Made by a program: the position numbers and the translations under genes. A DNA stretch of 64,000 nucleotides, from contig NZ_LN879468.1 of NCBI RefSeq assembly GCF_001403635.1, forward strand, positions 1,054,001 to 1,118,000. Direction: 5' to 3'. The stretch comes from Clostridium massiliamazoniense (GTDB lineage: Bacteria; Bacillota; Clostridia; Clostridiales; Clostridiaceae). The notes below the pieces were generated by a model. It made no database searches. It saw only the letters and a program-made list of their open reading frames with translations, and had not been told where the DNA came from. This document shows, one piece after another, positions 1-64,000 of this stretch; position 1 is the first letter of the stretch; every line of letters begins with the position of its first letter.

Positions 1-465
1 TGATTTTTGTTTATTAGCTGGCATAAACTTTAGAGTTCTCATGTTATGTAGTCTATCAGCTAATTTTATTATTATTACTCTAATATCCTTAGCCATGGCT
101 AAAAGCATTTTTCTTACATTATCTGCTTGTTGTTCTTCTTTACTTTTATATTTTATTTTTCCAAGTTTTGTTACTCCATCAACAAGATTAGCAACTTCCT
201 TATTAAACTCCTTTGACACATCATCATAACTATAATGTGTATCCTCTATAACATCGTGAAGAAGACCTGCTATTATAGTATTGCTATCCATGCCTAGTTC
301 ACTTAATATCATAGCAACATTAACCGGATGCATTATATAAGGTTCTCCAGACTCTCTTTTCTGCTCCTTATGTGCTTCAAAGGCAAAATTATATGCTTTT
401 TTTATTAACTCTATATCAGCACCTTTTACATTAGCCTCTATTTTTTCAATTAAACTATCTAGCAT
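1..465 (-). CDS. relA: RelA/SpoT-type (p)ppGpp synthetase/hydrolase, N-terminal part, cut by window edge
   Basis: Makes and degrades the alarmone (p)ppGpp in the stringent response. The visible 155 residues are the N-terminal HD hydrolase domain: a FAFEAHKEQKRESGEPYIMH stretch, then AGLLHDVIEDT with the metal-binding His-Asp pair, then IIIKLADRLHNMRTL. The synthetase, TGS and ACT domains would lie beyond base 1. The start ATG at 465 is set by a strong AAGGAGGAG site just upstream. It follows apt on the same strand, the usual clostridial order, with a small terminator-like hairpin between them. Family assignment is secure; the function of this copy (bifunctional Rel) is inferred from the intact HD motif. 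Confidence 0.95.
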   Translation of the reverse strand, partial: MLDSLIEKIEANVKGADIELIKKAYNFAFEAHKEQKRESGEPYIMHPVNVAMILSELGMDSNTIIAGLLHDVIEDTHYSYDDVSKEFNKEVANLVDGVTKLGKIKYKSKEEQQADNVRKMLLAMAKDIRVIIIKLADRLHNMRTLKFMPANKQKS

Positions 466-499
466 TAATGTCTCCTCCTTATTAATAAATTCAATTAAA

Positions 500-526
500 A
501 TAAAAGCTGGTTAGTTAAAACCAGCC
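500..526 (-). terminator. Rho-independent terminator between apt and relA
   Basis: A 7-bp perfect stem (506-512 with 519-525, GCTGGTT/AACCAGC) has a 6-nt loop and is followed on the minus strand by a U-rich run. It lies after the apt stop and before relA, so it would end or attenuate apt transcription. Confidence 0.7.
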
Positions 527-574
527 TTAGTATAGTTAATATTATATTATATTTCAATTTCTATTTCAATAATA

Positions 575-1093
575 TTAAAACTCATAATCAACTAAAGATT
601 TAATATCATAGTTTCCTATTTTATTTCTTCCCTCTAAGCCCTTAAGCTCTATAGCAAAAGCCATACCTACAACTTCTCCACCTACAGCTTCAATAAGCTT
701 TGCAACAGCTCCTATTGTTCCACCTGTAGCTAATAGATCATCTACTATAGCAACTCTTGCACCTTTTTTTATAGCATCTTTATGAATTTCTAGACAGTCT
801 TTTCCATATTCTAAATCATATTCAACTTTGACAGTATCAGCTGGTAATTTTCCTGGCTTTCTTACAGGTACAAATCCTGCACCTAATGCATAGGCAACTG
901 GAACTCCAAAAATAAAACCTCTAGCTTCTGGTCCAACTACTACATCTACATTTTTATCTTTAAAGAATTTTGCCATTTCATCAATTGATTCCTTTAAAGC
1001 TTCTCCATCTGCAATTAAAGTAGTAATATCCTTAAAGCTTATTCCCTCTTTAGGAAAATCTTCTATCACTCTTATTTTTTCTTTAAAATCCAT
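575..1093 (-). CDS. apt: Adenine phosphoribosyltransferase
   Basis: Salvages adenine to AMP using PRPP, in the cytoplasm. The 172 residues match the usual family length. [13 protein letters not shown] at about 51-63 is the adenine-side motif, and [17 protein letters not shown] at about 112-128 is the PRPP-binding loop with its two acidic residues. The ATG at 1093 follows a TTTTGGAGG-like site. The apt-relA neighbourhood is conserved in Firmicutes and links purine salvage to guanine nucleotide signalling. Confidence 0.97.
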
Positions 1094-1131
1094 TTTGATT
1101 CCTCCAAAATAAAAATCTATTTAAATTTAAT

Positions 1132-1986
1132 TTATAACCTTAAATTTTCATTATGCAAATACTTAGTTATCTGCTCAGCCCTATCCTCATCATCTGTAGT
1201 TAACAGCTCAACAATTATCTTTGCATTGTCTTTTCTACAAACAGCGCTATCCCTCGGGGTAATGGTATCTATTATTTTTTTTATATTTTCATTGCTTATT
1301 GAATCTATGTTATGAAGGTCCTTTATAGCTCTTAATCCTACGTTGTTAGTAGTATCTAAATAGTTCATTCCTTCTTTTAGAATTATTTTATTTTCGCCTA
1401 CATCTCTAATTCCTGCGGCTAATCCACCTACTAAAATTAAGTCTAAATACCTATTTATACTTTTCATATTATAATAAATTGCTATAGCTTGCATAAGTTT
1501 GAAGGTTACGCCACTTTGGCTTATATCCTTATATCTGTAAAGAGATTTCTCTTCACTTGGGTTTATATATATGACATCATATACTGATTTTTTCCTCTTA
1601 TTTTCAGTTACTATTAAATCTATGTTACATTCCCTACAAAATTTCTCGACTTCTTTATCCTTTAACCCAGAACCAACAGTTATTAAAAGCCCCGCTCCTA
1701 AAAATGCAATTTGATTTTTAATAATATCCTCATCTAAATCATAACTGTGATTTTCTTTTTTAGCGATACAATACTCTACATCTGCATTTAAATACTTTAA
1801 AATTAGTAAAAGTGATGATATGCCACAAATGCAATCAACATCATAACCACCATAAATAACTATTTTTTCTCTATTATTTATAGCTTTTACTAATCTACTA
1901 ATGGCTTTATTCATATTTCTTATGTTAAAAGGGTTATAGCCCGATATATAATTGGGGGAATATATACTTTCCCAAACCTTATGCAT
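1132..1986 (-). CDS. RecJ-like DHH-family protein with degenerate active site
   Basis: Related to the RecJ single-strand exonuclease and DHH phosphoesterases, but probably not an active nuclease. The start is ATG 1986 (284 aa), preceded by GGAGGAG; the longer reading frame to 2010 lacks a ribosome site. Motif I reads IYGGYDVDC where RecJ has DYDVDG (first Asp to Gly, Gly to Cys). The LITVDCGI motif reads LITVGSGL (Asp lost), and the signature DHH reads ENK in IVTENKRK. Non-catalytic landmarks remain: YINPSEE, SGVTFKL, DLILVGGLA. It sits between secDF and apt, where clostridia normally carry recJ. RecJ is usually 550 or more residues, so the C-terminal OB region is absent. Loss of activity is inferred from the residues; any retained role is unknown. 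Confidence 0.75.
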   Translation of the reverse strand: MHKVWESIYSPNYISGYNPFNIRNMNKAISRLVKAINNREKIVIYGGYDVDCICGISSLLLILKYLNADVEYCIAKKENHSYDLDEDIIKNQIAFLGAGLLITVGSGLKDKEVEKFCRECNIDLIVTENKRKKSVYDVIYINPSEEKSLYRYKDISQSGVTFKLMQAIAIYYNMKSINRYLDLILVGGLAAGIRDVGENKIILKEGMNYLDTTNNVGLRAIKDLHNIDSISNENIKKIIDTITPRDSAVCRKDNAKIIVELLTTDDEDRAEQITKYLHNENLRL

Positions 1987-2069
1987 AATTAAACTCCTCC
2001 ATAATTTCAAAAAGAAAACACATACTATTATAATTTAAAATACCCCATTTGACAAATATTTTTCCTTAA

Positions 2070-2118
2070 TAAAAAAAATGGCATAGTAAAAGATAATTTC
2101 TTATCTCCTACTATGCCT
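2070..2118 (-). terminator. Terminator after secDF
   Basis: A 9-bp stem (2080-2088 GGCATAGTA with 2109-2117 TACTATGCC) has an inner GATAA/TTATC pairing and is followed on the minus strand by eight U residues. It starts about 10 nt after the secDF stop. Confidence 0.88.
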
Positions 2119-2126
2119 AAAAATAA

Positions 2127-4268
2127 CTATTTTTTCTTTTTCCCTATTTTATTTAACAAACACCAAACAGGGCTTGCAATAAATATTGAAGAATAAGCTC
2201 CACATGCTATACCAACCATTAGTGGGAATGCAAAATCTCTTACATTTGGAACAAAGATATAAACACAAGTTATTGTTACTAAAGTAGTAAATGTTGTATT
2301 TATAGATCTTGTTAAAGTTTGAGATATACTCTTGTTTGCAATTTCCTTAGGAGTTGATGCACCCATATTCTTTCTATTATGTCTTATTCTATCGAATATA
2401 ACTATAGTATCCATTATAGAGTATCCAACTATAGTTAAGATAGCTGCTATAAATGGTGAGTTTACTGGTAATCTAAATACTGCAAATACTGTAACAGTAA
2501 TTAAAACATCGTGTATTAATGCTATTATAGCTGCTATTCCAAAGTTTGTTTCAAATCTTATTATTACATAGATTAGAACACAAGCTAAGGCAACTAGTAA
2601 AGCTATTATAGAATTTTGGGTAAGTTCCTTACCTATAGATGCTCCTATTTGATTTTCAGATACTAAAGAATTTTCCTTAAGGTTAAATTCTTTTTCTAGT
2701 GATGATACAATTTCTTTTATTTTAGTTGTATCTAAGTTACTAGCCTTTATTTGATAATCATCATTATTTACTGTTGTTGTAATAGCATTTGGTGCTATTT
2801 TATGAACTATGCTATCAGCTTTTGCTTTATCATAGTTTGGATTCTCCATATTTACAGTGATTTGTGTACCACCTCTAAAATCTATACCAAAGTTTAAGCC
2901 TTTAGTAAACATGAATCCAAGACCGATTATTATGATTATTAATGAAATAGTAAATGTTATTTTTGCTTTATCAACAATTTTGAAAGTTTTTCTTTCTTTT
3001 ACCTTATTTACATTTACACCAAATAAAGATGGTTTATTTAATAATCCCATACCGAAGAACATATTCATAAAGAATCTTGTCATAACTATTGATGTAAATA
3101 AACTCATTATTATACCAATTAACAATGTTACAGCAAAACCTTTTACTTCTCCTGAACCTAAGAAGTATAAAACTAAACCAGCTATTATAGTTGTAATGTT
3201 TGAATCTATAATTGAAGACATTGCATTACTAAATCCTGATTTTATAGCCGCTTTAACTGTTCTACCTTGTCTTAGTTCTTCCTTTGTCCTTTCAAATATC
3301 AGAACATTAGAGTCTACTGCCATACCAACGGTCAATAGGAATGCTGCTATACCTGGAAGGGTCAATGTTACCTTCGCTGCAATAAATGTATAAAGTACTA
3401 ATAATACATATCCAACTAATGCTATACTTGCTGCAACTCCTGGAACTCTATAATAAAGTATTAAGAATAAGAATATTATAGCTAATCCAATAGCTCCTGC
3501 CTTCATTGCATCTGGAAGTGCATTTGCTCCAAGTTGTGCTCCTATAGTTTCAACAGATACTTCTTTAACTGGTACTGGAAGAGCTCCTGCATTAATTATT
3601 CCTGCAATTCTTTCAGCCTCTTTAAGAGATGACATTCCTGTTATAGTAGCTTCACCATTTAAAATAGGTGTTTGTACTGTAGGATTTGTTAAAGTTTCTC
3701 CATCCATTTGAATTGTAATATTTTGACCAACATACTTTTTAGTTGCTTCCGCAAAAGCTTCTTTTCCAGCATCATTGAATTTTAATCCAACTACTGCCTG
3801 ACCATTCTCTTGTTGAATATAAGCAGTTGCCTTTTCAACATCTTTTCCTGTTAGTATTACACTACCATCTGGTGCTTTGAAATCTAGGTTTCCAGTTTGT
3901 GATAATGTATTTACTATATTACTAGAATCATACTTACCTGGTATGTCGATTCTAATTTTATTATTACCTTCAGTAGTAACAACAGTTTCTGCAACTCCAA
4001 CCTTATTAACCCTTAAAGCTAATAAGTTTTTAACTCTGTTTAACTCTTGCGTACTAACATCTGGCTTTTGAATCTCCATAACAACGGAAACTCCACCTTG
4101 AAGATCAAGTCCTTTTGTTATTACCTGAGTGAAAGGTTTAAATTGATAATTACCAATTGTAATACCTTTAAATCCAGCTAATGCAAAAAATCCAATTACT
4201 ATAATAGCAATTAAAAAAAGAACAATACTCGATCCTTTACTTTGGGTTTTTTTTCCTTTTTTTCTCAT
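2127..4268 (-). CDS. secDF: Fused protein-export protein SecDF
   Basis: RND-type membrane protein that uses the proton gradient to help preproteins leave SecYEG. At 713 aa it is a single-chain fusion of SecD (residues 1 to about 415) and SecF (about 430 to the end), like the Bacillus protein. The SecD half has an N-terminal membrane segment, the TKGLDLQGGVSVVMEI motif, a large extracellular domain and AFLLTVGMAVDSNVLIFERT. The SecF half has TKGLNFGIDFRGGTQI and IVGYSIMDTIVIFDRIR. About twelve membrane helices are visible. It is followed by a clear terminator and by the RecJ-like gene. The family call is secure. Confidence 0.97.
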   Translation of the reverse strand: MRKKGKKTQSKGSSIVLFLIAIIVIGFFALAGFKGITIGNYQFKPFTQVITKGLDLQGGVSVVMEIQKPDVSTQELNRVKNLLALRVNKVGVAETVVTTEGNNKIRIDIPGKYDSSNIVNTLSQTGNLDFKAPDGSVILTGKDVEKATAYIQQENGQAVVGLKFNDAGKEAFAEATKKYVGQNITIQMDGETLTNPTVQTPILNGEATITGMSSLKEAERIAGIINAGALPVPVKEVSVETIGAQLGANALPDAMKAGAIGLAIIFLFLILYYRVPGVAASIALVGYVLLVLYTFIAAKVTLTLPGIAAFLLTVGMAVDSNVLIFERTKEELRQGRTVKAAIKSGFSNAMSSIIDSNITTIIAGLVLYFLGSGEVKGFAVTLLIGIIMSLFTSIVMTRFFMNMFFGMGLLNKPSLFGVNVNKVKERKTFKIVDKAKITFTISLIIIIIGLGFMFTKGLNFGIDFRGGTQITVNMENPNYDKAKADSIVHKIAPNAITTTVNNDDYQIKASNLDTTKIKEIVSSLEKEFNLKENSLVSENQIGASIGKELTQNSIIALLVALACVLIYVIIRFETNFGIAAIIALIHDVLITVTVFAVFRLPVNSPFIAAILTIVGYSIMDTIVIFDRIRHNRKNMGASTPKEIANKSISQTLTRSINTTFTTLVTITCVYIFVPNVRDFAFPLMVGIACGAYSSIFIASPVWCLLNKIGKKKK

Positions 4269-4367
4269 TTTCTTCCCTCTCTGTAAATCTATTCATACTT
4301 TGAATTATAAACCTTTTAATTTCTTATAGCAATATATACCATAATATTTTAAAAGTATATTTTCATT

Positions 4368-5753
4368 TTAGTTGCCCTCTTTTAATAAATCCTTTTGAGT
4401 TTTTAATGCTATAGCACATTCAATTCTCTTCATTTGCATTTTACATCCTACTTCATATGGTACATGTATGTCTTTATTGAAGTGGAAGTTATTTGCTTGA
4501 CATCCACCACTACAGTAGAATCTTGCCCAACATTCTCTACATTTTGGTTTGTTGTAAATATGAGCTTTTTTGAAGTCATTTGACATTTGTTTTTTAGTTA
4601 TTCCATCTTCAACATTTCCTATTATGAAACTTTCATCTCCAACAAATTGGTGACAAGGATAAATATCTCCATCTGGTGTTATAGCTACATATTCATGTCC
4701 TGCTCCACATCCAGCTATTCTCTTATAAACACAAGGTCCACCATTTAAGTCTATATTGAAGTGGTAGAACTTAAATTGTCTATCATTTTCTTTTGCTCTT
4801 CTTAACATTTCTTTGTATAACTCATCATATTGAGCAAATATTTGTGGTAAATCTTCTTCTCTTAATGAAAGTGGATGATCATCTGGAAGTACAACTGGTT
4901 CTATTGATACTTCATCGAATCCTTCATTTACTAAGTGCATTATATCTTTGAAGAAGTCTGTGTTTTCTCTAGTAAATGTACCTCTTGCATAATATCTTTT
5001 ATTCTTCTTATCTCTTCTATCAACTAAGTTTTTGATGTTTGGTAATATTCTATCGTAGCTTCCTGTTCCATCAATTCTAATTCTTATTTTATCATTAACT
5101 TCTTTTCTTCCATCAATAGATAATATTACATTTTCCATATTTTTATTTAAATATTCTATTTTTTCATCATTTAATAAAGTTGCATTAGTAGTCATAGTAA
5201 ATCTAATGTTTTTACCATGTTTTGGTCCAACTTCATGACCATAGTCAACTATTTGTTTAACTAAGTCATAAACCATCATTGGTTCACCACCAAATAAGTC
5301 TACTTCTACATTTCTTGAATTTCCTGAATTTGCTATAACAAAATCTATTGCTTTTTTAGCTGTTTCAAAGTCCATCGGTTTTCTACAGCCATGATATTCT
5401 CCTTTATCAGCAAAACAATATGAACATCTTAAGTTACAGTCATGTACTATATTTAAGCATAATGCTTTTATATGTGATTCTGTATTATCAGCAATTGCTG
5501 CATGCTCTTCAAAGATATCCTCTGAATATAAATCTCCCTCATTAGTTAAATAAACTAAATCTTCATAAGCTTCTTTTATATCTTCATTACTATATTTTCC
5601 CTCTAATGAAGCTATTATTTCTTCTACTTTAGGTAATTTGTTATCATCTAATAACATATCATATATAAGTTCATCTACTAAATGAAAACTTCCTGAGTTA
5701 ACATCTATTACATAATACTGTCCGTCTTGTTCAAATTTGTGTATTAATGACAT
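4368..5753 (-). CDS. scfB: Radical SAM SCIFF peptide maturase (ranthipeptide synthase)
   Basis: Installs Cys-to-Thr thioether cross-links in the SCIFF peptide encoded immediately upstream. The ATG at 5753 (461 aa) follows AGAGGAG at good spacing; a longer frame to 5780 overlaps that site and is rejected. The first about 95 residues form a peptide-recognition (RRE/PqqD-like) region. CNLRCSYC at about 106-113 binds the radical SAM [4Fe-4S] cluster, followed by VDLFGGEPMM. The C-terminal SPASM/twitch region is Cys-rich: GGPCVYKRIAGCGAG, GDIYPCHQFVG, and KPKCRECWARFYCSGGCQAN, which bind auxiliary clusters. It is paired with scfA 118 nt upstream. Confidence 0.95.
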   Translation of the reverse strand: MSLIHKFEQDGQYYVIDVNSGSFHLVDELIYDMLLDDNKLPKVEEIIASLEGKYSNEDIKEAYEDLVYLTNEGDLYSEDIFEEHAAIADNTESHIKALCLNIVHDCNLRCSYCFADKGEYHGCRKPMDFETAKKAIDFVIANSGNSRNVEVDLFGGEPMMVYDLVKQIVDYGHEVGPKHGKNIRFTMTTNATLLNDEKIEYLNKNMENVILSIDGRKEVNDKIRIRIDGTGSYDRILPNIKNLVDRRDKKNKRYYARGTFTRENTDFFKDIMHLVNEGFDEVSIEPVVLPDDHPLSLREEDLPQIFAQYDELYKEMLRRAKENDRQFKFYHFNIDLNGGPCVYKRIAGCGAGHEYVAITPDGDIYPCHQFVGDESFIIGNVEDGITKKQMSNDFKKAHIYNKPKCRECWARFYCSGGCQANNFHFNKDIHVPYEVGCKMQMKRIECAIALKTQKDLLKEGN

Positions 5754-5830
5754 TCTTAAGCTCCTCTCTCTTCTTTGCATATAATTAAAATCAATATATT
5801 CAGACCTAAATTATTTTTAAGCTGTAATTA

Positions 5831-5856
5831 TGGCAGCAACCTAAAGATTGCTGCCA
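5831..5856 (-). other. Strong hairpin between scfA and scfB
   Basis: A perfect 9-bp stem (5831-5839 with 5848-5856, TGGCAGCAA/TTGCTGCCA) has an 8-nt loop and begins 15 nt after the scfA stop. No U-run follows it on the minus (transcribed) strand, so it is probably a transcript-stabilising or processing stem that keeps the precursor message in excess of the maturase. It is unlikely to be a full terminator. The role is inference. Confidence 0.6.
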
Positions 5857-5871
5857 CTTTTTGGTTTACTA

Positions 5872-6021
5872 TTACTTGTCTTGTTCGATTTCACAAGGTA
5901 AGTTTGCTACTGTAGCTGAAGTTTTACATGCTGATTGACATGAGTTGTGACATTCTTTACATGTAGCTGTACCTATGTTCTTTTTTAAATTTGATTTGTT
6001 TACTGTCTTTATATGCTTCAT
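5872..6021 (-). CDS. scfA: SCIFF ranthipeptide precursor (five-cysteine form)
   Basis: Small ribosomal peptide (49 aa), substrate of the adjacent radical SAM maturase. It opens with the invariant MKHIKT, has a leader of about 20 residues, then a core with Cys at 21, 24, 28, 32 and 43, and ends with PCEIEQDK. The family is named for six cysteines in forty-five residues. Here the usual second Cys of CKTSC is Ala (ACKTSATVAN, residues 31-40), so only five remain. Cys32 and Thr37, the thioether pair mapped in the C. thermocellum peptide, are kept. The GGAGGAAGAG site directly upstream of ATG 6021 is strong. Ranthipeptides have been linked to quorum-like regulation in clostridia. Confidence 0.93.
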   Translation of the reverse strand: MKHIKTVNKSNLKKNIGTATCKECHNSCQSACKTSATVANLPCEIEQDK

Positions 6022-6173
6022 TAATCTCTTCCTCCATCCATAAACAATTCAGAAATAATTTTATCACACTATTATCAAATTTTAAAGAAGTATTTCGCAA
6101 TAAAGATATTTTTAATAAAATTATTACTTAAATTACCATTCTTTATTTTTCCATTCTATAATCGCCTTAAAAC

Positions 6174-6240
6174 TATAGGGATTGTATCTAAACCCTATGA
6201 TACAACCCCTATGGATAAATGCTTATTTAGGCAATAATAA
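6174..6240 (-). terminator. Tandem hairpins after yajC, likely terminator
   Basis: Reading the minus strand after the yajC stop there is a GCTTATT/AATAAGC hairpin (about 6221-6242). A longer stem follows, built from ATAGGG and TTGTATC arms (6174-6188 with about 6200-6213), and then AGTTTT. Together they would end the ruvA-yajC transcription unit before scfA. The stem sequence resembles the tips of the long repeat family described below. Confidence 0.65.
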
Positions 6241-6259
6241 GCTGAAAGCAAGTTTTAAA

Positions 6260-6553
6260 TTATAATAACTTATCTTCTAACTTTTCGCCTTTTTCTAATT
6301 TTGAACTAACTGCTTTTCTCATGATTTTTAATTTAGTTCTTTCTGATTCTATTACTAATTCTTCACCATTTATTTTAATAATTATTCCAATGATTCCACC
6401 CTTAGTTATGATTTTATCATTAACTTTAAGTTCTTGTATCATTGCAGAGTAAACCTTTTGTCTCTTCTTTTCTGGTCTAACAAGCATAAACCAAAAGATA
6501 GCGATTATAAAAATGAATGGAACAAAAGCATAAATTAATTCTAAAATATTCAT
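6260..6553 (-). CDS. yajC: YajC, preprotein translocase accessory subunit
   Basis: Small membrane protein of 97 aa that partners SecDF at the translocon. One N-terminal membrane helix (LIYAFVPFIFIIAIFWFMLV, about 5-24) is followed by the family signature RPEKKRQKVYSAMI. A basic cytoplasmic domain with KVNDKIITKGGIIGIIIKI comes next. It lies 41 bp downstream of tgt, the order seen across Firmicutes (ruvAB-queA-tgt-yajC). A GGAGG site precedes the ATG. Confidence 0.95.
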   Translation of the reverse strand: MNILELIYAFVPFIFIIAIFWFMLVRPEKKRQKVYSAMIQELKVNDKIITKGGIIGIIIKINGEELVIESERTKLKIMRKAVSSKLEKGEKLEDKLL

Positions 6554-6594
6554 TTATGCAACCTCCTAAAATATTATTTGTTAACTAAGCAAGA

Positions 6595-7770
<1,176 letters not shown>

Positions 7771-7782
7771 CTAGTTATAATA

Positions 7783-8808
7783 TTATTCTATAAACATTGA
7801 ATCTCCAAAGGAGAAGAATCTATATCTATTTTCAACAGCAGTTTCATAAGCCTTCATAGTAAGCTCTTTTCCTGCTAAAGAAGATACTAACATTATTAAA
7901 GTAGATTCTGGTAGATGGAAATTTGTTATTAAGTTATCAACAACTTTCCACTTATAACCTGGGTATATGAAAATATTTGTCCATCCACTACACTCTCTTA
8001 CCATTCCATTTTCATCACCTATAGTTTCAAGAGTTCTAGTTGATGTTGTTCCTACTGAAATTATTCTTCCACCATTCTTTTTTGTGTTATTTATAATTTC
8101 AGCATTCTCTGCATCCAATTGATAGTACTCAGAATGCATTACATGTTCATTTATATCATCAACCTTAACAGGTCTGAAAGTTCCAAGACCTACATGTAAA
8201 GTTAAATAAGCTATATTTACACCCATTGCCTTTATTTCTTCTAATAACTCTTTAGTAAAATGTAACCCTGCTGTTGGAGCTGCTGCAGAACCTTTTTCTT
8301 TAGAGTATACAGTTTGGTATCTTTCTTTATCTTCTAACTTCTCATGGATATAAGGTGGAAGTGGCATTTGTCCTAGTTCATCTAAAACTTGTTCAAATAT
8401 ACCATCATATTTAAATTCAATTTCTCTATTTCCTTCTTCACCTATAGCTGTTACTACAGCTTTAAGTTTACCATCCCCAAAAGTAAATTCTGTTCCTATT
8501 CTAGCTCTTTTACCTGGTTTCGCTAAACATTCCCATTTATCTCCTGAAAGTCTTTTAAGTAATAAAAACTCTATTTTACCACCTGTTTCTGACTTTTCTC
8601 CAATTAATCTTGCTGGTAATACTCTAGTGTTGTTTAATACTAAAGTATCTCCTTTTTTTAAATAACCTAATATATCATGAAAATGCTTATGCTCAATATT
8701 TCCTGTTTCTCTATTCACAACCATAAGCTTTGAACTATCTCTTTTTTCTAATGGATGCTGAGCTATAAGTTCTTCTGGTAAATCAAAATAAAAATCTTTA
8801 ACTTTCAT
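7783..8808 (-). CDS. queA: S-adenosylmethionine:tRNA ribosyltransferase-isomerase
   Basis: Transfers and isomerises the ribosyl part of SAM onto the modified base left by Tgt, giving epoxyqueuosine in tRNA. At 341 aa it has typical QueA landmarks: [20 protein letters not shown] at the N-terminus, [26 protein letters not shown] and [11 protein letters not shown] in the middle, and [17 protein letters not shown] near the end. It lies between ruvB and tgt on the same strand with gaps of about 20-50 bp, consistent with one operon. Confidence 0.97.
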
Positions 8809-8829
8809 AAGTACACACCTTCTCTAAAT

Positions 8830-9873
8830 TTAATCTTCAAATAAAGTACATTGGGCTGCATTCCCTACTTTTTTGTCTTTTCCAAAACTTCTATTTAAAT
8901 GTTTATAGGCCTTTTCAGTTGCCATTCTTCCTCTTGGAGTTCTTATTATAAAGCCTTTTTGTAGTAAATAAGGCTCATAAACATCCTCAATGGTATCTAA
9001 TTCTTCTCCTATAAAATAAGAAAGAGTTTCAATTCCCACAGGTCCTCCATTAAAGTTATCTATAATTGCTCCAAGTATATTATTATCTACTCTATCAAAG
9101 CCTTCTTTATCTACATCTAAAAGTTCTAGAGCTTTTTTTGCAGCTTCTTCATTAATTTCATTATTGCAGAGTACCTCTGCATAATCTCTTACTCTCTTTA
9201 ATAATCTATTGGCTATTCTAGGAGTTCCTCTTGACCTTCTAGCTATTTCTAAAGCTCCATTGTAACTAATTCCACAACCTAATATATGAGCACTTCTAAT
9301 TATAATTTCTGTTAACTCCTCGTGAGTATAATACTCCATAGAACAAAGAACACCAAATCTATCTCTTAAAGGCGCACTTAACATTCCTATTCTAGTAGTA
9401 GCTCCTATTAAAGTAAACTTAGGTAAATCTAATCTTATAGACTTACTTGAAGCACCTTTTCCTATGATTATATCTAAAACATAGTCTTCCATAGCTGGGT
9501 ATAATATTTCTTCCACTGATCTATTTAATCTATGAATTTCATCTATAAATAAAACATCATTATCATTTAATGTTGTTAATATTGCTGCTAAATCCCCAGC
9601 TCTTTCAATAGCTGGTCCTGAAGTTATTTTTAAGTTTCCCCCCATCTCATTAGCTATAATATTAGCAAGAGTAGTTTTTCCAAGTCCAGGAGGTCCATAT
9701 AAAATAACATGATCTAAAGCTTCCCCTCTATTTTGAGCTGCTTTTATGAAAATATTAAGTCTTTCCTTAACCTTTTCTTGACCTATATATTCATTTATTT
9801 TTTCTGGTCTCAAACTATATTCATTATTTAAGTCAAGCTCAGTTTCTGTAGAAGTAACTATTCTGTTATCCAT
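8830..9873 (-). CDS. ruvB: Holliday junction branch migration helicase RuvB
   Basis: AAA+ motor that drives branch migration with RuvA during recombinational repair. At 347 aa it has Walker [10 protein letters not shown] at about 60-68, Walker [12 protein letters not shown] at about 105-115, sensor 1 [20 protein letters not shown] with the arginine finger, and the C-terminal winged helix ending in [12 protein letters not shown]. It starts 11 bp downstream of ruvA with an AGGAGG-type site, so the two are translated together. Confidence 0.98.
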
Positions 9874-9884
9874 AAATTAGCCTC

Positions 9885-10493
9885 CTATCTCATTAATATT
9901 TTTAAAGCTTCCTTTATAATATTTTCAATGCTTTCTGTCTTATCAACTGATTTTAAAGCCTTATTTGCTTCTTTATCACTATATCCTAAAGCCATTAATG
10001 CATCTAAAGCTTCTTCTATGTTTCCTAAGTAATTTAATTCTAAAGTATTTCCATCATTATCTGAAGCTAAATTACCTTCAAGTAATTCATCAGGAGTAAT
10101 TTTATCCTTAAGTTCTAGTATAATTCTTTGAGCTGTTTTTTTACCTATTCCAGGAGCTCTAGTTATGTGCTTTTCATCTCCAGATAAAATTGCATATTTT
10201 AAATTATTAACAGTACTTATTGATAATAATGAAAGTGAAGCCTTTGCACCAACTCCATTAATTGATAATAATTTTTTAAACATCTCTAATTCTTCTTTTG
10301 TTGTAAATCCATAAAGACCTATAAAATCTTCTCTAACAATTTGTTCAATATAAAGTATACTCTCTTCCCCCACCTTAGGCATAGTTGCCATAGTATTTCC
10401 TGATGTGAAGATTTTATATCCTATGTTATTATTTTCTAAGACTACATAATCCTTATTAATCCCTATAAATTCACCTTTTATGTATTCATACAT
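9885..10493 (-). CDS. ruvA: Holliday junction DNA-binding protein RuvA
   Basis: Tetrameric junction-binding partner of RuvB. At 202 aa, the N-terminal OB fold starts MYEYIKGEFIGINKDYVVLE. Two helix-hairpin-helix motifs follow (LLSINGVGAKASLSLLS and APGIGKKTAQRIILELKDK). A C-terminal RuvB-binding three-helix domain contains EALDALMALGYSDKEANKAL. GGGAGTGAG precedes ATG 10493. It is the first gene of the ruvAB-queA-tgt-yajC set. Confidence 0.98.
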   Translation of the reverse strand: MYEYIKGEFIGINKDYVVLENNNIGYKIFTSGNTMATMPKVGEESILYIEQIVREDFIGLYGFTTKEELEMFKKLLSINGVGAKASLSLLSISTVNNLKYAILSGDEKHITRAPGIGKKTAQRIILELKDKITPDELLEGNLASDNDGNTLELNYLGNIEEALDALMALGYSDKEANKALKSVDKTESIENIIKEALKILMR

Positions 10494-10610
10494 ATATGCT
10501 CACTCCCATAGCCTACTTTAAAATATATAGTAAAATCTTTTCATTTACTAAAAAATAATCTACATAATACTTTAACACGAACAAGCTATATTATCAATAA
10601 TTATAGAAAT

Positions 10611-10634
10611 AGGGGCTGTATTACTACAACCCCT
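10611..10634 (-). terminator. Hairpin after the BofC-like gene
   Basis: AGGGG-TGTA and TACA-CCCCT arms (10611-10620 with 10625-10634) with one mismatch form a compact stem only a few bases after the stop codon. The U-tract that follows on the minus strand is short (ATTTCTAT), so termination may be partial. Confidence 0.5.
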
Positions 10635-10639
10635 AATAA

Positions 10640-11245
10640 TTAGCTAGTATAAGCAGTTAATGCTTCTTCACATTCTTCTCTAGTATCATAAACATTAGAA
10701 AAATTCTTTATTTTTTCTTGGTCAACTTCTGGGAAAATATTTATAGGCACTTCTGTTATATCTTCTGCCTTTTCTATATAAACATTACCCTTTTCATCTG
10801 ATTTATAAATAGATAGCTTCCCATCCATAGAACCTATATAATATTTATTAGGTTGAAGACCTGTTCCATCTTCTTTAAAAAACACTGCATTAGAAACATC
10901 TTTTGTTTTTTTCTTAAATCCATCTTCAGCTAAAATTTTTTCTAATTCAGCTTCTGTTAACTTATCTACCTTTAAACTATTTTTTAACTCTCTAATACTT
11001 GTTTTATAGTATATTTCTTCTACCTTTTCATCATTCATTCTCATAAACATAACTATAAAATCATCACTTAGAGGCTTATTTTTTTCATCTAATGCTACTC
11101 CTGAAGTTGTCTTAGATTTATCAGTTAACTTTCCTAACTTATAATAATAGCTAGCTAAATAACTTCCACTAAAGAAAACTATAGCTAAAGCAACCGCTAT
11201 AACAAGCCTAGCTTTTTCATCTTTAAAATATTTAAATAATTTCAA
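10640..11245 (-). CDS. BofC-like membrane-anchored sporulation protein (tentative)
   Basis: One N-terminal membrane segment (RLVIAVALAIVFFSGSYLAS, within about residues 14-33) is followed by an extracytoplasmic region. The C-terminal part, with KYYIGSMDGKLSIYKSDEKG and then TREECEEALTAY, resembles the BofC C-terminal domain of the forespore checkpoint protein. The position immediately upstream of ruvAB is where Bacillus carries bofC, which supports the call. The start is probably TTG 11245: GAGG lies 8 nt before it. The ATG at 11251 is too close to that site, and the longer frame to 11278 has none. Similarity was judged by eye, so the name is tentative. Confidence 0.55.
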   Translation of the reverse strand: MKLFKYFKDEKARLVIAVALAIVFFSGSYLASYYYKLGKLTDKSKTTSGVALDEKNKPLSDDFIVMFMRMNDEKVEEIYYKTSIRELKNSLKVDKLTEAELEKILAEDGFKKKTKDVSNAVFFKEDGTGLQPNKYYIGSMDGKLSIYKSDEKGNVYIEKAEDITEVPINIFPEVDQEKIKNFSNVYDTREECEEALTAYTS

Positions 11246-11324
11246 ATTCATCACCTCTCTATTGGTGATTATTGTCAATTATTTATTTTTTATACATCTT
11301 AAATAAATTTTTATCTATCTATAA

Positions 11325-11522
11325 TTATTGCTTATTTTCTTCTATTAACTTTTCAATCTTTTTCTTACATCTTAAACCCTTACATCTTCCATCTCCAGCA
11401 CCTGTTGAAGATTTAAGTTTTTCATAGGTATCTATATTATTTTTAATAGCATTTATTATTTCACTTTCCTTAGTTCCTTTACATTTGCATATTATATCCT
11501 TATCTTTTAAAAAAAATCCCAC
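11325..11522 (-). CDS. BFD-like [2Fe-2S]-binding small protein
   Basis: 65 residues with Cys12 and Cys14 (IICKCKG) and Cys47 and Cys52 (TGAGDGRCKGLRC), the C-x-C...C-x4-C spacing of bacterioferritin-associated ferredoxin-type [2Fe-2S] domains. It is a stand-alone domain that probably acts as a small electron carrier or as a subunit of another enzyme; the partner is not visible nearby. The start is GTG 11522 with a strong AGGAGG site. It is followed by the BofC-like gene about 80 bp downstream. Confidence 0.75.
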   Translation of the reverse strand: MGFFLKDKDIICKCKGTKESEIINAIKNNIDTYEKLKSSTGAGDGRCKGLRCKKKIEKLIEENKQ

Positions 11523-11552
11523 TTATAGTTCCTCCTAATTTTTATCTAATGG

Positions 11553-11600
11553 GTACTAAAATTCAGCTAGATTCAAAATTCTACCTGAATTAAGCCTTAA
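11553..11600 (-). repeat. Short palindromic intergenic repeat (family 2), copy 1
   Basis: An imperfect inverted repeat, ATTCAGCTAGA ... TCTACCTGAAT, is flanked by CTAAA and TTAAGCCTT. On the minus strand it matches other copies at 16566, 30373 and 41061. It lies in the 288-bp gap between the divergent BFD-like gene and the GNAT relic; the rest of that gap shows nothing recognisable. Confidence 0.65.
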
Positions 11601-11810
11601 TTTATCCTTTGATTACTTTGTCACCTTTAAAATATAAACTATTACCTTAGGACATAGTCAATGCAGATTTTAAAAATATTATATACTTCTTCAGCTTAAA
11701 TATTTTAATTATAAAAATCATATTAGCTACTAAGGTGCACATTGCTTTTATATATATAAAATTTTATAATCTAACGATAAACATAAATATCTAAATTCAA
11801 AATAAAGTAG

Positions 11811-12176
11811 GTGTATTATACGGATATGTATTTAAAAACAAAAATACCAAATTTTCAAATAAGATTTGCAACTGAAAAAGATACAAAATTAATTCTTACC
11901 TTTATAAAGGAATTAGCAGAATATGAAAACTTATTAAAAGAAGTAGTTGCTACAGAGGAAATTTTACATAATTCTTTATTTGTAAAAAAACAAGCAGAAG
12001 TAATAATAGGTGAGTATAATGGAGAACCTGTTGGATTTGCTCTATTCTTCCATAACTTCTCTACTTTTTTAGGCAAAGCTAACTTATATCTTGAAGATTT
12101 ATATGTACAACCACAAATAGGCCACAGAAAAATAATATCCCCCTATTGTTTTATGTCCTATCTCTATATTTTATAA
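11811..12176 (+). pseudogene. Truncated GNAT-family N-acetyltransferase
   Basis: The first about 100 residues look like a normal GNAT enzyme: FQIRFATEKDTKLILTFIKE, then GEPVGFALFFHNFSTFLGK and NLYLEDLYVQPQ. The chain breaks right where the acetyl-CoA motif A (R/Q-x-x-G-x-G/A) should start and continues with about 19 unrelated residues to a stop. About 60 residues, including the whole CoA-binding loop, are missing. The 5' end also lacks a convincing ribosome site (GTG 11811 or ATG 11826 possible). It is a gene fragment and cannot be active as an acetyltransferase. Confidence 0.85.
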
Positions 12177-12304
12177 CATATTCCTTCCCCTTTAAAAATC
12201 AAGCTATATCAATACATTAAAGATTTATACTGCAAATATGATCACAAGATATTCCAATCTCTTATATATTATTTTCTTATATTTAAGCAATAAAACAAAA
12301 CTTT

Positions 12305-12658
12305 CTACTCCCAGTGAATAACTACTCTTTTATCTGAATCTATAGACTTTATTTCTAAAGAATTATTATTTTCATCAAGAATCATTTCATTAAAGTTAGG
12401 ATTATATCTTCCAAAAAGCCTCTTACTTTTATAATTTTTCATTCCAACATCTTCCCACATTATATCTATAAATTGTGTCTCATTATCAAATGCAACTTGT
12501 ACTGGAACTTGTTTGCTAAGTATACTTTTACCATTTGAATTTGAAATAACACTTATATTTACATCAAATTCTTTGTAGTTACAATTATGAATCCTATGAA
12601 ACTGTTGTAATGAATCTAAACTATTTAACAACATATTTCCTTTTAATTTACTTCCCAT
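12305..12658 (-). CDS. Hypothetical protein, 117 aa
   Basis: I do not recognise this protein. It has a good GGAGG site at normal distance from ATG 12658 and a full-length frame with clostridial codon use. It is polar, without signal peptide or membrane segment, and looks beta-rich (alternating stretches such as EFDVNISVISNS, VQVAFDNETQFIDIMW and RVVIHWE at the end). It is isolated among gene relics, so it may belong to a partly lost island. Function unknown. Confidence 0.65.
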   Translation of the reverse strand: MGSKLKGNMLLNSLDSLQQFHRIHNCNYKEFDVNISVISNSNGKSILSKQVPVQVAFDNETQFIDIMWEDVGMKNYKSKRLFGRYNPNFNEMILDENNNSLEIKSIDSDKRVVIHWE

Positions 12659-12739
12659 AATAAATCCTCCAATTATAATTTTTATTTTATTATATACAAA
12701 TCTTCTTAATTCTATGAAATTTATAAAAGAATAAAGAAT

Positions 12740-12945
12740 TTATTTAATTTCATGCTCACTTAAAAACTTTTCTATTTCTTGTTCGCTAATGTCATCCTTG
12801 TATTTTTCATCAAGTACCCATTTAACACTTTCCATAAATAAATTAATAAATAAATTAACTTTACAATTTTTCCTATAATACCAAGCCATATCTCCCCAAC
12901 TTCTTGTATTACTTCTTTTTTCCTTATTGCATCATCTATAAACAC
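12740..12945 (-). pseudogene. Frameshifted small gene
   Basis: A GGAG site precedes GTG 12945, opening FIDDAIRKKEVIQE. About 15 codons in, the coding sense moves to another frame that reads RSWGDMAWYYRKNC, then VNLFINLFMESVKWVLDEKY and EIEKFLSEHEIK, and stops at 12740. The second frame has far more protein-like composition than the open frame running through the same bases. A single indel is the simplest explanation. The family is not recognised; the intact product would be about 68 residues. Confidence 0.6.
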
Positions 12946-13041
12946 GAAAAAAACTCCTTTGCTAATGTATTGCCTATTTTCTAACTGACAATACTTCAAC
13001 AAAGAAGGCTTTTTAAATAACTTTCTTTATTATTCTAAGTA

Positions 13042-13095
13042 TTATTCGTCCAATCCTTCATGGAATATTGCATTATAGTAAACTTCTTGAATATC
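13042..13095 (-). repeat. Displaced copy of the yebC 3' end (putative att site)
   Basis: The minus strand still encodes QEVYYNAIFHEGLDE and a stop, clearly the yebC C-terminus ([15 protein letters not shown]) with substitutions. Similarity ends abruptly after about 54 nt. It has no start or upstream coding sequence, so it is a displaced gene end or att remnant and not a paralogous gene. Confidence 0.8.
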
Positions 13096-13163
13096 ACAGT
13101 TCTTTAAAATTCTAATCTATATTCTACTAAGCTTATAAATTAATATTATAAATTAATTAATTT

Positions 13164-14309
13164 CTAAAACATTTCTAACTGTTTAACTGCTTCTATTGAT
13201 TCCTCACTTTTCTCTTTAACTTCTGAAAAGTAATGATTTGCTATTTCAATTTTTTTTACAACTCTACTTCTACTACTACTTGAAGTTTTAGTTTGTTTTC
13301 TAAACTCATCATCACTCCTCATTTCATTAATTTTTGTCCAAATTTCTTCCTTACTCAACTTATCTATATATTCTATATTATTTGAAAAAGCTATCATTAT
13401 TGGGTCATACATACTAGTTGAAAAAGGTAAAGTTTCCAATCTAAATACATCTGGACCTAAGTCATTTATCTTTTTCATAACTCTCATAAATATTTTTTCT
13501 TCCTCACTATAGTCAAATTTAATATCCCCTTTGCTTACACCTAACATATATGCATCCATATGTTTTTGTATATGTTTATACTTTGTACCTAGATTCTTCA
13601 AAGTAAAATATCTTAATACTAATTCTTCTAAATACATTCTTTCTTTTGAATCATCCTTTTTACTTACATTATCTTCAAATTCTTTCTTTTTTGATAAATC
13701 AACAATGAATGCATTAAATCTATTACTGTATCCTCTAAAAATACAATTTCTTATTTCTTGTTCGCTTAATTTAACCCCACCAGTATTTAACCTATTAAAT
13801 AACTCATATCTCATTTCAACATCACTATCAAATCTTATTATTTCAACCCTACAAATAGCCCTTTTTAAAGCCAATACATATCTTTCTGGTAATGTATCAA
13901 TTGTAAAACCTTCTAATTCCTTAATCAAAGAACCTTGTGTTAATTTCAAATTATTTTTATCCTTAACTTTCAATTCACCAAAAAACGACAATACTGTTGA
14001 TAACCTTTGTAATCCATCAACTAATTCCCACACCCCCTCTTTAGTTTCAGCAACAAAAATAGGTGGTATTGGAATACTTAATAATAATGATTCAATAAAT
14101 CTAGTTTGTCTTTCTTCCTCCCATCTAAATGCCCTTTGAAATTCTGGTGAAATAACTATTTCATTATTTTTATACATATTTATTATTTCACCAAATGTTA
14201 TATCTGCCCTATCTGGTTTAACTTCTTGCCTTTTATCTGTTATTTTTTCTATAAGTCTTTCTTGAAGTCTAATTTTTCTATCTTCCTCAACTGATTTAAT
14301 TAAATTCAT
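13164..14309 (-). CDS. Orphan DUF262 (GmrS-type NTPase-like) protein
   Basis: 381 residues with the DUF262/ParB-like core: ISPEFQRAFRWEEERQTRFI, SIPIPPIFVAE, WELVDGLQRLSTVLSFF (the family DGQQR motif, here DGLQR) and FNRLNTGGVKLSEQEIRNCI. In Type IV GmrSD restriction enzymes this domain is the nucleotide-driven regulator of a DUF1524 HNH nuclease. Here no nuclease domain is present and the C-terminus is a charged tail. The ATG 14309 has AAAGGGG just upstream. It is the only intact gene in the yebC-linked element, so a phage-defence role is inferred but unproven; a partner gene may have been lost upstream. Confidence 0.85.
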   Translation of the reverse strand: MNLIKSVEEDRKIRLQERLIEKITDKRQEVKPDRADITFGEIINMYKNNEIVISPEFQRAFRWEEERQTRFIESLLLSIPIPPIFVAETKEGVWELVDGLQRLSTVLSFFGELKVKDKNNLKLTQGSLIKELEGFTIDTLPERYVLALKRAICRVEIIRFDSDVEMRYELFNRLNTGGVKLSEQEIRNCIFRGYSNRFNAFIVDLSKKKEFEDNVSKKDDSKERMYLEELVLRYFTLKNLGTKYKHIQKHMDAYMLGVSKGDIKFDYSEEEKIFMRVMKKINDLGPDVFRLETLPFSTSMYDPIMIAFSNNIEYIDKLSKEEIWTKINEMRSDDEFRKQTKTSSSSRSRVVKKIEIANHYFSEVKEKSEESIEAVKQLEMF

Positions 14310-14949
14310 AAATCCAACCCCTTTTTAATTCTATCCTCTTCAATATTATTCATTAATTTAAACTTTTATTTATTCTCTCATTAACTTTTCATTAAAATTT
14401 TCTTCACTAATAACTTTATTTTTAATCTTAACAGGTGGTTCTAATATATCTTCCTAAAAAACTTCAATGTTTTTATAAATTCTTTTAATATTTTCCCTTT
14501 CCAATAATACTCAATTAATATTGATGCAATAAGTAAAACTCATTATTTATTATAATTCTTTAAATTGTATTTATTAAGAATCTATCAGCTTCAAAAATAT
14601 TTTTTGCTTCAATTTCCCAGATATCATAATCATTTTTATTGACATTCATTAATAAACATAATTGATTAAAGTTATCTATCCAATTACTTGTTCTTCCTTT
14701 GATAATCTCTTTTTTCCATACGATCTAATTTCATATATAATACTTTTTATCTATTTAATACCATATATATTGTAATTTATTCTAATATGTAATGCAACAT
14801 ATTAATTTTATAAGATACATTAAACACTACTATGTATATTTCAACTGCTCTTCTCTATTTATGGTATAAAAAAAGACAATGAAATTTAATTCACTGCCTA
14901 ATAGATATTATCTAACTTTTAAATTCATCAATAGACTTATTTTAACACT
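14310..14949 (-). other. Decayed sequence upstream of the DUF262 gene
   Basis: 640 bp with no intact gene. Minus-strand islands look like former coding sequence, for example RTSNWIDNFNQLCLLMNVN and NDYDIWEIEAKNIFEADRFL (around 14570-14720), then after stops DILEPPVKIKNKVISEENFN (around 14370-14450). They sit just upstream of the DUF262 gene on its strand, where a partner nuclease gene would be expected, but I cannot assign a family. Confidence 0.45.
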
Positions 14950-15524
14950 TATTACAACTATATCACTATCTTGTATTCCTTATAAATATCTTTTTGTTAT
15001 ACTTATATCTCCATATCCTAATACTCAACTTAATGAATAAACATCTAAACTATTCCTTAATTGTGCTTGTACAAAATAATGTCTACAAGTATGTAGTGAA
15101 CACCTTATTTCTATTCCTACTTTTGCCTGTTTACCACATAACTTAACAGCATTTTCTTCTGCCTCATCTTTTATAACACTATCTTTAATATATATTTCCC
15201 TTGCTCTTTCATACTTTATCATTATTTTTTCAATATTGGACTAATTGGATCAACCCTTTCTTTTCTTCCTTCACCCTTAATATATATAAAAGTATCTTTT
15301 ATATCTAATATACCTGATGTACAAAGTTCAAGATTTCTAATACCAGTATCAATTAACACTGCTACTATGCATTTATTTCTTGTTTCAAGAAAATTCTTAT
15401 AGGTATATACCCTTAACCCCCTTCAACCTCTTCATCATTAAAGGTTTTAATTACTATTTTTTCCTTTTAAATTCTGCACCTGTAACTCAAAAATAAATTC
15501 TTTTACAATATCATCTACTAACAT
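14950..15524 (-). pseudogene. Decayed tyrosine recombinase (integrase)
   Basis: A start ATG at 15524 with AAAGGTGG upstream opens MLVDDIVKEFIFELQVQN, a typical integrase beginning. Most of the core-binding domain is then missing. After a frame change in an A-run, the catalytic domain reads IKTFNDEEVEG, CIVAVLIDTGIRNLELC (catalytic Arg), FIYIKGEGRKERVDPIS, HTCRHYF (the H-x-x-R box) and, after an in-frame stop, VLGYGDISITKRYL with the nucleophile Tyr. At least two stops and one frameshift make it inactive. It sits next to the yebC 3' end on the same strand, as expected for the integrase of an element that targets that site. Confidence 0.85.
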
Positions 15525-15718
15525 AAATAAAAAGCCACCTTTCAAAAACAAATTATCTGTTAATCTGCTTTGAAAAGTAGCTTCTAAATGTATACCATAA
15601 TCATAACTATAGTTTTTATATACATTTATCATAATGAAGAAGAACCTAATCTACTTCATATTGCTTTTATCTTCTATAAAAATACTGTTAATATTGAATT
15701 ACACTGTATTCAATAATA

Positions 15719-16456
15719 TTATTCATCCCATCCTTCAGGGAATATTGCATTGTGGTAAACTTCTTGAACATCATCGTCATCTTCAAGTAAGTCAAGCATT
15801 TTTTGGAATTTCTTAGCATCATCTTCGTTGATTTCTGTTTCTGTATCAGGAATCATTTTAACGTCTGCTTCTAAGAATTCTATTCCTTCAGCTTCTAAAG
15901 CTTCTCTTACTGCTGAGAAATCTTCTGGAGCAGTTTTTACTACGAATACTTCTTCTTCTGCAACGAAATCTTCTGCACCAGCTTCTATAGCCATCATCAT
16001 GATTTCTTCTTCATCTCTATCTGCTTTTTCTATGATTATTTCACCTTTCTCTTGGAACATGAAACCTACACATCCTGAAGTTCCCATGTTTCCGCCACCT
16101 TTAGTGAAAGCACTTCTAACGTTTCCTGCTGATCTATTTTTGTTATCTGTTAATGTTTCAACTATTACAGCAACTCCTGATGGACCATATCCTTCATAAA
16201 CTATTTTTTCGTAGTTTACGCTATTAGCTTCACCTTCTGCTTTTTTTATAGCTCTATTGATATTATCATTTGGCATATTTGCAGCTTTAGCTTTAGCTAT
16301 AGCATCTCTTAATCTTGAGTTTATTTCAGGATTTGGACCTCCCTCTTTAATAGCTATAGCAAGCTCTTTACCTAATTTAGTAAAGATTTTACCTCTCTTA
16401 GCGTCAACTTTACTTTTTCTTGCCGCAATATTTTTCCATTTTGAATGTCCTGCCAT
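15719..16456 (-). CDS. yebC: YebC/PmpR-family protein
   Basis: Cytoplasmic 245-aa protein of the YebC family, variously described as a transcription regulator and, more recently, as a factor that relieves ribosome stalling at proline runs. Landmarks are [58 protein letters not shown] and [14 protein letters not shown]. The start ATG 16456 follows GGAGGT at 8 nt spacing; a TTG two codons upstream is less likely. Its last codons are duplicated at 13042, so an integrative element appears to have used this gene as its attachment site. The coding frame is intact. Confidence 0.95.
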
Positions 16457-16565
16457 CTTCAATTACCTCCTACGTTTTATAGCAAAATTTCAATTTTAAA
16501 ATATAAATTAATCCCCGTAATAGAGTTCTTTTAAAATATTTCATTATTCTATGAATATATAAACT

Positions 16566-16630
16566 GAGACTTAATTCAGGTAAGATTATTACTCTATCTG
16601 AATTTTAGACGAAGTTATCTGATAACTTAA
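16566..16630 (+). repeat. Short palindromic intergenic repeat (family 2), copy 2
   Basis: TTAATTCAGGTAAGA pairs imperfectly with TCTATCTGAATTTTA, followed by the conserved tail ACGAAGTTATCTGATAACTT. It lies in the 330-bp gap between yebC and the YigZ gene. The remainder of that gap has short TTCTCAATT-like iterations near 16680-16720 and no gene. Confidence 0.65.
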
Positions 16631-16788
16631 CTATGTATCAAAAGTTAAATTGAGTTGTAATGTATATAAACTTTATAGTTCTTATCAATTCTCAGTTCTT
16701 AACTCTCAATTCTCAATTACAGAATAATTATATCATAGGCAAAATTCCTTTTCAAGAATTGTAAACCTAGTTATATAGTCATTTATAG

Positions 16789-17442
16789 CTAGTCTATTTC
16801 TTTAAAAAGTCTAAATCCTTCCTTAAAGTATATCCCTTCTTCATCTTTAGTTATAATGGCTTTTCCATTAGTTGCTTCAGTGAATTCCTTCTCTATTTGT
16901 TCTATAGTACCTTCTTCTGCTAATATATATATCTTCACTCTATCTGAAAATTCACTATCCTCAATATGCCAGTTATTTTGTCCACAAATATATTGTAATT
17001 TTCCGTATAAATCATATTCTACATCTACAGCAACTCTTTTACCTCTAACTTTTTCTACAATTCCACCAGCTTCTATGGCAATAACAGCACCCTTTGTATA
17101 TGCCCTAGTTAATCCCCCTGTACCTAATAAAACTCCACCAAAGTATCTAGTTACGACTACTGCACAATCTGTTAGTTCATTTTTCTTTATTACTTCAAGT
17201 ATAGGTATACCAGCTGTTCCTTGTGGTTCTCCATCATCAGAATATCTTTGTATCCCCATATTTTCTCCAATTATATAGGCATAACAATTATGTCTTGCTG
17301 TTTTGTGTTGATTTTTAATCTCTGCCACAAATTCCTTTGCTTCCTCTTCTGTAGTAACTCTTTTTGCATAACCTATAAATTCGGATTTTTTTTCCTCAAA
17401 ACTATCTTCACCATAATTTTTTAAGGTCATATATTTCTTCAT
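16789..17442 (-). CDS. YigZ/IMPACT family protein
   Basis: 217 aa, UPF0029 N-terminal domain with the conserved core HKTARHNCYAYIIG, YSDDGEPQGTAGIPIL and VVVTRYFGGVLLGTGGLTRAY, then a ferredoxin-like C-terminal domain (DUF1949). Relatives of yeast/mammalian IMPACT; the bacterial role is not settled. It starts four bases after the MocR-type regulator stop, with its AGAAGG ribosome site inside that gene's end, so the two are translationally coupled. Whether they share a pathway is unknown. Confidence 0.93.
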   Translation of the reverse strand: MKKYMTLKNYGEDSFEEKKSEFIGYAKRVTTEEEAKEFVAEIKNQHKTARHNCYAYIIGENMGIQRYSDDGEPQGTAGIPILEVIKKNELTDCAVVVTRYFGGVLLGTGGLTRAYTKGAVIAIEAGGIVEKVRGKRVAVDVEYDLYGKLQYICGQNNWHIEDSEFSDRVKIYILAEEGTIEQIEKEFTEATNGKAIITKDEEGIYFKEGFRLFKEID

Positions 17443-17446
17443 TCTT

Positions 17447-18874
17447 TTACCTTCTTTCTAAAACTCTAAGTATACTATCTATTCCTTTATCTATTTTTCT
17501 ATAGTCTATTTCAGAAAATCCAATTCTAAAGCTCCTATATCCATCCCTCTGATTATGGTAATATAGTATTCCCGGACTTATCATAACTCCAACCTTTGAA
17601 AGTTCATAAAATAATTCTTTAGAACTTAGATCTATGTTCTTATTTAATCTTATAAAAAGATTTAATCCCCCTTTAGGCTTATCAAAGGTTACATATTTTT
17701 TAAGTTTATTATCTAAAGCCTCTATCATATAATTGTATCTTTTAGAGTATTCTTTATTTATTTTTTCAATATGTTCTTTCCAATACCCTTCTCTTATATA
17801 TAGTTCTAATGCCCTTTGCATTAAACTAGAAGTTGCAATATCACTAGTTGCCTTTGATATTTGAAGAACTTCACTAAATTCATCTGGTGCTAATAAATAA
17901 CCTATTCTTATACCAGGAAGAAAAACCTTTGAAAAACTTTTTAAATAAATAACCCTACTTTTATCTAAAGCTCTATAAGGAATATGCTCTATTTCTTCAT
18001 CATAAATTAGCTCTGATAAATAATCATCTTCGATTATATAAAAATCATATTTCTTAGACAACTCTATTATCTTTAGTTTCTTTTCTAAAGAACAGCTTAT
18101 TCCTGTTGGATTTTGAAAATAACTCATTGTATAAAAACATTTTATTCTATACTTTTTAAGCATTTTTTCAAAAGCTTCTATGGAAACCCCATCTTCCTCC
18201 ATAGGTATTTCAAAAACATTTGCTTTTCTAATTTTAAATACGGCTAAAGCACCTGAATATGTTGGTTTTTCTACTACTACATTATCATTAACGTTTATTA
18301 AACTTTTAGATACTATATCTATACCTTGTTGTGTTCCTGAAGTTATAATTAAGTTATCTAAAGAATTCTCACCATTCCAAAACTTATCATTAATTATTTC
18401 TCTAAGTTTTCTATAGCCCATTGAATCATTATATTCTAAAGCATTTACACCATCTCTATCTAAAACCTTATCTAAAACATTCTTTAATGTTTTTATTTCA
18501 AATAAATTGGCACTTGTTGTTTCACCAGTTAGGTCAATTAATTCCATTTCATTATTGTTAATTAACCTTTGAAATATTTCTCCATATTCCTTTTTAAAAT
18601 TCTTTAATAAATCCTTCTTTTTAACATAGCTACCACTGCCTTGATTTTGATATAGATAGCCCTCATTATTTAATTTTTTATATGCAGTTATTATGGTGTC
18701 CTTATTTACATCTAAATGTTCTGAAAGTGCCCTTATAGTTGGCATCTTCTGTCCATCTTCAAAAATATCATTGTCTATGGCTTCTTTTATATAATTATAA
18801 ATATCTAAATATTTATGACTACCTTCCCTAAAATCTATTTTAAACCTTTCTAAATTAATTTTTTCCTTCCTCAT
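17447..18874 (-). CDS. MocR-type PLP-dependent GntR transcription regulator
   Basis: 475 aa with two domains. Residues about 15-85 form a GntR winged helix (IDNDIFEDGQKMPTIRALSE, VNKDTIITAYKKLNNEGYLY). About residues 110-475 form an aminotransferase fold with IITSGTQQGIDIVSKSLI, YFQNPTGISC and the PLP-lysine motif VIYLKSFSKVFLPGIRIGYL. Family members (PdxR, GabR) sense PLP or amino-acid ligands and usually control a neighbour. The gene overlaps the upstream nucleotidyltransferase gene by 20 bp and is coupled to the YigZ gene below. The regulated target is not evident. Confidence 0.92.
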   Translation of the reverse strand: MRKEKINLERFKIDFREGSHKYLDIYNYIKEAIDNDIFEDGQKMPTIRALSEHLDVNKDTIITAYKKLNNEGYLYQNQGSGSYVKKKDLLKNFKKEYGEIFQRLINNNEMELIDLTGETTSANLFEIKTLKNVLDKVLDRDGVNALEYNDSMGYRKLREIINDKFWNGENSLDNLIITSGTQQGIDIVSKSLINVNDNVVVEKPTYSGALAVFKIRKANVFEIPMEEDGVSIEAFEKMLKKYRIKCFYTMSYFQNPTGISCSLEKKLKIIELSKKYDFYIIEDDYLSELIYDEEIEHIPYRALDKSRVIYLKSFSKVFLPGIRIGYLLAPDEFSEVLQISKATSDIATSSLMQRALELYIREGYWKEHIEKINKEYSKRYNYMIEALDNKLKKYVTFDKPKGGLNLFIRLNKNIDLSSKELFYELSKVGVMISPGILYYHNQRDGYRSFRIGFSEIDYRKIDKGIDSILRVLERR

Positions 18875-19760
18875 AATAGTACACCAACTCTTCTATTAAT
18901 TTATTACCCTCACTACTTTCATACTCTCTTAAAGAACTCTTTATTATTCCTCTCTTTGATAATTCCTTTAAAATTTTCTCTATAGGAATTTCTATTCTTG
19001 AAAATTTCTCACAATTTAAAAGATAACTAGAATCTAAAGGTTCTTCTGCTTCTTTTAAAGAATCTATAAGCATTGTTGTAGCTTCAACTATATTTTCTCT
19101 TAAAAACTTTTCAATGAATTCTATGAATTCCTCTATACTTTCCCTTTTGTGGTTTTTCACTATTTTATCTATTTTATCTTTAAATTCATTATTTAAGCTT
19201 ATAGCAACAACAAGAGGGTCACTATTTAACAGATAATTATTTAAATTTAAATATAATCTTGAATAGCTATCTCCAAGTTTCATTGCGCTGTTAAAAGCTG
19301 CATATATTTTTCCATTCTCTAAAGCTTTTTTACAGTGAGCAAGTTCACTTATAACCTTTCCTAAATAAGCTAAATTCCACTTTTCTCTTTCTACATTATT
19401 TAATATTTTTAATTCATTATATTTATTTACTATTTCCTTGTCTTTTCCTATAACTAGCTTAGATGATATTAATTTTCTGTGTATTGAACTCCCACCAGTA
19501 TAATTATCCTTAAAGTTTATGAAACTCTCTTTTGATAACATTATCATGTGAACTTCTATACCATGTTTCATTCCAAAAAAATCTTTTTTATTATCTTTTA
19601 TTTCATCAACTATGACAAACATGTCTATATCTGAACCTTCCCAAATATCTCCTGTTATTAAACTACCAAAAACAGTAACCCCTAAAACATTTTCGTTATT
19701 TTGAAGATCCTTTATAATTCCTTTATAAGCTTTTTGATATTCCAAAACTTCTTTCTTCAT
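18855..19760 (-). CDS. Nucleotidyltransferase-domain protein
   Basis: An N-terminal Pol-beta-type minimal nucleotidyltransferase: VLGVTVFGSLITGDIWEGSD and DIDMFVIVDE give the G-S...D-x-D catalytic set (about residues 28-55). A helical C-terminal region follows, with HKRESIEEFIEFIEKFLREN, of the kind that often shapes substrate binding in antibiotic-modifying or HEPN-like relatives. The start ATG 19760 lies 9 nt after GGAG; a frame to 19769 is less likely. It forms an operon with the MocR regulator. Substrate unknown. Confidence 0.82.
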   Translation of the reverse strand: MKKEVLEYQKAYKGIIKDLQNNENVLGVTVFGSLITGDIWEGSDIDMFVIVDEIKDNKKDFFGMKHGIEVHMIMLSKESFINFKDNYTGGSSIHRKLISSKLVIGKDKEIVNKYNELKILNNVEREKWNLAYLGKVISELAHCKKALENGKIYAAFNSAMKLGDSYSRLYLNLNNYLLNSDPLVVAISLNNEFKDKIDKIVKNHKRESIEEFIEFIEKFLRENIVEATTMLIDSLKEAEEPLDSSYLLNCEKFSRIEIPIEKILKELSKRGIIKSSLREYESSEGNKLIEELVYYYEEGKN

Positions 19761-19890
19761 GTAAAACAACTCCTAATAAAATCTTAAGAAAAAGCTATAT
19801 TAAAGCTTAATATAATAAAACTAGACTTAGTTCAGCATAGTCAAATTTTTAATTATATTTTTGTTCTTTAACATAGCTCCTAGTTCATAA

Positions 19891-21678
19891 TTATATCTCA
19901 AATTCTGAACATTTATTTTTTATTTCTTCATCTACTTGGGCTTTTATATAAGTTCCATTATCTCTATAATCTTCTTCTAAAACATTTGCTACTCTATGAA
20001 GATATGCTACCATCTTTTGATCACTATAAGGTATTAAATATTCCTTCTCCTCTAATGTAAATGGTAATTTCTCTTCTATTTCATTTAATAATTCATCTAA
20101 ATTTATTTTCTCATAAGCTGATATCGCTATTATTTCATAATTCTTTGAATATCTTTCTTTTATTTCTTCTAATTCTTCTGCTGTTATTAAATCTATTTTA
20201 TTAAGCACTAATAACATAGGTTTTTCTAAAGCATTTAATTCGCCTAAAACTCCTTCAACAGCTTCTATTTGCTCTGCATATTTTGGTGAAGAAGCATCAA
20301 CTACATGGCAAAGTAAATCAGAATATATTACCTCTTCTAAAGTTGATTTAAATGCCTCCACTAATTCATGTGGTAATTTTTGAACAAAACCTACTGTATC
20401 AGTTAATGTTATTGCTCTATTACTAGGAAGGGTAATAGCTCTTGTTGTAGTATCTAAAGTTGCAAAAAGCATATTAGCTTCAAATACTTTTTCCTTACCT
20501 TGATTGTCTTTAGATGCAGCTACATCACAAAGTGTATTTCTTAAAGTTGATTTTCCTGCATTAGTATATCCAACCAATGATACTTGTGGTATATTTTGCT
20601 TAGCTCTTCTTTCCCTTTGGATTTCCCTATTTTTCTTTATTTTCTTTAATTCTTTTTGTAAATCATAGATTCTTTCTCTTATATGTCTTCTATCAGTTTC
20701 TAATTTCTTTTCCCCTGGTCCTCTAGTACCTATTCCACCACCTGTTCTTGATAAAACAGTTCCAAGTCCCATAAGTCTAGTAGATCTATATTTAAGCTGT
20801 GCAAGTTCTACTTGAATTCTAGCCTCTTTTGTTTTAGCTCTTCTTGAGAATATTTCAAGTATTAAAGTAGTTCTATCTATTACTTTAACTCCTAAAACAC
20901 TTTCTAAATTTCTAACTTGAGAACCAGAAAGTTCATCATCAAATATAATTACATTAGCTCTTAATTTTTGTCTAAGTTCTGCTATTTCTAATACCTTACC
21001 GCTACCTATATAAAAAGCTGAATCTATTTTATTTCTATTTTGGAATACACTTTCAAGTACAGGTATTTCACAAGCTTCAGCTAATTCTCCAAGCTCTCTT
21101 AAACTATCTTCACTATCACAACCTACAATAATGGCTTTTTCACTGTCATCTTCTTCTACATTATTAGCTTTTATCATATCTTCAATGTAACTTATTTTAT
21201 CTAATATTTTAAAATTTAAAGCCTGTTCTATAGAACCATGAGCATATTCTTCAGCTACTAATAAATTATTTTCAACTTTACAAAAACCTATTGATGTATC
21301 CTTGATTTCACCATCTTCAATAGCTACTGCCATTATTGCATCTAATTTTAATTTAAGTAATGCAGAAACATCTAAGGCTGATAATCTACAAATACCATTA
21401 GGATGAGTATGTATTATTCTTACTCCTGAAAGTTTCTTTTCGTGTATGTCTATAACTGGTATTTCTACACTTGTAGAATCACCTATAGCTACGCTAATTA
21501 CCTTTCCTTTTCTTGTTATACCAACACTTATTTCCTTTTCTATATCATTTGAAATTCTACATATAGTATTTATAATTTCTTCTGTACAAATACTGTACTT
21601 AGGAATTGTATATCCATAAAGTTCCTCAAGTTCATTTAATACTGAGTTTCTTATACCCTCTATTTTTCCGTATATCAA
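19891..21678 (-). CDS. hflX: GTPase HflX with JAMM-like N-terminal extension
   Basis: Ribosome-associated GTPase that splits stalled 70S ribosomes. At 595 aa it is about 170 residues longer than standard HflX. The HflX part has VIIFDDELSGSQVRNLES, then LGTVLSRTGGGIGTRGPGEK. It continues with G1 GYTNAGKST at about 370-378, G3 DTVGFVQKLPHELVEAFKST and NKID. The extension contains IIHTHPNGICRLSALD at about 88-103, an H-x-H-x7-S-x2-D pattern as in JAMM/MPN metalloproteases and RadC, with Glu49 a possible fourth ligand. The start is TTG 21678 with GAGGTG upstream. The JAMM reading is mine, by motif only. Confidence 0.93.
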   Translation of the reverse strand: MIYGKIEGIRNSVLNELEELYGYTIPKYSICTEEIINTICRISNDIEKEISVGITRKGKVISVAIGDSTSVEIPVIDIHEKKLSGVRIIHTHPNGICRLSALDVSALLKLKLDAIMAVAIEDGEIKDTSIGFCKVENNLLVAEEYAHGSIEQALNFKILDKISYIEDMIKANNVEEDDSEKAIIVGCDSEDSLRELGELAEACEIPVLESVFQNRNKIDSAFYIGSGKVLEIAELRQKLRANVIIFDDELSGSQVRNLESVLGVKVIDRTTLILEIFSRRAKTKEARIQVELAQLKYRSTRLMGLGTVLSRTGGGIGTRGPGEKKLETDRRHIRERIYDLQKELKKIKKNREIQRERRAKQNIPQVSLVGYTNAGKSTLRNTLCDVAASKDNQGKEKVFEANMLFATLDTTTRAITLPSNRAITLTDTVGFVQKLPHELVEAFKSTLEEVIYSDLLCHVVDASSPKYAEQIEAVEGVLGELNALEKPMLLVLNKIDLITAEELEEIKERYSKNYEIIAISAYEKINLDELLNEIEEKLPFTLEEKEYLIPYSDQKMVAYLHRVANVLEEDYRDNGTYIKAQVDEEIKNKCSEFEI

Positions 21679-21851
21679 AAAATCACCTCGTTTATTTTAA
21701 CTATTATTTTCAAAAAAATTCTATCCTTATTATATACTAAAACTGAAATTCCTAACTATTCTTTTTATAATAGAAGTTCTATGTTTTTATTTAATTATCG
21801 AATTACTACTCATTAACTTGTATAAATAGCCCTTTTCCTCTTTATCGTTTC

Positions 21852-21880
21852 TTGACAATATTCTATTAATTTTATAATAT
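21852..21880 (+). promoter_or_regulatory. Promoter of hpt
   Basis: TTGACA at 21852-21857 and TATAATAT at 21873-21880 give a 15- to 17-bp spacer depending on the -10 register. They lie about 50 bp before the hpt ribosome site. This is a consensus vegetative promoter. Confidence 0.75.
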
Positions 21881-21930
21881 AAATACAATATTGTAAACAA
21901 AAATGCAGTTAAAATCTAGGAGGCTTAATC

Positions 21931-22455
21931 ATGGAGAATAAAAAAAGAAATATTATTATTACTGAAGAACAAATTAAAGAACAAATTAAAATTGTAGGTG
22001 AAAAAATCACTAATGATTATAAAGATAGACCTATTTATGTTCTTTCACTTTTAAGAGGTAGCTTTATATTTACAGCTGATTTAGTTAGAGCTATTGATGG
22101 AAAAACTCAAATAGGTTTTATGACTACATCTAGCTACGGAGATGCTGAAGAAAGCACTGGAATAGTAAAAGTTGAAAATGATATTCCTGATAATATAGAA
22201 GGATTAGATGTTTTAATTGTTGATGATATTATGGATACTGGTATAACAATGGATTTTGTTATTGAACATGTAAAAAAATTAGGAGCAAAGTCAGTTAAAA
22301 CTTGTACACTTCTTGACAAACCTTCTAGAAGAAAGGCTAAGCTAAAACCTGATTACTGCTGTTTTGAAATAGAAGATTTATTCGTTGTTGGATACGGATT
22401 AAATTACGGAGATTATTACAGAAATGTCCCATACATATTTAACTGGGAAAACTAA
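21931..22455 (+). CDS. hpt: Hypoxanthine phosphoribosyltransferase
   Basis: Purine salvage enzyme making IMP or GMP from hypoxanthine or guanine with PRPP. The 174 residues match the family. YVLSLLRGSFIFTADLVRAI, FMTTSSYGDAEESTG and the PRPP loop DVLIVDDIMDTGITM (about 93-107) are clear, ending VVGYGLNYGDYYRNVPYI. ATG 21931 follows AGGAGG. It is a monocistronic plus-strand gene with its own promoter. The hairpin at the start of a long repeat, 25 bp after the stop, probably terminates it. Confidence 0.97.
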   Translation: MENKKRNIIITEEQIKEQIKIVGEKITNDYKDRPIYVLSLLRGSFIFTADLVRAIDGKTQIGFMTTSSYGDAEESTGIVKVENDIPDNIEGLDVLIVDDIMDTGITMDFVIEHVKKLGAKSVKTCTLLDKPSRRKAKLKPDYCCFEIEDLFVVGYGLNYGDYYRNVPYIFNWEN

Positions 22456-22478
22456 TAATATTTATAAAGATAAAACAA

Positions 22479-22727
22479 GAGGATGTATCAAATTACAGAT
22501 ACATCCTTTCTGCCTTTTATCTAGCTATATAGATTCATCATCTGTGACCACTCACTTACGTAAAGAAGCTCTAATATTTTTTTCTACAACAGTTGCTAAA
22601 ATAAAGAGCTTCTAGTACTAGTTCAATGGCCACAGCATTTTGTACCTATATAGCTATCTCGGCAGATAAAAAATACATTTATAAAAGTAATATAAATTAA
22701 GGTGCTGATTTGATACAGCCCCTCTTT
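22479..22727 (+). repeat. Long palindromic repeat (family 1), copy A, about 250 bp
   Basis: It begins with hairpin GGATGTATC/GATACATCC (22481-22489, 22498-22506) right after hpt, followed by CTGCCTTTTATCTAGCTATA and GTGACCACTCA. It ends with the inverted arm: AATGGCCACAGCATTTTGTA, CTATATAGCTATCTCGGCAG and GATTTGATACAGCCCC. Compared with copies E and F, about 60 bp of the centre are missing. It fills most of the 353-bp gap between hpt and the convergent yunB gene. Confidence 0.85.
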
Positions 22728-22808
22728 TCTTATCTAACCATAGCTTTTTATAAAGTTCTTAGAAATTTGAAGTTTCACTTAACACCATTTCTTTTATTGT
22801 CTTTAAAG

Positions 22809-23501
22809 CTAATTTGTATTCCCCTCATTATTCATGCTTTCTTGAAATAAGTCCTTTCCAAAATTTACTCTTGGTACTTCCCCAACTATTATGGTCTCAC
22901 TTATTGGAATCTGATGAACAACCTCTGTTTCTGTACTTTGAAATGGTACTATTACCTTTAACTTTGTTTTCAGATTAATATAAATCTTATGTCTACTTTG
23001 ATTTATACCTGCACTTTCAAAAGTAGACGAATAGCTAGTTTCTACTCTTCCTATAGGCACCATTCTAATTCTTATTTTTGGTCCCCAATAAGCCATTATA
23101 CTATTCTTAGTAATATAACCTATGGGAATTTTGACTCCCACTTCACCTACATCTTTGATTTCCTCTTGTGATTCCATAGCAACTTCCATAGCTAAATCAT
23201 TTAATTTCGTTGTATCAGCCTTTAGCATTATAATCTTTCCATCACTATCCTTTTCAACTTTAATCATTTCATCGTAGTCAAAGTTTTCACCGTATATTTC
23301 ACTTATATTTTTATTTATTATGTCCGTTATCTTAGCTCTCATTTCACCATCTGCAACTGTTAAAACTGTTGGTGCAATAATACTATCAAAGTAATATATA
23401 AAGGTAAAAAATAATAAACTTAATGATATAGTTACTAAAACTATATAAAATTTAACTCTATTAAAAATTTTATATTTCCTTGTATAAGTTCTTTGATACA
23501 A
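22809..23501 (-). CDS. yunB: Sporulation protein YunB
   Basis: Membrane-anchored protein needed for proper sporulation in Bacillus relatives. An N-terminal membrane helix (FYIVLVTISLSLLFFTFIYY) is followed by an extracytoplasmic domain with the family pattern MRAKITDIINKNISEIY, VGEVGVKIPIGYITKNS, INLKTKLKVIVPF and SETIIVGEVP. The start is probably TTG 23501, with AGG 8 nt upstream; GTG 23510 overlaps that ribosome site. Its expression is presumably developmental, but no sigma-specific promoter was identified. Confidence 0.88.
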   Translation of the reverse strand: MYQRTYTRKYKIFNRVKFYIVLVTISLSLLFFTFIYYFDSIIAPTVLTVADGEMRAKITDIINKNISEIYGENFDYDEMIKVEKDSDGKIIMLKADTTKLNDLAMEVAMESQEEIKDVGEVGVKIPIGYITKNSIMAYWGPKIRIRMVPIGRVETSYSSTFESAGINQSRHKIYINLKTKLKVIVPFQSTETEVVHQIPISETIIVGEVPRVNFGKDLFQESMNNEGNTN

Positions 23502-23671
23502 ATTGTTCACCTACTTTTCTTTTTGTGTTTATGTTTAATCTTTACATTATTATGCTATAATAATAATGAATATTTAAATTTATTCAAAAAAATAAGGGGG
23601 AAATTATAAAATTAATTATTTTATAGCTTTTAACATTTCAAAGTGTTATTAAGTTATATTAATTTTAGAAA

Positions 23672-23700
23672 GGGGGAACCCGTTTTTATTAACGGAAATT
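23672..23700 (+). promoter_or_regulatory. Ribosome site separated from start by a small stem-loop
   Basis: GGGGG at 23672-23676 lies 24 nt before ATG 23701, which is too far for normal initiation. A 5-bp stem (23680-23684 CCGTT with 23691-23695 AACGG) occupies 16 nt of the spacer. If folded it brings the site to an effective 8 nt. This may make translation of the penicillin-binding protein conditional on folding; that is inference. Confidence 0.45.
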
Positions 23701-26265
23701 ATGGCTGAAAAGAATGGTGTAAAAAGTAAGAAGGGAAAAAGACAAAGCTCTAAGAAAAATCAAAGTACACTGAAAAAATTTCTTAAAGTATTTTCTTTTA
23801 TAATTCTTTTCTTAATATTAACTGTAGGTGTCACTGCTGCTGGCTATGCAGTAGCTATAATTAGAAGCACTCCACCTATAAATATCGAAAAGGTTCAAAA
23901 TCTATCTCAATCAGCAACACTCTATAATAATAAGGATGAAAAAATAGATTCTATAGAAAGTACTGAACAGCGTATTAAATTATCATCTGATAAGATTCCA
24001 AAGCAATTAAAGGATGCTTTTGTTTCTATAGAAGATGAACGTTTTTATGACCATCAAGGAATTGACATAAAAAGAATAGGTGGAGCCTTAATCCACGATG
24101 TAAAAAGAATCTTTACAAAAAAAGGTGGACTTCACGGTGCATCTACTTTAACTCAACAATTATTGAAAAATACAATTCTAACTAATGAAAAAACAAAGGT
24201 TGAAAGAAAAATAAAAGAGATTTATTTAGCCCTTCAACTTGAAAAGAAACTCTCAAAAGATGATATAGTAACAGCATATTTAAATACAATTCCTCTTGGC
24301 GGTACTGTTTATGGTGTGGAAGCTGCATCACTAAGATATTTTGATAAAAGTGCTTCTGAACTTAACCTAATTGAAAGTGCCTATCTAGCTGGTGTTACTC
24401 AGGCACCTGGATATTATGATGCTTTCATTCCCGCTAATCAAAAAGATCCAACTAAATATATAAACAGAACAAAAACTGTATTAAATAAAATGTTTGAACT
24501 AGGAAAAATAACACAAGAAGAAAAAGATCAAGCTTTTACAGATTTAGATAACAATAAACTTGTATTCCATTATAGAGCTCCTAGCAGCAAATTAAATTAT
24601 GAATCTTTTAGTAGAGCTGTTTTAGACCAAGTTCAAAAGGATTTACAAGAAAAATTAAAATATTCTGAAGAGGAAGCTATAAGACTTATAAATCAAGGTG
24701 GATTACAAATACACACAACTATGGATGAGGAACTTCAAAAAGAAGTTCAATCTATTGTTGATAATAGAAAAAACTTAAGTTTACCTGGAACAGATGAAGT
24801 TAATGAATATGGAATTCCTAAACTTCAAGCTGCTGCTGTAATAAAAGATCCTAAAACTGGTGAAATAAAAGCTATGGTTGGAGGTAGAGGTGATCAACCT
24901 GCTCTATCATTAAATAGAGCTTATGATGTATTAAAACCAACTGGCTCAACTAGCAAACCTTTATCAGTTTATGCTCCTGCTATAGATTTAAAACTTATGA
25001 CATCAGGAAGTGTAGTTGATGATGCTCCATTTACTTCTGATGAGCTTCGTAGATTTGGAGGTCATCAAGTAAACAATATGAGTGGTGGTTTCAAGGGGTA
25101 TTTACCATTAACAAATGCTTTATCAGTTTCTAGCAACGTTGTTGCTTCTAAAATCGTTGATAAAATAGGTAATAAAAATGCCTTAGCTTATGGTGAAAGA
25201 TTTGGGTTAAAATATAATGAAGTTTCTGCAAATTCTCAATCTGCTTTGGCTCTTGGAGAGTTTGACAATAGTCCAAATAACCCTGATGGTGGTAATCCCT
25301 ATATTCTTGCTAGTGCTTATGGTGCTTTTGCAAACAACGGTGTTTTAGTAGAATCTATGCTTTATAGAGAAGTTAAAGATGCTTCTGGTAAAACTCTTCT
25401 TAAAGCTGATCCTAAAAAAACACAAGTTGTTTCACCTGAAACTGCATATATTATTTATGATATGATGAAATCTAATTCTGCTAGTCGAGGTTCTGCAAAA
25501 GTTGCTAACATACCTACTGCTGGTAAAACAGGAACTTCATCACAAAATAAAAATTATTGGTTTTCAGGAATTACTCCTCACTACTCTGCTTCTGTATGGA
25601 TTGGTTATGACCAACCAAAGTCAATGAGTAGTAATAGTACCACTGTTGCCGGAGGACTTTTCGGAAAAATAATGAATGCAGCTCATAAAGGATTAGATGG
25701 AACAGATATCCCTATGCCAAAGGGTGTAACAAAAGTTTCTCTTTGTATGGATTCTGGTCATATTCCAACAAAACTTTGTAGTGCTGATCCTCGTGGTTCT
25801 AGAGTCCAAAGTTATTTAGTTATAAGTGGTACAGAACCAAAAGAATACTGTAGTACTCATGTTAGTGCTCAAGTAAATTCAAATAATGGAAAACTTGCTA
25901 ATGGTAATACTCCTGCTACTTTAAGAGTCAATAGAGTATTTATTAAAAAGAAAAATCCTAATTCAGCAACTGCGGATTATAAATATGTACTTCCAAGTGC
26001 ACAGGATGATATGACCTTAATTCCAGAACAACCAATTACGCCAGAGGAAACACCTACAAATCCAGAGGAAACTCCATCTGATCCTAATGCAGGAGTAACT
26101 CCTCCTACTGGTGGTGATGATACTACTCCAAATCCTGGAGGTAATACTCCTCCTGCTAGTGGTGTTTCTCCTCCAAATACAGGAGGTACTACTCCACCAC
26201 TCAATAGTGGTTCTATTCCAAACACAGGAGGCATTACTCCTCCTGTTAATGGAAATGCCGCTTAA
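23701..26265 (+). CDS. Class A penicillin-binding protein (PBP1A-type)
   Basis: Bifunctional peptidoglycan glycosyltransferase and D,D-transpeptidase. At 854 aa it has a basic cytoplasmic N-terminus and one membrane helix at about 28-52. The GT51 domain has FVSIEDERFYDHQGIDIKRI, GASTLTQQLLKN and KIKEIYLALQLE. The transpeptidase has the catalytic S-x-x-K in PTGSTSKPLSVYAPA, S-x-N in LSVSSNVVASK and K-T-G in TAGKTGTSSQ. A C-terminal tail of about 85 residues is rich in Pro, Thr and Gly (repeated NTGG and TPP words) and may run through the wall. Monocistronic, ending at a strong terminator. Confidence 0.96.
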   Translation: MAEKNGVKSKKGKRQSSKKNQSTLKKFLKVFSFIILFLILTVGVTAAGYAVAIIRSTPPINIEKVQNLSQSATLYNNKDEKIDSIESTEQRIKLSSDKIPKQLKDAFVSIEDERFYDHQGIDIKRIGGALIHDVKRIFTKKGGLHGASTLTQQLLKNTILTNEKTKVERKIKEIYLALQLEKKLSKDDIVTAYLNTIPLGGTVYGVEAASLRYFDKSASELNLIESAYLAGVTQAPGYYDAFIPANQKDPTKYINRTKTVLNKMFELGKITQEEKDQAFTDLDNNKLVFHYRAPSSKLNYESFSRAVLDQVQKDLQEKLKYSEEEAIRLINQGGLQIHTTMDEELQKEVQSIVDNRKNLSLPGTDEVNEYGIPKLQAAAVIKDPKTGEIKAMVGGRGDQPALSLNRAYDVLKPTGSTSKPLSVYAPAIDLKLMTSGSVVDDAPFTSDELRRFGGHQVNNMSGGFKGYLPLTNALSVSSNVVASKIVDKIGNKNALAYGERFGLKYNEVSANSQSALALGEFDNSPNNPDGGNPYILASAYGAFANNGVLVESMLYREVKDASGKTLLKADPKKTQVVSPETAYIIYDMMKSNSASRGSAKVANIPTAGKTGTSSQNKNYWFSGITPHYSASVWIGYDQPKSMSSNSTTVAGGLFGKIMNAAHKGLDGTDIPMPKGVTKVSLCMDSGHIPTKLCSADPRGSRVQSYLVISGTEPKEYCSTHVSAQVNSNNGKLANGNTPATLRVNRVFIKKKNPNSATADYKYVLPSAQDDMTLIPEQPITPEETPTNPEETPSDPNAGVTPPTGGDDTTPNPGGNTPPASGVSPPNTGGTTPPLNSGSIPNTGGITPPVNGNAA

Positions 26266-26311
26266 CTCTAAAATATATAATGAATAAACTTCATTTTAAA
26301 TTTTGATTATT

Positions 26312-26366
26312 ATAAGACTAACTTAAAAAGCTTTTAAGCTCTCTTTAGGATTAGTCTTATTTTTTA
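26312..26366 (+). terminator. Terminator of the penicillin-binding protein gene
   Basis: A perfect 10-bp stem (26312-26321 ATAAGACTAA with 26351-26360) encloses an inner CTTAAAAG/CTTTTAAG hairpin and is followed by a T-run. Confidence 0.9.
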
Positions 26367-26419
26367 TTATCAATAATATATTACTTATAATTAATAATAC
26401 TTTGCTTATTTTTTCAAAG

Positions 26420-26459
26420 TTACAACTTACATCTATTATGCAAGTTGTAAATTTTTTAT
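26420..26459 (+). terminator. Second terminator-like hairpin before the symporter gene
   Basis: A 9-bp stem TTACAACTT/AAGTTGTAA (26420-26428, 26442-26450) is followed by ATTTTTTATT. It lies about 100 bp before the alanine symporter start, so it is either a back-up terminator for the upstream gene or a leader attenuator. No known riboswitch consensus was seen in the surrounding sequence. Confidence 0.65.
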
Positions 26460-26561
26460 TAAAGCTTCTTATATTCAATTGTTATTTTATAAAAAAAATA
26501 TTAAAATTTTATTAGTTAGTTGTTAACTAAGTAATTTGCATATAAATAAGGGGGGTAAATT

Positions 26562-28007
26562 ATGAATTCAATAAATACTATGCTTTCTTCTTTTAATGAT
26601 TTTCTTTGGGTCTATGTACTTATTGGACCACTTCTAGCATTAGGTCTTTATTTTTCATATAAAACAAAATTTGTTCAATTTGGATATTTTAAAGAAATGA
26701 TAAGACTTCTTGGTGATGGTTTTGGTAAGTCTTCTGATACTGAAGATAAAAAAGGAAAAAAGGGTGTTTCATCCTTTCAAGCCTTTTGTATAAGTACAGC
26801 TTCTAGAGTTGGTACTGGAAATATAACGGGTGTTACTATGGCTATCGCTACCGGGGGACCTGGAGCTGTTTTTTGGATGTGGCTTATTGCATTTATCGGT
26901 TCAGCTTCTAGCTTTGTAGAAAGTACTTTAGCACAAATATATAAAGTTAAAGATGGTGAAAACTTTAGAGGTGGACCTGCCTATTACATGGAAAAAGCTT
27001 TAGGAAAGAAATGGATGGGAATCTTATTTTCTATTCTTATTACAATTTGCTTTGGTTTTGTCTTTAACTCTGTTCAATCAAACACTGTATCTCAAGCATT
27101 TCAAGGAGCTTTTAATTTTAAAGCATCTCATATGGGGATACTATTAGCAATTTTAACAGGTCTTGTTATCTTTGGCGGAGTTCAAAGAATTGCAAAGGTT
27201 TCAGAAATCATCGTTCCTATCTTTGCAATGGCTTATATTTTAGTTGCAATTCTTATGATTTGTCTTAATATAACTTCTGTACCAACATTATTTAAAACTA
27301 TATTTCAAAATGCCTTTGGTATAAATCAAATAGCTGGTGGTACTTTAGGGGCTATTATTTTACAAGGGGTTAAAAGAGGACTTTTCTCTAATGAAGCTGG
27401 TATGGGAAGTGCACCTAATGCTGCAGCTACAGCAGATGTTAGTCATCCTGTTAAACAAGGTTTGATTCAAACTTTAGGTGTTTTTACAGATACAATGTTA
27501 ATATGTACTTGTACAGCTTTTATTATATTAATAGCTGGTAATTATACAGATGCTACAGTAAATGGTATACAACTTACACAAGCTGCTTTAGTATCTCAAT
27601 TTGGTCCTTTTGGTTCTTACTTCATAGCACTATGCATTTTCCTATTTGCCTTTAGTTCAATAATAGGTAATTACTATTATGGTGAATCTAATATAGAATT
27701 TATTATTCCAAAAAACAAAATAGTAATGATTATTTATAGAGCTCTTGTTGTTGGTATGGTATTCTTCGGTGCTCTAGCTAAAGTATCTTTAGTTTGGACA
27801 CTTGCTGATATATTCATGGCATTTATGGCTATACTAAACTTAATAGCAATTGCCCTTTTAGGAAAAATAAGTTTTGCAGCCCTTGAAGATTATAGAAATC
27901 AAAAGAAAAAAGGAATAAAAGAACCTGTTTTCTATAAGGATTCAATTCCAGGACTTCAAAATATAGAGTGTTGGGAAGAATCTCCTTTCGATGAGGAAGC
28001 CTTATAA
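26562..28007 (+). CDS. Alanine:sodium symporter (AGCS family)
   Basis: Sodium-driven importer of alanine or glycine in the cytoplasmic membrane. At 481 aa with about 10-11 membrane helices, it carries the AGCS signatures FCISTASRVGTGNITGVTMA, GGPGAVFWMWLIAFIGSASS and QGVKRGLFSNEAGMGSAPNA. The strong AAGGGGGG site lies just before ATG 26562. It stands alone between terminator hairpins; the downstream one is the tip of long repeat copy B. Substrate specificity (Ala, Gly or Gln) cannot be told from sequence alone. Confidence 0.93.
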   Translation: MNSINTMLSSFNDFLWVYVLIGPLLALGLYFSYKTKFVQFGYFKEMIRLLGDGFGKSSDTEDKKGKKGVSSFQAFCISTASRVGTGNITGVTMAIATGGPGAVFWMWLIAFIGSASSFVESTLAQIYKVKDGENFRGGPAYYMEKALGKKWMGILFSILITICFGFVFNSVQSNTVSQAFQGAFNFKASHMGILLAILTGLVIFGGVQRIAKVSEIIVPIFAMAYILVAILMICLNITSVPTLFKTIFQNAFGINQIAGGTLGAIILQGVKRGLFSNEAGMGSAPNAAATADVSHPVKQGLIQTLGVFTDTMLICTCTAFIILIAGNYTDATVNGIQLTQAALVSQFGPFGSYFIALCIFLFAFSSIIGNYYYGESNIEFIIPKNKIVMIIYRALVVGMVFFGALAKVSLVWTLADIFMAFMAILNLIAIALLGKISFAALEDYRNQKKKGIKEPVFYKDSIPGLQNIECWEESPFDEEAL

Positions 28008-28043
28008 TAGAAATTATTATAAAATATAAAATCTAACATATAG

Positions 28044-28142
28044 ATGATGTATCAAATTACAGATACATCCTCTCTGCCTTTTATCTAGCTATATAGGTTC
28101 ATCATTTGTGACCACTCACCTACGTAAAGAAGCCCTAATACT
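28044..28142 (+). repeat. Long palindromic repeat (family 1), copy B, left arm only
   Basis: It starts 36 bp after the symporter stop with GATGTATC/GATACATC hairpin arms, then CTGCCTTTTATCTAGCTATA, GTGACCACTCACCTACGTAA and AGAAGCCCTAATA, where similarity to the other copies ends. The right arm is absent. The rest of the gap to 28289 holds no recognisable gene. Confidence 0.8.
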
Positions 28143-28289
28143 ATATTAAATCTCTCTTTGCCTCTCAAAAAACTCCCTACAAAATAAGCTTACTCCTATA
28201 AAAATAAAAAATAATTTAATAGGTATACTTTCAATATTTATAATAAAAAAAGGCATAATATCTAAAAATACTATCCCTTTAAACTTTCT

Positions 28290-28691
28290 TCATTGTATTA
28301 ATCTTTCAAAAGCTACAAATTTATCTATTTCTAAACTTTCCCTATTTATAATAACCTTAAATATTTTAGGACAATCCTCTTCTCTCCACTTTTTCATGTA
28401 ATTTGCATTAGCTTTACCTATATAATAACTTTTCTCTTCATAATAATCTGAGAACTCTAAAAATTCATTTACGCTATTTTTATCAAGTTTTATATTATCC
28501 TTATGAATATTATTAACTATAGGTATAAAAAATCTCATAGGTATTACATATGGATATCTTTTATTGCTTTTTATAAGCTTACTTTCAAATAAGGCTCTTT
28601 TAATTATAATATTTTCTTTTAATTCATCACTAACCTTTGCTTTAAAACTAATTTCTCCTCTTTTATTTAATTCCAATTTTATATTTATCAT
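28290..28691 (-). CDS. Hypothetical protein, 133 aa
   Basis: I do not recognise the family. GGAG lies at normal distance before ATG 28691 and the frame is complete. The product is basic and polar with no signal or membrane segment. It begins INIKLELNKRGEISFKAKVS and has a Tyr-rich middle (FSDYYEEKSYYIGKANANYM). It stands alone, convergent with the symporter gene. Confidence 0.6.
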   Translation of the reverse strand: MINIKLELNKRGEISFKAKVSDELKENIIIKRALFESKLIKSNKRYPYVIPMRFFIPIVNNIHKDNIKLDKNSVNEFLEFSDYYEEKSYYIGKANANYMKKWREEDCPKIFKVIINRESLEIDKFVAFERLIQ

Positions 28692-29140
28692 ATTAACTCC
28701 TTACCATCTTATAAATCTATTATAACTAGAAGTTGTAATACTTGCATCATATTTTATATAAGAAATACTTAATTTCTTATAAGTAAATTAAAACTTTATC
28801 CAATTATATTTTAATTCCCTATATTAAATTCCATTAAATAAATTAATATAAATAAATGAAACTCATTTATTTGATCTAATGAGTTCTCTTAAATCAAGTA
28901 TTATTTTTTATAATTCTATATATCTTTAATTAAATTATGTAAAATTATTGATTTCACCTTACATTTTTTCATTATTTCTATTTATATAGGGATAATTTTA
29001 AGTGAAATTAATTTTATTCTAAAAACTCTAACAAATCGTTTACTCATTATTTAATCATTTTACAAAATAACCTGTTATAATAAAGACATAGACAAGAAAC
29101 ATACAAAAAAAAATTAGTGCATTAGGGGAGGACATAATTT
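28692..29140. other. AT-rich intergenic region with one hairpin
   Basis: 449 bp without a gene between two divergently transcribed genes. AACTCATT/AATGAGTT arms (about 28859-28885) make a small hairpin. TATAAT at 29076-29081 could be the -10 box of the YtxH operon, but no well-spaced -35 is visible, so an alternative sigma factor is possible. Confidence 0.4.
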
Positions 29141-29620
29141 ATGATAAAAAGATTTATAGAGGAAAAGAAGGAAGCAAAAAGAAGAGAGGCTAGAAGAAAC
29201 ACTATAAAAAATGTTAGTATAGCAGCTACTGTAGGTACATCAGTTGGGGTAATAGGTGGAACTATAGGCGGAATTTTATTCGCTCCTAAATCAGGACAAG
29301 AAACAAGAGAAGATATTAAAAATAAAGCTATTGAAACAAATGAAACTATAAAGGTTAAAGCTTGTGAATTAAAAGAGACTATAAATGTTGAGTTAAAAAA
29401 CAAACAAGAATCTTTAATGGATGCAAAATCAAGAATTCAAGCTTACTTAGAAGAAAAGAAAGCTGAAAGACTTGCTAAAACTGCTGAAGTTGATGCTATA
29501 GATGAAGAAATAGCATTAATTGATGATGTACAAGCTACTGAAGCTCCTGCAGAAATTATTGCAGAAGAAGTTTCTGAAACTTCAGAAGAAATATCTGAAG
29601 ATGTTGAAAATGAAAAGTAA
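29141..29620 (+). CDS. YtxH-family envelope protein
   Basis: 159 aa. A basic, charged N-terminus is followed by a Gly-rich hydrophobic segment, AATVGTSVGVIGGTIGGILF, then the YtxH signature APKSGQETREDIKNK. The long remaining tail is helical and Glu-rich and ends EEISEDVENEK. YtxH proteins are membrane-associated and often stress- or sporulation-linked; the molecular role is not known. A GGGGAGG site precedes ATG 29141. The DUF948-type gene follows 43 bp later, a frequent pairing. Confidence 0.85.
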   Translation: MIKRFIEEKKEAKRREARRNTIKNVSIAATVGTSVGVIGGTIGGILFAPKSGQETREDIKNKAIETNETIKVKACELKETINVELKNKQESLMDAKSRIQAYLEEKKAERLAKTAEVDAIDEEIALIDDVQATEAPAEIIAEEVSETSEEISEDVENEK

Positions 29621-29663
29621 TTTAATTATAAATTAAATATATATAACCATTGGAGGAAAGCAA

Positions 29664-29993
29664 ATGATAGAGATTAATGTTTTTGATTTCTTCTGGTTAG
29701 TAATAGGTATACTAGGTGCTATTTGCCTAGTATACCTTATAGTTCTTCTATTTAATATTACTAAACTAGTTAAGAATATAAATAACATTTTATTAGAGAA
29801 CAAAAAGGATTTGACAAAAAGTATAGAAAACTTACATGAAGTAAGTGATAATGTGAAAGACATAAGTAATGTACTTACAGAAACAACAGCTGAAGCCTTA
29901 ATAGTTAAGGATAATATAAGCAATCAAATAAACTCTTTTAAAGGTTCTATTGGTGCATTTCGTAATGCCTTTAGCCTTTTTAAAAGAAAATAA
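29664..29993 (+). CDS. DUF948-type membrane protein
   Basis: 109 aa with one N-terminal membrane helix (FFWLVIGILGAICLVYLIVL) followed by an amphipathic coiled-coil-like stretch (NLHEVSDNVKDISNVLTETT), as in DUF948 proteins that accompany YtxH. TTGGAGGAAAG precedes the ATG. It probably forms a membrane pair with the YtxH protein. A hairpin-rich decayed repeat lies just downstream and could end the transcript. Confidence 0.8.
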   Translation: MIEINVFDFFWLVIGILGAICLVYLIVLLFNITKLVKNINNILLENKKDLTKSIENLHEVSDNVKDISNVLTETTAEALIVKDNISNQINSFKGSIGAFRNAFSLFKRK

Positions 29994-30021
29994 ACTTTTA
30001 TTAAAATTTAAATAAACCATT

Positions 30022-30115
30022 TTAGAAGCTCTTCATTTCTACTACGGCTTTTGTAGAAGAAATGAAGAGTTTCTTTAGGTTGTAATCAATGATAAACTAT
30101 ATGGCTATCTAAAAC
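30022..30115 (+). repeat. Decayed long repeat (family 1), copy G
   Basis: AGAAGCTCTTCATTTCTAC pairs with a GTAGAAGAAATGAAGAG arm and then runs into TTTCTTTAGG, AATGATAAACTATATGGCTA and TCTAAAA. The order and wording match the inner half of copies E and F with many changes. The strong stem followed by TTTCTTT may also serve as the terminator of the YtxH-DUF948 operon. Confidence 0.55.
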
Positions 30116-30372
30116 ACTCCCCTAATCTCTCTCCTCTTTTTATGTAATTTAAAATATGTTATTAAATTCATATAATTCCATTTAGTTCTTTAAAAATTAT
30201 TCTATTTTTATATTAATTTAATATTCTATTAAATATATTAACTATTTTTTAATTCCATTGAATTTATACCATTATGTGTATATAATTTTTTTGTTTAGTA
30301 ATTTTAAACTTTATGTTTAGTGTAACTTACTTTTTATTAATAGGTTCCACTAAAAATTTATTTAAATGTATT

Positions 30373-30432
30373 ATGATAACTTCGACTATGTATTCAGATG
30401 GAGTCAAAACTCCACCTGAATTAAGTCTACGT
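30373..30432 (-). repeat. Short palindromic intergenic repeat (family 2), copy 3
   Basis: On the minus strand: AGACTTAATTCAGGTGGAG, a short loop, CTCCATCTGAAT, then the conserved tail CGAAGTTATCA. It lies just before the pot operon regulator, within a 468-bp gap whose other content is the decayed repeat copy G and plain AT-rich DNA. Confidence 0.7.
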
Positions 30433-30461
30433 TTATAAAAATATATGGAGGGATTAGTTAA

Positions 30462-31001
30462 TTGGATATTGGAAAAAAAATTAAAAGATTAAGAATTGCA
30501 AAACAATTAACTCAAGAAGAGCTTGCTATAAGATGCGAATTATCTAAGGGATTTATTTCTCAAGTTGAAAATGACTTAACTTCACCATCCATAGCTACTT
30601 TAATAGATATTTTAGATATTCTTGGTACAAATCTTCAAGAATTTTTTAATGAAGATAAAATAGAAAAAATTCATTTTAAAGATGAAGATATGTTTGAAAA
30701 AGAAAATAAGGATTTAAAATATAATATTAAATGGCTTGTTCCTAATGCTCAAAAAAACCATATGGAGCCAATTTTCCTTACCTTAAATCCACTTGGTAAG
30801 TACAATCTTGAAGAACCACATGAAGGTGAAGAATTTGGTTTTGTATTAGAAGGAACTATTATTCTCCATTTAGGAAAAAGGAAATTTAAAATTAAAGAAG
30901 GTGAAAGTTTCTATTTTAAATCAGTACATAAACACTATGTTTCAAATCCTAATAAATCTATAGCTAAACTTATTTGGATTTCAACTCCACCTTCATTCTA
31001 A
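30462..31001 (+). CDS. Xre-cupin transcription regulator of the polyamine operon
   Basis: 179 aa: an N-terminal Xre helix-turn-helix (IGKKIKRLRIAKQLTQEELA, KGFISQVENDLTSPSIATLI; about 3-63) and a C-terminal cupin sensor domain (EEPHEGEEFGFVLEGTIILH). This layout is that of PuuR/PotR-type regulators. It is followed after 25 bp by potABCD on the same strand, so it most likely controls the operon in response to a polyamine-related ligand. The start is TTG 30462 with TGGAGG upstream. Confidence 0.88.
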   Translation: MDIGKKIKRLRIAKQLTQEELAIRCELSKGFISQVENDLTSPSIATLIDILDILGTNLQEFFNEDKIEKIHFKDEDMFEKENKDLKYNIKWLVPNAQKNHMEPIFLTLNPLGKYNLEEPHEGEEFGFVLEGTIILHLGKRKFKIKEGESFYFKSVHKHYVSNPNKSIAKLIWISTPPSF

Positions 31002-31026
31002 TAATTAAAAAAAGGGGTGTGTTTTT

Positions 31027-32082
31027 TTGAAAAGCAACGTTATTATTCAGTTAAACAATATATCAAAAACTTACGAGGATACAACTGTCCTTAATGATTT
31101 TTCTCTTTCTATAAAAAAAAATGAATTTCTTACCCTTTTAGGTCCAAGTGGCTGTGGGAAAACTACAACCCTAAAAATTCTTGCTGGCTTTGAACATGCT
31201 GATAAAGGTGAGGTTCTATTTGAAAATAAAAATATAAATAATATGCCACCCTATGAAAGACCTTTAAATACAGTATTTCAAAAATATGCTTTATTTCCTC
31301 ATATGAACGTATTTGAAAATGTAGCCTTTGGTTTAAAAATAAAAAAATTAAAAAAAGATGTTATAGAACAAAAAGTAAAAGAAATGCTTAAATTAGTTTC
31401 TTTATCAGGTTATGAAAATAGGTCTATTAACTCCTTAAGTGGTGGACAACAACAAAGAATAGCCATTGCTCGTGCTTTAGTTAATGAACCTAATGTCCTA
31501 TTACTTGACGAACCCTTAGGTGCTTTAGACTTTCAATTAAGAAAGGATATGCAAATAGAGTTAAAAAGAATTCAACAAAAATTAGGTATAACATTTATTT
31601 TTGTAACCCATGATCAAGAGGAAGCTCTTTCAATGTCTGACACTATAGTCGTTATGAATAAAGGTAAAATTCAACAAATGGGCACTCCAGAAGATATTTA
31701 TAATGAACCTGCTAATAAATTTGTTGCTAAGTTTATTGGTGAAAGTAATATAATTTCTGGTGTAATGCTTGAAGACTTTAAAGTTAAATTTTATGACTTT
31801 ATTTTTACCTGTGTTGATAAAGGATTCAAGGCAAATGAAAAGGTTGATGTTGTAATAAGACCTGAAGATATAGAAATGATTCCTAAAGAAAAAGCAAATA
31901 TTACTGGTATAGTTACATCTGTAGTATTTAAAGGAGTTCACTATGAAATATTAGTGAAGAGCCACAATTCAACTTGGAAAATTCATAGTACTAAAAATGC
32001 TACAGTAGGCGATGAAATAGGACTTACTTTCACTCCAGAAAGTATTCATATTATGAAAAGTGAGGATGATGGCAATGAATAA
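31027..32082 (+). CDS. potA: Spermidine/putrescine import ATP-binding protein
   Basis: ATPase of the PotABCD importer. At 351 aa it has Walker [10 protein letters not shown] at about 39-47, Q-loop [17 protein letters not shown] signature [15 protein letters not shown], Walker [13 protein letters not shown] and H-loop [15 protein letters not shown]-terminal TOBE-type regulatory domain starts near residue 240. The start is TTG 31027, 9 nt after AAAGGGGTG. The 3' end overlaps potB. Confidence 0.96.
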
Positions 32083-32905
32083 TAAAAAGTCTAAATCACT
32101 TTTAGCCTACCCCTATGTGGTTTGGAGTTTAATATTTATAGTTGCTCCTATTGTGATAATTTTAGTCCTTAGTTTTCTTAAAACTACAAATGGACAAACT
32201 GTTTTTTCTTTAGACAACTATAAAAAAATATTAAATCCAATTTATTTAAACATATTTCTTCATTCAATTATATTAGCATTTATTTCTACAGTTTTATGCT
32301 TAATTTTAGGTTATCCTGTAGCTTATATTATATCTAAATATAATTTTAAAAAAAGAAATATCTTAATATTACTTTTTATTCTTCCAATGTGGATGAACTT
32401 TTTAATCAGAACCTATGCTTGGATGGCCATTTTAAATACTAATGGTATATTAAATAATATCTTAGGAATTTTCGGTATATCACCAGTAAAATTTCTATAT
32501 ACAGAAGGTGCTGTACTTTTAGGTATGGTTTATAACTTCCTTCCATTCATGGTTATACCTATTTATACTGTTTTAATAAAACTTGACCAAACTCTTATAG
32601 ATGCTTCCTATGATTTAGGAGCTACAAAGCTTCAAACTTTTAAGAAGGTAATTCTTCCTTTAAGTTTACCTGGAGTTATATCTGGTATAACAATGGTATT
32701 TATGCCTGCTGTTTCAACTTTTGTTATTTCTCGATTACTTGGTGGTAGTAAATATCTACTTGTTGGAAACCTAATTGAACAGGAAATAACAGCTGTTGGT
32801 GATTGGAATTTAGGATCTTCACTTGCTATATTTATGATGATTCTAATACTGATTTCCATGGCCTTTATGACTAAATATGAAAAGAAATATGCAGGAAAGG
32901 ATTGA
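32075..32905 (+). CDS. potB: Spermidine/putrescine permease PotB
   Basis: Inner-membrane subunit with six helices. [20 protein letters not shown] is the first, and the EAA-loop that docks on PotA reads [20 protein letters not shown]. The start is ATG 32075 (about 276 aa), with GAGG 10 nt upstream, inside the 3' end of potA; alternative starts at 32060 and 32066 are worse placed. Its 3' end lies very close to potC, so translation is probably coupled. Confidence 0.94.
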
Positions 32906-32915
32906 TTATAAAATT

Positions 32916-33713
32916 ATGCTAAAGAAACTAAGTAATTTTCTATCTAGGTTTTATATATTTATTATTTTCTTATTTCTTTATGCCCCTATATTGGTATTAA
33001 TGGTCTTTTCCTTTAATGACTCTAAATCAATGTCTGTTTGGAAAGGCTTTACCCTAAAATGGTATGGAGAATTACTTAATGACCAAAGAATTTTGCAAGC
33101 ACTTTATTATACCCTATTAATTGCTATTATTTCTTCTGTAGTAGCTACTATTATAGGAACAATAAGTGCCATTGGAATAAGTAAAATGAGAGGTCCTATG
33201 AAAAGACTTATTTTAAACATAAATTATTTACCTGTACTTAATCCAGATATAGTAACTGGTATAGCTCTTATGAGTCTTTTTGGTGCTATAGCCTTAATCA
33301 TCCCTCTTCAACCGGGATTTATGACTTTACTTTTAGCACATATAACTTTTAGTATTCCATATGTTATTTTATCAATTTTACCTAAATTAAAACAACTTCC
33401 ACCTAACTTAGTAGAAGCTGCTTTAGATTTAGGTGCAACTCCTTTTTATGCTATAAGAAAAGTACTATTACCTCAAATTAAGCCTGGTATTGCAGCTGGA
33501 TTTTTAATGGCTTTCACCATGTCCATTGATGATTTTGTAATAAGCTTCTTTACTACAGGACCTGGGGTATCAAATTTATCTATAGAAATATATGCTATGG
33601 CAAGGAGAGGTATAAAACCTGAAATAAATGCTTTATCTACTATTATGTTTGTTGTTGTTCTTATTCTACTATTAGTAGTTAACAGCAAAGATTCTTTAAT
33701 AAAGGAGGACTAA
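32916..33713 (+). CDS. potC: Spermidine/putrescine permease PotC
   Basis: Second membrane subunit of the importer. It begins KKLSNFLSRFYIFIIFLFLY with the first helix and keeps the PotC core FSFNDSKSMSVWKGFTLKWY and the EAA loop LVEAALDLGATPFYAIRKVL. I chose ATG 32916 (265 aa), because starts at 32877 or 32889 would add a hydrophilic stretch not seen in PotC. The nearest AGGAAAGG is 15 nt away, so the exact start is uncertain. potD follows 6 bp after the stop. Confidence 0.93.
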   Translation: MLKKLSNFLSRFYIFIIFLFLYAPILVLMVFSFNDSKSMSVWKGFTLKWYGELLNDQRILQALYYTLLIAIISSVVATIIGTISAIGISKMRGPMKRLILNINYLPVLNPDIVTGIALMSLFGAIALIIPLQPGFMTLLLAHITFSIPYVILSILPKLKQLPPNLVEAALDLGATPFYAIRKVLLPQIKPGIAAGFLMAFTMSIDDFVISFFTTGPGVSNLSIEIYAMARRGIKPEINALSTIMFVVVLILLLVVNSKDSLIKED

Positions 33714-33719
33714 ATAATT

Positions 33720-34805
33720 ATGGGAAAAAAATTAAAATTCTTATCTCTATTACTAATTCCTTTATTAATATTTACAGGTTGTACTCTTAATAAAAAATCT
33801 GAAGATGATAAGAAAGATAAAAAAGATAATGTTCTTTATATATACAACTGGGGCGATTACATTGACCCAAGTCTTTTAAAGAAATTTGAAGATGAAACTG
33901 GTATAAAAGTTAAGTATGATGTTTTTGATACTAATGAAATAATGTATCAAAAAATTAGTAATGGTAGTTTAAATTACGACCTTATAATTCCTTCTGATTA
34001 TATGGTTGAAAAAATGATTAGCGAAAATTTATTGGCAGAACTTAACTTTGATAATATTCCTAACTACAAATATATAAATGATAATTTTAAAAATTTAGCT
34101 TATGATAAAGATAGTAAATATTCCGTACCTTATATGTGGGGTACTGTTGGAATAATGTATAATAAAAAAATGGTTAAGGAACCTGTTGATAGTCTTAATA
34201 TTCTTTGGGATGAAAAATATAAAGATCAAATAATAATGGTTGATAGTCCTAGAGATGCTTTTGGTTTAACTTTAAAGAAACTTGGTTATAGCCTAAACAC
34301 TACTAATCCACAAGAATTAGAAGCAGCTAAAAATGAACTAATAAAGCAAAAAAGCTCTGGCTTAATTAGAGCTTATATGGTTGATGAAGTTAAAGATGCA
34401 ATGCTGTCTGGTGAGGCTGCTCTTGCTGTAGTTTGGTCTGGTGATGCTATAACATTAATGGATGAAAATCCAGACTTAGGTTATGCATTCCCTAAGGAAG
34501 GTTCTAACAAATGGTTTGATGCATTATGTATTCCTAAAAATGCTAAACATAAAGAAAATGCAGAGAAATTTATTAATTTCCTATGTGACCCTGAAAATGC
34601 TGCTTTAAATGCTGAATATATAGGTTATTCAACTCCAAATACTGAAGCACTTAAATTACTTCCAAAGGAAGTTCAAGAAAATCCTGTAGCTTATCCTGAC
34701 TTATCAAAGCTTAATAATTTTGAAGTATTCATTGATTTAGGTAATGATGTAAATAGAGAAATTAACCAAGCTTGGATTGAAGTTAAAGCAACTAGAGAAA
34801 AATAA
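33720..34805 (+). CDS. potD: Spermidine/putrescine-binding lipoprotein
   Basis: Substrate-binding subunit. A lipoprotein signal ends at IFTGC with Cys21 as the lipidated residue, followed by a charged Lys/Asp linker. The mature part has VLYIYNWGDYIDPSLLKKFE, the PotD hallmark, and SVPYMWGTVGIMYN. At 361 aa it is of normal length. AAAGGAGG lies before ATG 33720. The transcript probably ends at the hairpin of long repeat copy C, which starts 9 bp after the stop. Confidence 0.95.
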   Translation: MGKKLKFLSLLLIPLLIFTGCTLNKKSEDDKKDKKDNVLYIYNWGDYIDPSLLKKFEDETGIKVKYDVFDTNEIMYQKISNGSLNYDLIIPSDYMVEKMISENLLAELNFDNIPNYKYINDNFKNLAYDKDSKYSVPYMWGTVGIMYNKKMVKEPVDSLNILWDEKYKDQIIMVDSPRDAFGLTLKKLGYSLNTTNPQELEAAKNELIKQKSSGLIRAYMVDEVKDAMLSGEAALAVVWSGDAITLMDENPDLGYAFPKEGSNKWFDALCIPKNAKHKENAEKFINFLCDPENAALNAEYIGYSTPNTEALKLLPKEVQENPVAYPDLSKLNNFEVFIDLGNDVNREINQAWIEVKATREK

Positions 34806-34813
34806 TAGAAAGA

Positions 34814-34884
34814 TGGGGATGTATCAAATTACAGATACATCCTCTCTTCCTTTTATCTAGCTATATAGCTATCTCGGCAGATGA
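34814..34884 (+). repeat. Long palindromic repeat (family 1), copy C, arms only
   Basis: About 70 bp: the GGGATGTATC/GATACATCC hairpin, CCTTTTATCTAGCTATATAG fused directly to the opposite arm GCTATCTCGGCAGATGA. The centre was lost, apparently by recombination at the shared AGCTATATAG word. The right arm overlaps the 3' end of the convergent 5'-nucleotidase gene and supplies its last codons and stop. Confidence 0.85.
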
Positions 34885-36588
34885 TAAAACTTCATGTAAA
34901 CTAAAATTTAATTTATAGAGATAATTTAAATTTAAAAATTGATTCCATACTCTCTCATCTTTTTTATTTATAATACTATTCTCTTTATATTCAAAAGTAA
35001 TTTCACCAAATTCCTTAAATTTTTCAATTAAAACATCTCGCACTGCTCTTCCTGTATCCTTAAAATCTATAGCTCCAGTAAAATCATAATTATCCCCTTT
35101 ATAATACATAAAATCATTAGTTACCACAGTATAGTACTTATCCATTTCTATTTCTGTCCCATCTAATAATTTCATAGAAGAAATCCTATTACCATAGTCC
35201 TTAGTACTATCGTAATATACATTTAATCCGTAAAATTGAATCCCTCCTATATTTTCATTCATTATGCCATGCTCCATTATTCTTTTTAAATCTGTTCCTT
35301 TTAATTTCATAGTTACTAAATTATTATCAAAAGGCATAATATCCCACATATCTCCTACTGTTATAATTCCTTTATTTAAAGTTCTTCTCATTCCACCACT
35401 ATTAATTAAACCTATTTGTGAACCTGATAATTCAACCATAGATTTTGTAATAAATTGCCCTAACATGGTAACACCATTAATAGTTCTTTTATGTGTCAAG
35501 TCCTTATCTATAAAAGCAACTTTTTCTTTTAATTTAGGGTTTAATTCTTTTTCATACTTATTAACTATATTCTTTATTTTTTTATCTTCTTTAAGATTAT
35601 TAATCCTTTTATAAAGTTTATCATAGGAAGGCTTTATATCTAAATTTCCATCAGGTCTTATAATTATTTCAAGCTTACCTAAAGCTCTACCATTACTTCC
35701 TGCCTGTACTATAGGAATATCATTTACAACCCCTGCAATATAAGTGTGACTATGACCTCCCACTATTCCATCAATACCTGTAGCTTTTTTAGCTAAGTTC
35801 TCTAATTCTCCTGTTATGGTTCCATCTGCTCCTTGCCTTCCACCTAAGTGACTTAAAACAATAACTATATCCACAGCTTTTTCTGTTTTTAAGTACTTAG
35901 CCCACTCACTTGCTGCCACTGCTGGGTCTTTAAACTCTAAGTCTTTTATATTTTCAGTTTTTGTTTTATATATACTTTCAGGAGTAGTAATTCCAATGAA
36001 CCCAACCTTAATCCCTTCAAATTCTTCAATAACATAGGGTTTAGCCCATTGTACTACTTCCTTTGTATTCTTATCTATTATGTTAGAACCAAGAAAATCT
36101 ATAGATTCTGACCACTTTTTTATTTTATCTAATCCCCAATCAAATTCATGATTTCCTATAGCTGTATATTTCATTCCCATTTCCTTCAAAACCTCTGAAA
36201 CAGGTTTTCCATATAATAAATTAGAAATTGCACTACCTTGATAAAGATCTCCACCACCCACTAATATAGTGTTTTTTTCTTCTTCTTTTATTCTTTTAAC
36301 TTCTGCCCCTAACTTAGGAGCACCAATATTTATTCCAGATTCAATTATACTTCCATGTAAATCATTTATAGTTAATATGCTTATTTTTTTATACTGTTCA
36401 CTTTCTTCATTAATATTTTTTAAAGTTTCTATAGTTACCCTTGAAGACTTTCTTGAACCTATAACTTTAGCTTCTTTTTCTAAAGATTCAAAAATTATTA
36501 AGTATAATGTAGGTGTAATTAAAATAAAAATTATAAAAAATATTAATAAATATACTATTATTTTTCTTTTAGTATTTCTATTCTTCAT
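34861..36588 (-). CDS. Membrane-anchored 5'-nucleotidase/metallophosphatase
   Basis: Surface enzyme that probably dephosphorylates extracellular nucleotides. At 575 aa it has an N-terminal signal-anchor helix (about 8-30). The calcineurin-type domain has LTINDLHGS, VGGGDLYQGS, TAIGNHEFDWG, VLSHLGG and GGHSHTYI as metal ligands. The 5'-nucleotidase C-terminal domain has INSGGMRRTLNKGIITVGD and MPFDNNLVTMKLKG. The last seven residues (SSAEIAI) and the TAG stop are encoded by repeat copy C, so the original C-terminus was probably different. ATG 36588 is chosen on the basis of the signal anchor. Confidence 0.93.
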   Translation of the reverse strand: MKNRNTKRKIIVYLLIFFIIFILITPTLYLIIFESLEKEAKVIGSRKSSRVTIETLKNINEESEQYKKISILTINDLHGSIIESGINIGAPKLGAEVKRIKEEEKNTILVGGGDLYQGSAISNLLYGKPVSEVLKEMGMKYTAIGNHEFDWGLDKIKKWSESIDFLGSNIIDKNTKEVVQWAKPYVIEEFEGIKVGFIGITTPESIYKTKTENIKDLEFKDPAVAASEWAKYLKTEKAVDIVIVLSHLGGRQGADGTITGELENLAKKATGIDGIVGGHSHTYIAGVVNDIPIVQAGSNGRALGKLEIIIRPDGNLDIKPSYDKLYKRINNLKEDKKIKNIVNKYEKELNPKLKEKVAFIDKDLTHKRTINGVTMLGQFITKSMVELSGSQIGLINSGGMRRTLNKGIITVGDMWDIMPFDNNLVTMKLKGTDLKRIMEHGIMNENIGGIQFYGLNVYYDSTKDYGNRISSMKLLDGTEIEMDKYYTVVTNDFMYYKGDNYDFTGAIDFKDTGRAVRDVLIEKFKEFGEITFEYKENSIINKKDERVWNQFLNLNYLYKLNFSLHEVLSSAEIAI

Positions 36589-36777
36589 AAGTTTTCCTTC
36601 TCATAACTTTAAAATTTATCTGATAGCTAGATACTGTAATACTCCAATCTTCTATAAGCTGGAGATAAACAAATAACCTACCACTTTCCCTTTTAATATC
36701 CACCATATTTATACTTTTTATTCAGAAAATAAAAATTGTAGATGGAAATGTATTAAATAAACCCTTATCTTCATACA

Positions 36778-37026
36778 TTAACATCTACAATTTTCACCTT
36801 CTAGAACCATAGCTACTAGCGGACTTCTTGTTATATATTTTATTAAATTATTATAAAATTCTTTTCCTTCATGTTCTTTATAATGCTCTTTTGCAAGCTT
36901 TTCACTAATTTTCTAAAGTTTTAAATTTGTTACTTTTAAATTATTTTCTTTATAAATTTTAGTTATATATCCTATTAAATTCCTTTCAACTACATCTGGT
37001 TTAATTAATACTAATATTTTCTCAAT
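36778..37026 (-). pseudogene. ndk: Nucleoside diphosphate kinase relic
   Basis: The minus strand reads EKILVLIKPDVVERNLIGYI and VTNLKL, then a TAG stop at codon 38, then KISEKLAKEHYKEHEGKEFY and TRSPLVAMVLEGEN. These are the N-terminal 79 residues of Ndk in one frame without indels. The start is ATT where ATG is expected, and the chain stops after MVLEGEN, so the active-site His region and C-terminus (about 60 residues) are gone. It is a dead gene in the 460-bp gap before the 5'-nucleotidase. A 13-bp inverted repeat flanks its truncated end (36732-36744, 36782-36794). Confidence 0.88.
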
Positions 37027-37050
37027 ATTTATAAAATCTACCTACTTTAA

Positions 37051-37617
37051 TTATATATTTTCCCAAAGCTCTTCTATACTCTCATGACTATCGAATATTG
37101 TCTCCATAATTTTATCTGCATCGTCTTCCTTCCAAGTCTCATATCTTTTCTTTCTTGATAGATATACTATTTTCTCTTCAGAAAATTCTTTTTCAATAGT
37201 CTCCTCTTCTGCTTTCTTCATATATTCATCTAAAGTATCTTTTATTTTATTTTTTACTTCTATAGTTTTGACACGCTCATTATTTTCATCTCTAAAATCA
37301 ATAATCATTCTTTCCTCTTTATTTAGTACATTTAGAAAATCATTATGCCACTCATAACTATAGTTAAACCATAAATCATATGTTGTTTCAAAATCATTAT
37401 TAAACTGAAATAAAATTAGTAATAAAAAACATTTTCCATCTCCAACTATAGAACTTTTCATTGCCACCAATTTATCTTCTCTTATGTCTTTTATCGTATC
37501 TTTATAATCTTTTATAAAAAATATTGGTAAAATTTCATCATTAACTTCTACTATTAAAGGTAACACAGTTCCAACTTCCCTTTTCTCTAAAAGATCATTT
37601 ACTGTATAGTTATTCAA
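37051..37617 (-). CDS. Hypothetical protein, 188 aa
   Basis: I do not recognise the family. The start is probably TTG 37617, with AGGAAGTG 7 nt upstream; ATG 37638 lacks a ribosome site. The product is acidic and soluble. An N-terminal beta-rich half contains VGTVLPLIVEVNDEILPIFF, and a helical charged C-terminal half contains DTLDEYMKKAEEETIEKEFS and ends ESIEELWENI. It sits just upstream of the ndk relic on the same strand. Confidence 0.6.
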   Translation of the reverse strand: MNNYTVNDLLEKREVGTVLPLIVEVNDEILPIFFIKDYKDTIKDIREDKLVAMKSSIVGDGKCFLLLILFQFNNDFETTYDLWFNYSYEWHNDFLNVLNKEERMIIDFRDENNERVKTIEVKNKIKDTLDEYMKKAEEETIEKEFSEEKIVYLSRKKRYETWKEDDADKIMETIFDSHESIEELWENI

Positions 37618-37706
37618 ATTATCACTTCCTACTATCATTTGCTATCAAATAAATTATAACCTTTCGCAACACAAATTAAAACTTTTTGTAATAAAATAGT
37701 TATTTT

Positions 37707-37953
37707 TTATGGTTGTATTTTTTCTATTAATTCTTTCTTTCCATTATCAATTTTTAATATTACTGCTTCTTTAACAGCTGAATTATCTTCACCAAATTTT
37801 ATATTTCCTGTTACACCTTTTACTTCTATATTCTTAAGAGCTTCTACTACATCAACCAAAAAAATGATTTATATGATAAGGTCCATTTTTAATTAATTGT
37901 CCATATGTAGGAGATTTCCCACTCAATGGACCAATAGCACCAATTTTAATTTA
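37707..37953 (-). pseudogene. Liv-type branched-chain amino acid binding protein relic
   Basis: The N-terminal piece reads IKIGAIGPLSGKSPTYGQLI KNG-like, the hallmark start of LivJ/LivK-type ligand-binding domains. It breaks off after about 28 codons and is joined to a C-terminal piece VEALKNIEVKGVTGNIKFGE and KIDNGKKELIEKIQP plus stop. About 300 central residues and the signal peptide are missing. It occupies most of the 530-bp gap between two hypothetical genes; the rest is AT-rich with a hairpin at 38080. Confidence 0.75.
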
Positions 37954-38079
37954 ATTGCATTTTACCATATGAAGGATTATTATTTAATATTTTATTAATA
38001 TATTCATAATTTTATTATTTATTTATTAAAATTTAAATTCCTTTTTATTAATTTATAAAAACACTAAAATAAACAAATC

Positions 38080-38112
38080 CCAAAATAAATACTAAAAAGT
38101 ATTTATTTTAGG
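38080..38112 (-). terminator. Long AT hairpin, likely terminator
   Basis: A 12-bp perfect stem (38082-38093 with 38098-38109, AAAATAAATACT) with a 4-nt loop is extended by GG/CC pairs. It lies about 40 bp after the stop of the 114-aa hypothetical gene. Confidence 0.6.
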
Positions 38113-38149
38113 AATTATAATCTAAAATATTATCTTTTAACTTATTAAT

Positions 38150-38494
38150 TTAACTCATAAATCTCTTTTGTTTTAAATACTGTTGAACCTCTTCATCAGT
38201 TTTAAGATCTGCTAGATTATAATTTAACATATAGCCTTTTAAATTGTTATACAATTCTACATCTAAATATGTTAAAGTTATTTTACTGTTGTGGTCTGTG
38301 TTGAATGATATATTTTGGTTATATTCTCTTATATCTCCTATAATATTAAATTCGATTTCATCACCATCTAAATGTAATTTGATAATGTTTTCATCTTCAT
38401 TATAATTAAAACCATAACAAATGTCATTATTACCTTTACCATTAATTTCATCTAATTTAGTATAAAAGTAAACTTTTTCATTAATATTTTTCAC
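38150..38494 (-). CDS. Hypothetical protein, 114 aa
   Basis: I do not recognise the family. The start is GTG 38494 with a strong AGGAGGGG site. The product is small, soluble and acidic, with a beta-rich middle (ENIIKLHLDGDEIEFNIIGD, SKITLTYLDVELYNNL) and a short helical end (TDEEVQQYLKQKRFMS). It is divergent from the carboxypeptidase gene with about 200 bp between them. Confidence 0.62.
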   Translation of the reverse strand: MKNINEKVYFYTKLDEINGKGNNDICYGFNYNEDENIIKLHLDGDEIEFNIIGDIREYNQNISFNTDHNSKITLTYLDVELYNNLKGYMLNYNLADLKTDEEVQQYLKQKRFMS

Positions 38495-38636
38495 AATACC
38501 CCTCCTAGCTTTCTTCTATTTATTTCTAATTATACCATATTTTATATTTATTTTTAATAGTAAATATATTATTTTTTAAGTATTTTCTTTCTCCCTTTCT
38601 CCTTCTTAAATATTTTTTTAACTTTTATTTCATTTA

Positions 38637-38665
38637 TTGTATGTATTTACTACAAATGTTATACT
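38637..38665 (+). promoter_or_regulatory. Promoter of the D,D-carboxypeptidase gene
   Basis: TTGTAT (38637-38642), a 17-bp spacer and TATACT (38660-38665) lie about 20 bp before the GGAG ribosome site of the gene. Confidence 0.65.
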
Positions 38666-38697
38666 AAAGTGAAATCAATTGACTAGGAGTTGAAAAA

Positions 38698-40023
38698 ATG
38701 AAAAACAAAAATAAAATAAAATTATGCACTATTTTATTTTTTATAATTACCTGCAATTTATGCTTTATTACTATAAGCGCTTATAGTACTGAGAGTAACT
38801 CTTCTAATTTAAAGACAACCAATGAAGATCCTCTGCTCCCTAATATAATAGGGAAAACAGCTCTAACTCTAGATTTATCAAGCGGCGATATTATTTATTC
38901 TAAAAATGCTGATAAAAAAGTTTATCCCGCTAGCATAACTAAACTAATGACAGCCCTTTTATTTGCCGAAAATGCAAAACCTACCGATATTATTCCAGTT
39001 ACTGAAAGTTCAAAAGCTCAACCACCATCATCATTAGATAAAAACTTCGGTCCAGTTGAAATTGGAGACAGTTTAAGTGGCGAAGAAGTAATGGATGCTC
39101 TTCTTCTCTATTCCGCAAATGATAGTGCCTATATGATAGCTGATTTTGTTTCTAAAAATAGCGAAGAATTTATTGCATTAATGAATGAAAAAGCAAAAGC
39201 TCTTGGTATGAACAATACTAAATTTGTAACTGCCAATGGACTTCATGATGAGAACCATTATACAACTCCATTTGATTTAGCCTTGCTTGGTAAAGCAGCC
39301 TATGCTAATCCATGGATTAAACGTACTTTAGCTAAAAAGAATTCTACAGTTGAATTTGACAAAAGTAAAAAAAGAATTATAATATATACAACTAATAAAG
39401 ACTTAGGCAAAGATGGAAACGTCGCTGCTAAGACAGGTTTTACTTCTGAGGCTGGTAGATGCTTACTATCTATTTATGAAAGAGAAGGCAGAAAAATTCT
39501 TGGTGTTGTTCTAGATTCTGAACATGGTGTTGATGATACTATAGTGTTCAATGATATGAAAACAATAATAGACTATAGTTTTTCTGCAAAAAAAGAAATA
39601 TTCAAAAAGTCTAGTGAAGTTTTAGAAAAGGTAAACTTGAAATATAAAGCCTTTGGTTTCTTTGGCAAAGAAAAATCAGTTACTATTCCTATAGTTTTAG
39701 AAGAGGACATAAATTATTATAACAATTCATATAATAATAAATTAAGTGAAATTAAAGTAGATTTAACAGATAAAACTCCTTGGAAGCTTGCAACTTCTAA
39801 AGATCTAAAAGCTAAATTTAAAGACAGTTATAATAACACTGAATATTTAATTCAAGCTGATATATCGTTATTTACCTTAATAGGTCAAAATTTCTTATAC
39901 TATTTAATAACTATAGGTGGAACTATATTACTAGTTCTTTTAATAATATTTACTATAAATCGTATAAACAAAGCCAAAAGACGTAGTGCTTTATTTAACA
40001 GAAGAAAAACTATCTTTAAATAA
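38698..40023 (+). CDS. D-alanyl-D-alanine carboxypeptidase (DacF/PBP5-type)
   Basis: Trims the terminal D-Ala of peptidoglycan stem peptides. At 441 aa it has a signal peptide (CTILFFIITCNLCFITISA), then the S11 peptidase domain with S-x-x-K in PASITKLM (Ser79, Lys82), S-x-N in LLLYSANDSAYM and K-T-G in AAKTGFTSEAGRC. A beta-rich domain follows, and unusually for soluble relatives a C-terminal membrane helix (FLYYLITIGGTILLVLLIIF) with a basic tail anchors it. asnA follows 21 bp downstream and may be co-transcribed. Confidence 0.95.
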   Translation: MKNKNKIKLCTILFFIITCNLCFITISAYSTESNSSNLKTTNEDPLLPNIIGKTALTLDLSSGDIIYSKNADKKVYPASITKLMTALLFAENAKPTDIIPVTESSKAQPPSSLDKNFGPVEIGDSLSGEEVMDALLLYSANDSAYMIADFVSKNSEEFIALMNEKAKALGMNNTKFVTANGLHDENHYTTPFDLALLGKAAYANPWIKRTLAKKNSTVEFDKSKKRIIIYTTNKDLGKDGNVAAKTGFTSEAGRCLLSIYEREGRKILGVVLDSEHGVDDTIVFNDMKTIIDYSFSAKKEIFKKSSEVLEKVNLKYKAFGFFGKEKSVTIPIVLEEDINYYNNSYNNKLSEIKVDLTDKTPWKLATSKDLKAKFKDSYNNTEYLIQADISLFTLIGQNFLYYLITIGGTILLVLLIIFTINRINKAKRRSALFNRRKTIFK

Positions 40024-40044
40024 TTTATATTAGGAGGAATTTCA

Positions 40045-41058
40045 ATGAATTCAAAGGTATTAGTTCCTAAAAACTATTCATCTAATTTATCACTAAAAGA
40101 AACTGCTATAGCAATAAAAAAAATCAAGGACTTTTTTGAAAATAAATTGGCTACAGAGCTAAATCTAACTAGAGTTTCTGCTCCCCTTTTTGTAAAAAGC
40201 TCAACTGGTTTAAATGATAATTTAAATGGAGTTGAAAGACCTGTTTCTTTTGACATGAAAGCATTAAAAGATAGTAAAATAGAAATTATTCATTCTCTTG
40301 CAAAATGGAAACGTAATGCTTTAAAAGAATATAAATTCAATGTTGGTGAAGGTTTATATACAGATATGAATGCTATAAGACGAGATGAAGATCTTGATAA
40401 TATCCATTCTATTTACGTTGACCAATGGGATTGGGAAAAAATAATTTTAGAATCTGAAAGAACTAGTGACACCCTTGAATCTATTGTTAAAATTATTTTC
40501 TCTGTATTTAAAGAAACTGAAAATTATATTACTTCCATCTACCCTATCATAGAAAAAAAATTACCTGAAGAAATTTTCTTTATTACAGCTGAGGAATTAT
40601 ATCAAAAATATCCTAATCTTTCAGCTAAAGAAAGAGAACATGCTATATGTAAAGAAAAAAAAGCTGTATTTATAAAATCCATAGGTAACTTATTAAGTTC
40701 TGGTGATAAACATGATGGCAGAAGCCCAGACTATGATGATTGGAATTTAAATGGTGACTTATTATTTTATTACCCACTTTTAGATCAAGGTTTAGAATTA
40801 TCTTCTATGGGGATAAGGGTAGATAGTACAAGCTTATTATATCAATTAAAAGAAGCTAATTGTTTAGATAGAAAAAATCTACCATTCCACAAAGACTTAT
40901 TAGAAGGAAAGCTTCCATATACCATAGGTGGTGGTATAGGACAATCAAGAATTTGTATGTTCTTCCTTAATAAAGCTCATATAGGTGAAGTTCAAAGCTC
41001 AATTTGGGATGATGAAACAGTTGAAATTTGTAAAGAAAATCACATAAAACTTCTATAA
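40045..41058 (+). CDS. asnA: Aspartate-ammonia ligase (asparagine synthetase A)
   Basis: Makes asparagine from aspartate, ammonia and ATP; class II aminoacyl-tRNA synthetase fold. At 337 aa it has VSAPLFVKSSTGLNDNLNGV, FDMKALKDSKIEIIHSLAKW, NAIRRDEDLDNIHSIYVDQW and the C-terminal motif TIGGGIGQSRICMFFLNKAH. AGGAGG precedes ATG 40045. Two hairpins follow the stop, the first being a family 2 repeat. Confidence 0.97.
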   Translation: MNSKVLVPKNYSSNLSLKETAIAIKKIKDFFENKLATELNLTRVSAPLFVKSSTGLNDNLNGVERPVSFDMKALKDSKIEIIHSLAKWKRNALKEYKFNVGEGLYTDMNAIRRDEDLDNIHSIYVDQWDWEKIILESERTSDTLESIVKIIFSVFKETENYITSIYPIIEKKLPEEIFFITAEELYQKYPNLSAKEREHAICKEKKAVFIKSIGNLLSSGDKHDGRSPDYDDWNLNGDLLFYYPLLDQGLELSSMGIRVDSTSLLYQLKEANCLDRKNLPFHKDLLEGKLPYTIGGGIGQSRICMFFLNKAHIGEVQSSIWDDETVEICKENHIKLL

Positions 41059-41060
41059 AC

Positions 41061-41117
41061 TAAGATTTAATTCAACTAGAATTTTAACTCTAGTTGAATT
41101 TTAGCCGAAATTATCTA
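41061..41117 (+). repeat. Short palindromic intergenic repeat (family 2), copy 4
   Basis: The best-paired copy: TTCAACTAGA (41071-41080) with TCTAGTTGAA (41089-41098), perfect over 10 bp, then TTTTAGCCGAAATTATCT. It lies directly after asnA and may act as its terminator. Confidence 0.7.
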
Positions 41118-41204
41118 GGGATGTGTATCTGTTTATTCTCATGTTTTAGAAAAATAGAATGTTAAAGACACTATTCATCAGATAAACTGGAATTTAAATT
41201 AAAA

Positions 41205-41248
41205 TAATAATCTAATGAATTTGTTTACATTAGGTTATTATTTTTTTT
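41205..41248 (+). terminator. Terminator downstream of asnA
   Basis: A 13-bp stem with one wobble pair (41205-41217 with 41228-41240) is followed by eight T residues. The rest of the 390-bp gap to lrgA contains a short GTAACATTATGTTAC palindrome near 41268 and no gene. Confidence 0.88.
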
Positions 41249-41460
41249 ATTACTTCGTAACATTATGTTACGAACAAAAACAAGAGTATCAATAATTAAT
41301 TTAAAGCATTAAAGATATATATTGACCATATACTTGAATACACTCTATATTGCTTCCTTATAGAGTTACTAAGGGTTAAACCAAGCTATACAATTTACAT
41401 TAATCATAATAAAATATAGTAGCAGTGACTAAAACTTTATAATCTAATGGAGTGATACAT

Positions 41461-41847
41461 ATGAAACTTTTACGAGAAATGTTAATTATCTTGGCAATTT
41501 ACTTTGTAAGTGAATTTATTTCAAAATCCTTACATCTACCTATACCAGGCAATATATTAGGTATGCTTATACTATTATTCTTATTATGTACTAAAGTTGT
41601 CAAAGTAGAAATGATTGATAAAGTATCAACTTTTTTACTTGATCACTTAGCCTTTTTCTTTATACCTGCTGGTGTTGGAATAATAACAGCTTATAATGTA
41701 TTAAAAGGAAATACTATAAAATTACTTATAGTAGCTATAGTTTCTACATTCATCATAATGGCAATAAGTGGTGTTGTAGTTCAATTGGTAATTAATTTAA
41801 ATGAAAAAAAAGAACTAAAGAAAAAGGAGCTTAATAAAAATGAGTAG
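41461..41847 (+). CDS. lrgA: CidA/LrgA-family holin-like protein
   Basis: Small membrane protein (128 aa from ATG 41461, with GGAG upstream; the frame to 41452 is an artefact). Four membrane helices are visible, with the family core LPIPGNILGMLILLFLLCTK and DHLAFFFIPAGVGIITAYNV. LrgA/CidA proteins modulate murein hydrolase activity, autolysis and, more recently, pyruvate or short-acid transport. It overlaps lrgB by 8 bp, so the two act as a pair. No LytSR regulator is visible nearby. Confidence 0.92.
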   Translation: MKLLREMLIILAIYFVSEFISKSLHLPIPGNILGMLILLFLLCTKVVKVEMIDKVSTFLLDHLAFFFIPAGVGIITAYNVLKGNTIKLLIVAIVSTFIIMAISGVVVQLVINLNEKKELKKKELNKNE

Positions 41848-42559
41848 TTTTAGTGAGATAATTAGACAACCACTTTTTAGTATGTTAGCTTGCATACTAG
41901 CTTTTGAAATAGGCATATTCATCAATAAAAAAACAAGAATAGCATTATTCAATCCCTTATTAATCGCAATAGTATTAGTCATTGGATTCTTACTTGCATT
42001 TAATATAAAATACGAACAATTTAATAAGGGTGCACAATTTATAAATGACATGCTTCAACCTGCAACAGTAGCTTTAGCTGTTCCTCTTTACAAACAAATA
42101 AAGTTACTAAAAAAATATGCTATACCTATATTTAGTGGTATGGTAGTAGCAAGTGTAGTTGGGATAATATTTATATTCTTCTCTAGCTATGCCCTAGGAT
42201 TAAACACTGATTTAATAAAATCACTTATGGCTAAGTCAATAACAACACCTATAGGAGTTCAAGTTACTCAAACTCTTGGAGGAATTGTTCCTATAACAGT
42301 TGTTGCAATTATTATAACAGGTATAACTGGAGCAATTATTTCGACATTTACATTTAAAATATTTAAAATTAAAAATGATATAGCTAAAGGTGTTGCCTAC
42401 GGAACCTCTTGTCACGCAATGGGTACAAGTAAGGCCTTAGAAACTAATGAAATTCAAGGTGGTATAAGTTCCCTTTCAATGGGATTAAACGGATTACTGG
42501 TAGTATTTATAGCACCATCTATGTATCATATATTAGCTTCAATGATTCACCTTCACTAA
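41840..42559 (+). CDS. lrgB: LrgB-family membrane protein
   Basis: Partner of LrgA, 239 aa with about seven membrane helices. The signature MLQPATVALAVPLYKQIKLL, the conserved MAKSITTPIGVQVTQTLGG and GTSCHAMGTSKALETNEIQG are present. AAAGGAG lies before ATG 41840. The operon ends at a strong terminator 15 bp after the stop. Confidence 0.95.
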   Translation: MSSFSEIIRQPLFSMLACILAFEIGIFINKKTRIALFNPLLIAIVLVIGFLLAFNIKYEQFNKGAQFINDMLQPATVALAVPLYKQIKLLKKYAIPIFSGMVVASVVGIIFIFFSSYALGLNTDLIKSLMAKSITTPIGVQVTQTLGGIVPITVVAIIITGITGAIISTFTFKIFKIKNDIAKGVAYGTSCHAMGTSKALETNEIQGGISSLSMGLNGLLVVFIAPSMYHILASMIHLH

Positions 42560-42573
42560 TTAATAATAAATAA

Positions 42574-42615
42574 AACATATTTACTAGGTTTTTACTGGTA
42601 AATATGTTTTTTTAT
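42574..42615 (+). terminator. Terminator of lrgAB
   Basis: An 11-bp perfect stem AACATATTTAC/GTAAATATGTT (42574-42584, 42598-42608) is followed by a T-run. Confidence 0.9.
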
Positions 42616-42713
42616 TTTACTTTAAAGAAAATTACATATACTAAGTATTGAAATAATTATGTTATTTTAAAATTAAAATAAATACTTAATTCTTAGCTTG
42701 AGGAGGTCCTGCT

Positions 42714-43172
42714 ATGTTTAAACTGAAAAAAACTGCTTTTCTTTTAACACTGTTTTTAATACTCATACCTAGTAAACTTGCCTTTTCTAAAGGTTTTAAC
42801 CTTCCTGAAAAATTGTTTACTAAAACTTATTATGAAAATAGCTCCTTTCAGACTCAGGAAAACAATATGAATCTAATAATAAACAATATTACTAGTAACA
42901 GAAAAAATATTTTAATAGACAGTTATTTTCTTAATAATTCAAAAAATAAAATAAAAACCATCACTAACTTTAACCTTATAATAAAGGATGAAAACAATAA
43001 TATTATCTTAGATGCTCTCTTTCCAGAGATTCCTTTAGAAGAAGGCTTAGCATTACTTCAAGGAAAAAAGGTCTTACTTTCCTTACCAAAGGATAAAAAC
43101 GTTCCTATTTCTAAGATAAAAAACTTAAGTAATATCTATTATGAATTTACATATAACTATACCCTAAATTAA
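42714..43172 (+). CDS. Secreted hypothetical protein, 152 aa
   Basis: An N-terminal signal peptide (TAFLLTLFLILIPSKLAFS) is followed by a small Asn-rich exported domain with beta-type stretches (MNLIINNITSNRKNILIDSY, NFNLIIKDENNNIILDALFP). No lipobox or anchor is visible. TTGAGGAGG precedes ATG 42714. The layout recalls small exported SLAP- or FxLYD-like domains, but no family can be named with confidence. It is followed after 8 bp by repeat copy D, whose hairpin may end the transcript. Confidence 0.65.
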   Translation: MFKLKKTAFLLTLFLILIPSKLAFSKGFNLPEKLFTKTYYENSSFQTQENNMNLIINNITSNRKNILIDSYFLNNSKNKIKTITNFNLIIKDENNNIILDALFPEIPLEEGLALLQGKKVLLSLPKDKNVPISKIKNLSNIYYEFTYNYTLN

Positions 43173-43179
43173 AAACATA

Positions 43180-43277
43180 GAGGATGTATCAAATTATAGA
43201 TATATTCTCTATGCCTTTTATCTGGCTATATATGTTCATCATTTGTGACCACTCACTTACGTAAAAAAGCTCTAGCT
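43180..43277 (+). repeat. Long palindromic repeat (family 1), copy D, left arm only
   Basis: It starts right after the upstream stop with GGATGTATCAAATTATAGAT (hairpin partly eroded), then TGCCTTTTATCTGGCTATAT, GTGACCACTCACTTACGTAA and AAAAGCTCTAG, after which similarity ends. Confidence 0.8.
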
Positions 43278-43282
43278 ATTAG

Positions 43283-43320
43283 ATAAAATTCAGATAAGAA
43301 TAAACCTTATCTAAATTTCA
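43283..43320 (+). repeat. Short palindromic repeat (family 2-like), copy 5
   Basis: ATAAAATTCAGATAAG pairs imperfectly with CTTATCTAAATTTCAT. It adjoins repeat copy D and lies just after the stop of the convergent DUF1904 gene. The conserved tail of the family is not evident. Confidence 0.45.
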
Positions 43321-43328
43321 TGTATTTA

Positions 43329-43652
43329 TTAAAAATGTTCTCCATTTTCATAATAACATTCTTCTTTAAGCTTTATAAAAAATACCTCTAAATATTCTCT
43401 ATTACCTTTAAAAAGTTCTGTTATTATTTTAGCAACTTCATCTTGAACTTTTTGTCCTCTATAAAACCAAGCTATTTCAATAATACTTGGTTGCTCTACA
43501 TATTCTCCATCAAATACATATTTACTATCAATAACTTCAAGAGTGAAATAATCTCTTGGACATTCAATGCATTCCGCAAGCTTGTCTACTAATAACTTAC
43601 TTTTATTAATTACTTCTTCCTTTGAAATACCTCTAAATTTTAACATCGGCAT
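43329..43652 (-). CDS. DUF1904 family protein
   Basis: 107 aa from ATG 43652 (MPMLKFRGISKEEVINKSK), a start supported by GAGATG upstream and by family length. A longer frame to 43787 runs through the neighbouring terminator and is rejected. The compact alpha/beta protein keeps the DUF1904 pattern VFDGEYVEQPSIIEIAWFYR and LEVFFIKLKEECYYENGEHF. Related in fold to tautomerase-like proteins; function unknown. Confidence 0.82.
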   Translation of the reverse strand: MPMLKFRGISKEEVINKSKLLVDKLAECIECPRDYFTLEVIDSKYVFDGEYVEQPSIIEIAWFYRGQKVQDEVAKIITELFKGNREYLEVFFIKLKEECYYENGEHF

Positions 43653-43752
43653 ACTAATCATCTCTTTTCTCTTAAAATCTACTTTACATAACTTTACTTT
43701 ACCATAAAATTCTTCTAAAAATCTACATAATTTGAGATTTAATTTAATAAAA

Positions 43753-43790
43753 AAATTGGGAAGAGATTTAATTTTATCTCTTCCCAATTT
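43753..43790. terminator. Strong bidirectional terminator after the giant adhesin gene
   Basis: A 15-bp perfect stem (43753-43767 with 43776-43790) has an 8-nt loop. A T-run follows on the minus strand, 16 nt after the adhesin stop codon. Confidence 0.92.
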
Positions 43791-43805
43791 TCATTTAATT
43801 ATTTA

Positions 43806-46800
43806 TTATTTTTTTCTTCTAAAGAAGAATGCTCCGCCTAACATTGCCATTATACCTGCAAGTACTCCAGCTTGTTCTGCTGTATTTTCAACACCTTGTG
43901 TACTTAATCCTGTATGAGGTAATACAGTTTGTGCTGTACTATTATCTTCATTAGGTCCGTTCACTAAATTATTATCAGTATAAGTTGAACCTGCTGAACT
44001 ACTTACACTTGAACTATTAAATGGTGTTGTGTCATTTCCATTTGAAGTTGTTGTATTATTAGATACTACTCCATTTGAGCTTGTACTATTTGATACTGTT
44101 GGTGTGATTCCATTTGAACCTGTAGTATTTACTACAACATGTGGAGTTACAGTATTTCCATTATTTCCACCACTTACAACATTAGGTACTGTATTTGATG
44201 CAGTTCCTGTTGAATGAGCTTCTCTTCCACCTGTTACTTCAGTATGAGTTGAAGTTGATGTCTTAGTTGATCCACCATTATTTGTATCTTTGTTACCACT
44301 TGGAGTATTATTACCTTTGTTTGGTTTTGAAGGTGTATTATCTCCATTATCATGACTTGGTATTGTGTTTCCACCCTTGCTTGGAGTGTTATCTCCTTTA
44401 TTTGAAGTATTTCCTTTATCCCCACTTTGTGATGGTGTTGTATTTCCTCCATTATGATTTACATTTCCACTTGGAGTATTGTCACCTTTATTTTGAGTAT
44501 TGTCACCTTTATTTTGAGTATTATCACCTTTGTTTGGTTTTGAAGGTGTATTATCTCCATTATCATGACTTGGTGTTGTGTTTCCACCCTTGCTTGGAGT
44601 ATTGTCTCCTTTATTTTGAGTATTATCACCTTTGTTTGGTTTTAAAGGTGTATTATCTCCACTATCATGAGTTGGTGTTGTGTTTCCACCCTTACTTGGA
44701 GTGTTATCTCCTTTATTTGAAGTATTTCCTTTATCCCCACTTTGTGATGGTGTTGTATTTCCTCCATTATGATTTACATTTCCACTTGGAGTATTGTCAC
44801 CTTTATTTGGTTTTGAAGGTGTATTATCTCCACTATCATGAGTTGGTGTTGTGTTTCCACCCTTACTTGGAGTGTTATCTCCTTTATTTGGAGTATTTCC
44901 TTTATCCCCACTTTGTGATGGTGTTGTATTTCCTCCATTATGATTTACATTTCCACTTGGAGTATTGTCTCCTTTATTTTGAGTATTATCACCTTTGTTT
45001 GGTTTTGAAGGTGTATTATCTCCACTATCATGACTTGGTGTTGTGTTTCCACCCTTGCTTGGAGTATTGTCTCCTTTATTTGAAGTATTTCCTTTATCCC
45101 CACTTTGTGATGGTGTTGTATTTCCTCCATTATGATTTACATTTCCACTTGTTGATGGTGTAATTCTTTCATATTTATATATAACCTGAGTACCATCAGT
45201 TGTAAACTTTCCATGATAATCTGAATTTCCTTCTACTGGAATTTCTTTACCATTAACAATAATATTAGTTAATTTAAGATTTTTATTATGTGGTAAATTA
45301 TAACTAGCTGTATCTCCATCTGTACCTGTTAAAGTCTCACTCTTTATTGATTTACCATTTATTTCTACAGTATAAGTTAATTTTCCTTTATGACTTATAA
45401 CGTGATAGATATACACTTGACTTCCTTGTGAGAATGTTTTTGGTAATCCACTTACTGGTGTAACTTGACCTTTTGTTATACCATTGAAAGTATCTCCTGC
45501 TGGTATAGTAGGAACCATATCTGGTGTATTGCTTCCTACAACTCCTGTATATGTCTTCTCTGTACCTGGTATTACATTACCTTGTTGATTTTCAATATAA
45601 ACTGTTATAGTTCCTTTTTCTGTAGTACTAGGTCTTGTATCTTTTGCTATAACATATTTAACTATTTCTGTCTTTGGTGAATTAATACTACTTGGTAAAT
45701 TGTGTATCAAATCTTTTTCCTCCTGTGATGTCAATTCTTTTCCGTCAATTTCCACTTTTACTATGTGATAACCTTTTGGTGGTGTATATGGTTTAATAGT
45801 AACTTTACTTCCTATATCACCACTTGCAATTGTAGTAGGTTTCTCTATAACTGTACCATCTGTTGTAACAACTGTTTGTTGTATATCTCCTGTTGGTATT
45901 TTAGTTACATGATATATTATTGTTGTATTTTTATTACCATAAACTTTTGGTAAATCTTTTTCTGAAGTAACATGTCCATTTACTGTTATATTTGTAACAT
46001 GATAACCTTCTGGTATTGTTGGTGTATTACCTGTTATATTACTTCCTACATCCCCTGTTGTTGTATGGTTTGAGAATGTTTGAGTTCCATCTGTAACTTG
46101 AACATTAACTGTTGATGTATTAGGTGATACTACGTAGGTAATTTGCCCTTCCTTTCCTGTTGGTATTGTATCTGGTAATATACATATTACTTTACCTCCA
46201 GTTACTGATGATATAACCTTTCCATTGTATAAAACTTTATCTAAATGGTATCCCTCTGGAATTTCTGTTTTATCACAAGTAACATCGCTTCCTTCTGGTC
46301 CTTTAGCAACAATAGTATTATTTACTAGCACTTTACCAGACTCTGTAACAACATCTGCTTGTATATCATTATTTTTATTTTGAGTTATATTGTAAACTAT
46401 TGTTTGATTACTATTTCCATAAGTAGCTGGAACTTTACTTACAGTCTTACCATCAACTGTTATACTTTCTACATGATAACCCTTAGGGATATTTAGATTT
46501 GTTATCTCAACCTTATCTCCAGGCATTCCTGATTTAGTTGTAGTTGTTGAAATTGCTTTATCTCCTTCAACTACTTTTATTGTATCCTGTACAGGCTCAT
46601 GTTCAACTGTTATAACAATATGATTATCTACTTCGTTGTTCTTATCAATATTATTAGTAACTTCGTATTTATTATCTTTACTTGGAGTTACTTCTGTATT
46701 ATTAACTGTAACTTTAACTACTTTATATCCTTGAGGAATATTAGGTATAACTACATCTTCTTTTTCTCCAGGTACTCCACTACCTATTTCCTTTGAAGGT

Positions 46801-49800
46801 ATTAATATATCTCCTTTAGTTGTTTGTACTGTAACATATGTTTTATCCTTTATATTAGGGTAAATATTATATATTATTGTTTGATCACTATCTCCAAATG
46901 TATTAGGTAACTTAACAGTATTACCTTTATTTACATTATTAACTGTTATATTTTCTACGTGATATCCCTCTGGTATAGTAGGTGTTTTAAGATTAGTTTT
47001 TTCTCCTGTAACACCTGAAACTGTTTGTGTGCTTATTACCTTATCACCACTTGATGTATGCTCTACTACCTCAACTTTATCGTTGATTATTTTTCCTATA
47101 GTATAAATTATATTCTGATCACTATCTCCAAAAATACTTGGAACTCCATTAACACTTTCACCTTTACTATTTGTTATACTAATAATCTTATAACCATTTG
47201 GTATTATTGGAACTTTTAATCCTGTATTCTTTCCTGTAATACCTGTAGCTGTCTCTGTCTCACCTATTTGTTTTCCAGTTGAATCCACCACCTTAACTGT
47301 ATCTGTATATGTAGGAATCTTTCCTATTGTATAAACAATTGTTTGATTATCTTTTGATTGTGTTGTTGGTACTTCACTTTGTGGAACCGCTTTTCCATTA
47401 ACTGTAACTTTTGTTACTTGATATCCTTCTGGTAATTTAGGTAATCCTGTATTTACCTTTGAACCAATATCATTTGTTGTTATCACTGATGGTACAACTG
47501 GTTTTCCATTACTATAATTTTCTGTAACTGTTGTAGTTGCCTTTGAAACTACTGATGTAACAGATTTTATTTTCTTTATGTTAAATACAACTTCTGTTAA
47601 TCCTGTATTATCCATTATTCCTGTATTTTCAAACCAACTTAAATCTCTAACTTTCCCATTAACTGTTATATTCACTAATTGATAGCCTAACTTAGCCAAT
47701 GCTTCTTTATCCTGTGATAATGTTACCTCATTCATCAATTTAGTTGGTGTATTATCATAGTTTTCATCTATATCTGGACCATTTCCTATAAGATCTTTTA
47801 ATGTAACTGTTTTACCATCTACAGTTATAGTTTTATTTAAGTCATCTTGAGTTAATGTTCCTCCATCAACTTCCTTAACAGTTGAAATCCAACTATTTGA
47901 AAGATTTGTTCCTGGTGGTGTTATATTAACTATATTACTAGTTGAACCAATATTATCTGTTGCATCATAATATTTATATGCTGAGTTAACAACTTCTGGT
48001 AGACCATCTGTATTTGGACCTTGCTTTAATTTAACATTATAGGTCATGTTAAATTCTCCTCTAGATTGAACAGTAGGTGTTGTAAAATATCCTATTACAT
48101 TACTTAAATTCATTCCAGGTGTATATTTAACCCAGCCACTACCTGGACTTTCTACATATTTTAATGCATCTTTTAAATCATTGCCATTAGGACTTGTAAG
48201 TATCTTTTCATTTTCAGCATTCATTGCTGATTTAGGCAATATCCAAGTTGGTGCTCCTCCTGTATTTAATGTTTGAAGTTCAGTACTTAATCCTCCAGTA
48301 CTCGGCTCTCCATCATTTCCAGGTAAATTATTAGAACCTGTTGTTGGAATTTCTCCTGCTATATAATAAGTCTTAGTCATCTCATTATTATTTACAACAA
48401 TATCTTGTAACTTAACACTTCCACCTGGTAAAGTTGTAGCATTATGAATACAATCATTTGATATTGTTTTTGATACAACTATCTTTGTATTATAACTATT
48501 TATAGTAGGCATACCACCTTCTTGTACTGGTACTGTAGTATTATTATACTGATATTCCATACCATCACTCTTATTTGCCCCACTTAATGAAGCTCCTAAG
48601 TTTATATTATTTATATCTGATGGGTTTGTATATTGTGCCTCATATGTTATATCTGGTGCTGAACTTAATGACTGTGCTTCAGCTTTTGTTATATGGAATA
48701 TAATCTTATTTCCTTCAACTTTATAATTATTTGGACCTAATTTTACTGAACCAAAAAATATTGGAGTTTTATCGATTAATTTAAATGAGTGCCCCATATC
48801 AACTGTTATAGTTGTGTTATTAAGCATTAATGAAGGTCCCGTACCATATCCTTGTATATTAACTGAAAATTCATGAGGTTTTAAGAACCATGAATATTGT
48901 GTTGTAGTTACTGTACTTGCTGTAGAAGCACCTATATTGTCTACAGTTACACCTATTTCAGCTTCGCCACTATTAGTAGCTGCTGACAATCCATGTGAAT
49001 AATCTCCATATCTTTCATCTGTTATCTGGCTGATATGATTATTTGCTACATCTTCATCTGTATATGAATTTGGAGGAGTTAAAATAAATCCTTTTAATTT
49101 ACCATTATTATCTATCACTCCATCACTTAGCAATTGTCCATTCTTTAATGCATCGCTCATCTTTTTTTGGTCTGACTCTGAATAACTTCCTGTTAAATCA
49201 CCAAATGTTATTGTTCTTGATATAACTGGCGTTCCACTACCTTTTAATGGTGCTGTTATATAACTTGAACCATCACTAAAATTAGAACCATCATATCCTT
49301 TTTCAACATAAGTAAAGTTTAATGATGGTACTGTCTTACCTTCATTCATTAAAGTTTGTAATTCTGAAGCTGTATATTTAACACCTATACCATTCATATT
49401 ACCTGCTACTATATCTTCCATTATCTGTGCTTTCTGAGCTGGTGTACCACTTTTTAATATATTAACTGCATTATCATCTAAATGACAATAAACTTGTCCA
49501 TTATTAATTAAATTTACTCCTTGTGGTGCATTAGCATCTTTTACTACTATTTGTCCATTTGTAATTAATGATCCTGTATATACATTATATTTACCCGGAA
49601 CACCTGTAGTCATTGTTGATCCAAAGCTTACTAAATTATCATTATATCCCATATCATTTGATTGAGTTGAATATGATGTTTGTGATGTTTGTGTCATTGA
49701 AAAATGTTCACCAAAATTACGTTGCTTTAATATAACTTGTCCACCATAGTAATTCATTTTTGTAGCTTCAGAAGAATTAATATTGCTTGATGAACTTTCT

Positions 49801-50870
49801 AGTTCTTCTTTTACTGGTGTTACTGTTATAGGAACTCTTAATTGGTTATCTGTATTTGTTGTAATTTTAAATAAATTTTTACTTGTATTTAATAAATTAG
49901 CTGATACAGTATATGTTCCATTAGAATTCTTAATTAATCCAGGTATATTTAATGGTGTTATTGTTATTTCCTTAGGATCTGGATTATTTATATTAAATGT
50001 TACTGTTTTAACATTTTGATTTTTTGGGCTATAAACTCCTGGAGAATAAGGTGTTACTTGATTATTTATATTAATACTCATATAATGAGTATTTTTATCA
50101 CTACTATCTGGTACTAAACTAGGAGTCGCAATTACATTATCTGTATACTGCATGGTTTCCTTTATAGGATTTACCTTAATTGGAACTTGAATAGTTTTGC
50201 CACTTGGCGTAGTTAAATTTAAAGTTATATTTGGAAGTACCTTTGCATTCCAATCAGCTTCATTTAATTGGAATGATGCAGTTATAACAAAGGTTGATGT
50301 ACTATTTAAGTTCTTTAATTTCCCTAATTGTACTTGTATTGATTGTTGCAATTGGGCTAAAGCAGCCTTTTCCTGTGGAGTTTCATTTTTAATTCCCATA
50401 TATGATACTATAGGATTAGCTGATAATGATGCACTGCTTACAGGATATAATTGTCCAGTTCTACTTCTTAAAGATACTGATATTTGGTAGTTAACTATAG
50501 TTCCACTTGTTGCTATATCCCCTGTTGATGGTACATTATTTTCTGGTTGATAACTTGTATTATCAGTATTTGATCCTGTTGATATTTTAGACATTTTTAC
50601 ATTTGTTACATCTATCTGTAAATCCTTTGAATAATCTATTGATGAACCATTTGAAATAGAATTTGTACCTGTATTAATAGCTGTAAAATTAGCAGTATGA
50701 GTTATATTTGGTAAAGTCTTTCCCCCTGTAATTTTGTTTATAAAATCAGGATTTGACTTATTTTCTAACATTACATTATTTTGTGTTTTTACTGTATGTT
50801 GTGTCATTAATGTCACTGTACCTACCATAGCCGACATTGCTAATATGGTCTGAATTTTCTTTTTCACCAT
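43806..50870 (-). CDS. Giant LPXTG-anchored surface adhesin with MucBP-like repeats
   Basis: Cell-wall protein of 2354 aa from ATG 50870 (GGAG 10 nt upstream; ATG 50879 is too close to it). A signal segment (IQTILAMSAMVGTVTLMTQ) is followed by about 1075 residues of unassigned Ser/Thr/Asn-rich beta-type sequence. Nine to ten MucBP-like repeats of about 70-85 residues follow (about 1100-1900), each with a P-x-I-P-x-GY-x-V-x-x-I-x-V-N-G core and an IVYNI-type end. A Pro/Thr/Lys/Gly low-complexity repeat block and a Ser/Thr/Asn stalk come next. The protein ends LPHTG, a hydrophobic helix and FFRRKK for sortase. A role in mucus or host binding is inferred. Monocistronic, with a strong terminator. 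Confidence 0.9.
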   Translation of the reverse strand: MVKKKIQTILAMSAMVGTVTLMTQHTVKTQNNVMLENKSNPDFINKITGGKTLPNITHTANFTAINTGTNSISNGSSIDYSKDLQIDVTNVKMSKISTGSNTDNTSYQPENNVPSTGDIATSGTIVNYQISVSLRSRTGQLYPVSSASLSANPIVSYMGIKNETPQEKAALAQLQQSIQVQLGKLKNLNSTSTFVITASFQLNEADWNAKVLPNITLNLTTPSGKTIQVPIKVNPIKETMQYTDNVIATPSLVPDSSDKNTHYMSININNQVTPYSPGVYSPKNQNVKTVTFNINNPDPKEITITPLNIPGLIKNSNGTYTVSANLLNTSKNLFKITTNTDNQLRVPITVTPVKEELESSSSNINSSEATKMNYYGGQVILKQRNFGEHFSMTQTSQTSYSTQSNDMGYNDNLVSFGSTMTTGVPGKYNVYTGSLITNGQIVVKDANAPQGVNLINNGQVYCHLDDNAVNILKSGTPAQKAQIMEDIVAGNMNGIGVKYTASELQTLMNEGKTVPSLNFTYVEKGYDGSNFSDGSSYITAPLKGSGTPVISRTITFGDLTGSYSESDQKKMSDALKNGQLLSDGVIDNNGKLKGFILTPPNSYTDEDVANNHISQITDERYGDYSHGLSAATNSGEAEIGVTVDNIGASTASTVTTTQYSWFLKPHEFSVNIQGYGTGPSLMLNNTTITVDMGHSFKLIDKTPIFFGSVKLGPNNYKVEGNKIIFHITKAEAQSLSSAPDITYEAQYTNPSDINNINLGASLSGANKSDGMEYQYNNTTVPVQEGGMPTINSYNTKIVVSKTISNDCIHNATTLPGGSVKLQDIVVNNNEMTKTYYIAGEIPTTGSNNLPGNDGEPSTGGLSTELQTLNTGGAPTWILPKSAMNAENEKILTSPNGNDLKDALKYVESPGSGWVKYTPGMNLSNVIGYFTTPTVQSRGEFNMTYNVKLKQGPNTDGLPEVVNSAYKYYDATDNIGSTSNIVNITPPGTNLSNSWISTVKEVDGGTLTQDDLNKTITVDGKTVTLKDLIGNGPDIDENYDNTPTKLMNEVTLSQDKEALAKLGYQLVNITVNGKVRDLSWFENTGIMDNTGLTEVVFNIKKIKSVTSVVSKATTTVTENYSNGKPVVPSVITTNDIGSKVNTGLPKLPEGYQVTKVTVNGKAVPQSEVPTTQSKDNQTIVYTIGKIPTYTDTVKVVDSTGKQIGETETATGITGKNTGLKVPIIPNGYKIISITNSKGESVNGVPSIFGDSDQNIIYTIGKIINDKVEVVEHTSSGDKVISTQTVSGVTGEKTNLKTPTIPEGYHVENITVNNVNKGNTVKLPNTFGDSDQTIIYNIYPNIKDKTYVTVQTTKGDILIPSKEIGSGVPGEKEDVVIPNIPQGYKVVKVTVNNTEVTPSKDNKYEVTNNIDKNNEVDNHIVITVEHEPVQDTIKVVEGDKAISTTTTKSGMPGDKVEITNLNIPKGYHVESITVDGKTVSKVPATYGNSNQTIVYNITQNKNNDIQADVVTESGKVLVNNTIVAKGPEGSDVTCDKTEIPEGYHLDKVLYNGKVISSVTGGKVICILPDTIPTGKEGQITYVVSPNTSTVNVQVTDGTQTFSNHTTTGDVGSNITGNTPTIPEGYHVTNITVNGHVTSEKDLPKVYGNKNTTIIYHVTKIPTGDIQQTVVTTDGTVIEKPTTIASGDIGSKVTIKPYTPPKGYHIVKVEIDGKELTSQEEKDLIHNLPSSINSPKTEIVKYVIAKDTRPSTTEKGTITVYIENQQGNVIPGTEKTYTGVVGSNTPDMVPTIPAGDTFNGITKGQVTPVSGLPKTFSQGSQVYIYHVISHKGKLTYTVEINGKSIKSETLTGTDGDTASYNLPHNKNLKLTNIIVNGKEIPVEGNSDYHGKFTTDGTQVIYKYERITPSTSGNVNHNGGNTTPSQSGDKGNTSNKGDNTPSKGGNTTPSHDSGDNTPSKPNKGDNTQNKGDNTPSGNVNHNGGNTTPSQSGDKGNTPNKGDNTPSKGGNTTPTHDSGDNTPSKPNKGDNTPSGNVNHNGGNTTPSQSGDKGNTSNKGDNTPSKGGNTTPTHDSGDNTPLKPNKGDNTQNKGDNTPSKGGNTTPSHDNGDNTPSKPNKGDNTQNKGDNTQNKGDNTPSGNVNHNGGNTTPSQSGDKGNTSNKGDNTPSKGGNTIPSHDNGDNTPSKPNKGNNTPSGNKDTNNGGSTKTSTSTHTEVTGGREAHSTGTASNTVPNVVSGGNNGNTVTPHVVVNTTGSNGITPTVSNSTSSNGVVSNNTTTSNGNDTTPFNSSSVSSSAGSTYTDNNLVNGPNEDNSTAQTVLPHTGLSTQGVENTAEQAGVLAGIMAMLGGAFFFRRKK
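44290..45165 (-). repeat. Tandem DNA repeats coding the Pro/Thr-rich stalk
   Basis: About 0.9 kb of near-identical units. Four units start at GNVNHNGGNTTPSQSGDKGN and carry variable numbers of KGDNTPSKGGNTTP, KGDNTQN and GDNTPSKPNKGD modules. Unit lengths differ by whole modules, and copies are almost identical at DNA level, so the block probably expands and contracts by recombination. It is also a likely assembly trouble spot. Confidence 0.85.
45165..47575 (-). repeat. MucBP-like domain repeats within the adhesin
   Basis: Nine to ten diverged copies of a domain of about 70-85 residues. Recurring words are PEGYHVENITVN, PKGYHVESITVD, PEGYHVTNITVN and PQGYKVVKVTVN, followed by FGDSDQ/YGNSNQ and II/VYNI. 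Copies are diverged, unlike the stalk block, so they are old duplications. Confidence 0.8.
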
Positions 50871-51512
50871 TTTGTTCATTCTCCTTATATTTATTCTTTT
50901 GCTTTATAAATGAATTCTAATTCACTTATATTATTTTTTACTATATGTAATTACATAAATATACATTTAAATATAACTTCATCTTTTATTACTTAACAAT
51001 TATTTTAACTCTACCATTTTAGTATACTTTACAAATTACACATACTGCTATTTTCAATTAATAACTACTTAACAATTTTCTAATTTATAAAATAGCTTTG
51101 ATTAAATATAGTATGTCATCGGTACATATTACTATATTTAACCAAAAATATTTTTATTAAATTAATATTTATTTTAATTAATTTTCTTTAGTATTTTAAT
51201 AATTAAATCAAGTATATTAAATTTATATAAATATTTAAATTTGTTTCAGTAAGCAATCATCACTATGGTACTTTATTCTTTTTTATAATAAAAATTAAAT
51301 AAGCGAAAATATCCATTCCACTTTTCTTTATAGGAATTTTCTATATCCAAATTATCTTTTTCTATATATAATTATACAATTATATATATAGTTTGTAAAA
51401 TATTTTAATTTATTTATAACATATTATTAAGATTTTAATTGTATAACAATACCCTTCCCCAAAAATTCTAAATAAAGTAAATTTTTTTATCAAATATATA
51501 TGAAAATTTTTA
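50871..51512. other. Long upstream region of the adhesin gene with a palindrome
   Basis: About 640 bp without a gene, more than 75 percent A+T by eye. A long imperfect palindrome lies at 51100-51143: GATTAAATATAGTA with TACTATATTTAACC around GTCATCGGTAC. It could be a regulator-binding site or a terminator; it has no T-run. It lies about 230 bp before the adhesin start. No other structure was recognised. Confidence 0.45.
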
Positions 51513-53447
51513 TTAAATTGTTGTCCTATCATAATATTGCTGCATATCTACTAAATTCTTTTTTATATTAAATATAAAATTATTTATCATTTTATTTTCA
51601 ATGCTTTCATTACTTAAGTATTCATTTTCTACATCATATAATAGTTCTTGTAAAGATATCTCTTTATTTTTTATTTTTACTATTAATTTTTTTATTTTAT
51701 TTATCTCATTTTCTGAAAAATTTGCACTATCCATAAGATTTTGAAATTCATAAACATTAGTTATTATTTTTTGTTTTATTTCACAAAGTTTGTTATACTC
51801 TTCATCTTCATATTTATATTCATCTTCATTCTTATTGAAATTTAAACCTTCATTCATTTTTATAGTCTGCTCAATTTGAGAATTTAAAAGATAAATATTA
51901 TTCATATAATCTGTAGTGTTGTGTTTTTCTAAAATTATATCTAAATTTTGAACTAAATCTTCAACTAATGCCTCTGATATTTTAGCAAGATATTTATTGG
52001 CTTTTTTAACATCATACTCAAATAAAAATGTATTTATAAAAATAGCAATGATTGCACCTATAAGAATAAAAATAACTCTTTCAACACTTAAAATAATAGG
52101 AGTAGCTTTTATCAAATTATCTCCTACAACATATCCTCCAACTAAAGATGCAGCCCCTATTGCAGAAATTGTTACTGTTATTATCTTTTGTCTATAAGTT
52201 TCGCAATACATATTTGCATATCCAGCTCCCATAATTATAAGACTTCTTATTAAAGTACTTCTAAAAATAACAAATGTTACTGATATAAAAATTGCTCCTA
52301 TTATCGTTGCTATTATTCTATCCTTTGCTTTTGATTTTGTTATTTCAAGTAAAGGACTTGTAAGAGATAAAACAGTATACATTATCCATCGTCCTTGGTC
52401 TAAGTGAAAATACTCCATTATAAAACAAGCAATTACAACTTCAACAGTAATACATAAAGAATAAGTTAATCTTATGGAATCAAATTTAATATTTTTAAGT
52501 CCATATACATCATTTTTTAAATTCCTTTTTATATTTTTAAATTCTTCTTTAATATTTTTATTTGAATTTTTTATTATAAGAGATATTATTGTCATTGATG
52601 TTAAAATTTCTATTGCATTTTTATCAGTAACATCACAATACTTTACTTCTAACTCATTCATATAAGAAATAATAGTTTCTTTATTATCTTTACTTTTTAA
52701 TATCTCTATAAATTTTTTTATTTCATCTAAAATTTCATTTTTTTTATCATCTTTATATCCTTCTATTAATATGCTGAGTTTTTCTATGGAAACTAAAACA
52801 TCTAAACTTACTCTTCCTTCTTCTGAAATGTAAAATCTTTTTTCTTTTTTATCATAAATAATATTTTTTAGCTTTTTTAACATACTATTTATTTTAATAT
52901 TAACTTCATCTACAGAATTACTCTCTTTTATCAAATCTATCTTTTGTAAAAGAGTATCAAATAAACTTTCAAATATTTTTTTACTAGAAATCCCCACTTT
53001 ATTTTTATTAATTATAAATTGTGGTAACATTATACTAGAGGCACCAACTATTAGTGCTACAATTCTAAGAGGCATTTGATCAATTGAAACTGGATAGGCT
53101 ACTAAAAATAAATATAAAAAAGAAAAAGGAATATACATAGGTCCTTTCAAAACATGACCAAAGGTATAACTAATTACAAATATAATTATAAAGTTTACAG
53201 GTATAGCAACCCAAATATTCCTTGAAGCTATAAATGTTCCCATTCCTATCATTACATAAAATAATATAAGTACTAAGGTATTTTTCAAGGGTTCACCAGT
53301 TAAATCTTGTCCCATAAACATGAGCAATCCAGTAATGGACATAACAGCAATTAATATATTTTCATTTCCAAAGATAAACTTAAAGCCAAAAATATATGTC
53401 ATTATCACTATAAACATTAATGTTTTACAAATTATAAGTTTCTTCAT
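51513..53447 (-). CDS. FUSC-family membrane protein (aromatic-acid-exporter-like)
   Basis: 644 aa with two blocks of about five to six membrane helices (about 1-150 and 345-480), each followed by a helical cytoplasmic domain, the YccS/FUSC duplication. The second block starts SIRLTYSLCITVEVVIACFI and has the family pattern HLDQGRWIMYTVLSLTSPL and KAKDRIIATIIGAIFISVTF. Relatives export aromatic acids or relieve envelope stress. AGGTGGGGGAG precedes ATG 53447. It is a single gene between the adhesin and topB; substrate unknown. Confidence 0.85.
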   Translation of the reverse strand: MKKLIICKTLMFIVIMTYIFGFKFIFGNENILIAVMSITGLLMFMGQDLTGEPLKNTLVLILFYVMIGMGTFIASRNIWVAIPVNFIIIFVISYTFGHVLKGPMYIPFSFLYLFLVAYPVSIDQMPLRIVALIVGASSIMLPQFIINKNKVGISSKKIFESLFDTLLQKIDLIKESNSVDEVNIKINSMLKKLKNIIYDKKEKRFYISEEGRVSLDVLVSIEKLSILIEGYKDDKKNEILDEIKKFIEILKSKDNKETIISYMNELEVKYCDVTDKNAIEILTSMTIISLIIKNSNKNIKEEFKNIKRNLKNDVYGLKNIKFDSIRLTYSLCITVEVVIACFIMEYFHLDQGRWIMYTVLSLTSPLLEITKSKAKDRIIATIIGAIFISVTFVIFRSTLIRSLIIMGAGYANMYCETYRQKIITVTISAIGAASLVGGYVVGDNLIKATPIILSVERVIFILIGAIIAIFINTFLFEYDVKKANKYLAKISEALVEDLVQNLDIILEKHNTTDYMNNIYLLNSQIEQTIKMNEGLNFNKNEDEYKYEDEEYNKLCEIKQKIITNVYEFQNLMDSANFSENEINKIKKLIVKIKNKEISLQELLYDVENEYLSNESIENKMINNFIFNIKKNLVDMQQYYDRTTI

Positions 53448-53677
53448 TACTCCCCCACCTTTTCTTGAAAAATATCATAGAGGAGTATACCACTATTTTT
53501 AAAAGATTTTCAAGTTTTTATTTTAATACCATAACTTTAAATATTAAACATTATATAAATATTTTACAATTATACTGTTCTTTTATAAATTTAATAAGCC
53601 TTTATATATATTATTTAAATTTTTTCCTTTTGTTTCTTTCACTTCTAATATAAAATTATTTATAAAAAATAAAAATA

Positions 53678-53722
53678 ACTATATGAACAGAAATTTATTT
53701 CTTATTCATATAGTCATTTTTT
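53678..53722. terminator. Bidirectional terminator after topB
   Basis: A 10-bp stem ACTATATGAA/TTCATATAGT (53678-53687, 53705-53714) has T-rich flanks on both strands and overlaps the end of topB. Confidence 0.85.
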
Positions 53723-55929
53723 TATATAAATTCTATTTTCCAGTTAAAATAACCTGTTTTCTCATTAAGTTCATATTTAAAATAAGCACTAAAGGTATTA
53801 CCTTTTTTACTTTTTAAATTTCTAAATCCAACTTTTCCATTTTTTAAAAGAAGCTCAACCATTTGTTTCGAAACAGTTTTTCCAAAGGAAGCGATATATT
53901 TATCATCCTTCCAAATAGTATATTTACAACCATTTTTCCAGTTTATACATCCAAATCCTTTTATCCCTTCTATAACTGAATTCCCACAAATAGGACACTT
54001 TCCTATTTCCTCTGCTCCTTCTGGAAGTTCAACTTTAAATTTGTGAAGAAGCGATCTATCATTTTTTATTTTATCTACTGATTCTCTTGTAAAATTGCAA
54101 ATAAGGTTTAAGAACTCTTCTTTGCTGACAATTCCTTTTTCTATATCAGATAAAGTCTTTTCAAGCCTTCCTGTATACTCAAGGTCTAAAAGTTCCTTAG
54201 CTGGAAAAACCTCAACTATAGTTTTACCAAGGTCAGTACATATAAGACTCTTTCCCTTAGCTTTTACATATCCTATATCATGTAGTCTTTTAATTGTTTC
54301 AGCTCTCGTTGCAGGAGTTCCTATACTAAAACCACTAAGAATAGCCTTCATCATTTCTTCTGAATTATCCTCTGCTAAATCATCATTTTCTGTATCTTCC
54401 TCTTCAGGTTTATCTTCCACTTTATTCTTTTTAAAATTCTTTCCACAGGTTTCCATAACCTTTAAAAGAGTTTTTTCTGTATGATGCTTTGGTGGTTTTT
54501 TAGTAACTTTAGTAACTTTTCCATCTGTTACATCTAAACTTTCACCTTCATTTACAAGTGGAAGTATAGTATCCTTAGTTTCTATTTTTTCTACCTTTCT
54601 CCATCCTTCAACAAGACTAACTCTTCCTTTAGCTCTAAATTCACCCTTTGCCTTTTCATCATCAACCTTTATAGTTATTTTTGTTTCTTCAAACTCAGCA
54701 ACAGGCATAAATTGCATTATAAATCTATTTTTAATAGCCTCATAAACTGCTCTCTCATCAGGGCTTAAGTTACTTGGTTTTACATAGGTAGGAGTAATAG
54801 CACTATGGCTCTCAACCTTTGAATTATCAAAAACTCTTTTAGTTTTAGTGAATTTTATTTCACTTTCATAAGGTAGACCTACTTTTATTTTTTCTAGAAC
54901 ATTTCTAGCCCTATCAACTAAACTTTCTTCAAGAGCCATACTTCCCGTTCTAGGATATGTTATAAACTTTTTCTCGTATAAGCTTTGGGCAACTTTTAAA
55001 ACTTTATCAGAAGTCCATCCTTTATATTTACTTGTTATATATCCCTGTAAGTTTGAAAGATTAAAAAGAGGTGCTGGATATTCTCTTTTCTTCTCAACTT
55101 CTTTTAATATAACTTTTCCTTGTTTCCCTTTTATAGATTTTTTTATTTCATCTAAATATTCTTTTTTCTCGAACTTTTCATTTTCTTCATAATATAATGT
55201 TTCAAATTCAATATTTTCTAAGTTTTTAAATTTCTGAGCTAACTTATAATAGCTACTTTCTTTAAAATTTTCTATTTCTTTATCTCTATCATAAATAATT
55301 TTAAGAGTTGGCAGAAGAACTCTTCCTATATTTATTATTTTTTTATCTTCAAAACCATATCTTAAAGTAGCTACTGAAGTTAAATTTATTCCTATAATCC
55401 AATCAGCTATTTGCCTTCCTATTCCTGCATCTTGAAGTGATTTCATTTCTGAGTTAAGCTTAAGTTTTTCCATACCTTTCTTAACTTCATTTTCTGTCCA
55501 CTCATTTAATAGAATTCTATAAATAGGCTTTTTAACATCATAATATATAAATAATTCATCAGAAATAACTTGCCCTTCACGGTCATAGTCTGTTGCTGAT
55601 ATTACAGCCTCTACATCTTCTCTATCAATTAATCCCTTTATTATGTTTAATTGTTTTTGTGAGCCTTTGTCTACTATAGCTCTATTTTGACTATCAGACT
55701 TTATTTTATATTTAAATTCTGAAGGTATAAAAGGAAACTTTTCCATTCTCCATCCCTTCATTGTCTCATCATAATCCTTAGCATCGAAAAGCTGTAAAAG
55801 ATGTCCAAAAGCCCATGTAACTATGTACTCTTCCCCTTCAAAATATCCATCTTTCCTAACTTTTATTTTAAAAGCATCTGCTATATTCTTTGCTACAGAT
55901 GGTTTTTCTGCTATTATAACTTTTTTCAA
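53722..55929 (-). CDS. topB: DNA topoisomerase III
   Basis: Type IA topoisomerase that decatenates DNA. At 735 aa, the Toprim domain starts MKKVIIAEKPSVAKNIADAF with SATDYDREGQ at about 111-120 as acidic ligands. IGRVLLPTLKIIYDRDKEIE is followed by the active-site Tyr in FITYPRTGS. FSIGTPATRAETIKRLHDIG lies later. A C-terminal zinc ribbon (CPICGNSVIEGIKGFGCINW) is followed by a TopB-type tail. It stands alone. The chromosomal context shows no plasmid or ICE genes, so this is taken as a housekeeping copy. Confidence 0.95.
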   Translation of the reverse strand: MKKVIIAEKPSVAKNIADAFKIKVRKDGYFEGEEYIVTWAFGHLLQLFDAKDYDETMKGWRMEKFPFIPSEFKYKIKSDSQNRAIVDKGSQKQLNIIKGLIDREDVEAVISATDYDREGQVISDELFIYYDVKKPIYRILLNEWTENEVKKGMEKLKLNSEMKSLQDAGIGRQIADWIIGINLTSVATLRYGFEDKKIINIGRVLLPTLKIIYDRDKEIENFKESSYYKLAQKFKNLENIEFETLYYEENEKFEKKEYLDEIKKSIKGKQGKVILKEVEKKREYPAPLFNLSNLQGYITSKYKGWTSDKVLKVAQSLYEKKFITYPRTGSMALEESLVDRARNVLEKIKVGLPYESEIKFTKTKRVFDNSKVESHSAITPTYVKPSNLSPDERAVYEAIKNRFIMQFMPVAEFEETKITIKVDDEKAKGEFRAKGRVSLVEGWRKVEKIETKDTILPLVNEGESLDVTDGKVTKVTKKPPKHHTEKTLLKVMETCGKNFKKNKVEDKPEEEDTENDDLAEDNSEEMMKAILSGFSIGTPATRAETIKRLHDIGYVKAKGKSLICTDLGKTIVEVFPAKELLDLEYTGRLEKTLSDIEKGIVSKEEFLNLICNFTRESVDKIKNDRSLLHKFKVELPEGAEEIGKCPICGNSVIEGIKGFGCINWKNGCKYTIWKDDKYIASFGKTVSKQMVELLLKNGKVGFRNLKSKKGNTFSAYFKYELNEKTGYFNWKIEFI

Positions 55930-56114
55930 AATACCAGCTCCTAATTCTAAACATGTTGGTTAGTATTATCTAAAAACTAAAATCACCATTAAATAAATAA
56001 TATCCATTAAATATAATGTTATACAAAAATAAAAGAAAGTCCACAACATAAGAAGATCTTATTAATTGTAGACTTCATCTATATATTATAATATAAATAA
56101 TTAAAATTTCAAAA

Positions 56115-56612
56115 TTACATTTCATTTAACATCCAAATAAAAAAGTTAAGAACTCCAGCAAAAGTACACCAAAGTGCATAAGGTATAAGCAGATAACCAG
56201 CTATTTTATCAACTCTAATAAATTTCCAAATAGAAATTAATATAAAAATTAAGAGTATTACAAGTTCTATAAATGCTAATCCATATAATCTAAATTTAAA
56301 AAATATTATGGACCAAAGAAAATTTAAAACTAGTTGTATAACATAAAATCCTAAAGCCCCTTTAACATTTTCCTTTTTCTTTAGTTCATAAATTCTATAG
56401 GCTGCTATAGCCATCATAACATATAATATACTCCAAACAATAGGAAACACAATACTAGGTGGACTAAAAATTGGCTTTTCTAAAGCCTCGTATAATTCCT
56501 TAGAGTTTCCAACTATAATTCCAACAAGCCAACCTCCCCCTAAATGAATTACAATACTTATGATTAAATCCCCAAAATTAAAATCACCCTTAATTTTAAA
56601 TAACCCAAACAT
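56115..56612 (-). CDS. tspO: TspO/MBR family protein
   Basis: 165 aa with five membrane helices, the bacterial translocator-protein fold that binds tetrapyrroles. Family markers are LGGGWLVGIIVGNSKELYEA, KPIFSPPSIVFPIVWSILYV and FFKFRLYGLAFIELVIL. GAGGTG precedes ATG 56612. An AGTC-ACAA/TTGT-GACT hairpin near 56040-56075 may terminate it. The ligand and role in this organism are unknown. Confidence 0.92.
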   Translation of the reverse strand: MFGLFKIKGDFNFGDLIISIVIHLGGGWLVGIIVGNSKELYEALEKPIFSPPSIVFPIVWSILYVMMAIAAYRIYELKKKENVKGALGFYVIQLVLNFLWSIIFFKFRLYGLAFIELVILLIFILISIWKFIRVDKIAGYLLIPYALWCTFAGVLNFFIWMLNEM

Positions 56613-56674
56613 ATAAATATCACCTCAATAGCATTTATATGTACTATCGATACTATATTATGACAACTAAAAGT

Positions 56675-58741
56675 CTAACTACAACTATAATAATATATAT
56701 CCGAAAACTCAATATCTACTTTTTCCATTAAATCATTAATACAAATATCATTGTAGATCTTATAACTTGAATTCAAATCATCATAAATACAACTTTCCCC
56801 TTTAAATGTAATAATAAATATATTATGATTATTTTCATCAGTTTTAATTTCTAAACTTCCTCCTTGAAGTTCCATAAGTGATTTACTTATATAAAGACCT
56901 AAGCCACTCCCTTCACTACTTCTATTGAAAGATTTATTATTTTTTGTAAATTTATCAAATATGTAATTCTTTTCCTCTTCTTCTATTAATTTGCCATCAT
57001 TAGCTATATCTATTTCTATATTATCTCCTATTATTTTTATATGAATATAAATATTCCCTCCAACATTTCCATATTTAACACAATTAGAAAAAATATTTAA
57101 GATTACTCTTTCTGTAAAATTTCTATCTATTTTAATTAATATTTCTTCCTCCTCTGTGTCAAATAGAAAGTTCATTTGTTTTTTGTAAAAGTACTCCTTA
57201 CTATAATGTAATATAGTTTCAACTAATTCTACTATATTATATATTTCATATTCGCTATTTAAACAATTATCAGATATTCTATTTACATCTATAAAATTAT
57301 TTATAGTTCGTATAAGTCTTAAGGCATTTTGTCTTATTTTTATATTATTTTCTCTTACTTTATCCAAGTTCTCCTCAATTAAATTTATATTATTTAATTG
57401 AATTGCTGAAAAAATTACATTTATAGGTGTTCTTAATTCATGAGATATATTAGAAAAGAATTCTCTTTTTAAATATTCTTCTTCATAATATTTTTTTATA
57501 CATTCCCTTTTTTCCTTTAATCTTTTTTCAGCTGTTATATTCTTAATTAATAAAAATTTATAATCCCCTGTTAAGCTTAGATAAAATACTTCCAAATCAA
57601 GCACTTCACCAAATTTATCAACTAAATTTAATTGGAATTTTGATTTTTTTATACTGTTATTTTTTACTTCTTTTAAAATTACATCATTATAAAACTTTTT
57701 TGATTCATTTATAAGATAAACTTTATCAAAAGTTTCACTTATTAATTTACAAGCACTTTCATTTATATACTCAACTTTTTCATTCTTAACAATGCAAATA
57801 AAATCATTTATAGAGTTTATAAATTGATTATGATAATTTTTACTCTTCTCAGCCAAATCATTAAGTTCCTTTAAAAGATTAGTTCTTTTTTTTAAAATTA
57901 TATTTTTTTGTTTTATATCATCTTCTTTCCTTAAAATATAATTATGCACATCATTATAATACTTTTCTAAAAAACTCGTTATAAATCCTTCATATAAAAA
58001 ATAATAAGCAAAATAAGTAAAAGCATAAGATATAGCCGTATATATAGTCGCTGCTCCATTTATAATCATATTACAAGAAAATCTACTAAATAAACCATTA
58101 ATAAACATCATATTCACAAATAAAAATATTGCCCTACATTTTGATTTAGTCATAGATAATCTATTATTAAATATCACCAAATAAGTATAAGTATATAATG
58201 TTAAGTTAAGTATATAGTTAATTTCATTTCCATAATATTCATTGATTATATTTATTGGTATATTAATAGTTATTATCATTATTCCTATTATTCCTATTAT
58301 TACTATAATAATAAAAAATACTTTTTTTATAAAACTATCTTCACTATTATTTTTATTTTTTATAACTAGTGTAATAAGACCTACTTCACATAATTCTAAT
58401 ATTATTCCTAATAATTGAAAAAAAGTAGCATTATTATAGCTATATTCTATCATCATTATATAATTTAAAAATATGTATTTCATTATATATACTAAAGCTA
58501 TAATCATTAGGCCCTTTCCTAAATATGAGGCTAGCCTATCATTTTTAGAATATTTATTGTTAGTTACTAATATAATAGCTCCTATAAATACAATATTCAT
58601 TATATCTATAATTTTAAAATATGTAATTTCGTCACTATTAATATAAAAAATTAAACTTAATAAATAAATAAAAATTATAACACATCTTAAAATATACTTA
58701 TTCTTACTCAATTGATTATTTTTTTTATATAATAACATCAT
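56675..58741 (-). CDS. Membrane sensor histidine kinase (second of tandem pair)
   Basis: 688 aa. About eight N-terminal membrane helices (about 18-260) form a MASE3-like input domain. A PAS-like segment follows (INDFICIVKNEKVEYINESA). The HisKA domain has FFSNISHELRTPINVIFSAI with the phospho-accepting His. The HATPase domain has NIFSNCVKYGNVGGNIYI (N box), DIANDGK and GSGLGLYISKSLMELQGG (G box). GGAG lies inside the 3' end of the upstream kinase gene, which it overlaps by 17 bp, so the two are co-translated. No response regulator is encoded nearby and no receiver domain is fused. Confidence 0.92.
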   Translation of the reverse strand: MMLLYKKNNQLSKNKYILRCVIIFIYLLSLIFYINSDEITYFKIIDIMNIVFIGAIILVTNNKYSKNDRLASYLGKGLMIIALVYIMKYIFLNYIMMIEYSYNNATFFQLLGIILELCEVGLITLVIKNKNNSEDSFIKKVFFIIIVIIGIIGIMIITINIPINIINEYYGNEINYILNLTLYTYTYLVIFNNRLSMTKSKCRAIFLFVNMMFINGLFSRFSCNMIINGAATIYTAISYAFTYFAYYFLYEGFITSFLEKYYNDVHNYILRKEDDIKQKNIILKKRTNLLKELNDLAEKSKNYHNQFINSINDFICIVKNEKVEYINESACKLISETFDKVYLINESKKFYNDVILKEVKNNSIKKSKFQLNLVDKFGEVLDLEVFYLSLTGDYKFLLIKNITAEKRLKEKRECIKKYYEEEYLKREFFSNISHELRTPINVIFSAIQLNNINLIEENLDKVRENNIKIRQNALRLIRTINNFIDVNRISDNCLNSEYEIYNIVELVETILHYSKEYFYKKQMNFLFDTEEEEILIKIDRNFTERVILNIFSNCVKYGNVGGNIYIHIKIIGDNIEIDIANDGKLIEEEEKNYIFDKFTKNNKSFNRSSEGSGLGLYISKSLMELQGGSLEIKTDENNHNIFIITFKGESCIYDDLNSSYKIYNDICINDLMEKVDIEFSDIYYYSCS

Positions 58742-60671
58742 TTAAATCTCCATTAATACTCTCTACAAAAAATTCTAGAATGATAGTTGTTCCTACTCCC
58801 TCATTTGAAGTTAACTTCACCTTACCTTTTTGAAGTTTCATAAGATTATCAACAACATATAAACCAATCCCTGTATTTTTATTAATTTCTCTTGTTGCTT
58901 CTCTCCCTATAGAATACTTTTCAAATATTGTATTTAATAGTTCTGTCTTAATACCTTCTCCAGTATCATTAAATTCAATGAATACTTTATTTCCCTTTAA
59001 ATATATATCTACAGTTATTTTTCCCTTAGTAGTATACTTTATTGAATTGGATATTATATTAATTATTATCCTTTCCATAAAATCTACATCACACTTTATG
59101 TAAATTTCCTCTTCCTCTGTATCAAAATAAAAATTTAAGTTTTTATTTTTTATATACTCAACAAATTTATGACAGGTATCCTCAACAAGTTCAACAATAT
59201 TAACTAATTTCATATTTGCATTTAAAAAATTATTTGATAATTTAGATGAATCTATTAAGTTATTAGCTAATCTTGTAATTGTCAATATATTTTCTTTACT
59301 TATATTATTATATTTTTTTAACTCCTCTATTTTACTTTCTTTTATTAATACATTTTGTAACTGAATAGCACTATAAATTACATTTATAGGTGTTTTTATA
59401 TCATGAGAAATATTTGATAAAAAATCATTCTTTATTTTTTCCTCTAATATTTTTTTCTCATATTCATTTTTAAATTCTTCAACTTTTTTCTCTTCAGTTA
59501 CATCATAAAAAAGAAATATTATATTATTTTCATCTATTTTTAAAATACTTATATTATAAACATAATCACTTTTTTTTATATTTTTTAATCTAATATTTTC
59601 TATTATATTTTTTTCCTTAATATCTTTTCCTATTATGTTACCAATCTTCATAACATCAATAAATTCAAATATATTCTTATTTATTATTTCTTTTATATTA
59701 TCTATCCCTACAACTTCTTTAAATTTTTCATTTGCATAAAGTATTCTTCTATTTTCTTTAACTATTATCAAAGGTAATTGTATATTCTTATATATACTTT
59801 TAAATATATCATCTCTATTTCTTAAATTCATTTGTATTTTTTCTAAATTTTTATTTTTTATATTTATATCTTCGTTTATTTTCATAAGATGTTTATTTCT
59901 ATTATGCACTTCTGTAAATAAATTTTCTGAAGGTCTTTTTAAGAGCTTATAACTTAAACATAGATATATAACAACATATGTAAAAAAACAAAATATCTCT
60001 GATAAAAAAGCAACTACTAATGGTTCTTTTAAAAATAGCTCTATAAAATTAAAAAGGTTAGATACAAATAGTCCTATTGATGCTATCATAAAATAATTTA
60101 TCTTATCTTCTTTTTTCAATGGAAAAATCAAAATATCATATATTATATTAAGAAATATAATTACACCTAATACTCTATAAAGAAATTTACTATAATTGTT
60201 GTAAAACACTAAATTAAATACAATTACCAAAATTAATGATGCCACAATAAATAAATCTATTTTCTTATTACACTGTTGTTCTTTATGAAATAAATACAAA
60301 TTTCTTAAATATTTTATTATAATAAAAACATAAAATGCTTCTGTCACTTTAGATATTTCTAACATATTTTGTCCTATTATATCTTTTAATTTATTTCCTT
60401 CTACAAACTCCAAAATTTTTAAAATACCTGTTGCTATATAACAAGCACTAATTAAAGTAAAAAATTTATTTTCCGAAAAAGTAAATGTTGCCATACTTAA
60501 TAGCATTATTGAAAAAATTAATACTATATTTCCTATTACTATAAACTTTTTTCCTAAAAACAAATTAAATATAGCCAAAGGTAGTATTATTAAAATCATT
60601 ATAAATATTTTATATAAAACTCCTTTAAAAAACTCTTTTTCTATATAAATAATATCCTTTTCCTCTTGCAA
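58725..60671 (-). CDS. Membrane sensor histidine kinase (first of tandem pair)
   Basis: 648 aa with the same order as its neighbour: about eight membrane helices, a PAS domain (LPLIIVKENRRILYANEKFK), HisKA with FLSNISHDIKTPINVIYSAI, and HATPase with NIISNSIKYTTKGKITVDIY, DTGEGIK and NTGIGLYVVDNLMKLQKG. The two kinases share enough wording to be an old tandem duplication. The start is TTG 60671 after GGTGGTG. No response regulator is present, so signal output must go to an unlinked partner or to the adjacent kinase; heterodimers are conceivable. Stimulus unknown. Confidence 0.92.
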   Translation of the reverse strand: MQEEKDIIYIEKEFFKGVLYKIFIMILIILPLAIFNLFLGKKFIVIGNIVLIFSIMLLSMATFTFSENKFFTLISACYIATGILKILEFVEGNKLKDIIGQNMLEISKVTEAFYVFIIIKYLRNLYLFHKEQQCNKKIDLFIVASLILVIVFNLVFYNNYSKFLYRVLGVIIFLNIIYDILIFPLKKEDKINYFMIASIGLFVSNLFNFIELFLKEPLVVAFLSEIFCFFTYVVIYLCLSYKLLKRPSENLFTEVHNRNKHLMKINEDINIKNKNLEKIQMNLRNRDDIFKSIYKNIQLPLIIVKENRRILYANEKFKEVVGIDNIKEIINKNIFEFIDVMKIGNIIGKDIKEKNIIENIRLKNIKKSDYVYNISILKIDENNIIFLFYDVTEEKKVEEFKNEYEKKILEEKIKNDFLSNISHDIKTPINVIYSAIQLQNVLIKESKIEELKKYNNISKENILTITRLANNLIDSSKLSNNFLNANMKLVNIVELVEDTCHKFVEYIKNKNLNFYFDTEEEEIYIKCDVDFMERIIINIISNSIKYTTKGKITVDIYLKGNKVFIEFNDTGEGIKTELLNTIFEKYSIGREATREINKNTGIGLYVVDNLMKLQKGKVKLTSNEGVGTTIILEFFVESINGDLNDVII

Positions 60672-60793
60672 CTAAATCACCACCCCCTTGATTATTCTAT
60701 AATATTATTTAACCCTTATAAATAAAATTTTGGATTATTGACTTATTTTTTACATATTAGTTTATAAAATACAATATTAAAGCAAAAAATAAA

Positions 60794-61085
60794 GAGGTTG
60801 TATCAAATCAACCACTTTATTTATATTACTTTTTTTCATCTGCCGAGACAGCTATATAGGTACAAAATGCGGTGACCATTGAACTAGTACTAGAAGCTCT
60901 TTATTTTTGAACAATAGTTTCGTGAAAAAATTTCCACTGTTTGAACAAAGTGAGTTTGGAAATTTTAGAAACTGTTGTAGAAAAAATATTAGAGTTTCTT
61001 TACGTATGTGAGTGGTCACAAATGATGAACCTATATAGCTAGATAAAAGGCAGAGAGGATGTATCTGCAATTTGATACATTCTCT
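60794..61085 (-). repeat. Long palindromic repeat (family 1), copy E, full length
   Basis: About 290 bp. Read on the minus strand it starts with GAATGTATCAAATTGCAGAT and the GATACATCC hairpin arm, 21 bp after the TPR gene stop, and ends GATTTGATACAACCTC. The two halves are imperfect inverted copies, and the centre contains TTCCACTG and the GAAATTTTTTCACGAAACTA arm. The reading frame inside it (60852-61070) is not a gene. It fills most of the 434-bp gap. Confidence 0.88.
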
Positions 61086-61105
61086 TAAATAATTTATATT
61101 AAAAT

Positions 61106-62026
61106 TTATATGGAATCTAATCTTGATTTAAAATCAGGTGAGTTTACAATAACTCTTAAATCCTCATCTTTATATATATGTTTAAGAAAATTAGGATATA
61201 ATTTTATTGCTTCTATTAAATCATCTATGGCCTCTTCTTCATTACCATTTAAAGCATAAAAACAAGCCCTGTTATAGTATAAAAATTCACTTTCCTTATT
61301 TGCTTTTATCCCTTCTGAAATAACTTCTATAGCTTTTTTTAAGTTACCTTCTTCCTTATAAATTACAGATAAATTTAAAAAACTATAAGGGTATTCTCTT
61401 TCTTTTTCAATAGCCTTTTTATAAAAGATTTTACTTTTATCTATTAAATTTAGCTTTTTATATATAACTGCCATATTAAATAAAGCTCTATGATTATTTT
61501 TATCAATTTCTAATGCTCTTTGAAAAAGTCTATATGCCTTATTATTCTCATTAAGCTCTTCATATATCGAACCTAGATTCATAATTCCCCAAAAATCATT
61601 AGGACATAATTCTAATAATCTCTCATAGTATTTTATTGCTTCTTTCTTCTCTCCAGATATATCTAATGCATTGGCTAAAAAGAATATTCCTCTATCATAA
61701 ATTGGATTTATCTCAACTGCCTTTTTATAATATTCTATTGCTTTTTCATATTCTTCTTCCTCATCATAAATAACAGCCATACCGTAATAAGCTCTTGGCT
61801 CTAAATTATCTATTTTTATTGCAGCTTTATAATATTCCTTTGCCTTTTCTATCATAGATAATTCATCATATACTAAGGCTATATTTATCATAAGGTCTAT
61901 GTCCTTCTCTTCTTCTAAAAGCTCTGTGGCCCTTAAATAATAATTTAAAGCCTTTATAAGTTCTCCCTTATCATGATATTCTTCACCTTTTTTAATATAA
62001 TTATTTATAATACTTTCCTTTTTCAT
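61106..62026 (-). CDS. Tetratricopeptide repeat protein
   Basis: 306 aa, soluble, made of about eight TPR units of 34 residues. Clear units contain YYLRATELLEEEKDIDLMIN, AKEYYKAAIKIDNLEPRAYY, AIEYYKKAVEINPIYDRGIF and AYRLFQRALEIDKNNHRALF. It has no signal peptide or enzymatic domain, so it is a cytoplasmic scaffold or adaptor with unknown partners. AGTAGG precedes ATG 62026. Confidence 0.93.
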   Translation of the reverse strand: MKKESIINNYIKKGEEYHDKGELIKALNYYLRATELLEEEKDIDLMINIALVYDELSMIEKAKEYYKAAIKIDNLEPRAYYGMAVIYDEEEEYEKAIEYYKKAVEINPIYDRGIFFLANALDISGEKKEAIKYYERLLELCPNDFWGIMNLGSIYEELNENNKAYRLFQRALEIDKNNHRALFNMAVIYKKLNLIDKSKIFYKKAIEKEREYPYSFLNLSVIYKEEGNLKKAIEVISEGIKANKESEFLYYNRACFYALNGNEEEAIDDLIEAIKLYPNFLKHIYKDEDLRVIVNSPDFKSRLDSI

Positions 62027-62078
62027 AATATACCTACTTTTCCTATGTAATAACTAAAATAATACTATATTAAATAAG

Positions 62079-62116
62079 CAGGCTACAGCCACGTCCATAA
62101 TGAACGTGGTTTTACG
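62079..62116 (-). other. Isolated GC-rich hairpin, possible IS200/IS605-type end
   Basis: On the minus strand CCACGTTCATTATGGACGTG G forms a 9-bp stem with a 3-nt loop (62089-62109). It stands out from the AT-rich surroundings and is followed by CTGTAGCCTGC. Imperfect subterminal hairpins of this look occur at IS200/IS605 right ends, but no transposase or second end is present. It could equally be the terminator of the kinase-fold gene. Confidence 0.35.
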
Positions 62117-62262
62117 CCCTTACTTATATATAATTCAAATAAACTGACTTCCTTTATTTATAATAATCTATCCTTATCATAAAATTAATCTCTTATTACT
62201 TTATCATAAGCTAATCTAAAAATGTAATTAAATATTTATAACACTAATTACTAAGTACTTTA

Positions 62263-62856
62263 TTATTTCTTATTATATACTAAATATCTCTTTATCTTAT
62301 ACTTCCAATATATAGCTTTTTCTCTATCTATATCTTTTATTAATTCTAAAAACTCTTCAAGAACTCCTCTCTTCCATAAGCCTTTCATTAAGTGCCTTGG
62401 ATAGGTTACTCTCTTTATATAATTTTTCTTTGGATCGATGACCATTAACTTACATGTCTCTGTGTTATAAAACAAATCTTTGCATCTTATATCAAGTCTT
62501 TTAAATCTTAATCTATTAAACTCACATATCATATCATAAATTTCTCTTGCTAATATTTTATCCATTTTATGATTCTTTAAATATTTATCTAGTCTCTGGC
62601 CCTCAACATAATCTCTAACTATATAATTGTCACCTATCTCATGTATTCTAGGAAAAAATCTAGAGCCTCTAACTCTTTTTAAAATATAAGCTTCATCTAT
62701 CCATGATTGATGTCTTCTAAAAAACTTAACACTTCTATTATGACTAAGTAGAAAAACTATTCCATTATGTCCTTCACCTATCTTCACGGCATTTTTCATT
62801 TCATCCTCAAGTTCCCTCGAAACTTCTAAAGAACTATAATCAAAATTTTTACTCAT
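62263..62856 (-). CDS. Small atypical protein-kinase-fold protein
   Basis: 197 aa. The N-lobe is recognisable: IGEGHNGIVFLLSHNRSVKF F gives a Gly-rich loop and the VAIK-type Lys, followed by a Glu helix (DEAYILKRVRGSRFFPRIHE) and hinge IVRDYVEGQRLDKYL. The catalytic loop is altered: RLDIRCKDLFYN replaces H-x-D-x-x-x-x-N, and VIDPKK stands where DFG is expected. It is shorter than typical kinases and lacks the substrate-binding lobe. It could be a RIO/Kdo-kinase-like enzyme or a pseudokinase. GAGG precedes ATG 62856. Confidence 0.7.
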   Translation of the reverse strand: MSKNFDYSSLEVSRELEDEMKNAVKIGEGHNGIVFLLSHNRSVKFFRRHQSWIDEAYILKRVRGSRFFPRIHEIGDNYIVRDYVEGQRLDKYLKNHKMDKILAREIYDMICEFNRLRFKRLDIRCKDLFYNTETCKLMVIDPKKNYIKRVTYPRHLMKGLWKRGVLEEFLELIKDIDREKAIYWKYKIKRYLVYNKK

Positions 62857-62947
62857 TTCATCCTCTAGATAATATTACTTTATTAATTATATGATAAAAA
62901 TAAAAAAAAGAGACACTTTCGACAACAAATTGCAAAAGAATCTCCAT

Positions 62948-63035
62948 TGGTGCAGATAATGGGACTTGAACCCATACGAGCATAAGCTCACTACCCCCTC
63001 AAGATAGCGTGTCTGCCATTCCACCACATCTGCAC
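62948..63035 (-). tRNA. tRNA-Leu (anticodon GAG)
   Basis: A class II tRNA of 88 nt including an encoded CCA. The acceptor stem is GTGCAGA/TCTGCAC, the anticodon arm is CTATC-TTGAGGG-GGTAG with GAG at the anticodon, the long variable arm is TGAGCTTATGCTCG, and the T-arm is ATGGG-TTCAAGT-CCCAT. It reads CUC and CUU leucine codons. Confidence 0.95.
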
Positions 63036-63151
63036 ATATTAAATTAAACCTTATTATAATTATGGTAACATATTCAAACACTAATGTAAACTAAATTTCT
63101 AATTATTTTCTTATCTCATAAATTTATCTGATAACTAACTAAAATTCAAAA

Positions 63152-63460
63152 AGGGGCTGTATCAAATTTAGCACCTTAATTTATATTACTTTTATAAATG
63201 TATTTTTTCATCTGCCGAGATAGTTATATAGGTACAAAATGCTGTGACCATTGAACTAGTGCTAGAAGCTCTTTATTTTTGAACAATAGTTTCGTGAAAA
63301 AATTTCCATTATTTAAACGAAGTGAGTTTGGAAATTTTAGAAACTGTTGTAGAAAAAATATTGGAGCTTCTTTACGTAAGTGAGTGGTCACAAATGATGA
63401 ACCTATATGGCTAGATAAAAGGCAGAGGAGATGTATCTGTAATTTGATACATCCCCTCTT
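63152..63460 (-). repeat. Long palindromic repeat (family 1), copy F, full length
   Basis: About 310 bp and the best-preserved copy. On the minus strand it starts GGGGATGTATCAAATTACAG with its GATACATC hairpin, 10 bp after the transglycosylase stop, and ends GATACAGCCCC. The arms AGGCAG ... TAGCCATATAGG and CTGCCGAGATAGTTATATAG are mutual inverted copies. It fills the gap between the transglycosylase gene and the tRNA. Confidence 0.9.
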
Positions 63461-63470
63461 CTTAGTTTAT

Positions 63471-64000
63471 TTAATCATATATTGTCTTATATATGTTTTT
63501 ATATGCCTCTACTTTTTTTACGTATTTATCTGTTTCTTTAAAAGGTATATAATCTAATTTATCTCCATTTTTCGAGTATCTTGGGTCCTCTAACCATTTT
63601 TGAACATTACCTATTCCTGCATTATAGGCAGCTATGGCTATTTCTTCACTTTCTGATTCGTCTAATAAATACCTTAAATACCAACAACCAAATCTTATGT
63701 TTGTTTCTGGATCCTTAAGCATTTCCTTCTGAAAATTAGTGACATCTAACTTTTCTGCTATCCATTGCCCTGTATCTCCTGTTATTTGCATAAGTCCATT
63801 AGCTGCTTTATGAGATACAATATTAGGATTAAAGTTACTTTCTGCCTTCATAACTGCCATAACAAGCATAGGATCTAAATCATACTCATTACTATATTCT
63901 ATAACATAATCACTATACTTCATTGGAAAAAGTACACCTTTTAATAATAAATAACTAGCCCCTAAGATAAAAAACGTAAATACTGCTAAAAATACTAATC
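63471..64000 (-). CDS. Membrane-anchored lytic transglycosylase, 5' end beyond window
   Basis: Cleaves peptidoglycan glycan strands outside the membrane. The frame stays open to base 64000 and encodes an N-terminal membrane helix (LVFLAVFTFFILGASYLLL) just before the SLT domain, so ATG 63923 is internal. The SLT (goose-lysozyme-like) domain has the catalytic Glu in MAVMKAESNFNP, then AANGLMQITGDTGQWIAEKL, RFGCWYLRYLL and IAAYNAGIGNVQKWLEDP. It is a typical clostridial housekeeping muramidase. Confidence 0.93.
   Translation of the reverse strand, partial: LVFLAVFTFFILGASYLLLKGVLFPMKYSDYVIEYSNEYDLDPMLVMAVMKAESNFNPNIVSHKAANGLMQITGDTGQWIAEKLDVTNFQKEMLKDPETNIRFGCWYLRYLLDESESEEIAIAAYNAGIGNVQKWLEDPRYSKNGDKLDYIPFKETDKYVKKVEAYKNIYKTIYD

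Follow-up and report, generated by a model that had tools for sequence, protein, structure and literature searches.

The 64,000-nucleotide stretch of DNA analysed here (the window) harbours a family of long palindromic repeats. Six recognisable copies, A to F, were all found at the positions given by an earlier sequence-only reading, and a decayed seventh copy proposed near 30022 proved to be real (nhmmer E 1.7e-4, match 30114-30047, minus strand). Copies E (60785..61086, minus) and F (63151..63461, minus) are of full length and 93% identical over 255 nt; with distances here and below taken on the strand of the gene, between its stop codon and the left tip of the copy, they lie 22 bp past the stop of ORF 61106-62026(-) and 13 bp past the stop of ORF 63471-63923(-), respectively. 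Copy A (22476..22731, plus), 23 bp past the stop of ORF 21931-22455, which encodes a phosphoribosyltransferase domain, has both arms without the apical hairpin present in E and F. Copies B (28040..28142, plus), 36 bp past the stop of a Na:Ala symporter gene (26562-28007), and D (43176..43274, plus), 7 bp past the stop of ORF 42714-43172, are indeed one-armed, each retaining only the left arm, which is conserved in the family over about 95-99 nt. Copy G (30026..30134, minus) is the decayed one, and its orientation is opposite to that of the upstream gene 29664-29993.

Copy C (34810..34897, plus), 8 bp past the stop of a solute-binding protein gene (33720-34805), had been described as keeping both tips, which needs correction: its left tip (34810-34868) is fused to a right-arm piece of about 37 nt (34861-34897), and the right terminal hairpin was not found. 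The two pieces overlap at the 8-mer CTATATAG (34861-34868), as expected if the stretch separating its occurrences in the two arms had been deleted. The convergent ORF 34861-36588 takes its stop codon (34861-34863) from copy C, which overlaps the last codons of this neighbour; no ORF of at least 80 aa was found within the window copies. With a length of about 90-310 bp, lack of coding capacity and seven copies in the window, the family has the size and multicopy character of miniature inverted-repeat transposable elements (MITEs), and its tips AGAGGGGATGTATCAAAT / AGAGGGGCTGTATCAAAT form terminal inverted repeats, as MITEs do, that are imperfect and differ by copy.

The repeat was said always to follow a stop codon in a fixed orientation, and this holds for six of the seven copies (A-F), the exception being the reversed copy G, which is not preceded by a stop codon in its own sense. 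A random oriented intergenic point has a probability of 0.066 of falling no more than 36 bp past a stop (window, 49 longest-ORF genes), and the chance of finding six of six copies so placed is about 8e-8, or about 5e-7 for six of seven. Since copies A-D are located between convergent ORFs, where either orientation faces a stop, only the short distance of the left tip is informative there, and the evidence for orientation rests on E and F by virtue of their tandem context.

The class to which these copies belong folds as one long imperfect hairpin; the full copies that were measured span about 240-310 bp, and longer forms reach 477 bp. On either strand, the folds of copies A, E and F are stronger than those of dinucleotide-shuffled versions (z -6.8 to -10.8, 60 shuffles each). 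The apical domain of E (60915..60974, minus) consists of a 7-bp stem, a UA / 6-nt internal loop, a 9-bp stem and a 20-nt loop. Covariance model R3, built from 17 non-window sequences, matched this domain with 75.2 bits (E 1.7e-16) and that of F (63287..63346, minus) with 67.7 bits (E 1.5e-14), the next-best match having an E-value of 1.1; all E-values from this model are rough owing to a short calibration. The 20-nt apical loop and the UA / YUUMAC internal loop are conserved across the class, and a second conserved internal loop was seen by eye. Among the variable pairs of the window core, G-U was counted in 7 antisense and 2 sense cases, numbers that are too small for use.

The apical centre of E and F is widespread among relatives. 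A pattern allowing at most 2 mismatches found it in 24 of 206 Clostridiaceae genomes, with up to 63 copies, while the reversed-pattern control gave 3 matches in total over the same genomes. The best match for AsnA in these 206 genomes stood at 73%. Model R2, which includes window rows, matched 20 of 398 Bacillota genomes at E <= 0.001, and part of these matches were examined as regions. Plasmids of Aureibacter and Sulfurovum (Bacteroidota and Campylobacterota) carry the centre as well, as seen by blastn and by R2 scores of 61.5-76.5 bits. A search of 68 genomes with copy F gave weak matches in 16, mostly to AT-rich sequence close to the right tip, and a pair in genome G010 led to the relatives; the relatives' loci comprise 60 motif places from the pattern scan and others added later, with most copies of G106-G108 left out. 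Exact patterns of the window arms had no match in genome contigs or in viral contigs, blastn of copy F found nothing in plasmids or phages, and the ends of the window family bear only a loose resemblance to those in the related genomes G105-G109. A left-arm model, R1, matched 7 of 206 genomes at E 0.002-0.007, and these were taken as chance hairpins. In the literature, the core sequence as text was unmatched, and no description of such a MITE or palindrome was found by title and abstract start, in a coverage with most subscription journals outside it and with another name for the element being possible.

Orientation relative to stop codons could be followed in these relatives, with longest ORFs as genes and orthologous loci each counted separately. 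Among 80 relatives, 44 had a close stop solely on the motif-sense side and 8 solely on the opposite side (p 2e-7); 25 had no close stop and 3 had stops on both sides. This set includes one Bacteroidota locus (L160), and L140, a crowded cluster with three motif copies, was left out. A wider set of 27 pointed the same way, with 11 on the motif-sense side only against 2 on the other (p 0.011), no close stop in 11 and start codons close on the right in 7. The 27 are drawn from 46 matches of model R2, after omission of loci already in the set of 80 (L142 with 2 matches, L141 with 3, and L160), of L140 (7), the viral L181 and L182 and one weak match in L192, and of L193, L196 and L200 near contig ends. 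Both within the window and among its relatives, a close stop on one side is mostly on the motif-sense side, and these counts establish this as a bias.

Insertion accompanied by an 8-bp, AT-only target duplication is shown in one related genus. At locus L117 the element occupies a site in G109 of which the orthologue is empty in G105 and G108 (one locus, two empty genomes), and the insertion lies at a stop codon with the 8-bp duplication AAAATTTA. Five further loci (L089, L095, L099, L104 and L114) have the same boundaries and 8-bp duplications, bringing the number to 6 of 43; in the remaining 37 no duplication was found at the shared boundary, repeats of 7-10 bp inside the palindrome or off this boundary being excluded from the count. 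Terminal inverted repeats GGCGCTGTTAAAGC / GGCTATGTTTAAGA were found 135, 231, 200, 51 and 142 times in G105 to G109, respectively, and once in the control. The proposal of a non-autonomous MITE-like element is supported in relatives by terminal repeats, six duplications and one empty site; at window copies A, E and F, no target duplication was recognised by eye.

In the same five genomes, none of the transposase loci inspected for four Pfam families was enclosed by two ends of the element. PF12762 was present in none of the five, PF01610 in three, PF13610 in two (one over the cut-off) and PF00872 in four; 10 loci were inspected for 15 PF01610 matches, 8 for 8 of PF13610 and 7 for 7 of PF00872. 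Four loci (L221, L231, L232 and L233) had solitary ends of the element, or a small element, in their vicinity. The closest insertion sequence end belonged to an IS256-type copy, L237, which has an 8-bp duplication; its end GGCTCTGTAAAAAATTTTGTGTAAAC agrees with GGCTCTGTTAAAGTACTGTGTTGAAA of the element in 15 of 26 letters, a similarity equalled by 23 of 20,000 shuffles.

Taken as a whole, the repeat in the window is probably one species' family of a widespread group of small, non-autonomous, MITE-like mobile DNA elements. A DDE-type transposase, possibly of the IS256 family, would move the element by acting in trans on its ends. Once inserted, the hairpin would be transcribed as the last part of the host gene's mRNA, and in the window species the tips may serve as terminators or message-end caps. 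A single orientation behind the stop codon may be harmless or useful and would hence be kept. The half copies and copy C probably represent decay of the long palindrome through slippage between arm repeats, and a protein probably binds the conserved loops.

The strong folding, the conservation of loops across genera and a sense that matches the upstream gene in most copies with a close stop on one side would also suit a structured RNA, that is, a regulatory or stability element of the 3'-UTR or a small RNA that was vertically inherited, amplified and selected as RNA. This reading is unlikely. In an alignment of 19 of 35 domains, those of equal length, two-sided changes were found in 13 of 16 pairs, with 76 two-sided and 2 one-sided cells, which is unlike the expectation for RNA. 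Cells were paired in 95.1% against 69.0% in shuffles (95.2% without the window rows), where the inner stem was chosen beforehand for pairing and the outer stem, which was not, reached 90.2%. In the inner stem of all 35 distinct domains, taken with no pairing filter, 303 of 306 cells were Watson-Crick pairs, 1 was G-U, none A-C and 2 other. Stems that differ and yet stay complementary, almost without G-U, are more suggestive of DNA than of RNA. Also against an RNA are the lower folding energy of the antisense strand in the full copies A, E and F (not in C and D) and the target duplications and empty site in relatives. Rfam 15 at gathering score gave no family over the repeat in the window, where only a tRNA was found, and the sole match in 14 relatives was a T-box at another place in L050; among the sub-threshold matches none was credible for the repeat, and 'drum' and 'skipping-rope' were absent.

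The tips invite the reading of a self-spreading terminator, mobile either as an intrinsic terminator itself or by inserting into such terminators, and retained because it ends transcription. The left-tip hairpin of A (22480..22507, plus; GGATGTATC...GATACATCC) has equivalents in B-F and is thus retained in all six copies, the right tip in three. The right-tip hairpins of A (22700..22723, plus), E (60787..60822, minus, 14 bp) and F (63151..63177, minus) are each followed by T-rich sequence and resemble terminators in form, as do the left hairpins of C and F. A scan of the 55 bp between the convergent stops at copy C finds no terminator besides that of the element, and two standalone terminators (6178-6209 and 10612-10633) have a GGGGTTGTA stem in common with the tips' GGGGATGTA / GGGGCTGTA. 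The T-run of the left hairpin is short, however, with four T beginning 1-8 nt past the stem depending on the copy, and the right ends of the relatives in G105-G109 showed no terminator tail. The suggestion that terminators are targeted is not supported at L117, the one observable site, where the insertion in G109 coincides with the stop codon and precedes an apparent native terminator hairpin. A terminator spreading on its own account is a rather improbable source of the family.

Far less probable are recombination sites of gene cassettes resembling attC, one-orientation imperfect hairpins behind genes that are used by a site-specific recombinase: position and orientation at stop codons, motif copies close together in G232 and G253 and two tyrosine recombinase genes adjoining the copy on Aureibacter pAT2 are in their favour, but the centre is conserved and not the ends, the helices vary, and L117 is an insertion of the element alone, with its neighbouring genes still in synteny and with an 8-bp duplication (seen once). 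Palindromes of the REP/BIME type, spread by a Y1 (RAYT) transposase on single-stranded DNA, would share DNA-like hairpins with conserved loops and a location at gene ends, but are just as improbable, given the inverted ends and 8-bp duplications in relatives, neither of which is known as a feature of HUH/Y1 insertion.

The reading as MITE-like elements can tentatively be carried further, to a possibility which we rate below the mobile-element explanation itself. The class could consist of DNA hairpins mobile across phyla and defined by their loops, not by stems or ends, inserting specifically at or immediately behind stop codons along the direction of transcription, with a protein recognising the folded loops. 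Arm-to-arm correction would keep the helices Watson-Crick while the sequence changes, so that each species comes to have its own version.

What was an unexplained repeat of one species is now joined to a class in three phyla with a structural signature of its own. Should the orientation be fixed on insertion, the element would follow a targeting rule that is unusual among transposable elements, namely a stop codon read along transcription; should selection set it, the class would offer a natural experiment on the tolerance of gene ends. The loop signature also provides a search model for further families and for the missing helper.

Among known repeats, the window family may be Clop-1, compared here by description only. 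Clop-1 is the only C. perfringens family in Table 3 of a survey of stem-loop repeats that included C. perfringens 13 (Cozzuto et al. 2008, PMC2267715), where it is an intergenic stem-loop with a 93-bp model and 44(28) copies; the name occurs twice in the main text, both times in tables (Tables 3 and 4). The model is close in length to the left arm of the window family, and those tables say nothing of a palindrome over the full length, of orientation, of a stop-codon rule or of relatives. From the tabulated 44 copies per 3.03 Mb, about 0.9 would be expected per window, whereas the window family has 6-7. ISCpe7 of C. perfringens, an IS6-like element with an 8-bp target duplication that is listed from a clostridial group (PMC6807381), is a possible helper by its 8-bp duplication alone; loci of this type (IS6-type, PF13610) in G105-G109 had no flanking pair of the element's ends.

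The likeness to MITEs of DDE insertion sequences lies in short length, lack of coding sequence, inverted ends, 8-bp duplications as seen in relatives and many copies, and the difference lies in a looped core common to genera and phyla, in differing ends and in the orientation bias at stop codons. Integron attC sites are imperfect palindromes that fold, follow stop codons in a single orientation, keep their ends conserved and are mobilised together with their gene. The present class resembles them in fold, stop-codon site and single orientation, and falls outside them in keeping its centre and inserting as a unit with target duplication. ERIC, BOX, NEMIS and REP/BIME are multicopy intergenic palindromes that are probably transcribed, and are alike in this multicopy intergenic palindromic form. 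Such palindromes are also discussed in the survey that lists Clop-1 (PMC2267715). Compared with these palindromes, the class described here keeps its loops, swaps its stems both between and within genomes, and reaches several phyla.

The six recognisable copies of the palindromic hairpin element, A (22476..22731), B (28040..28142), C (34810..34897) and D (43176..43274) on the plus strand and E (60785..61086) and F (63151..63461) on the minus strand, lie where the sequence-only reading placed them, as does the decayed seventh copy at 30022. Its claim that the element always follows a stop codon in fixed orientation holds for A-F, whose left tips are found 7-36 bp downstream of a stop codon and on the same strand as that gene, but not for the seventh, decayed copy, which is reversed. 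The window has 10,910 intergenic bases and 49 genes, called as longest ORFs; on that basis a randomly oriented intergenic point meets the same criterion with a probability of 0.066, and six of six by chance with about 8e-8. Four of the six copies sit between convergent ORFs, so that for these the rule is carried by distance, and the evidence from orientation comes from E and F.

E and F each constitute a single long imperfect hairpin, with a left-tip hairpin (GGATGTATC...) outermost, followed by a long stem and an internal loop, which in F reads CTTACGTAAAGAA on the left side and TTCTAGCACTAG on the right, with single-base differences in E. Moving inward, a further stem leads to a UA / UUUCAC internal loop, beyond which a 9-bp stem is capped by a 20-nt apical loop (AACTCACTTTGTTCAAACAG in E). 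The apical hairpin is missing from copy A; B and D retain the left arm, and copy C has an internal deletion at the 8-mer CTATATAG. The element tips are inverted repeats, and in A, E and F the right tip has the form of a terminator. When these three copies were compared, a single two-sided pair change was seen in the left-tip hairpin; the right-tip hairpin had one such change, in the antisense consensus structure only, and one broken pair. Standalone terminator-like hairpins are also present at 6178-6209 and 10612-10633 (-), with a GGGGTTGTA stem close to that of the element tip. A second short hairpin repeat (ATTCAG...CTGAATT) occurs at 11561-11605 (+), 16559-16608 (-), 30392-30436 (+) and 41070-41114 (+), and a 2357-aa ORF on the minus strand (43806-50879), for which no PDB relative was found at E 1e-10, harbours internal repeats at 44293-45192 spaced 102-213 nt.

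Among 206 genomes of one Clostridium family, that of Clostridium MAG G001, which we take as Clostridiaceae, the AsnA protein closest to that of the window was 73% identical, and a PBP1A query against the contig collection gave one relative at 48%. A weak match in one genome, G010, pointed to a 249-bp repeat present as two copies 99.6% identical, 72% self-complementary over about 200 bp and with the same centre as the window element. Allowing up to 2 mismatches, this centre pattern was present in 24 of the 206 genomes, with as many as 63 copies in one, while a reversed control gave 3 matches overall. Loci were fetched by the centre pattern (60), then as 20 further stretches, and 20 more from a wider search. 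The Clostridiaceae loci have in common the apical loop, a UA / YUUMAC loop and, judged by eye from family consensuses, the second internal loop; their helices differ. With a model that included the window rows, the apical domain was found in 20 of 398 genomes sampled evenly across the phylum, and blastn with one relative matched two plasmids of Aureibacter tunicatorum (Bacteroidota) and one of Sulfurovum mangrovi (Campylobacterota). The copy on Aureibacter pAT6 (L160:3656-3715) is found within a type I-D CRISPR locus, where cas7d and cas5d flank it, and that on pAT2 (L183:4995-5054) adjoins two neighbouring tyrosine recombinase genes.

Longer versions of the element (L100:1890-2330, and in the fetched loci L087, L096, L112, L113 and L118) carry, inward of the right arm and next to the apical hairpin, additional sequence that can form hairpins, and 4 of 12 measured end pairs span 418-477 bp. 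In G176 several model matches fall on both strands within 1.6 kb (L140:5700-7320). The palindrome arms in G137 are locus-specific (L129; L131 = L142:14590-14930), and at L131, where two genes converge, they extend across both stop codons and give the two genes mirror-image ends. Several copies lie near contig ends in G413, G545, G579, G359 and G001, as expected if such repeats break draft assemblies.

Beyond the window species the stop-codon rule persists as a bias, with exceptions; this preference may be set when the element inserts or by later selection. Scoring stop codons up to 180 bp from the centre by motif-sense side, the first set (n=80, one Bacteroidota locus included) had 44 loci with a stop on the motif-sense side only, 8 on the other only, 3 on both and 25 on neither (p 2e-7), and the wider set (n=27) had 11, 2, 3 and 11, respectively (p 0.011), with start codons close on the right in 7. 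A looser nearest-neighbour count gave 56 versus 23 of 83, and 23 versus 6 of 30. In both counts loci were taken singly, orthologues included, and genes were longest ORFs.

In 19 equal-length apical domains, admitted if the inner stem had at most 1 unpaired position with G-U allowed, 95.1% of cells were paired, against 69.0% in shuffles and at most 50.9% in slides, with two-sided changes at 13 of 16 pairs. The outer stem, outside that selection, was 90.2% paired, and the overall figure without the window rows was 95.2%. A model built from 17 non-window rows matched E at E 1.7e-16 and F at 1.5e-14, the next match being at E 1.1. In 35 distinct apical domains taken without a pairing filter, the inner stem held 303 Watson-Crick pairs, 1 G-U, 0 A-C and 2 other. 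Because the stems vary strongly among these domains, yet the paired changes show no G-U intermediates, a DNA palindrome maintained by arm-to-arm correction, or recognition at the DNA level, seems to fit better than RNA selection. The pairing is less clean in the copies from the window, with several A-C and G-U pairs between the arms.

Mobility was seen in relatives. The element at locus L117 in G109 is flanked as AAAATTTA-element-AAAATTTA, and the orthologous sites are empty, with a single AAAATTTA in G105 and a one-letter variant in G108. The same element ends were found with other 8-bp AT-only duplications at five further loci (in total 6 of 43 examined), and such ends number 135, 231, 200, 51 and 142 in G105-G109, respectively, against 1 in the control. 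Taken together, the empty orthologous sites, the duplications and the many ends indicate that the class moves, at least in the genus of G105-G109. A search of these genomes for a helper among four transposase families found none; the ends of one IS256-type copy are partly similar to those of the element (15 of 26 letters), and this copy also has an 8-bp duplication.

At L117 the insertion converts a TAA stop codon into TAG, and an apparent native terminator hairpin lies downstream of it. As this native terminator is still present in G109, termination is unlikely to be the role of the class as a whole. For the window, we think that the hairpin may form the end of the message from the gene upstream, its tips serving as putative terminators or caps. 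All six copies have kept the left hairpin, and three of the six the right tip. At copy C, which now provides the convergent ORF with its stop codon, a scan of the 55 bp separating the two stops found no other terminator.

In the literature searched, judged by titles and abstract openings, no earlier description was found of the complete palindrome, of its placement after stop codons or of a class that spans phyla, and Rfam gave no match for the window element or the relatives compared with it. The element is filed as of the MITE kind, its helper and, in the window species, its target duplication being predicted features. One C. perfringens repeat family, Clop-1, appears in Cozzuto et al. 2008 (PMC2267715), an intergenic stem-loop of 93 bp in 44(28) copies; were the window from C. 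perfringens, as the sequence-only reading supposed, its family would probably be Clop-1.
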